From assembly GCA_025453395.1 (NCBI GenBank), contig JALOQK010000001.1:230313-272391 (forward strand): a stretch of 42,079 nt of DNA, in the 5' to 3' direction. The notes under the pieces are model-generated. The model had not been told where the DNA came from. It made no database searches and saw only the letters and a program-made list of their open reading frames with translations. Below are positions 1 to 42,079 of the stretch, in pieces (position 1 is the first letter of the stretch; every line of letters starts with the position of its first letter). This DNA is from Candidatus Omnitrophota bacterium. Lineage in GTDB: Bacteria; Omnitrophota; Gorgyraeia; Gygaellales; Profunditerraquicolaceae. A program made the translations under genes and the position numbers.

Positions 1-1085
1 CGCTTCTGCCCGGCGCATCTTAAGGAACATAAATGTGAGGCCCAGCACTTCATCGCTATTGCGCAACCTGTAATTTAGCAACAACCTCGCCAAGCCCAGA
101 GAGCGTTCAGCAGTAAACTTTTCCGGTTTCCAAAGGGGATTTAGCTCTTTAGAAATTTCATTGATTTCGCTTTGTAAATTATTTATTTCCGGTTCAACGG
201 CACTTTTAATTTCATTCCTAACTATTTTTATAGCCTTAAGCCATTTTCTGATTAAAACTATCTCGCTAACCCCATTCTCTATGCTATGGCTATTGCCTGC
301 TATTTTTTCCCAGGTTAATCCCCTTTCTTCTGCGCGAGACAATACAGCAGCCGCGCCTTCTTCGCTAGGGACATTCCTATAATTAGCTTTGAGCAACCTG
401 CCAGAAGAATAAGATTTCTCTAGAGAAAAGGAATTAAGCCTTAAAGATAATAATTCCAGCCTTAAATGGCGAATTGCCGAGGCAAGCGGCGCAGCTGCCG
501 CTGATTCGTTATTTTCATCTAATAGTTTTATAGCGGTATTTAATTTATCTCTGATAATCTCGCGGCGTTTTATTTCTCCGGGCTTAAGCTGCGTAAGTTT
601 ATCCCTTAATTCAATAAATTTTCCTTGGCAGCCAAGAACAGTTGCTTTCACAGCAGTAAGGTTTTCTTTTTCTTCATCGCTTAATTTTTCTTTCTCTTCA
701 AAATATTTTCTGATTGCTGTACATCCTAAAAGGCGCAAATACCATAATACCAGCATGTCAAGATAGACTGCCAAACGCGCCTGCCCGACTAAAATAACAT
801 CATTTCCCGCTTTTACAGCCGTTGTTTTAAATCTTTTTACATTATCGCGGAAAGCATTAAGCTGTTTTAATTTTACATCTTCCCTATAGCACCAAGCTTT
901 TAACGCCTCTACGCTAAGACTTATATTCTCTAATTGCGCTAAACGCTGGGCAACCTCCCTATCCAAGGCAATCCCGCCTAATTGCAAAACTATTTTCTTA
1001 ATCCGCGCCACGCGTTCATCCCTATCTACTCTCTTTATCCGCCCATTACCTAATTCAATACCCAAATCTGCGCAAAGCGCCTCAA
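1..1085 (-). other. Helical region continuing out of the window
   Basis: About 360 residues, helix-rich and charged ([25 protein letters not shown] and [15 protein letters not shown]), probably coiled-coil. The frame is still open at base 1 (last complete codons read L-K-M-R-R-A-E), so the stop lies outside. Confidence 0.5.
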
Positions 1086-4000
1086 ATTTTCTTCCTGATC
1101 TTTCAGCATATCTATGCAGCCAAAGGTTTAATGTGCCTTGGCTAAGCCCTATTTTCTTGGCAACGTCTTTTACGCTGATCTTTGCCGGAACAGATTCCTG
1201 CGCCGCTTTTTTAATCGCTTCCAAACGCTTTTCTTCCGGCATCGGCCTTCTGCCCGGAGAAATATATTTCTTCCCCGCTCCGCTGCCATCGGCGAAGAAT
1301 GAATTATACGGTAACCCCGGCTGCCAGCCCATATAACCGGATAAGCGCAAATATTCAAGCGGTGACACTACAAACATATCATCCGGATGATGCCGGATTA
1401 CGCCATGCCCGCGGCTATCCGGAGGCTTTACAATGCCCGGTGATTTTTTATTGGCTTTATTCAACTTATCGGTTACAGCCTGCATGATTAAACCAAATTT
1501 TGCTTTTTGATCAGAAGAAATAAAACCTGCCGCGTTTGCTGCGAATGCGCTTACAACTGTCTTAAAGCGCTCAAGGGTTTGCGCATCATAAACAGCGTTA
1601 ATTGAGCTGTTAAGTAAAATAATCATCCTGTCGTATGCGCTTTGTAAAACTTCCACATACATAGGCAGTTGCGTTTGTTTTATTTGATACTGGGATAAAT
1701 TACTCAAAATATTCTGTATTTTTTGTATTGCCCGTTCAATTTGTTCAATCTCTTGCGCTGTGTTCACCTCCTGCTTTAATGCCTTTAAACTTGTAGCGCG
1801 GCGCAACAGCTCCGAATGATCTGTCTTTTGCGCTACCGGATTCATTATTTCTAGCGCCTTTCTATATTCTACTATCAATTTATTCTTCTCATTTTTTATC
1901 CAATCCGATGTACACTTTTCAAACCATCCAAAAATATAACTCATAACCTTTTCTGCTTCCCTCATATCAACAGCATTATTGCGCACCTTACTTATCATTT
2001 CACTGGCAATGGCAATATATTTTTCATTTTGAACCCGATAAAACCTGTTGCGCAGCCAGCAGCCTTGATAGGGCTGAGGCATTTTTTCTATGAATTCTTT
2101 AAAAGTGGCGGCTACGGTTAATTCATGCAACACCATTCTCTTATTTGTCCTCTCAAGGCATTCTTGAAAATCTCTAAATTTTATCAGCGCCTCTTTGTTA
2201 AGCTTAATTATCTCCCGCAGGATCTGATTTCCGGCAACCCGCATATTCAACTCATCAAGTACTTTTACAAATTTATCCGGGCCTATACGATAGTCTTTAA
2301 TAAGCCCAAGCAGTATATTTTTAAGAGCAAATTCAGAAAGATAGCCGGCTTGGCCGCTGCCCTGCCCCCCGGAATTCTCCCATTTTATCGGCCCGTCTGC
2401 GCCAACACCTTGATGGGGCTGGCCAGAGCTCACCCGGGCAAAAGCGAATTGAGGCGAGTTTTTTTTGAAGAAATAAATAATTCCCGCGAGGATAAGATAC
2501 GTTACAATTTGCTGACAACTTCCGCCAAAGGCGGGCCCGCCTGCGGCGGGGAAACCACAGGTAACCACATCCTGCCAACCAACAGGCGGGGCATGGAAAA
2601 ACAGAGCTGAACAAATCTGCTGTAATATAATTAATGTGCCGATTATACCAAGTTTACGGGGACGCCCAGTCTTGCCTTTTACAATTCCAAATGCCTCAAT
2701 ATCCTGCGGACAGTTTTTAAAATAAATCCAGAGCGAATGCTTACTTTTCCCCAAAATCTTAGCGGTTTGATTTCTATCTTTTCCTTTAATTTTTTTTGAA
2801 AATTTCTCCAGAAGCTGCCTGATTCCTTTTATGCTCTCCTTAGGCATAAAAGGAATATCCGCCGCAGATTGAACTGCTGTTTCCCGAATGCCAGATGCCA
2901 ACTGCTGCGCCAATTCTTCGTTTTCCGCGCAAGGCCAGCCATTAACAAGGCCGCTAAGTTCGTGAAAAATAGTTACAAGTTGTAAACAAAGAGGTAAGGA
3001 GGCATCCACGAAAATCTGCCCGGGCAGATTAAATCCGGTAAGCCTGCTTCTAATCTTTTGCTTAATTTTGTCAAATGTGCTTTTGTGCAGGAGTATTATG
3101 CGTATATCTACCATTTTCTGCTCCAAATCAACCCTGCGCGCCCTAATCAAACATGAAAAAACTTTTTTCCGGTAACCCTCACCCACCTCACGCACGTTGG
3201 CAAGCGCGGCGTGGTTTCTGTTAAGCCATTTCAGAAAACATCTCTGCTGCGCAGAAGTCAGCGGCTGGCCGTCTTCAGTGCGGGCTAAATCAGGCGGATT
3301 AGAAGGCTTATCGGTTTTCTTTGGCTTATTCTGATTTTTAGGCTTATTTTTATTCGCCGGCTTGCGGCTAAAAAGACAGCATACTGCTAAAACAAACATG
3401 CCCAAAAGCCACCCATCAGTCATAATATCCTGATTCAACTTCCAATTGAATCCGGCAAGCAGGATACCGGCAGGGGCATCTAACTTATTAAAAATAACTG
3501 ATAAAGTTGTCATAAAGGCAATAGAAAATAACAGTTTTAGCGGATGCTGGAACCAAGAGATAAATTTCAGGCCCTGGTGATAATCTTTATTTAATTCTAC
3601 GGGGGAATTTTGTATTGCCTGAAGGTAAACGGAGAGTTTCCGGGGATGCTTTAAATAATAAATGTAACTAGCAAAACAGGCCTTGAAATGCGAGCCGGTA
3701 ACAAGCTCATTTAATTCATGCCTGAAGAATTCTTCCAATGCTTCTTCCGGCACAGCGGTAGCAGCCCAAGCAACCTGAATTACATTTCCGACAACTTCGC
3801 CTAAATAGGTGCGGTTTTCAGTTAGAAATCTTGAACAGATTGTCCGGCTTAAGAATTCAAAACTAAAATTTTCTACTGACGGGCTATGCTCAAAAGCAGC
3901 AAGGTAACTTCTATATTTGGCAAGAAAATATTCCACGCGATTAACAACCTGTCTTTTCTTATACGGAAATACGCCTTGCAATACTTTTTCTTTATTCCAA

Positions 4001-7000
4001 AGAAAAGTTGCGTTTTTCCCGCTTGTATTCACCCCTACCTTAATATTGTCGGAAGCAGGCAGCGGCTCAACCGGCAAGGTTCCAGGAAAAGTATGCGGGG
4101 CTTCCAGCCTAGATAACGCATCAGAGTGCGCAATAATAGCGCTAATTTCTGGATTATTGCCCCAAGCAAACCGCACAAACCCGCCGTGCCAGAAGAAACG
4201 CTTCTCAGGATTAATCCCAACCTTATGCAAAAGATCTTCCAGATATCGCCTTTTTATCTTGTTTAACCCTCTAAGATAAGGTTTTTTGTGCTCAGACACC
4301 ACTTTCAGTAACAGATCATCAATGCGGTCATTGGAAAAATGCACTCCGGATGCGGCAAGAATTAAAAGTAAATAATACGGCTTTAGTTTTTCAAATACCG
4401 TATTTTGCATTAAAATCCGGCAGTGGTAAGAATTGTTAAAATGAGCTAAGATCTCCTCTGCTGTCATTCTTTGAAAATCAGCACGATGCGAATTTATATA
4501 GTCGGTAAGAATAAACCCAAGGTTAGACGCGGCATCCCCCTTTACGCCGTCTACGCGCAGCATCTTCATTATAATATGCACCAGCTGGCTCTGAACAAAA
4601 GATAAAATATCCTCAATACTATACGGATGCGGCGCACCTTGGCCGAGTTTATCTTTCCAGCGCCTGCCTTCAAAAACCCTGCGCGCCTGCGACAAAGAAA
4701 TGAACCGGTAAAGCGCTCTGCGCGCAGCTACCATATCCTCAAGCTCAAAATAAATTTCCGCGATAAACTGAAGATTAATTAAAGAAAAATACCCGCCTTC
4801 AAATAAAGAATCCTCGTAATTACTAACTGCCTGCCGCTTTAACTGCATTGCCTCTTGCGTATTGCCCGAAACCCCTAAGATAAGCGCTTTACTAAATTGT
4901 AACTCCGCAAGCCGCGCAAAAACCTGCTGCACTTGGCCCGAGGGGTCATAAATTACATCGCGGTAATTGGGATATTCTTTTTTGTATTCTGCCGCCGCGC
5001 TTTCCGCGCTCTTTAATTTTACGTTTATATCACTTAATTCTTTGGACCAGTCTATATCGTAAGCAGCCAACGCCCAATTAAGCCAAAAGCGAACATAAAT
5101 ATTGGTATCCCTGCAGTCCATAAGTTTCTTTTTAAGAAAAGGCTCTGCCGCGGAGTGCCTAATACGGCCTAAACCCTTGATTGCCTCTGCCCGTGCCCCG
5201 AAATATGGGTCATCATTAGCTGCCAGCCCTAACATTCTAATAATTTTTTCTTTCTTCTCCTCCGGATGCCCTGCCTGGCCTAAATTATATATTGCTGCCA
5301 TACGTTCAACGCGGTAGCGCGCTTCCTCTGCCGGATCCCGTATCCCCTTAAACATTTCTTGCTTGCATTCTTCCATTATTTTCTCTGAAATCTCATAAGC
5401 GTAAACCCAATTAAATACCGCAAAGCGAAGCGCCGGTAAATACCGCATTTTTCGGCGCTGCATATTGTCTATAAGGCCGGAAAGAATCTGGTCATACTTT
5501 TTGGCTTGGTCAAACTTCAGTTTTGCTTGTATTTCCTTAAGGCAGGTAGCATCCAAACATTTTGCTCTTCCACCAGTTAAGGAACAAAAAAGAAAATCAA
5601 TCTGCTCTATCAAGCCTTCCATTTTCCGCTCAAAATCTTTATTGGTTTTGAAAACAAGCCCCGCAAAACTGCTTATCTTTCCGGAATCTATAAGCTCTTT
5701 ATGCTCTTTAAGAAGGGAAACGATATTGGCGTAAACGCGGCCGGTAATCCCGCTTGAGATATGCTCATATGAAGTATAACGGTAGCGGCCCTCTAAAAAT
5801 AAACTTTGCAGTTCTACGCGGCCTAAATAACTTAAACCGATTTGCGCGGTTGAAGAAGGAACAAAAAATACCCCTGCCTTTTTAATAAGGCATCTTTTGG
5901 CCTTGGGTGTCGCCACATTATGCGCTGCCTCAACAACAATTTTTCCTTTAAACTTTTGAGCGTAATCAAGGTTAAAACTATGCGGGGATCCGGTTAAAAA
6001 CAACACATCAGCTCCGGATAGAGCAGATTTATCATTTTCTGATGAGGCGCAATAAATTAACTGCGGATACTCCTTGAGTATTTCTCTTTTGACTTCCGCC
6101 ATTGGCGCATAGCTATGGCAACGCCTGATACTATCGTCTAAAGCATAAAACAGGCCGTTAGGCAAAGCGCCGTCCTGAACATACATTTCACCCTGATGCG
6201 ACATATCTTTTGTGCTGTCCCTGCCGACAATCCCTGTAATATCCAACCGGGTTGCGTTTTCGCCAATTTCACGCGGCATTATCGCGTAATCTTGCATCGC
6301 CCGCCAAAGCGCCGAGGCATATTCGTTATTGTAACCAAAAATCGCCAAACGCATATTGCCTTTTTCAGCCACATGGCCCAGGTATTTTTTTCTGATATAA
6401 TCGTCGTGGATTAATGCCCAAAACGCGGCAAAAGGAGCAATTCCCTCAACCCTATGCTCGCCGAAATCCGGGTTAATCCCCGCGCACGGCGGAAGCTCTA
6501 ACGGCCGCTTAATAGCTTTTGCGGTATGCAAGGCGTATTTGTTAACAACCTCCATATCCTGACGGCTTATGCGCACGCCCGGAGTTACCACATAGCAAAA
6601 CCCGAGAATCCCGGCAGTAACTAAAGACGCCCCCCATGCCTCTAACACCTGCCTGCGCTTTGAATACTTCTTCATGCTCAGCCGGCAATATGCCCCGCGC
6701 CAAGGGCTGACCCCGTTTCGGGAATTATCAATGCTTTCTGACATTAAAGGCACAAAACTTAAAATCTGGCTTTCTTCATTTTGGCTTTTGCCAAAATAAA
6801 TATCCACTGATCCCTGAGAAATAGTTAACTGCGGATTAGCAAAATTAATATGATACGCTAATAATCCTTTAAAAACCCCTGAAGAAGTGCGCTTATTTGA
6901 TTCATAAGTAAATGCCAAACGCCAAGATGTATCATGCGGCTTCCAATCCAGCGGCAAATACCGCACAAAGGCATCCGGCTTAAGGACAACGGTCAAAGCA

Positions 7001-10000
7001 ACGCCCATGCGCCGACGATAATCCATATTAGTAGTTTCTATTGCCTTTAATAAATCGCTAACCAATTCTTGGCGAGAAATGCCCTCATTATTTACCGCAA
7101 GCAGATCAGCCAGCGCGGACACAGCTTCAATTTCATCTTTACTGCGGCAATTCTTTGTCTTTTTAAATGAAGCATACCCGTTATAAGCCAAATAGCGCAA
7201 AAAGCCGTTAATTGCCGCGTGCGGCAAAATAATGGCCAAATACCATAATATAAAATTGTGAATTTTAAGGAAAAATAATATATCCGAGAATATAAAAGTA
7301 AAAAGAGAAATAAAATTCTTCTCTATAGAGAAAGCTTTGGAAAATGAATGTTTCCAGTAAATATTCTCGTTGCCAAACATATGCCCGATATGCCAGAGAA
7401 TTTGCGCAACAATAAAAACATAAAAACCGTTGTAAGAAGCAAAAGAAAAACTTGAAATTAACCCTGTGGCGGCCAGCAACTTGCCGATAACCCAGGCAAT
7501 GACAATAGGTATTGATTCTACTGCTACCGGGCCCCAGACAGTGCTGTCGCCGTACAGCCACGACATCCAAGGCCATCTTCCGCCAGATGCCTGTAATGCC
7601 GCACGTTTCTTTTCTATGTGCTGGACAATGTCACGGGCATTTCTAAGGACTTGGTCCAAGGGCACCTTATTATTAAGTAATTTCACCCCGCCTTCTTTAA
7701 GCATATAACCGTTGTTGCCTTCACGCAGAAAAACTAAACTAACCGGCTGACTCTTTTTAGTAACTAAATGTTTGGGCCCTTTATCTATAATAATTGTTAT
7801 CCGTCGCGGCAGCTGCTTAAGTTCCCCACCTCTTTTTAAATGCGATTTTTCAATGCAACGGATTATTTCATAGGCTTTATCTATATATTGTGTTGATCTG
7901 GGCTTAATCTGATCGGCATAAATTATCAAATGCTCTGGCATACCGCTGTTCCAGCCGAATTTTTCAGGATAATTAACCAGCGCGCGCATAGCGTTAATGC
8001 TTTTATTCGCGACAGCTGAAATACTGTGTTCCCCGAATTCCGCGGCAAGCATAGTTTTCTCTGCGTTAGAGAAAGCTAAAATATCAATTACATAAGCCCG
8101 CGGTTTATGGCGGTCAAATTCAAAACACTGATGCGCGACTTTAGGCGCGTAAAAAGGCACGGCTACAGCTTTAATTAACTGTTCATCTCTTAATATGGGA
8201 TCAAGAAACCAGATATCCGGCTCTTTTTTATGTATGGCCCTATTCATAAAATTGATAACCCGGCCAGCCCCTACTCCTGATTTGAGAAAACCGATAAGGT
8301 TGCCGGGATTAAGATTGCTAAATGCCTTTTCCAGCATAGGAATACGCACAGGGATAGGATCATCTTGGCAAGAAACAAAATACAGCAGATGCTCTGAAGA
8401 TAGCCCTAATTTTTTAAGCTGCGCGTCAACTAAAAGATGCGTTGAGTCAGTGTCAAAACGAAAAAGAAAATAATCATTCTTTACTTCGCCATCAACAATA
8501 TGAATGAATAAGAGTTGACCGTGAGAATCAAGTGCCGGTATAAACACGCCTTCTACGCCGTTAAGCGCCACTAAATAATGATGATTGTCCTGCAAATTAA
8601 AAAATTCAAAAAGCGGGCTTTGCCAATAGGGGACATGAAATGAGGCAGGCCGCAAGTGAGAGCGCAATTTATCTAAACGGAATTTTTTCTTATAGACAAT
8701 CCCCTCATCCGGGCACAGGCCGCCTTTATTCTCAGGACCGTTTCCTTCTATCTTATTGATGGACAAAGAATTCTGTTGGAACTGTCCCCATTCTTGCCCT
8801 GCCAACGCCAAGGCAGGGGCGAATTTAGGCGAGTATTTTTTGAGCAAATAAATAATCCCGGCAATGATAGAATACATAACAATTTGCTGATAGCTGACAG
8901 CTGACAGCTGACAGCTGAATCTGCAGGTAACCATATCCTGCCGTGGCGGTGAATCAGTAAATAGCGCGGATAAGACTTGCGCCAAAACAAGCACCGCGCC
9001 GATAATTCCCGGTAAAATAGAACCCAGCCTGCCCGGCAGGCAGGCATCCCCTTTATTTGCTAAGACCTCTACGGCATTAAACGTCTTCTTCTCTACCTTA
9101 ATATAAACCTTGTTAATCTGAAGCTTGTCGCGCCAATCCTGAAAAGGAACCGGATAACAGTAATACCGGCATTCTTCATCCTCGCCGCAGGGCTGGCCCT
9201 TGTTAAGCGTAAGCCATATAAGCTGTTCGCGCTGTATCAGGTTAATATTCCTTAACAATGGATTACCCAACATGGCAATAAAGCCTTTTTCCTTGCTACC
9301 TACGCGCACATCTATCGGCTGGCGGTCATTCTCGTTCCAAATAAACGGGCCGGCTTCAAACAGATGGCATTGTTCTATGGATAAAATATTTTGCCCTTTA
9401 CGGACAACTACCCCGGGGCCAAAAACAGGATAAGCGCTTGTAATATTACCTTTTTCATCCGTAACCATCTCCATGCGTATCCAATCTTTTCCTTTTTCAG
9501 ACCAAACATAACTAACAAACACATTCTTCGCCCACCAATCCAATTTGCTGCCATCAGGCAGGTCGCGTATAGAACCAAAACGGGAAAGGCTGCGTAATGC
9601 CTCGCTTAATAAAACAAGCACTTCTTGCCTGCTAAAATCTTGCGGGAAAAATGTGGTGTAGCCTCTGGATAAAATGCCATCGCGAGGTTCGTTCAAAATA
9701 TGGCGCGCAAGAATATGCGCTAAAGCAGCAGAAGAACACTTTTTATGATAAGGGATACTGCGCCCGCTTAGACGGATAAAACATTCCAGCCACCCCCGGA
9801 AATAATCGGGGTATCCATCTTTTGCAGTTTCTAACTCCCGCAGCTTATCTTTGACAAAATAGACAGCTTTTTCTTCGCCTTCCAAAATATACAGTTTTAG
9901 CGCCTGCGCCATTAAAACTTTAGTTTTGTAGATATAGCCGGGATGGCCTGTTGAACCTGCCTTGATTATTACTTCTGCCGCCTTTAAAGCTTCTTCTAAC

Positions 10001-13000
10001 TGCCCCAAAGCAAAGCGTTTATCAAAAATTCTGGACCACACAAAAGACAGCTGCTGCATCGTAACATCCAAAGCTATTGATGCTTCTTCACGTGTCAGGA
10101 TATAGCCTGCGGGATACAGCCCAAGAACTTCATTTATAGCTTTATCCGCATGATTTTCCGCCTTCATCATATCCCCTATAACTAAATATGCATGAGCTAT
10201 CTGTTGCAAAACATAGATATGGCATAAATCCTTGGGCAGTTTTTTATATCTGCGTTCCAGCCTTAACAGATTATTCAAGCGGATTAAGGGGTCTGGATTA
10301 CTTGTCGCATCACTTATTTCTTTCTTGGACACCAAGCCAGGTTGTCCGTTAGGGGGAACTTTTCTCTTCTCATTCTTTATTCTAAAGAACAAATTGTGTT
10401 TTTTTATTTTTTTTACCGCTCTCTTATGCTTGAGTATGGGCTTCACCAAAAAATCCAGGCTAACATTATTAACCTGCACAGCCTGCTGACAGACACCAAC
10501 AAAAGCTAACCTGAATGGATTAAAATAGTAAAGATAATATAGGATTATTAATAATATGCCTATATGTATCGCTGTAATTAATGCGATAGGAACAGGAGTT
10601 ATACCTATGCCTAAATAAGCAGCGCATAAAATAACAAATGCCAGCAGCAGGCCGCCTTCATTACCACTGTTAAGCCGCGCGCCCACCCAATACCCAAGCG
10701 GTATGTCGCTACTTGTGGCCTTGCGCCATCCATATTCCTGAAGCATGTTGCGCGTTGTTTCTTTATCCTGCATTTCTGCGTGATAAAAAATCTGCGGCGC
10801 GCCCGGGATGCGATAAGCCCTTTCTATTGAAATTGCGACATCGTTATCCCTACAGCAAAGAATATACTCACAATCAATGTCTGTTTCTTCATCATGCCGC
10901 GCCCAAAATTCAAATTCCCTTGCGCTTTGGTGATGCTCTTCTTCAATAAACCCAAGCAAATAATACAGGCTCAATATTTTATAATCTATTTTTGATACTA
11001 CTTCTTCATTCCAATCAGCAAATTTAGTTACCCGGATTACAAAACGGTTAAGAAATGCTATTAAGTCTTCACCTTCAGCCCGGGCATAACTTTGCGCGCA
11101 GCAATTAAGTACAACCTGTCCTTGAAGAGCGCAATAAACCGGACGGCTATCTTGATCCGGGCACATGCCTTGGCTTAAAGATTTTTCTTCTTTAGCCCTA
11201 AACGCCGACGGACGGTAAATAATAGGGTATTTGAGGCAAGCAAACCGCGATTTTAAATTAAACCAGAATCTCACCACAGAAACAAACAGGCGCGGCTTCT
11301 GCATTTCTTGCAGGTATTGATAATGAATGGAAACAAGATCTTGTATCTCTGCGCAACGCTCTTTATCTACCCAGAAAAATGCCGGCGTATTGAATAAATA
11401 TTCTTCAGCTTTTTTCTTTAATAACGCCGCATCTTTAATCTTGCCTGCCAACACATACTTATATAGTATCCATAACGCGATATTATTATCAACCATGGCT
11501 TCATTTTTACCGCTTGAGCGCCAAGCCAGCGCTTCTACCCATAAAGGAATGCCTGCGCCATCGCAATCGGTAAGAGAAACTCCCTTCGCAGTCAAGCCGG
11601 CATAATTTAACCGGGGAGATTCGGCTAACCCGTATAAATCCAGCTTAAACCGGGAGTCCATATTATTGAAACAAGCAATATCATTCTTTATAAATGGCTG
11701 ATTATGAAAACTCCTTATTTCATGGTCAGGGCAAAGGTTAAAAATAATCTGGCGGGCAAGGCCCGGGCAGGCAGGATAAAACTTAGTTAAAATACGCAAG
11801 AAACCGGGATTCATTTTAATTACCGCGTTCAAGCGCTTGTTACCTTTCATATCCAGATAAGGCCGGGCCTCTATTCTAAGCGTATCGCGTTCCTTCATAT
11901 TTTCAGAACTGATTTCCATTCTCTCCAGCTCAATTTTAAGCTTACTGGCTGCTTGGGAAAGCGAATTAAAAATCATTAGCGCTATACAGCGTTCAGCAGC
12001 TGTCAGTTTACGATGAGAATAAATAGGAAGAGAAACTCGCCAAGCGCTAAACTTTTTATGCAGGGATATTTTTATTGCGCTAAACTCCTCTTGCAGCTTT
12101 TGTTTCAATTTATCCACAAAAATCTTCTTAACGACTTTTCTAAAGTCTTTAACAATTGAGTTGCAAAAAACAGTTATAGCCAGAAAAACATTTCCACCAG
12201 AAAATCCGCAAGTAACTATTTCCGGCGGATGTGCCATAAAATAAGAATACAGCGCAAACGCTAAACTGCCCGCGAAAATAACAAAAGGCAGAATATCGTC
12301 TAATTCCACCCGATCTTTTCCAAAGCGCGGAATTAACATGCCGAATAATTCTACTATTTTACCGTTTCCTTTTTCAAGGTAGTCCAATGTCTCTATCCAC
12401 TGCGTAAAATCTGAATTTTGCAAAGCAATTACCTTTAATAGCGAAAGCAGCTTATCTTCTATTTCTTTAGCGCGAAATCCGCTTTCTCTTTTTTTCCAAT
12501 CACAGCTGGCACTCTCCTGAAGATCCCAGGCATAAATCCTCAGAGGATTTACTTTAGAAGATTTAAGCGCGATATAAGCTGTCAAATATAAACGGACAAT
12601 TAAGAATACTTCTTCCTTGTTAAAGCCCTTTAACATAAGCTCTTCATAGGATCGAACATTAAAATACTCTAGAATCTTGCAAAAAGCATTTAACTTAATT
12701 AATATATTTTTATCTTGCGCATCCATAACAACCGGGTCTAATATTTTACCCGGAGAAGCAACCGGATTTTCTTCAGGGCCATTTTGAACCTTCATAGAGA
12801 AATCAGGCGCCTGAACTACAGTAGTTTCTTTAGCAGAGATTACTGCCATAATATTTCTTGCCTGGGCGCGGAAAGATTTCCGATGGCTCAAACATTTTAA
12901 AGACTTAAGCCACTGAGTTTTGTTTGTATCATCGGAAAAATAGGCTTGGACATCTACCGGCTGATGATCAACCCCCTGCTGGTCAATATGCGTGCCCATT

Positions 13001-16000
13001 CTTAAACCCGCGTTCATGGCTTCAGGGGTAACCACGCCTGAAAGCATTTTTAATGTCTTCGCGATGTAATCATCCGCGTCCCAGCGCGCGTAAGTAGAGT
13101 TGTACACCGGAAAGACAAAAAAACAAATCCGGAAGAATTTGCTAAAACGATAGACCCGTTCCAAACTTTGCCTTATCTTGTCCAGCCTTGCTTTATCAAT
13201 TTGCACTTCAGAAAGGAATTGTTTTATCGATTCGGCTTCAAGAATGGCGCCCCCTGCGGCAAGCTGAGTAATTGCGCTCTCTTTTTTCTTACGGCGTTCA
13301 TAGTTTTCTCTAGTATGGTTGATCAGCCAGCGTTCCATGCGCCCACGGGTAAACTGTTCATACATTTCATCCGGACGGGTAAGTTTCAACAGATAACAAA
13401 CAAAACCTCCTATGGCAACAAATATCCCAACCTTTAATACAATATAAAATCCGGCAACAATTTTTTCTAAAGCTGCTACGCGTTCTGCGGTTAACTGTTG
13501 AAAAATTTCCTGGAATATGTTTGCGGGATTACCAACCAAAACGTCTTTGAGCCCTGCTATTTGCTGTCCAGCGTATGCCGCCTGAGCGGCGTAACTAAAG
13601 ATTATAGTGATGAAGATAAGGCTCCCCAGCGCCAATTGCAACTCTGCTGAGTTAGCAAACCATTTAACTGCCGCGTTCGGGCGCAAGAAGGTATCGCGCA
13701 TCCCTGCCTTTTGCGTTGCCCCCACCCAGGCGTTTTGGGGATCTGGGACATCGGTCATTCTGATTACGCCAAAAGAAAAAATACTCGGGCTGACCGCGTC
13801 GTAAAGCCTTTGCCCGTTTTCCACAATGCCTGTATCTATTACCCGGATATAACGTTCGCCTAAATTTTTATTCGCGGCTTGGATATTAAAAGCGCGGACT
13901 AATTTCTTATCGGATTTGGTAAATATTCGGGTCGCCTGCCTTAAATCTAAGGCCTTGATAAGCTCTTCTGCCAGGGGAGTATATTTCTCATAAAGACAAT
14001 TTGTGTCAAAAGGCGCTGCCTCTCCTTTTATTTGAGAGATAATTTGTTCATTGATAAGAGGGGAATTACTATATAAAAACATAGCCGCAAAACACCAGCC
14101 GTTTATTCCGGCTGTATTCATCTGCTGTTGTGCCTGCGCAATGACTGCGGGCTGATGCATAAAATAATAAACTCCCGCGGCTATAGCAGCTAAGGCGGAG
14201 ATAGCAAAAAGCATAAAGAAAAGCGGCAAAATCAAGCAGCCCTTCAAAGGCGCAAGCCTAATCTCTTCTTCCGCAATCTTCTTATAGCGCGGGTCTTGAG
14301 AAACTAATTCTATATACCTTGTATTCTTTGCATCCTTCTGAACCTGCACAATCTTTTTATTGGCAGAGCTTATTTCAATAATTTTACCGAACCTGTCTAA
14401 AGATGGGGTTTTATCATTTAAAAGCGGCTCATAGATCTGACTTAGTCTTTGTTCGTTTCTGGAAATACCCGTACTCTGCAAGATTTCATGAACAACAAAC
14501 TGTGTCATAACCGCTACGTCAGAACCCTTAATATAGGCACTATCTATTGCCACCGCGAATTCCGCGTCTTCTCCACTTAAGTTACTACGGAAAAAGCTTA
14601 CTGCGGGAAGAAGCGTTAGCGCCTTTGAATCTTTGGCCCGAGGGAAACCCTTGTTTTTTGTTTCTATCAAGAATATACGCAACTTAAAGGTTATGTTCTT
14701 GGCTTGGCCATCCCCAATTCTTTTTTCTAAAGTAACTTCCCCTTTGTCCAAAATATCTGCGGCTCTGTTCAAATTATTAACCTGCTTCTCATATGCATTA
14801 AACGGCCCTAATTTGGATAAAGCACCTGTGGCATTCCTGATCTGATCAACCATAAACACATAATTCATATCACCCGGATCGACACTAATCGTAAATTGCT
14901 TACGCATGTTCGCGTTAAGCAATATCTTCATTACATAATCTTTGGCGGTTTTTAAATCCTCTGGGGTGGCCTCCAGATCAAGCGGCGCGCTTTTGGCAGA
15001 ACCATTGTGTTTTCCATACTTTTCATCAAACTTCTTCCAGAAACCCTGCCCGAAATTCGGACGGCATTCACGATCATTACCATTTATTATCACCCTGAAT
15101 GTATTCGGGCCGTACCTGCCGTCAATCACAGTTTGCTTTCCATCGCAATTGGTATTCTCAAAAGTTACCACCCAGGCGTCATCTATTCTTGGCCCGTTGC
15201 TAACTACTGCTTTCTTCTTTATCACAGGCACAGGAGAATGGTTGGTTGGTGTTGCCGAATTTATCTTCTCAACAGGCAAGACTTGCAGATTCTTTTCCTT
15301 GGCGAATTCCTGCAATTGGGCAAGGCCTGTTTTCTGGCAAGCGCTAACAAAACATTTCCACTTGTTAGCATTGTTGCAAATTTCAGAATAAATCTTAATT
15401 AAATCCTCCCGATTGCCGGGATGCTTTAAAGCAGAAATTAAATCTTCAACGAATACAGGATTTATTTTAAAATTGCTTCCGGATAAAATATTATTCCAAT
15501 TACCGCTATTATTTATTAATCTTACGGAAAAATCATTGCCTTGGTATTTACCGCTAATTTCAATCATACGCGTATCTTTACCTGAAGCCCCAGTTTTCAC
15601 TCCATCCTTATTTATACTACAAGACAAATCATACTCCGCTTCAGCCTGCACAGGCTCTTCTGCCTTAAGCGCTTCTATTTTCGGCTCTTCTATTTTCGGC
15701 GTTTCAACCACAGACTCTTTCACTTCTGCAGTTTCTATAACAGGCTTCAGCTGCTCTACTAAAGGCTTTGGCTCTTCTACTACTGCTACTGCGGGCTTTT
15801 GCTCTTCTACTATTACTGGCTTTTGCTTTATTACTTCAGCTGCTGCATCCAGATCATCTTTTTGCATCAAAAATTTTACTAAGGCATTATCATCAATCGG
15901 CCCGTCCGGCAGCTCTTTACTTTGCTCAACCATGCGTTCCTGCTCAAGAATTCTTCTCTGCGCTTCTGCGCGATTTTTCTCAACAAGATCTCTCTGTATT

Positions 16001-19000
16001 TTTATGCGATTGCCCTCATGAAGCAGATCTTCAGGAGAAATCTTGCCTTCAGTAGCGCCCATTACATTTAATATCCATTCATCCCTATTCAGCCCATTTT
16101 CATGCTGTAACAGGGGATCTTTTATGCCCTTATCAATGTCATTCTTAATCCCGCCCTCATGCACCAAAGAAGTAAAAAGCGGCGCTTTATGGCCTTGATG
16201 GGCTTTTGCCATAACCGAGAATGGTAAAATAGGCACGCCATTGCCGTTGTTGGTTGCGCGGGTAGTTTTACCACCGACGTTAAAATATTTTCCTTTCTCC
16301 ATTACACCAGGCAGTTCAACAACAATAATAACCTTGGCGCATAATTCAAACGGTTTGTCGACACGCGTGTTAATAAATTCTCTAGCCTTCTTGTATTCCT
16401 CTAATAAGGCTTCAATAGTTTTAGCATGATCCTTAAGGTATTCTGGATTAAGCTTGCCATTAGCATAAACTTCTTTTTTCCAATCAATGCCGTTATCGGT
16501 TTTAACTGTCGAGAATAAGATAAATGTTCCTTTGGCCTTAAGCATTTCCATGAAGATTTTATATTCCCCATTCCCAAATCCCAGATCACTGCCCCGGTCT
16601 TGGCTTGTGTGGCTATTTTCAAATTCCAAACGCGCCCTCAACACGTTAAAACAAGGCAGAGAAAAGATTTCCTTGTTGGCAGGATCTGCGAATGCTAATT
16701 TCCATTCTTGCCAATGCTCCGTTATCTCACGCGCAACAACAGAAATATGCCTACTATTTTCCGGCTTGCCAAGTTCTTGGGCCAATTTCTCAAAAAATGG
16801 GGAATCTTTGGTCCCTGGTAAAAGCACGTTCCATATAGGCTTCACCGTAGTAACAAAAGCAGAAAAATCGTTTAGGCCGTACTTTCCTAATATTGTGATA
16901 CAGTGTTCTTCTTTCTCCTGACTTCCACCTGTGACTAAACCTGATCCAAAACTAAGCTTGGTGCTACTTATATCTACTTTCCTTATTGTTACCGGCAAAT
17001 CTTCATCTTTCTTGCTGAATACAGCCGGTTTCGGTTTACGCGGACGATATTCTCCTTGAGACTCCTGATGGGTTATTTGCAATAAAACGCTAAACATTTC
17101 CCGCGGCAAATAAAACATCGTCCTCTCGGCACTGCTATTTATTATTGTAATAACCATATCGGAACCAACAGGCTGGATTTTCTCTATTACATACTGTGGC
17201 ATTTTACTATATTCTTCTTTTATACGATTAGCCTGCGCATCATAAATATCTTTTGTAATCTTTTCTTGCTCAAACAATACGCCTAAAAGACAAGTTTCAT
17301 TTTCTAATCCTTTTTTATGCTGATCTAACGCAGATAAATGCTCATTAATAGAGCTTATCGCCCCTAACTCATGGACCCAAGGCACCAATACAAGATGCGG
17401 CATTTTAGATTTTATGGCTTGCTTAATATATGTAAACGTAATATACGGCACGCCTTCGCAATGCGTTGCGCGCGTCTTTTTATCATTGACAACAAATCTG
17501 CCGTCCTGTTCATCAATCATTCCAAAAGGCAACCCTATAACAACACGCAATTCTTTAGCCAAGTTAAATGGCCTAGCCTCCAGGCTATTAATAAACTCAT
17601 TTAAATCATTTAAGAGGCCTATTAGCTTTGATAATCCATCTTGCGCTAAAGAAGAAGCGCTTGTTATTCCGTTGTGTTCAACTAATTTAGATAATCTCCA
17701 TTTACCCTCTTCAAGAATAAAGGAAAGATATTTCCCTTGTTCATGTATCGCCTGCATCAAAATATTATAATCATTTACATCTAACCCCCAGTCGCTGCCC
17801 CGATCTTGGTTTGGTTTATCTTGCGGCTTGGGATGATTGGGAAATATTACTTTTAATGCATTTATTAGCGGGATATACGCAGCAATTTTCTGCTTGTCGC
17901 CCTTATTTTCAGAGACAAATTTAACAGTTTGCGGCCACATCAACTTCTTAAAACCTGCCATTAATTGCTCATACGGCTTGACTTGACCAAGCATTCTTTG
18001 TGCTTCCTGCGCGATATCCGGATTTTTCTCTAATTCTCTGGCCTTAACTAAAAATTCCTTGTAGGCAATCATAAATGGGGCAACTTTAAGCAAAAATTTA
18101 CTTATCTCAAAATCTGCCATGTTGTTGGTAAATGAAGCCTGAAAAACTTTAGACTCTTGAGCCAACTTTGCTAATGAAGCAACCAGCTCCTGAATAAGCG
18201 GCGCATACAAAACCTCCGGCTTCTTGGTTACGCTGGCGTTTAAATCCACAGCAATCACTTCCATCTCATTTGATGCCGCAGTAACAGCCGGATCAACAGC
18301 CTGTGGCTTAATTTCTTCGGGTTTTTGTGTTTGCGCGGTAGCTATCGAGATTGCTGCCTCCTCTATCTGGGCCGGCTGGCTTGTTGTTAAGCCAGATGTT
18401 GCTATGCCATTTTCAGGCTCATGTTTATACTTCTCTTTATCTTGCGCCAAAAGCTTATCATATTCTTCTTCTAGCAGACTTAAATTATTATTATGTTCCT
18501 GCCGCCATTTATGGAATAATTCTTTTCCTTTATCTTTCTTAAACTCTTGCGTCATAAGCTGCTCAAGCTCTTTAATCATTTTTTCAAGCAAGAGGTATCT
18601 ATCATAGTATTTACCAGCGTAGAATACATCGCGCTTTGTTTTCATAAAATCTAAACACTGCGGAATTTTATTCGTGATTTGCCGCTTAAGCCGGGTAATC
18701 TGGGCGGTGTCCTCAACCCTTATTTCCACTTGAGCCGGTTGTGCCGGCTTCTGCGGATAGGTTTGTTTTTTGGGCTTCCCGAATGCAAAAAAGGAAAATC
18801 CCGCCATTGCCGCTTCCGTGTCCCGGCCCAAGAGCAACCAGAGTCCGATGATGCCGATAGCGAGGAAAATACAAAAGAGTCCCTCTATGGGCATAGCAGA
18901 TTCATCTGTAACAGGCACCATCTTAACCGCGCCTTTAGGTTCAATAGGAATGTTGTCCCAAACGAGGGTTATTTTTGTACCGGTTGTGGCGGCCTCTTTA

Positions 19001-22000
19001 ACTTTAAGCAAATAAGGTTCTCCTGAATCGCCACGCTTTAAAAGCCACCAAGCGCCGCCAGTTTTTGCTATTGCCCGAGAAACAGACGCAAATATTTGAT
19101 GCATACCGTTGCCGCGTTTGGACTGCATTGCACCGCTATGAATCATATTACTATTTAATAATACTTCTGTTAAATTAGCTATACCCGGGCCATTATCCTG
19201 ACCGACTACAATAAACGACTGCGTAGGCTGTTGCGCGTCTTTCTTCAAAATAACTTTAACCTCTCCGCCTTGTCCATGCTGCATAATGTTACTAATAAGC
19301 TCGCAAAAAGACTCGCCCACACATAAAGCCACCTGTGAATTTTTCTGCATGAAACTTACGAATTCTTGCTTAACAAAAGCTTTAATATCCCCCATATCTT
19401 TCTGGGGAGGAATCCGTAATACATAAATACTGTCTTCTTGAATATTATTAATCGCATCAACTTCTTTCATATTTATGTTTTCTTGAATAACTGTAATTCT
19501 ATCATGCAGGGCTTGGTTAAACTCTCGGGCAAATTCAAGAAGAAGCTTATATTTTTCTTCTAAAGGCATCCCGGCTTTTAATCCTCTCTTGATTGAAAAA
19601 TCTTTTAACCAAAACAAAACCTCTTCCGAAGCGCTTAAATCACTAAGCAGGCCGTGGAAATATTTATAGTAGTCGCTGAATTTATGCTGCGGTTTCTTGC
19701 CTTGGGAAATTAGTCCGGAAATAGCATCATAAAAACCCTGCGTCCCAATACAGGGGGCCTGGGCCTGATTAAAACTATTATTAAGGTTAAAACTGAAGGG
19801 CTGCACACTATTTCTGCCTGTGGAAAGGATACCAACGGCTTCGGTGGCGCTTATTCTTTCAACAAATCTGGAAACCATCTTTTTTATCAAAATCCTCTGG
19901 CTTAAAACCGCCTGCCCGCGGCACTGCCCGGTAACAATGTTACATTTGATAAGAGCGGTAAACAGAGAATTAAAGATCAATTTCCGGCGCAGGTCATTAT
20001 TTTTCCAAACCCGCCCGAACTTCTCAATTGCCGCAAGCAGATTCTCCTCGTCAGGCATGCCATATTGGTCAAACTCAACGATAAAACCATTACCTGTTCC
20101 TTTTGCTTCATCAAATTCCTCAATTATTTCCGGCACTGCTCCGTCCCTAACTCCGATTAAGGCCGCGCCGCAGGCCATCATTGCCTTCATAAAGCCTGTG
20201 GCGGATGCTTCCATCTTATTTACAGAAAACATAATAAAAGCTGACAAGCCGCGCAGAATCAACTTTGCCACTGAATAATCATATTTGGGTATCTCGCCTA
20301 ATCTTCCATTTAATCTGGGGTTACTATTACACAATCTGCTTATAAGATCTCTGACCTTATCAGCAAAAATAGATTCAAATTTACGCCCGCCAACCAAAGA
20401 AACTATCCTTGACTTAATAAACCTTTTCTGGCGATTATCATCGCCTGCCAAAGCAGAAATAACCCTATCCGCGCATTTATAACCTACCATACGCCGAAGC
20501 GCCGCGGCAATCGGCCCATCCCAAACTTGTATATCATATGATGCCAGCCAACCTGACAAGTTTTGGCGCTGCTTGGCTAATATCGACTCAAGCTCATCAA
20601 GAAACGCCTCTTTATAGCAATGATTCTCTTCAAATTTATGGCGCAAGCCTTCATCATCATCTTGCGCAAGCTCAAAAAACTCTTTATATGACTTAATAAG
20701 CGCTCTTAATTCTTTTGACTGCCAAACATCCGGATGCACGCCGTTAGTGATATGGATGGAATCCATTTCTTCTTCCTTGGGCATAACCTTACAAGAGTGC
20801 TCTGGGTGCGTAAAGATTTCATTTCTTAAGATACGAGTTACTTTCTTGGAAACCCCTAAGATCATATCCGAACATTCAGCCGCCAAATAGGCAAGCTGAA
20901 TACGATCCCCCTGCGCGCAGATACTACGGTATTTTTCTTTGATCCGCCACTTCTGGAAGAAATCAATCGGGAACGTCTTCATCCCTGCCGGGACTACAGT
21001 ATGGTTTATATGGATAACAAGGGCATTCTTAAATGCCGGATCATCTCCAAATTCATCATCACAGGCCTGCGGAATCATTACCGCGGTATACATTTCATTC
21101 CCGATAATAATTAACTGCTCATTTACCTTTGCTTTTTCTTTCAAGTCCCTTAGATGCCTTAAAGCAACCTGGCGCTGAAGGTGCATCTGCATCCCCTGTT
21201 GATTGAAATCATCAGGATATAGTCCGCTAAATACATACGCCTTATCGCTTGTATCGTTATAATTAAAACCGCCATCCAGAAGATAAAATACACGCATTCC
21301 ATTGGGAAGAGTATAAGAATAGGCTTGCGTCTGAACATTGCCCGCTTTCTTATCCCATACTGAAAGATCAGACTCACAAATAAAATCTTCTTTTTCAAGG
21401 CAAGAGGTTAAGATTTGAATAAGCTGATCATCCAGCTTCCAGGATACTCCGTCAGCATTATGGATCCAACTGCGGTAAATCGGCATATACATAACTGTAT
21501 CAATGCCATTATCCTGCCAGCCACGGCCTAAGTCCGGCATAAGAGCCCCCAAACCGCCAGCGCAATTTGACTGGGAAAGCCTGCTTATAAGGTCATTTAT
21601 TTTCTCATCCGGATATTCTAAAGAAACCATCTTTTCTCTTACCTTTGCCAGCAGCTCTTGAGGAAAAGCCATTTCTTCCTGAAAAGAAACTACTGTGCTT
21701 CGGCTTACATCAGGAGCGTGTAGCGCCGCGAAAGAAATAACCCTTTGCGGCAGCTCATGATCAGCTACTAACTCAAACTGGCTGGTTAAGCTGGAGGGAA
21801 TTTCTTCTATGCGCATCAACGCAAGGCGCGCGCGGGCAGTAATAAGCAATCCTAAGAACTCATCATTTTCAAAACCGCAGATTTTCTTGGAAAGTACCTC
21901 TATGCAGGCATCAAGGATTTTAGGGTTGCGCAAGAGATAACGCAGGCTATGGCTTAGAGCCGGCTCTTCTTCGCGCTGTCCTTTTAAGTGAGAAATTGTT

Positions 22001-25000
22001 TCGTGATAGTAATTAAAATAGCGGAATAATTTCAATGCTTGCGCGTGCTCTGAGTTATCGCGCATTAAACTATATGTATACGAAGTAAAGTTATTTTGCC
22101 ACTGGCCAACAGCTAAAGACGAATCTATCTGAGGAACAAATATTACAGTAAATTCTTCTAAAGGCGCATCTTGGTTACCTGGAGGAGAACACTCAAGGGT
22201 AGATAACCACTCTATGTAATCTTTCCAGAAAGATTCTATTCTAAGAGCTGCCATGCCAGCAAGCTCAACCGGTAAATTATCTATATCGCTTTGGTCAAAA
22301 TCAAAATTAAAGAGCGTAAAACCTCTGCCACTTGTGTTTGGCGCGATACCAAGCTGAATCTCAATCCTGGGTAATTGTTTTTCCTGATCATCGGGCTTGT
22401 TATGCATAGGAGAAAAGTTAATTGGAAGCGTTTTCATTTTGGGCGAAATAAAAACGCCCCTGCGGGCAACATTATTAGTTGCCCGCCCAGGAATTGTTAT
22501 TGGTATTAAGCGCGGCGTTGATTTTCTCCCTAACAAACAGCCCCATCTCATTGCTGAGCTCAAGCCAGTTACCAGAGCTTGTCTGGCCTTGGACATGGCC
22601 GTCGTTATTGACGATAAAATGGTATTCGTGAAACCATTGAGGATAGCGCGCGTTAGCGAAGATGCAGTCCTGGCGAGGCATGATAAGGGTAAACTCAAGG
22701 TCCTGTAGGCTTTGCATGCTGCCACCTCCTTTTTATTGAAATGCCGGGACGCCTTCTTTACGAAAGCAACGATTGCACCCCACCAGCCACGGAAGGAGAA
22801 GCAACCTGCCCCGGCATTTCGGAAAACTATCAATAAAACTATTGTTAATATAGGCATAAGAATAACCGGATAACTTATAATTGCCCACAATACCACCAAC
22901 ACGGAAACCGGCTCAAAAGAAAAGGTGATTTTTGACTGGCTATTGCAAGAATTATCTGCTATATCATCAATCCACTGCCATTTTTCTTGAGAAGCTACCA
23001 AGCTATTATCAAGCTGTTTCAGTATTTTCTCTTTATCCTGTAAACAGCTGCTTTCAGAAAATACAACGCGCACTAAATTACCCGCTGCCAGCTGAAATTG
23101 ACCGACGAAAACAGCTAATATATTTTCCGGAAAAGAAACCCACTTACTGCCATCGTAATATTCAAACCTGACTAAATTTGGATTAAGCTCATAGATTACT
23201 GATGCGGAAAGAATATGCAAATCTTTACCCAATTTAAGCATTCCTGTAGGCTTTTGTTTTTCTCTTATGGAGAAACCTGCCTGTTCTTTAATATTAATGC
23301 CGGACTCTTGGGCGATTATATCTCTAACACCAGAAGCTACTGAAGATAACGCGGTGTTCAACTCATTATAGAATGTTTCATCTATGTTCTCGTGGACAGA
23401 AGCAATTATATTATTCAATAAAACGTCAACGCCTGTAAGATCATCCCTGCCGGAGTGTAAAATGCTTCTCCAGGCCACATACTTTGGAATAATCTGCGCT
23501 GGCATACTTAAGAAAAATTTAATACCCTTGTTTTCGGATAAACAAAAACGCGCTAACCAAAATTCAGGCATCTTCGCCAAATCTCCGCATAAAGATACTT
23601 CCACGCCTTTTTGAATAGCCTCAAGACAAACATGATGAATTTGCCTGACCATCTGCGGAACAACCGCATTGTAATAATAGTCAAACTTTTCCCTGTCCAT
23701 GCGGTTAATACCATACCAAGAGCTTATTAAATCATTGCTCCCGATGCTTATCCAGCTGATGTTATGGCCTAAGATTTCAGAAGATAGAAGCTCTTTCAAA
23801 GCCTCTACCGCTTGTTTTGTCTCTACCATAATGCCCCATTTGAACATATCAATATCGGAATAATTCTCTGCGTCTTTTAACTCCCAATCCATAGCTTGGG
23901 TGATAAGGCCCTCTATGGCTTTTATGTCGCCAGAGCTTTCTACCATAGGAAACATCACCCTAAAATTTTTATGCCCAAACCAATAAAGGCGCAAATAAAC
24001 ACGTAACTGTTGTACAGCAAGCGCCCTTCCTAAGGGATGCTCCAGATAGAATTTATTGCCCTTATAACGGCTAAATATAAATTGCGGGCATTTATCTTCA
24101 GTTACATCAAGCACCCTAAAATCCACTTCTAAACTGCTTGCCTTTAGCACTTCCTGAACACTGTTAAAGATATTTTTCGTAGAGGGAATAAAGATACCAG
24201 GATAGAAATACATTTCCGTGCGGAATAACCCGGCGCGTGAAGCTGCGTTTTCTTCCGCTTGCTTTAATTGCTCCGGAGAAATAACGTTGGCGCGCGGCAG
24301 GATCGTGTGGCTATCGGCAGCTTCCTTAAGCTTAGTATTATAATAAATATCTTCTTTCTGTTCTTTTTCCATCAAAAGAGAAAACTCCTCTTCCCTGATA
24401 GATGTTGGATAAACATATACTTTGCCGGTAGAAAAAATAAGCGCTTCAACATTTTCCCCGGAGTTAACTAAGCTATTACAGCTATTCCTCTGGGCATATC
24501 GTTTATCCACAATAATCACCGCAACCCCATCTGACTGGGCGCAAAGCGCGTAATGGCATTGAGTGGTCCCTTCAGAATTGATAATAGCCTTTAGCCTCTT
24601 GCCGTAGAACTTTTTTATATCATCATATTGCACAGGCGTTAATATCTTATCTAAGACCAGAATAACCGGCTTCTCTATGTTTGTAGACATACTAAACATC
24701 GTCTGGAATTCTACCTTACGGATAATATAATCGGCAATACCGAAAAATTGCTTCTCTATGCCATTTAATATATACTTTTCCTTCTCTTTACGGGAGACAA
24801 TACCCAGGGAGCCCATATATTTATCATATATATCCATAAGTTGGCTAAATTGAGACAGCGTTTCCGGAGCTAAAAATGCTTCTTCCAGAAAAATAGACCT
24901 GTAGCTGTGGTGGCCAAAATCTTCGGGCTTGCCATAATAATCATTAAGCCTTTTTAAGGCCTTGGACAAATATTCACGGTTGATCATAAACCACGAAGCA

Positions 25001-28000
25001 ATAACCTGGTCTTCATCAACAAGATTGTAGCTTTGCAGCTGTTTCAAGAGCTCCTCGGTAATCGCAATAGCTTTAACAAATCTTTCCTTATTCTGTTGAT
25101 AAATAAGATCGCACAACTTGCTTGAATTGCATTTGCTTTGGCAGATCAACTCCCAAAGCAAATCTTCTAGAACATTGGTGGCCTCTGCGCAAAAATAATC
25201 CAAAAGAGTAGTTTCGGCCTTTGAATCCTGCAGCATGTTTATTTGATCAACAACATACCCGATTGACCATTTTGCCTGGGGCTTCACAAACACTTCACAA
25301 TGTAAAATGCTGGAATACACTGGAATCCTCTCGGAAAGAAGCTGAATCGATCCCATCCCCCTTAAAAATGGGTCTACTACTGTTTTTACTGCTTGGCACA
25401 GTGAAGATCTTTGCTGCTCTACAAATAAATCCTGATCAGGGATAAACTGTTCCGGCATAAAGTAAATCTCTGCCCCTGAGCATATTTGAAGCGCGCTAAA
25501 AATAGACTGATCGGCGCTTTCTACTTTGCGTATAATATCCCCTTCTAAGCAATATGACTCTAAAATCTCTCTGTCACCGCCGATGATGAAACTTTCGTCT
25601 TCTAATAATTTTGCGATATCTGAAGACCGCTCAAGCTTATTTATATTGGCAATGACTTTATCCATAAAAGAAGAAATAATGCCTTTTATTTTCCCGGATA
25701 ACTCATCTGACGGCAAACTAGCGAAACGTCTGCAGATATAATCAAGATTATTCAGGACTGTTAAGACATGTATGAGCAGGCGGTCGCGCCTGTCACGCTT
25801 AACGCGCACCAAAACACCATGGAGCGATTTAGAAATATTACTGCTTAAGATCGGCACTTCACGCTCTGTGTTTTGAAAAGGCTCAATTATTTCTCTAATA
25901 TCCTGGTATCCTGCAACTTGGACTTGTTTAATGCGCGCCATACGGTGGGTCGAGTTTTCTTCAAGCTCCGCGTATTCATGCGCGGAAAGAACGCTTAGCG
26001 ATACCTGAAGTTTTTCCTGCGGGAAAAGCTGCAGCCATTTCTCATAGGCTTCTTGCGTAAATACGATACTCAAAACTCCGTATATCTGGAATTTAGTGAT
26101 ATAAATATTCGGCGCGCGGGCAGGCTGCGTTTTTAACAACATGAATTGCACGGGCATAGGAACAACTCCGCTTTGCGTGATATTTCTTGCCTGCTCAGGC
26201 AGAACCAATTCGTATTGGCCCTGATCAATTAATTTCTTCACATCTTCACGAGCCTCTTGCGAACCATTGCCAAAGAAGCCTTCTGCGGCAGATGCATCTT
26301 TATTAGGGGCAGACTTGGCAAGACCGGAATAGATATCGATGTTTACCATAGTGCCTAAGACATCGCTTTTTATATTAAAATTATGGTAAAATGGGTCGTT
26401 TTCTCTGCTTAGTATTGATAAACCTAAACCGTGCGTATAAGCTGTAGAGTAGCCGTGCTTTAAAGCTTTGGCGATATCAACTATCCCCGGGCCTTTATCC
26501 ATGCAAACCAGTTTGATCCCGCGCAGAGCGCCTGAATCATCATAAAGATACGCCATAATTAAAATACCGCGCTCGGCAAACTTCCAAACATTGCTTCCCA
26601 GTTCTCTTGCCGCGAATTCACCCTTAGAAGACATGTCCAGATTATTCTTACACGTCAACATCCCGCACTGCTCTTCTGCTTTATGCACACCTTCTGTGAT
26701 TTTATCAAGGTAAAACGCTCCGTCTCTGGTTAAGGCAGTATCAAAAACTATCTTCTGCCCCAATTCTGAAGCTATTCTATCAAACGTAAGCTTAGAAATA
26801 TGTTTTTCAGGATTATCCAACACCCAAAATTCAACGATGGTTTTCTCTTCTTTAAGCCCATCGAGCATCTGCTTAGCCGCCTCAATATTCCCGTGCTTCA
26901 GCGTCTCCCAAACTTTATGCAGGAAGTCTGCCTCGGAAACTTTATTTTCTTCTATGGGCGCGTACCGTTGAAAGCCTAACAATTTATAGCCATCTTTTCC
27001 GGTACGAATATTAGCTGACTGAATAAGGTGACTTTGCGGCGGGTTACCCCTTAATATAAAAATTACCCCGCCGACACAAAACGCAACACCTAAAATAGAA
27101 ATTATACTCAATGGCTGGCCAAGGAAGATTACAGAAATCAACAAAACAAATATCGGCGAGGTATTATTAATACTCTTGGCAGTTGACGTCTCAAGATAAT
27201 CCAATGCCCGGTAAGTCAAAAGAAGAGTAATAACGCTGATAGCGGCAATTGCCAAAATCGGCAGATTAAATATCAGTGAACGGCTTTGAGAAGCTAAACT
27301 AGTTAACAACACCATTACCGGCAGAGAAACAGGATAAGCCAAAAATACCAAATCAGTGGCTTTTATAAAAGACCGGGTTCTTTTCTTGACAATTTCCGCC
27401 AATCCATAAGCTGTACTGGAAATTGAAGCAAATAACACGCCCAAGGCACTTACTTCTCCGGCTTTATGTGCCCCGGCAAACCAAAGGCTGATGCAGACAC
27501 CAGATAAAACAATGAAAATCCCTAAAGTCTTCTTGAGCGTTAGTTTTTCTTTCACCCCTAAAAACCCTCTAGCAGCGACAATAACCAAAACCACCGGTGA
27601 GCTCTTTACGATAATTTCCGTAATTAAAGCAGAATTATGCCGCAAAGAAAGGTAATCAAATGGAGATGCGATAATCTGCTGTAATAATATCCCCAGAGCA
27701 ATAATAAAAAGATAATTACGGTTATGCGCTAAGAATTCTTTTGGCTTAGCGAATGAAATTAATAATCTCTTTGTTGCTTGGCGCTCGGCAGGATACAGAA
27801 TAAGACATATGGCTTTATAAATAGCCAGGCCAAAAAAAGCATAGAGATAATAATTTACCTGTATCTGTAAAGGCGTAATACCGCTCTTAATCAGCGCCTT
27901 GGCGCAGAAAGGCTTAATCGCGATTAAAACCGCCGAACAACACACCATTAATGCTCCTTTGTATTTACCCGGTATTTTCCGCCAAATACCTTTTTGCATA

Positions 28001-31000
28001 CCTGTCCCGCCGGTGTTGTCTGATCCGCCGTTGTCGACAGACACATTCTTTGGAGTATTCGCCATTTCTTTATAAGTATTGATAAGTCCAGTCGTGGAAG
28101 AATCATGCCCGCTTACATCGGCTGTTGATTCAAGCTGAGGCAGAATGTTGTTTGCAAGCTTTTTGCCAAGTTGGACACCCTCTTGGTCAAAACTATAGAT
28201 GTTCCAGATGACACCCTGAACGAAGATCTTGTGTTCATACATCGCGACTAACATGCCTAGTGTCCTCGGGGTGAGTTTCTTGGCCAGAATAGAATTAGTC
28301 GGACGATTACCTTCAAAAACCTTAAAAGGCGTAATCCTGGCGATTTCTTCATCGCTCAATTCCGGCTGACTGTTCGCTCTTCTCTTCTCATTCTCTTTCC
28401 TTAAATCCTGAACAACTTCCTGTGCGCTCTTGCCTTGCAGAAGGGCTTCTGGCTGCGCAAAGAAATTCGAAAGCAAGATCTTGTGATGTTCATCCAAAGC
28501 CGCTTTCAGTTCCGCATCGTTATCAAGCTGCTGAGAACTCCTTTGAGCAAAAGCAAGAAAATCTGCGGGGACAAGTTTTGTTCCCTGATGCATTAATTGA
28601 TAGAAAGCATGCTGTCCGTTCGTGCCCGGCTCTCCCCAGACGATCGGGCCTGTCTCATATTTCACGAGTTTACCGTTACGGTCGACAGATTTGCCGTCAG
28701 ATTCCATGTCGCCCTGCTGAAAGTATGCGGCAAAACGATGCAGGTGCTGATCGTAAGGCAAGATGGCGTGTGTCTGAGTTTTGAAGAAATTGTTGTACCA
28801 AATCCCCACTAACGCCAGGACAACAGGGATATTTTTATCAAAGGGCGTATTCCTGAAATGTTGATCCATCTCATAGGCTCCACACAGCAACTCTTTGAAA
28901 TTGTCAAAACCGATATAGCAGGCGATGGAAAGCCCTATGGCCGACCAAGAGGAGTAGCGGCCACCCACCCAATCCCAAAATTCAAACATATTAGCCGTAT
29001 CAATTCCGAATTTTTCGACTTCCTTCTTCGCTGTGGACACCGCCACAAAATGCTTTTTAATGTACTCCTGATTCTTGGCCGCTTTTAAGAACCACTTACG
29101 AGCCGTATCGGCATTCTTCATGGTTTCCTGTGTGGTAAAAGTCTTGGAAGCAATGATGAACAGCGTAGTCTCTGGATTAAGGCCGACGATCGTTTCGGCA
29201 ATATGCGTTCCATCAACATTAGAGACAAAATGAACTCTTAAATTTTTGCGCGCGGCATAGCGCTTGAGAGCCTCAACAATCATCACAGGACCGAGGTCTG
29301 AACCGCCGATGCCAATATTGACGATATCGGTAATGATCTTGCCGGTGTAACCCGTCCACAGGCCACTAATAACCTTATCTACGAAAATATTCATCTGCGC
29401 TAGGACGCGATTCACTTCCGGCATGATATCTTTTTTATTCACATAAATAGGCGCATTGGATCGATTCCTTAGCGCAATGTGGAGAACGGCGCGCTTCTCT
29501 GTTTCGTTAATCACGGCGCCCGTAAACATCGCCTCGATCGCATCCTCAAGCCCAGCCTCTCTAGCCAAATCAATGAGCGTATCCATCACCTTTGAATCAA
29601 TCCTGTTCTTTGAATAATCCACTAACAGTTCGCCAATACGGATGGAATACTTGTCAAAACGCTTCGGATCCGCCTCAAACATATCACGCATATGCTGCTT
29701 CTTCATAAATTCAGAGAGTACTTCAAGTTTTTTCCAAGCCGCGGTCTGGGTTGGGTTGATTTTTGGCATGGTAATTTCATCTGTCCCGCCGTTGTCGAGA
29801 CTGCTTACTACATAATTTTTAAGAGATAATCTCTGAAGCTGGGCCTTGCAGGAAGGACAAAACTGCGCATTTGTTTTATCAAGCTCAGCTGCGGTTTGGC
29901 TCAAGCGCATCACGCAGGCAGGATTTTCGCAGTGTAGACGGGAAGTGCCGGGGTCAGTAAATAACTTGCCGATTAAATGGCCTGTTTCATGAATAATATT
30001 TTTAACGATACGTTGTATAAATATATTGTTATTATAATGCTGAAATCTAAACCCTGATAAGATACCCTTGTTTTTACCCAGTAGAACGCGTCCAAAGAGA
30101 CAATTCCATACTGTTCCTTTTTGTGTTATGCCGGTTATGTCTGCATCGGTCAGATATAAAGTGGGGATATTTTCTTTTGTCCCTTCAAAAAGATACGGGA
30201 GAATGTATTGCTGGCGGACTGCATCAAAATATCCGCCTACATTGCTTACCACTTGATCAATTTGAATTGGGGGAAGAACTTCTATGTTAATCTCAAAAGG
30301 AAATGCCTGCTGGATCCCGGGGATGACATATTGCCGGATTAAACTTAACAACTCCTCTGCCTTGCCGGGAATTGAAACAGCGGGAATAATTCTTAAAACC
30401 GGAGGGCCGCGAGAATGCCTCGTATTCAATAACGCGCTATTTGGCGCAAAATCATCAACTGCCCGGTTTTTACCCGTTTGCCCAATAATATTCAAACTAT
30501 AGCCACCATTATCAAGCGGGGCTTTTAAACTCTGTAAAAATCCGGGAAGATATTCTTGATAGCAAACATTGGGCTCCAGAGAACAGGCTATATTTTTTAT
30601 GCTGCCATTTACATTAAGAGCGTCTAAATCTATTATTTTTCCGCTAAATTTTCCTTCGGCATTCGTATTCATTACGATATTAGAAGGCTTGAAATCGCCT
30701 ATATAAAATTTCTCAGGAGAAAAATTCAACAGGCCTTTACATATCTCTAAACCAACAAGTATAGCGCGGCCTTTTTCTTTTGAAGTTATTTTTTCTTCAT
30801 CCAAGATTTTATTTAAATCTAACCCTTCCACAAACTCTCTAAAAACAACATTGATATCATTTCTAATCAAACGGGATGGGTCAATATAATGCCAAGGCTC
30901 AAAAGAATGCGTAATCGCTATATCTGCCATACGCGGCCGATAGTCCTTTATCCATACTGAATTGCCTAATTTGCATACATAGGGGCAATTAGCCTCTGAC

Positions 31001-34000
31001 AACTCTTTCCATAATTCTATAGATTTTTCAATTCTTCTCTTATCAAAACCTGCGCCAATAGGGTCATGCCTTATTGTGGATAAAGCTACGCCGAATTTTC
31101 TGCCTCCAGTTAAACTGACAGTAACTCTATAAATATTCTTATTCTGTCCACTGCCAAACCAACGCAGGTAAACATTGGATAAATCTTTCACCGATAACTC
31201 AATATTAAATAAAGTTTCAAGCGCTTTGAGGATAAATTCCGGATCTTCCAAGAGAGTTCTTCTGAGCTGATGTAAATCTTCTGTTATATCGCACCGCGAA
31301 GCAAAATCAGCCAGGTTTTCCAACTGCTTGGCAGAAAACTTATCAATTTTTACCAATCGCTCTAAACAGCCTACTACCAACCTCCTAATTACCCAACTCT
31401 TGCAATAAATTAAATCTGAAACCCGCTGGATATCTTCTGCATTAGCATCTTTGGGATTCTTATTAATTCTGGAAATTAGACTTAAAGACGCTATTTGATT
31501 ATCTGTTTTTTCTACATAGCGCAATAAATCACTTGCAACCTGCAGGCCTAAGCGTTCCTGCAGAATTTTATATAAATCCGGGAATTGCCGCGGGATTCCG
31601 GCACCAGTTAGAATAATTGCTATCGCCAGCCTTGAGAGGCCCATTTCTTTTCTTTCATGCATTACTTTCGCTACTGTGCAATCGTTATTTAAATAAATCT
31701 TTATCTTTGCCTCATCCCAACCCAACTCTCCCCTAGTCTGATCCGAACCATTGCCTAAAAGCTTGTCCTGCATCGCGCCGTTAATTTCAATGTTTATAGC
31801 CATATCTTTTTTTGAGAAATAAATTGCTACTTTATCGCTTAAACGCTTATCGCCATTTTCAATTTCACCTGCAAAAATGACTTTATATTCCTCGCCGTTT
31901 AATTGTGTAACTATTGAGCGCGCAAAATAATTGACAAAGCCTTCGTTTCCACTAAGAGAATTTCTTTTAATGCCTTTTTCTCCATCATGAGCAGCACAAA
32001 ATTCTTCTATGCTTGGCGCATTATCAATAATACCCTTAAACGATACAGAAGGCATAACGAATGAAATAAAATCCTCTTTTTCATTTAGTTGTAAAGAAAT
32101 TGTATTCGAATTAATTATTTGGCGGTTATCGTTTACGCCTTTATTTAGCCAAATCCATGTTTCTCCTTTATTAGAAGAAAATTTGTAAGTAAAACGGCCA
32201 GAGAAAAATTCGGGCAATTCTCCTTCAAAACGGTATTTCCCATCGCCAAAGTCATTTACTATGCGCATCGGGATTTCAAACCATGTCTTTGGATTATCCT
32301 CTTGGTTGCACCATAAACGCAAAAGGATTTGTTTATCTGGATTCGTTATTTCCTTATTTAACTTTACAGTGAGGTAAGCTCGGAGGTCTCTCTTATTTTC
32401 ATATACTGTAGTTTGCTCTTCCGGATAGTAATCGCCTTGCCACTGAACGCGTATAGTTTCCCCTGCAGACTCAACGAAACCGCCGTTATCTAAACTATCT
32501 TTGGGAAAATTAGAAGCAGTGGATTGCATACATTTTGCTACTTCCTGTTTAAAGTATTTTATAATTGTTACCCGCGTCCCAATCTTTTCTCCCTTGTTAT
32601 CATCAATATTCTCAAAAATGATTTCATCACTATTCTTCCCCGCATAATATATGCCAAGCAACTCGCCGCTTCCAGTTGTCGTATTGAAATCACCTTCGTC
32701 AAAACGCTCGCCATAGCGCCTTTTTAGCCATTGCACTTCTTTATCAATTAAATTTAAACTATGCTGTGGGTTAAAGATTGTTGCGCCTTGATCGGTAATG
32801 CTGATTTTCATCCTTTCATCATTCACAGACCACTGAATCGTTACTTTCTTGTTCTTATCAAATTTATTACCGTGTTCCATCGCATTTTTGAATAATTCAT
32901 GGAAAGCCCAACTTAAACAATTGACTGTGATTTGTTTGTTAAACCAGAGGAAGAATGAGCCGACTAATTCCTCATTGCTGGAAAGTTCAATAACCCCTTC
33001 TTTCTCCAGCTTTAAATCTTTAAAATCTTTTTCAGAAGTTATGGCGATTAATTGATTATCTTTAGGGCCTGCGTCAAAGGAGCCGCCGTTGTCGAGAGAA
33101 ACTATTTCTCTTAAAGCTCCGAAATCTGCCTCGGGGCTCATGCCAGATTCAAAAACATCCCTGGCATCAGTTGGCGCTTCTCGCGGCTGCAGAAATACTT
33201 TCCCCAGTGTATCTCTGCCACGGGTATAAACTTGGGTATTTTGATCATGTAAATAGTTGCACACTAAGGTATCTACTGGGATGCGTCCGTTGCGCTGTTC
33301 ATCTTTGATTTCAAAAACAAATAAAACGATGCCTCTACCAGAAGACGAAGACGCCTCCAAATTCCATTTCTCCTCTATACAATAACCCGAAGAAAGAATC
33401 TTTTTCATCTCCCGAGATAAAGCTTCTGATGCGCTAGGACTAATTTCCATTAAAACTACAAGTTCGGTCCAATTTTCTTCTTCCGCAACCCCCTGCCCCC
33501 AGCCTTCATAGGGATTATAAATTAAAACCGAGCGTCGGCGATCCTTTTGAAAAGCTAAAAATAAATCGTGCAACAAAATTGCCTGCTCTTTAAATCTTGG
33601 CCTTTTCCGATGCTCTTTGACTCCCCGCGGAAGATGCGTATGCGCCCTCCTGACCATCTTAACGAATGTCTGGGCAATATCCGGCCTTTCCTGGCTAAGC
33701 TCAGCTATTTCTGGGAAGGCGCTCATGCCAATATCCCAGCTATCGCACTGTCTGATAAGCGCATCCAGGTCTTCGCATGTCAAGGCATTTAAGGTATTGC
33801 TTAAGGCACGGCTGGGGGCAACAAATAATCCGTTACACATCCTGCTTATAAATTGATCTTCCATGCCTAATGCTCTGCCTCTTGAAAGAAGCGAACTAAG
33901 CTCTCCTGCCCTTCTAAATATCTGCTGGTTCCAAATATAGTGGCGCAGGCTCCCGGAATGAGCCCGAGAGGAATCTAATGGGCCGATAAGGCAATACTTC

Positions 34001-37000
34001 AAGAAATCCTGCTCATCGACATTATCAATATCTACATTTTCCTGCTGCAGGCCTCTTGCTAATTCGGCGTTTGCGGTATGCTCGGGAATGCCCCACTTGT
34101 TTAGAATCTCCCGGCGGGAAGCCTTTCTTCTTAGAAATATATACTGCATATCACCCCTGAGATAATCAAATATGAACAATAACCTTAAACCGGTGAGAGT
34201 GTTAGCTAAACCATGCCCCCCCTCAATAATAAGGCGGCAGAAGCTCCAGGGATTGGCATCATCAATATATTTAAATAACTCTTCAAGATAATCAAGAAAA
34301 CCCAGGATAATCCGGTCCTGGTCGGTAAGCTGACTTTCCCTGGCTTGACTTAAGGCCTGGTGGAATTTATCGAACTGGATATCTCTTAGGGCCGCAACAG
34401 CCTGATTAAGGGGTTGGTTAAGTAGCTCAATGTTTGGCACTATCTCGGAAAGCATGATTTTGATGTTTATACCGAAACGGCGCATAATACCCTGCAGTCC
34501 AACAGACATACTCGCCCATTGGGTATGGGCTGTTTCTATGTCCTTGAACATCGTTTTTAAGGTTGAATCAGGCATATAGGATTCTTGATTACGGAACTCG
34601 AGGCAGAACTTATCCAGTCTGCCCTGCCAAAGAAGCTTGATTAACCCCCGGGATTCTGGACTGATGCCTGCCGGCTCAATGGATACTATCAGCGCATCCA
34701 AATAAGTAGCCAGGGCCTCACCCCATCTCCTTTCGGTTTCACGGGATTCAGCGCTTATCTTTTCTCCGGATAGAATCTCAAAGTCTTCAGCAAACTTTGA
34801 TAAGACTGTCCTTCTTATCGTATCATTTAAACCACCCTGTTCTCCGCCAAGAAGGGTAAATGTCGAAAGCGTCCCTCCGTTGGTTTCATTTCTGTCATGA
34901 TTAAAAAAATTAAATATGGTCATAAGCAAAGTAGACCTTCTGTTGAATTCATATATCCCGCTATAGATCATATCCAATAAAATCTCGGCTTGCTCCTTCT
35001 TAGACATCTTGGTTGTATTTACCATATGGAAAAGCCCGGGATATTTTAAAACACAATCCCAGGTCCTTTTCATTTCTTTTTGGTCGCGCGACACAACATC
35101 TCCCAAGGAATCTTTGGGTTTATGATTATTCATACGGCCAGCATATCTGTTCGCTCTTTCCTCGGGGGTAGCCACAAGAAATATATACAACAAAGAATCA
35201 GGGATAAAAGTTCTATTAGCCAGAATAATCGGCTTATTCAAAATCTTTATTTGCGCAAGAATCCTCTCGAATGTGGGCTTCAGTATTGTCTCCCGAAAAA
35301 CGGAATTATTAGCTATCAGCGAGCTTACCTTATCCACACCCACGCTTTCAAAATCTTCCCTGGTCATCTCTCTGCCATCAAGACTAAGAACCACTCTTCT
35401 ATTCCGAATCGTATGGATAATATTAATCTTGGTTACCATAGAGTTTAATCCGGGCGTATTGAGAATTGCTGGATCATCCGAAACGGAATTTAAGCGCACC
35501 AGGCCCAAATCAAGCGCCTTCCAGCCATAACATCTATAGAAATGCCCGACATCAAAATATATGGCATCAAAACCATCTGCTGCTGCCTCGGCAACAGTAG
35601 ATTTTCCTACGCTGTTTACGCCGGTAAGATTAATTACCGGAGGATCGATTGATAACGCGAAAATACCTGTATATATATAATAAAATTTAACTCCGGGCTG
35701 CATTACATAATATCTCCAGCTTTCTTCAAGAAAATCGTTTATCCGCTGATCAGCCTCTGCATCGGGAAGACCAGAAATACCGGCCAAAGAATTCTCAACC
35801 TCAATCAAGTGTTGGCATAATCTAGAACCACCCTGCAACAACTGATTGATTTCTTCTTGCGCCCTGGCTGAATCCGGCTTCTTAAGAAAATCCCTCCTGT
35901 TTGGGACATCTATCTGCTTGGCGATCCAGGCATCTTCGCTTTTTTCTTCTATTGGTGATAGTATTATATTGGTATGGTTTAAATCGTGTAGCAGGATACG
36001 CGAAAGCAGCGTTAACACCGCACGCGGATATTGCTTCCTGCGACTGATAAAATACCCGATTATTTCCCGATCAAAAACAAGGTAAACTTCACCGGTCAGA
36101 CTAATAAACTTACAGCATACTGCCGGCAAAGGAGCAGAAGATACCTCTATTCTAATCGGCACCGCATCATCAGGAAGGTTATCTTTTACTAATGTGCTAC
36201 TCAATTTGAGTAAATGGAATAAAAGTACTGCCGGAATATCAACTTCCTCATCCATAATAAAGCGCCCCTGCTTGAAGATTATCCCTTGATACTCTGGTAA
36301 AAAGCATTCTTCTTTAATGTGCTCACAGTAAGATTCAGGGCTCATAATCGAATCAAAATAAGTAAACATTGCCTCCGGGCTCATCGCGGATTCAAAATCC
36401 TGATTTTTTAAAACAATTATTTTACTGCTTTGATAAAATGCCTCAATAGAGCCCGGTTTCCACCAGCCCTTTAATTCTGGCTGAGCTATCAGTTCCGGCC
36501 TATGAAAAGGCACAACTCCAGGATGTAAATGCGCCCCTTCTCCAGCCCCGAAACCGATAATACTGCCGTCTAATCCACCGCGAACTTGAACCAATCTGGC
36601 TCCGCGAAATCTTTCTCCTAATCTATTAACCACTCTTCTTATAGCGATATCCTGAAGATGCGTCCTATTAGTTTCTTGAACGCTATATCTTAATCCGCTT
36701 CTAACATTGGTAGGAGAATCATCATATACATCCCTGGCGGTACTTAACAGCCATTCAAATTGATCGGGATTTCTTAAAAAATAGTAATAATAAGCATCTT
36801 CATAATGCGCAATCGCTTCTTCCCTGGAAGTTATCCTGCTGCCCACCAAATACCTGATCTCCCAGCCGCCCTTACCGCACCATTCATCTAATGTTTCACC
36901 GATTGCCTGACGCCGGCTGCCAGAGTAACCCGGACGGTAAAAGCCGCGGGCGCGGATTTGTGCAAAGAACTCCTCCCGGCTTATCTGAAGGATAGGTTTA

Positions 37001-40000
37001 TGAAAAGGAATATCTTTGGCTCTATCTGCTTCCGGGCTCATCGCGGATTCGAAATTCTCTTCATGGCCCATATCGGTAGAAAAAGAATCGGGTAAAATTC
37101 CGGAAAGTTCCTGATTGCACAATAATGCCGGCTGAAGATAATCCACCAAGATTCTTCCTGAGGGATCACTCAATTCTCCGCGAACTATAGCTGTCTGTAT
37201 CTCCAGAAAGAATTCTCTAGCCGAAGCCAAATGCAACCGGATAACCTCTCTTCTTGAAGCCGTATCCACAGCGTTAACTAGATCTTTCATAAAAACAAAA
37301 TCTATTCGTCTGACCGCATCCACGTATTTTTTCAAAAGCGCTCTTGTTTCCACATCCTGCTGATTCCTCTGTAAAACATAGAGATACTTTACCAGCTTGC
37401 GGCACTGCTTTTCCCATTTGGTAAATACCCCCTCTATTGTTGCTACCAGCGGATCCTGAAATCTGGTTTGATAACTTACAAAGTCTATATCCAGCGGCGC
37501 ATCACAAACAAGACCTGCTTTTTGCGCCAGAACAATATAAGGAGAGCCTTTCTGAAGCCGAAGACTCCCGAAGAGCCGAGCATTAGTCTCAAAAAGCCTG
37601 GTTTTTTCAATAAAGACCAAACTCTGTTTTAATTCTTCCACAGTAACCAAGGGATCAAAAAAGATGAATCCCGGCTCCGGCGTAATACCTAGCTGGACAA
37701 ACCTTTCCAGGGCCTGAGCGTTTTGTTCAACTGTCGCGCCCTTACCGTATCGGCGTAGTTGCGATGGGCTACCGGATTCAATACCCAAGAAAACTCTTTT
37801 TAATCCGGCTTCTCTCAAAAGACTGTATACCTGTAGCATCCTCGTTAACCTCTCCGGATGCGCAGGCTGAGATATAGAATCCACTCTTGCCGAAAAATGA
37901 GTAATCTGAATTTTATTATCACCTGTTAGCCCCAATTCCTCGTTCATCTTGATTATCCCCTGGGCTAAGGCTGCGGCCCTGTCCATCGTGGCTTTAAAAT
38001 CCGCTTCGCTACTGGTCGGCCCCATAAATTCCGAATCCACAAAATGGAATTTACGTACGCCTTTCTGCGTAAACACGCGCATCCTCTTTAACAGCTCTGA
38101 TACGGGTAACGGCCTCCAATTAGGGCAACCGGTAAGCGCTCGTATAGAACAGAAGGTACAAGACGCATGAGGACAGCCGCGACTAGCTTCAATGGCAATA
38201 TTGGGCTCTTCCGGTATAGTAAATAATTCCGGGGCCTCGTTTTCATCGGGAAGGGCATAATGACTTAAGTCCATAACTACGCGTTCGGTAGTCACTACCC
38301 GCTCGCCTATTCTTAATTTAATATTCGGCACGGCGGCATAAAGCCTACGGTCCTTTGACTTGGCGTTCCTGGACATAGTTATAACAATCTCTTGTAAAGG
38401 CAGCTCTCCTTCCCCTAAAATGAATACCGTTTCCTGATACAGCTTTCTCTGTATTAACTCATCGGGGGCAAAAGTAGCAACCACATTACCTAGGGTTACT
38501 AGCGGAGCGTCTTCCTTCATTTCGGTTTTAATCCGCAGCATAATCTTCTCTACGATATTTAATGTACCCCATTTCATGGTCAAGCCGGCGATATCCGGAC
38601 GCTCTTCTATAATCCTGGCAGTAACCATGTCTGTAGCCATACGGAATCTTTCCGGTAACGAGATCTGCCTTTTCTGGGCAATCATCTCCTGCTCTATCTG
38701 ATCAAGATATTTCTGCATATCAATAACCACTACTTGGCAATCTGTATATTTGCGTAAGTGCCCGGCTAAAGTAGCTACTGCAATGGCCCCTTGTCTTTCT
38801 GCGGCATACTCCAGAGCAACCAAATTAACCAATACCACCTTTACCTTATTTTTCCAGGCCGCTGCCTTAACAACGCTTAATTGCTTAATCTTTTCCACGG
38901 TAACGCCGTCTGTATTAACCTCTTCAGGTATATGGCCCGCTTGTCCAGGCTTACGGCCGATACCCATATAAACCCCTCTAAACGGATAATCTTCATTGTC
39001 GCTGCCAGCAGTAACTATTACTTCTCTTGCGCCTCTTAACAACCTGACATCTTCAGCTAATCTAACAGTGGCATCCATATAATCTTGGCTATGATCACTA
39101 TGGTACGCTTCAATAGTATCAATATAGGCGCCGTACCGAGTAAGAAGATCACGGGCTTTCTGCATCTTCATTGCTAGTCTCTTAGCCTGCCCCTCGGATG
39201 TATGCCTTTCTATGTTTGCCGACAAAACAGGATTTAGCGCCAGGTACCGGGAGTGCGCAATACCTAACACTCCGGCATGTGCGTTTACAAACCTACCGAC
39301 TTCCTGTATAGAAAAACCGTAGTGTCCATTGTTGGCGCTAAACATTTCTACGTTTGCCGGAATGTCGCTAAATTTACGCGGCACTACCTTATCTAATTCC
39401 TGGCGGATAAGATTTAAATCCAGGCCGTACTTGCGGTGAAGCGCGGTTATTACTGTTTGACGGGATAACATATTGGTCCTTATGCCTAATAAATCCTGCT
39501 CTTCAAGCTGTAGCCACTCTCTCTCCAGCGCAAAGTTACCCTGATAACCGGTCAACCTCTGAATCAAATAATCCACGCGGTTATTAGCCCAAAGAATTCG
39601 CTTCTGCAGCTGAAAGCTCATCTCTTCACAACGAACATCTCTTAACCACCTCATAAACGCAGGAGCATCTTCCCTGCCAGATATAGCCGAACCAATAGGA
39701 AAGTAAACCAAGAAGTGGTCGTCTTCTGTTTTATAAACTTCGTCGTAAACATCAAGCTCGATTCCGGGGATAACTTCAAATTCGCCTGCCAGTCCGGATT
39801 TGTATATCTGATCCCATGCCTGAACCATCTCCTCCATATGGTCTAAAGTAAAATGGTCCGTAATTGTAATTGCCCGCATCCCGCTAAACCAAGCGGCAAA
39901 AACTACTCCCGTTGCAGACCTTAAGCCATCCGAATAGAAAGAGTGGTGGTGTAAATCAATGCGTCTTGCGAGGCTGTTATCTTTGGCCAAGATGCCGGAT

Positions 40001-42079: not shown

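Follow-up and report, generated by a model that had tools for sequence, protein, structure and literature searches.

What kind of gene can fill 42 kb of bacterial DNA without starting or ending in it, and where in the cell would the product of such a gene do its work? The window, which is the whole stretch of DNA analysed, comprises the final 42,079 bases of the 272,391-base contig C1 (G000:C1:230313-272391) in an Omnitrophota genome of 1.62 Mb and 14 contigs. A preliminary description took it for the interior of one open reading frame of more than 14,000 codons with neither start nor stop, whose opening by chance would be practically nil, and machine translation of the minus strand, at an offset of 1 from the last base, bears out each of these points. 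The minus frame shows no stop in 14,026 codons and leaves the window at both edges, and the other five frames contain 503, 647, 896, 985 and 1,285 stops, with a longest open run of 209 codons. Given the base composition, 6.5% of the codons should be stops, which gives a ln P of about -1318 for the absence of stops in the 19,582 codons that are open on contig C1. Extension into the flanks, also proposed in that description, found one end of the gene and missed the other: the frame continues 16.7 kb to the left of the window down to a TAA at C1:213642-213644, and the 5′ end is cut off by the end of the contig. The C1 part thus amounts to 58.7 kb of open frame, well above the 20 kb of uninterrupted frame used to recognise the giant ORFs of Omnitrophota.

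This frame behaves as coding sequence along its length. According to a codon-usage model trained on 15 ordinary genes of the same genome, it ranks first of the six frames in every 300-codon window, 65 in the C1 part and 58 in the C7 part (the probable 5′ portion of the gene, discussed below), as well as in 123 of 130 and 115 of 117 windows, respectively, when 150 codons are used. Genes hidden inside the giant frame were considered and rejected, since Shine-Dalgarno-like sites followed by ATG are not enriched (C1, 4 vs 7 and 5; C7, 0 vs 7 and 4). Ribozymes and introns were searched for in the window with Rfam, which gave no match at gathering scores.

The mixture of central-metabolism enzymes and membrane segments that had been noticed in the translation was also recovered, with PHP, radical-SAM, archaemetzincin, phosphoglucose isomerase (PGI), EamA and other known domains matched in frame. 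The features of the window, with residues counted along the C1 part, are the following:

1..42078, minus strand: interior of the giant ORF, codons 1-14,026 of the 19,582-codon C1 part
42079: left-over base of the codon split by the contig end, from the reading of the frame
39562..39957, minus strand: PHP domain, aa 708-839, DLHHHS present
37594..38631, minus strand: B12-type / radical SAM domain, aa 1150-1495, cysteines C-x4-C-x2-C
36397..37074, minus strand: unnamed block, aa 1669-1894, 51% identical to a block in the G074 giant frame
34966..35628, minus strand: cytidylate-kinase-like domain, aa 2151-2371, GVNSVGKST present, below the NCBIfam cmk cut-off
32563..32913, minus strand: histidine-kinase-like ATPase (HATPase) domain, aa 3056-3172
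29830..30234, minus strand: archaemetzincin (M54) metalloprotease domain, aa 3949-4083, HETGH and C-x4-C-x-M, PDB 3zvs at 8e-11
28063..29763, minus strand: complete phosphoglucose isomerase module at aa 4106-4672, alignable over its whole length with PGIs of known structure
27049..27957, minus strand: EamA-type transporter region, aa 4708-5010, 7 hydropathy-predicted membrane segments
23260..25443, minus strand: PTS enzyme I / PEP-utilising-enzyme-like block, aa 5546-6273, found in the G054 and G073 giants at 28%
20107..21339, minus strand: partial alpha-glucan (glycogen) phosphorylase-like segment, aa 6914-7324
15355..17811, minus strand: internal duplication, aa 8090-8460 and 8492-8908, about 25-31% alike
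2596..22929, minus strand: 14 further hydropathy-predicted membrane segments, scattered from aa 6384 to 13161
1093..1236, minus strand: HTH_23 homeodomain-like helix-turn-helix, aa 13615-13662

We take DLHHHS to be the motif of the PHP domain, GVNSVGKST to be P-loop-like and HETGH to be the HExxH enzyme motif of the archaemetzincin domain, whereas the cysteine spacing of the radical SAM domain presumably departs from the usual C-x3-C-x2-C. Methyltransferase, HAD and GNAT domains are also matched in the C1 part (Pfam and NCBIfam, the latter run on this part alone), and the Pfam matches of the C7 part include C39, ATP-grasp, DUF7790, CofD, HHH and HAD, the last three near the cut-offs, together with weak TPR and glycosyltransferase matches. 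The pieces submitted to Pfam were overlapping for C1 and non-overlapping for C7, where domains lying at the borders could be missed. Hydropathy predicts 21 membrane segments in the window, 39 in the whole C1 part and 31 in the C7 part (signal-like stretch included), about 70 in total, so the many membrane segments typical of Omnitrophota giant ORFs are present as judged by hydropathy. No condensation, adenylation, ketosynthase or carrier domain of NRPS/PKS type appears among the Pfam matches of C1 and C7, and neither does any glycoside hydrolase, polysaccharide lyase or adhesin domain. Long homologous repeat arrays of the RTX or Ig-like adhesin kind were not found either, with just a few short internal duplications being detected.

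The clearest of these modules is the PGI, which is matched in the window at 8.1e-229 and reaches 828.8 bits against the NCBIfam model PRK00179 (curated cut-off, 492). The likeness to the bacterial-type enzyme is full length, and the motifs that we take to be those of its active site are present. It differs from that enzyme in being embedded in a giant chain and in grouping with three other embedded copies. Similar modules with sharp edges recur at 69-75% identity in the giant frames of G005, G002 (partial) and G074 (two copies). In a tree of the 45 most similar of 79 free PGIs plus five rows from large frames, the four full-length giant-embedded PGIs form one clade with 100/100 support, and the fifth row, a PGI taken from a G005 frame of 1,762 codons, branches outside this clade with a long branch, so that the large-frame label of the five rows needs two changes on the tree. 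The module is under purifying selection, with a dN of 0.15-0.18 against a dS of 1.8-2.3 that is near saturation. As a minor observation, degenerate PGI-like fragments (25-28%) lie near intact modules at G002:C110 aa 397-689 and G074:C35 aa 10865-11130, as if PGI modules could duplicate and decay without breaking the frame.

The missing 5′ part of the gene is very probably the 17,608-codon frame that runs off the left end of contig C7, by far the longest outward frame among the 28 contig ends of the genome; an outward frame of more than 541 codons exists only there and at the right end of C11. The C7 head and the C1 tail would then be parts of a single gene, 37,190 codons or more in length (probably at least 111 kb), plus an unsequenced gap. 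This join is proposed because Tad genes precede the C7 head, and a PilZ gene and a solute-binding protein gene follow the C1 tail, just as they flank single frames in related genomes, and because no contig end besides the left end of C7 is open to a comparable extent. None of the other contig-end pieces contains the final 21 bases of C1, and the join rests on synteny rather than on a read or an overlap. The passage of the cysteine content over the join is smooth (0.9 to 0.95% per 2,000 residues), which fits the assignment. The frames at the right ends of C11 and C2 (1,360 and 1,270 codons; loci L149 and L150), which also run off their contigs, are 47-64% alike and internally repetitive, and they are probably the two ends of one tandem-repeat protein; as partners of the right end of C1 they were rejected, since they pair with each other. 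The 51 residues that close the C7 frame (C7:1-153) are a repeat (49-68%) of a segment lying earlier in the chain, which may be why the assembly broke at this point.

On C7, the giant chain begins with a constant header, assigned to the gene of the window by synteny. It consists of a signal-peptide-like stretch ending in LPEQVAQA followed by a C39-like domain. Pfam Peptidase_C39 matches the header in three giants (6e-8, 7e-13 and 2e-9), and a PDB search retrieves 6mpz, the C39 domain of a PCAT transporter, at 2.5e-5, both kinds of match spanning only the His/Asp part (Pfam positions 46-130 of 133). In the alignment of 29 headers, which leaves out the split matches of G044 and G074, the Cys, the His and an Ala at the presumed cleavage site are present in all 29 and the Asp in 24, with the His inside the C39-matched stretch. 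The invariant Cys sits before that stretch, outside the region matched by the Pfam and PDB profiles, and is taken as the catalytic residue on our own assignment, made from the anatomy of C39 peptidases. In the header of the window genome a Ser replaces the Asp, so its peptidase may be weak or dead. The domain is therefore best called C39-like, short of a proven peptidase. Compared with Peptidase C39, the double-glycine leader peptidase of PCAT/ABC transporters, the His/Asp part of the header aligns, but it follows a signal-peptide-like stretch and opens a giant chain instead of an ABC transporter, its conserved Cys lies outside the match, and the Asp is absent in the window genome.

Within the order, 66 of 128 genomes are matched by a profile built from three headers (A1); in a phylum sample the figure is 123 of 237, many of these matches being weak and partial. 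A score of at least 120 bits, taken here as a strong header, is reached in 55 of those 123. In two of the 55 (G246 and G261) there are stops inside the matched header stretch. All seven header frames checked (1,146 to 12,627 codons) run to the end of their contig, and header frames that look short may therefore be cut. In viral contigs, 62 stretches match the header pattern, none of them encoding a relative. Proteins above 20,000 aa rarely carry a predicted signal peptide according to the consulted parts of PMC11573180, a rarity that these headers seem to contradict. In other classes of the phylum sample, weaker partial matches, limited to the C39 part, occur in frames of roughly 1,000-5,000 codons and suggest a wider family of C39-containing large proteins.

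Upstream of the head, C7 encodes RcpC, a secretin, a fused ParA/T2SSE ATPase, two T2SSF proteins and a TadG-like protein, and downstream of the tail C1 encodes PilZ, the solute-binding protein and two permease-like genes that are kept in relatives. Both flanks enclose a single open frame free of N in G054 (35,009 codons) and G073 (30,185 codons), and a 42,913-codon frame with one 100-N gap in G029. In G194, TadB/TadC lie just upstream of a 39,687-codon frame of which one third is N, the PilZ-like gene being adjacent downstream and the binding protein 4.4 kb away. In G050 the same flanks enclose 157 kb with two frames (14,792 and 37,731 codons) that switch exactly at a 100-N scaffold gap. PilZ and the binding protein directly follow the tail at eight loci of seven genomes (G000, G012, G029, G050 twice, G054, G069 and G073); the exceptions are G196, G219 and G264, where the binding gene is on the contig of the header, not near it, and G235, where it lies 4 kb from the end of the frame with no PilZ match. 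On a side note, G050 seems to carry two giants (G050:C3 and G050:C8), each with its own PilZ-like and solute-binding genes, the latter 68-69% identical to that of the window genome.

At least one Tad gene precedes the header on the same strand at 17 of the 17 testable loci (19 were inspected, G252 and G005 offering only 0.5 and 2.4 kb of upstream sequence). RcpC is present in 52 of the 55 strong-header genomes vs 59 of the other 182 (Fisher 1.5e-17, uncorrected for relatedness), and 59 of the 111 genomes with RcpC have no strong header. Whenever both lie on the same contig (35 of 35 pairs), the header is found 13.1 to 24.9 kb downstream of RcpC on the same strand, a fixed place beside the Tad genes in independent genomes. 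The upstream Tad genes and the linkage between header and RcpC indicate an association of the giant with the Tad genes that extends over several families, and we infer that the Tad cluster and the giant may constitute one operon.

That proteins of such a size were already known in the phylum, as the preliminary description stated, agrees with the literature (PMC10066038, PMC13104272 and PMC12057145, in the parts consulted). Of 116 Velamenicoccia genomes, 77 are reported to have giant ORFs longer than 20 kb (PMC10066038); PMC13104272 mentions proteins above 57,000 residues and cites a preprint for their possible cutting into smaller proteins, and PMC12057145 cites sizes up to 85,800 aa. West-Roberts et al. 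2023 is cited in both PMC12057145 and PMC13104272. In the parts of PMC10066038 consulted, detection of the giant protein in cells is reported for V. archaeovorus only. The genome G194 is almost certainly that of Ca. Velamenicoccus archaeovorus LiM, on the basis of the coordinates of its Tad locus (CP019384.1 12382-29832) and the length of its giant ORF (39,678 aa) in PMC10066038: RcpC of G194 lies at 12,766 and its giant frame begins at 29,823. The Tad locus of LiM thus ends where the giant begins, an adjacency that is unstated in the examined parts of that paper.

The giant of LiM resembles the one described here in its class, its header (matched in G194 at 5.7e-46 with the 3-row profile, so that the N terminus is common to both), the Tad genes upstream, the many membrane segments reported, a similar size and a core of about 3,000 aa that is colinear with the C7 head at 26-35%. 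It differs in that the G194 frame, in its readable two thirds (one third being N), has no detectable similarity to the C1 tail, PGI included. With other published Omnitrophota giants, as far as the consulted texts go, the gene shares an open frame of tens of kb, few annotated domains, poor conservation and the frequently reported membrane helices, but the discoidin, LamG and dockerin adhesin domains reported for them are absent from the Pfam matches obtained here. Giant Omnitrophota ORFs are therefore already in print, whereas the conserved header, its place downstream of the Tad genes and the rise of cysteine from the N to the C terminus seem undescribed: no description was found in the open-access text consulted, and a search for the word cysteine within the related open-access papers retrieved no such gradient.

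In contrast with its header and flanks, most of the chain is poorly conserved. Between G054 and G073, two members of one genus, the header is 72% identical, five downstream genes 82-92% and the PilZ-like gene 56%, but just 4.8% and 5.6% of the two chains match each other (E 1e-4). Similarity to any other compared giant extends over 21.7% of the C1 tail and 28.7% of the C7 head. Among the C-terminal 500 residues of six giants there were no mutual matches that would indicate a conserved C terminus. A head core of about 3,000 residues is nonetheless colinear with G054 and G194 at 26-40% and consists, by eye, of a coiled coil followed by beta-rich sequence. The body of the giant turns over very fast, yet it carries conserved modules such as PGI. 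For the conserved core at about aa 10,500-11,800 of the C7 head (L145, L146; alignment A2), the profile matches the gingipain R2 chain 5ag8 at 2e-4 over 88 positions, possibly by chance.

Beneath this turnover, a composition gradient runs along the chains. Eight giant frames, taken from seven genomes and including the joined C7+C1, become richer in cysteine towards the C terminus (Spearman 0.55-0.86), out of 11 frames profiled; the rise is absent in the remaining three, which lack one or both ends and were left out of the eight (G074C35, 0.07; G069C17, -0.27; G005C48, 0.13). In the same eight frames Arg, Phe, Ile and Leu go up and Thr, Asn and Gly go down in every case, His goes up in seven, Trp is nearly flat or weak, and Tyr, Met and GC3 are of mixed sign. 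For the gene of the window, cysteine makes up 0.35% of the C7 part and 1.39% of the C1 part; it starts close to 0% at the N terminus and reaches about 1.5% in the tail, with no rise inside the C1 part alone (rho 0.09), and the composition of the tail resembles that of the ordinary genes of the genome. As Phe, Ile, Leu and His also rise, the gradient is more than a pure redox signature. Such a gradient would follow from export of the head but not of the tail; it would also follow from a C-terminal location of recently captured cytosolic domains, in which case it could reflect the age of the captured domains. Trp, Tyr, Met and GC3 speak against a cause in the cost of translation, for which the rises of Phe (8/8) and His (7/8) would speak.

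The reading that we prefer, and to which we give an even chance of being right, is that of an envelope-spanning giant of at least 37,190 codons, encoded distal to the Tad (Flp) pilus cluster in Velamenicoccia-type Omnitrophota and linked to it in function. The process would start with the entry of the N terminus into the Sec route. The Cys-poor, Thr/Asn/Gly-rich head would end up outside the inner membrane, and the Cys- and Arg-richer tail, bearing the enzymes, would stay in or near the cytoplasm, held by its membrane segments. During export, the C39-like domain may cut either the chain itself or a partner protein. Finally, the giant and the Tad pilus would act together in contact with other cells, for which the 3-fold rise in attached cells reported for V. 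archaeovorus (PMC10066038, in the part consulted) can be counted, and the fast divergence of the body might be the result of arms-race selection on the part facing those cells. A broader proposal, improbable in its entirety, is that all header-bearing giants represent one orthologous gene, distal in the Tad cluster. Its exported C39-like header would be constant, whereas its body, which can exceed 57,000 codons, would be exchanged nearly completely from one congener to the next. With a cysteine-poor extracellular head and a cytosolic enzyme tail the chain would span the envelope, and one polypeptide would physically link the contact with prey or partner to the metabolism of the predator itself. 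In any case, the constant header, the fixed gene position and the gradient turn the question of function into testable ones (does the head lie outside and the tail inside, is the header able to cut, is Tad needed?). The adjacency to Tad is a testable clue to how giants might leave the cell, and the header is a simple probe for finding giant genes in fragmented genomes.

A rather doubtful alternative, though one with arguments of its own, is that the whole chain is translated and then cut, by its C39-like and archaemetzincin domains or by other proteases, the modules working as free enzymes. The full-length, well conserved and sharp-edged PGI module would suit such a polyprotein, as would the two protease-like domains in the same chain, and post-translational processing was proposed in an earlier study according to PMC13104272, in the part consulted. 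However, the genome already has a separate PGI gene of 491 aa, and a composition gradient over the whole chain is unlike what a bag of unrelated enzymes would show.

It is quite unlikely that the entire chain is exported and anchored in the membrane as a coat that binds or degrades the surface of the prey, the captured cytosolic enzymes being re-used or decaying. A coat and the use of prey polysaccharides have been proposed for V. archaeovorus (PMC10066038, consulted in part), and the signal-peptide-like start with its Ala in 29 of 29 headers, the alpha-glucan-phosphorylase-like segment and the degenerate PGI copies in the G002 and G074 giants are in line with it. Nevertheless, enzymes using ATP, SAM or PEP would presumably be without substrates outside the cell, the tail is composed like the ordinary genes of the genome, and the Pfam matches include none of the glycoside hydrolase, polysaccharide lyase or adhesin domains named above.

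Accretion by drift, in which the frame would grow by gene capture without ever being translated to its end, leaving a functionless body, appears very improbable: the scant conservation of the body even within a genus would be its natural outcome, but the 19,582 codons of the C1 frame remain free of stops despite 8,331 single-base changes that would create one, codon usage is of coding type throughout, PGI is under purifying selection, and giant frames occur in many independent assemblies. As for an artefact of assembly or sequencing that fused separate genes, the draft state of the assembly (14 contigs, the gene broken at contig ends) and the N gaps crossed by the frames of G010, G029, G069 and the G050:C3 locus hardly make it credible against N-free frames of 38,661, 35,009, 30,185 and 27,888 codons in independent genomes and a single-contig genome with a frame of 39,687 codons.

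Two minor observations concern other sequences. A 1,415-codon frame at G006:C45:2068-3942 matches the C1 tail at about aa 18,365-18,980 with 55% identity. The sequence SBBM01000005.1 (L065; 21,369 bases), deposited under the name 'Planctomycetales bacterium', is one open frame throughout; it has the length of G005:C48 and, by the kinship of G005, belongs to the family of the window, its deposited label being probably wrong.
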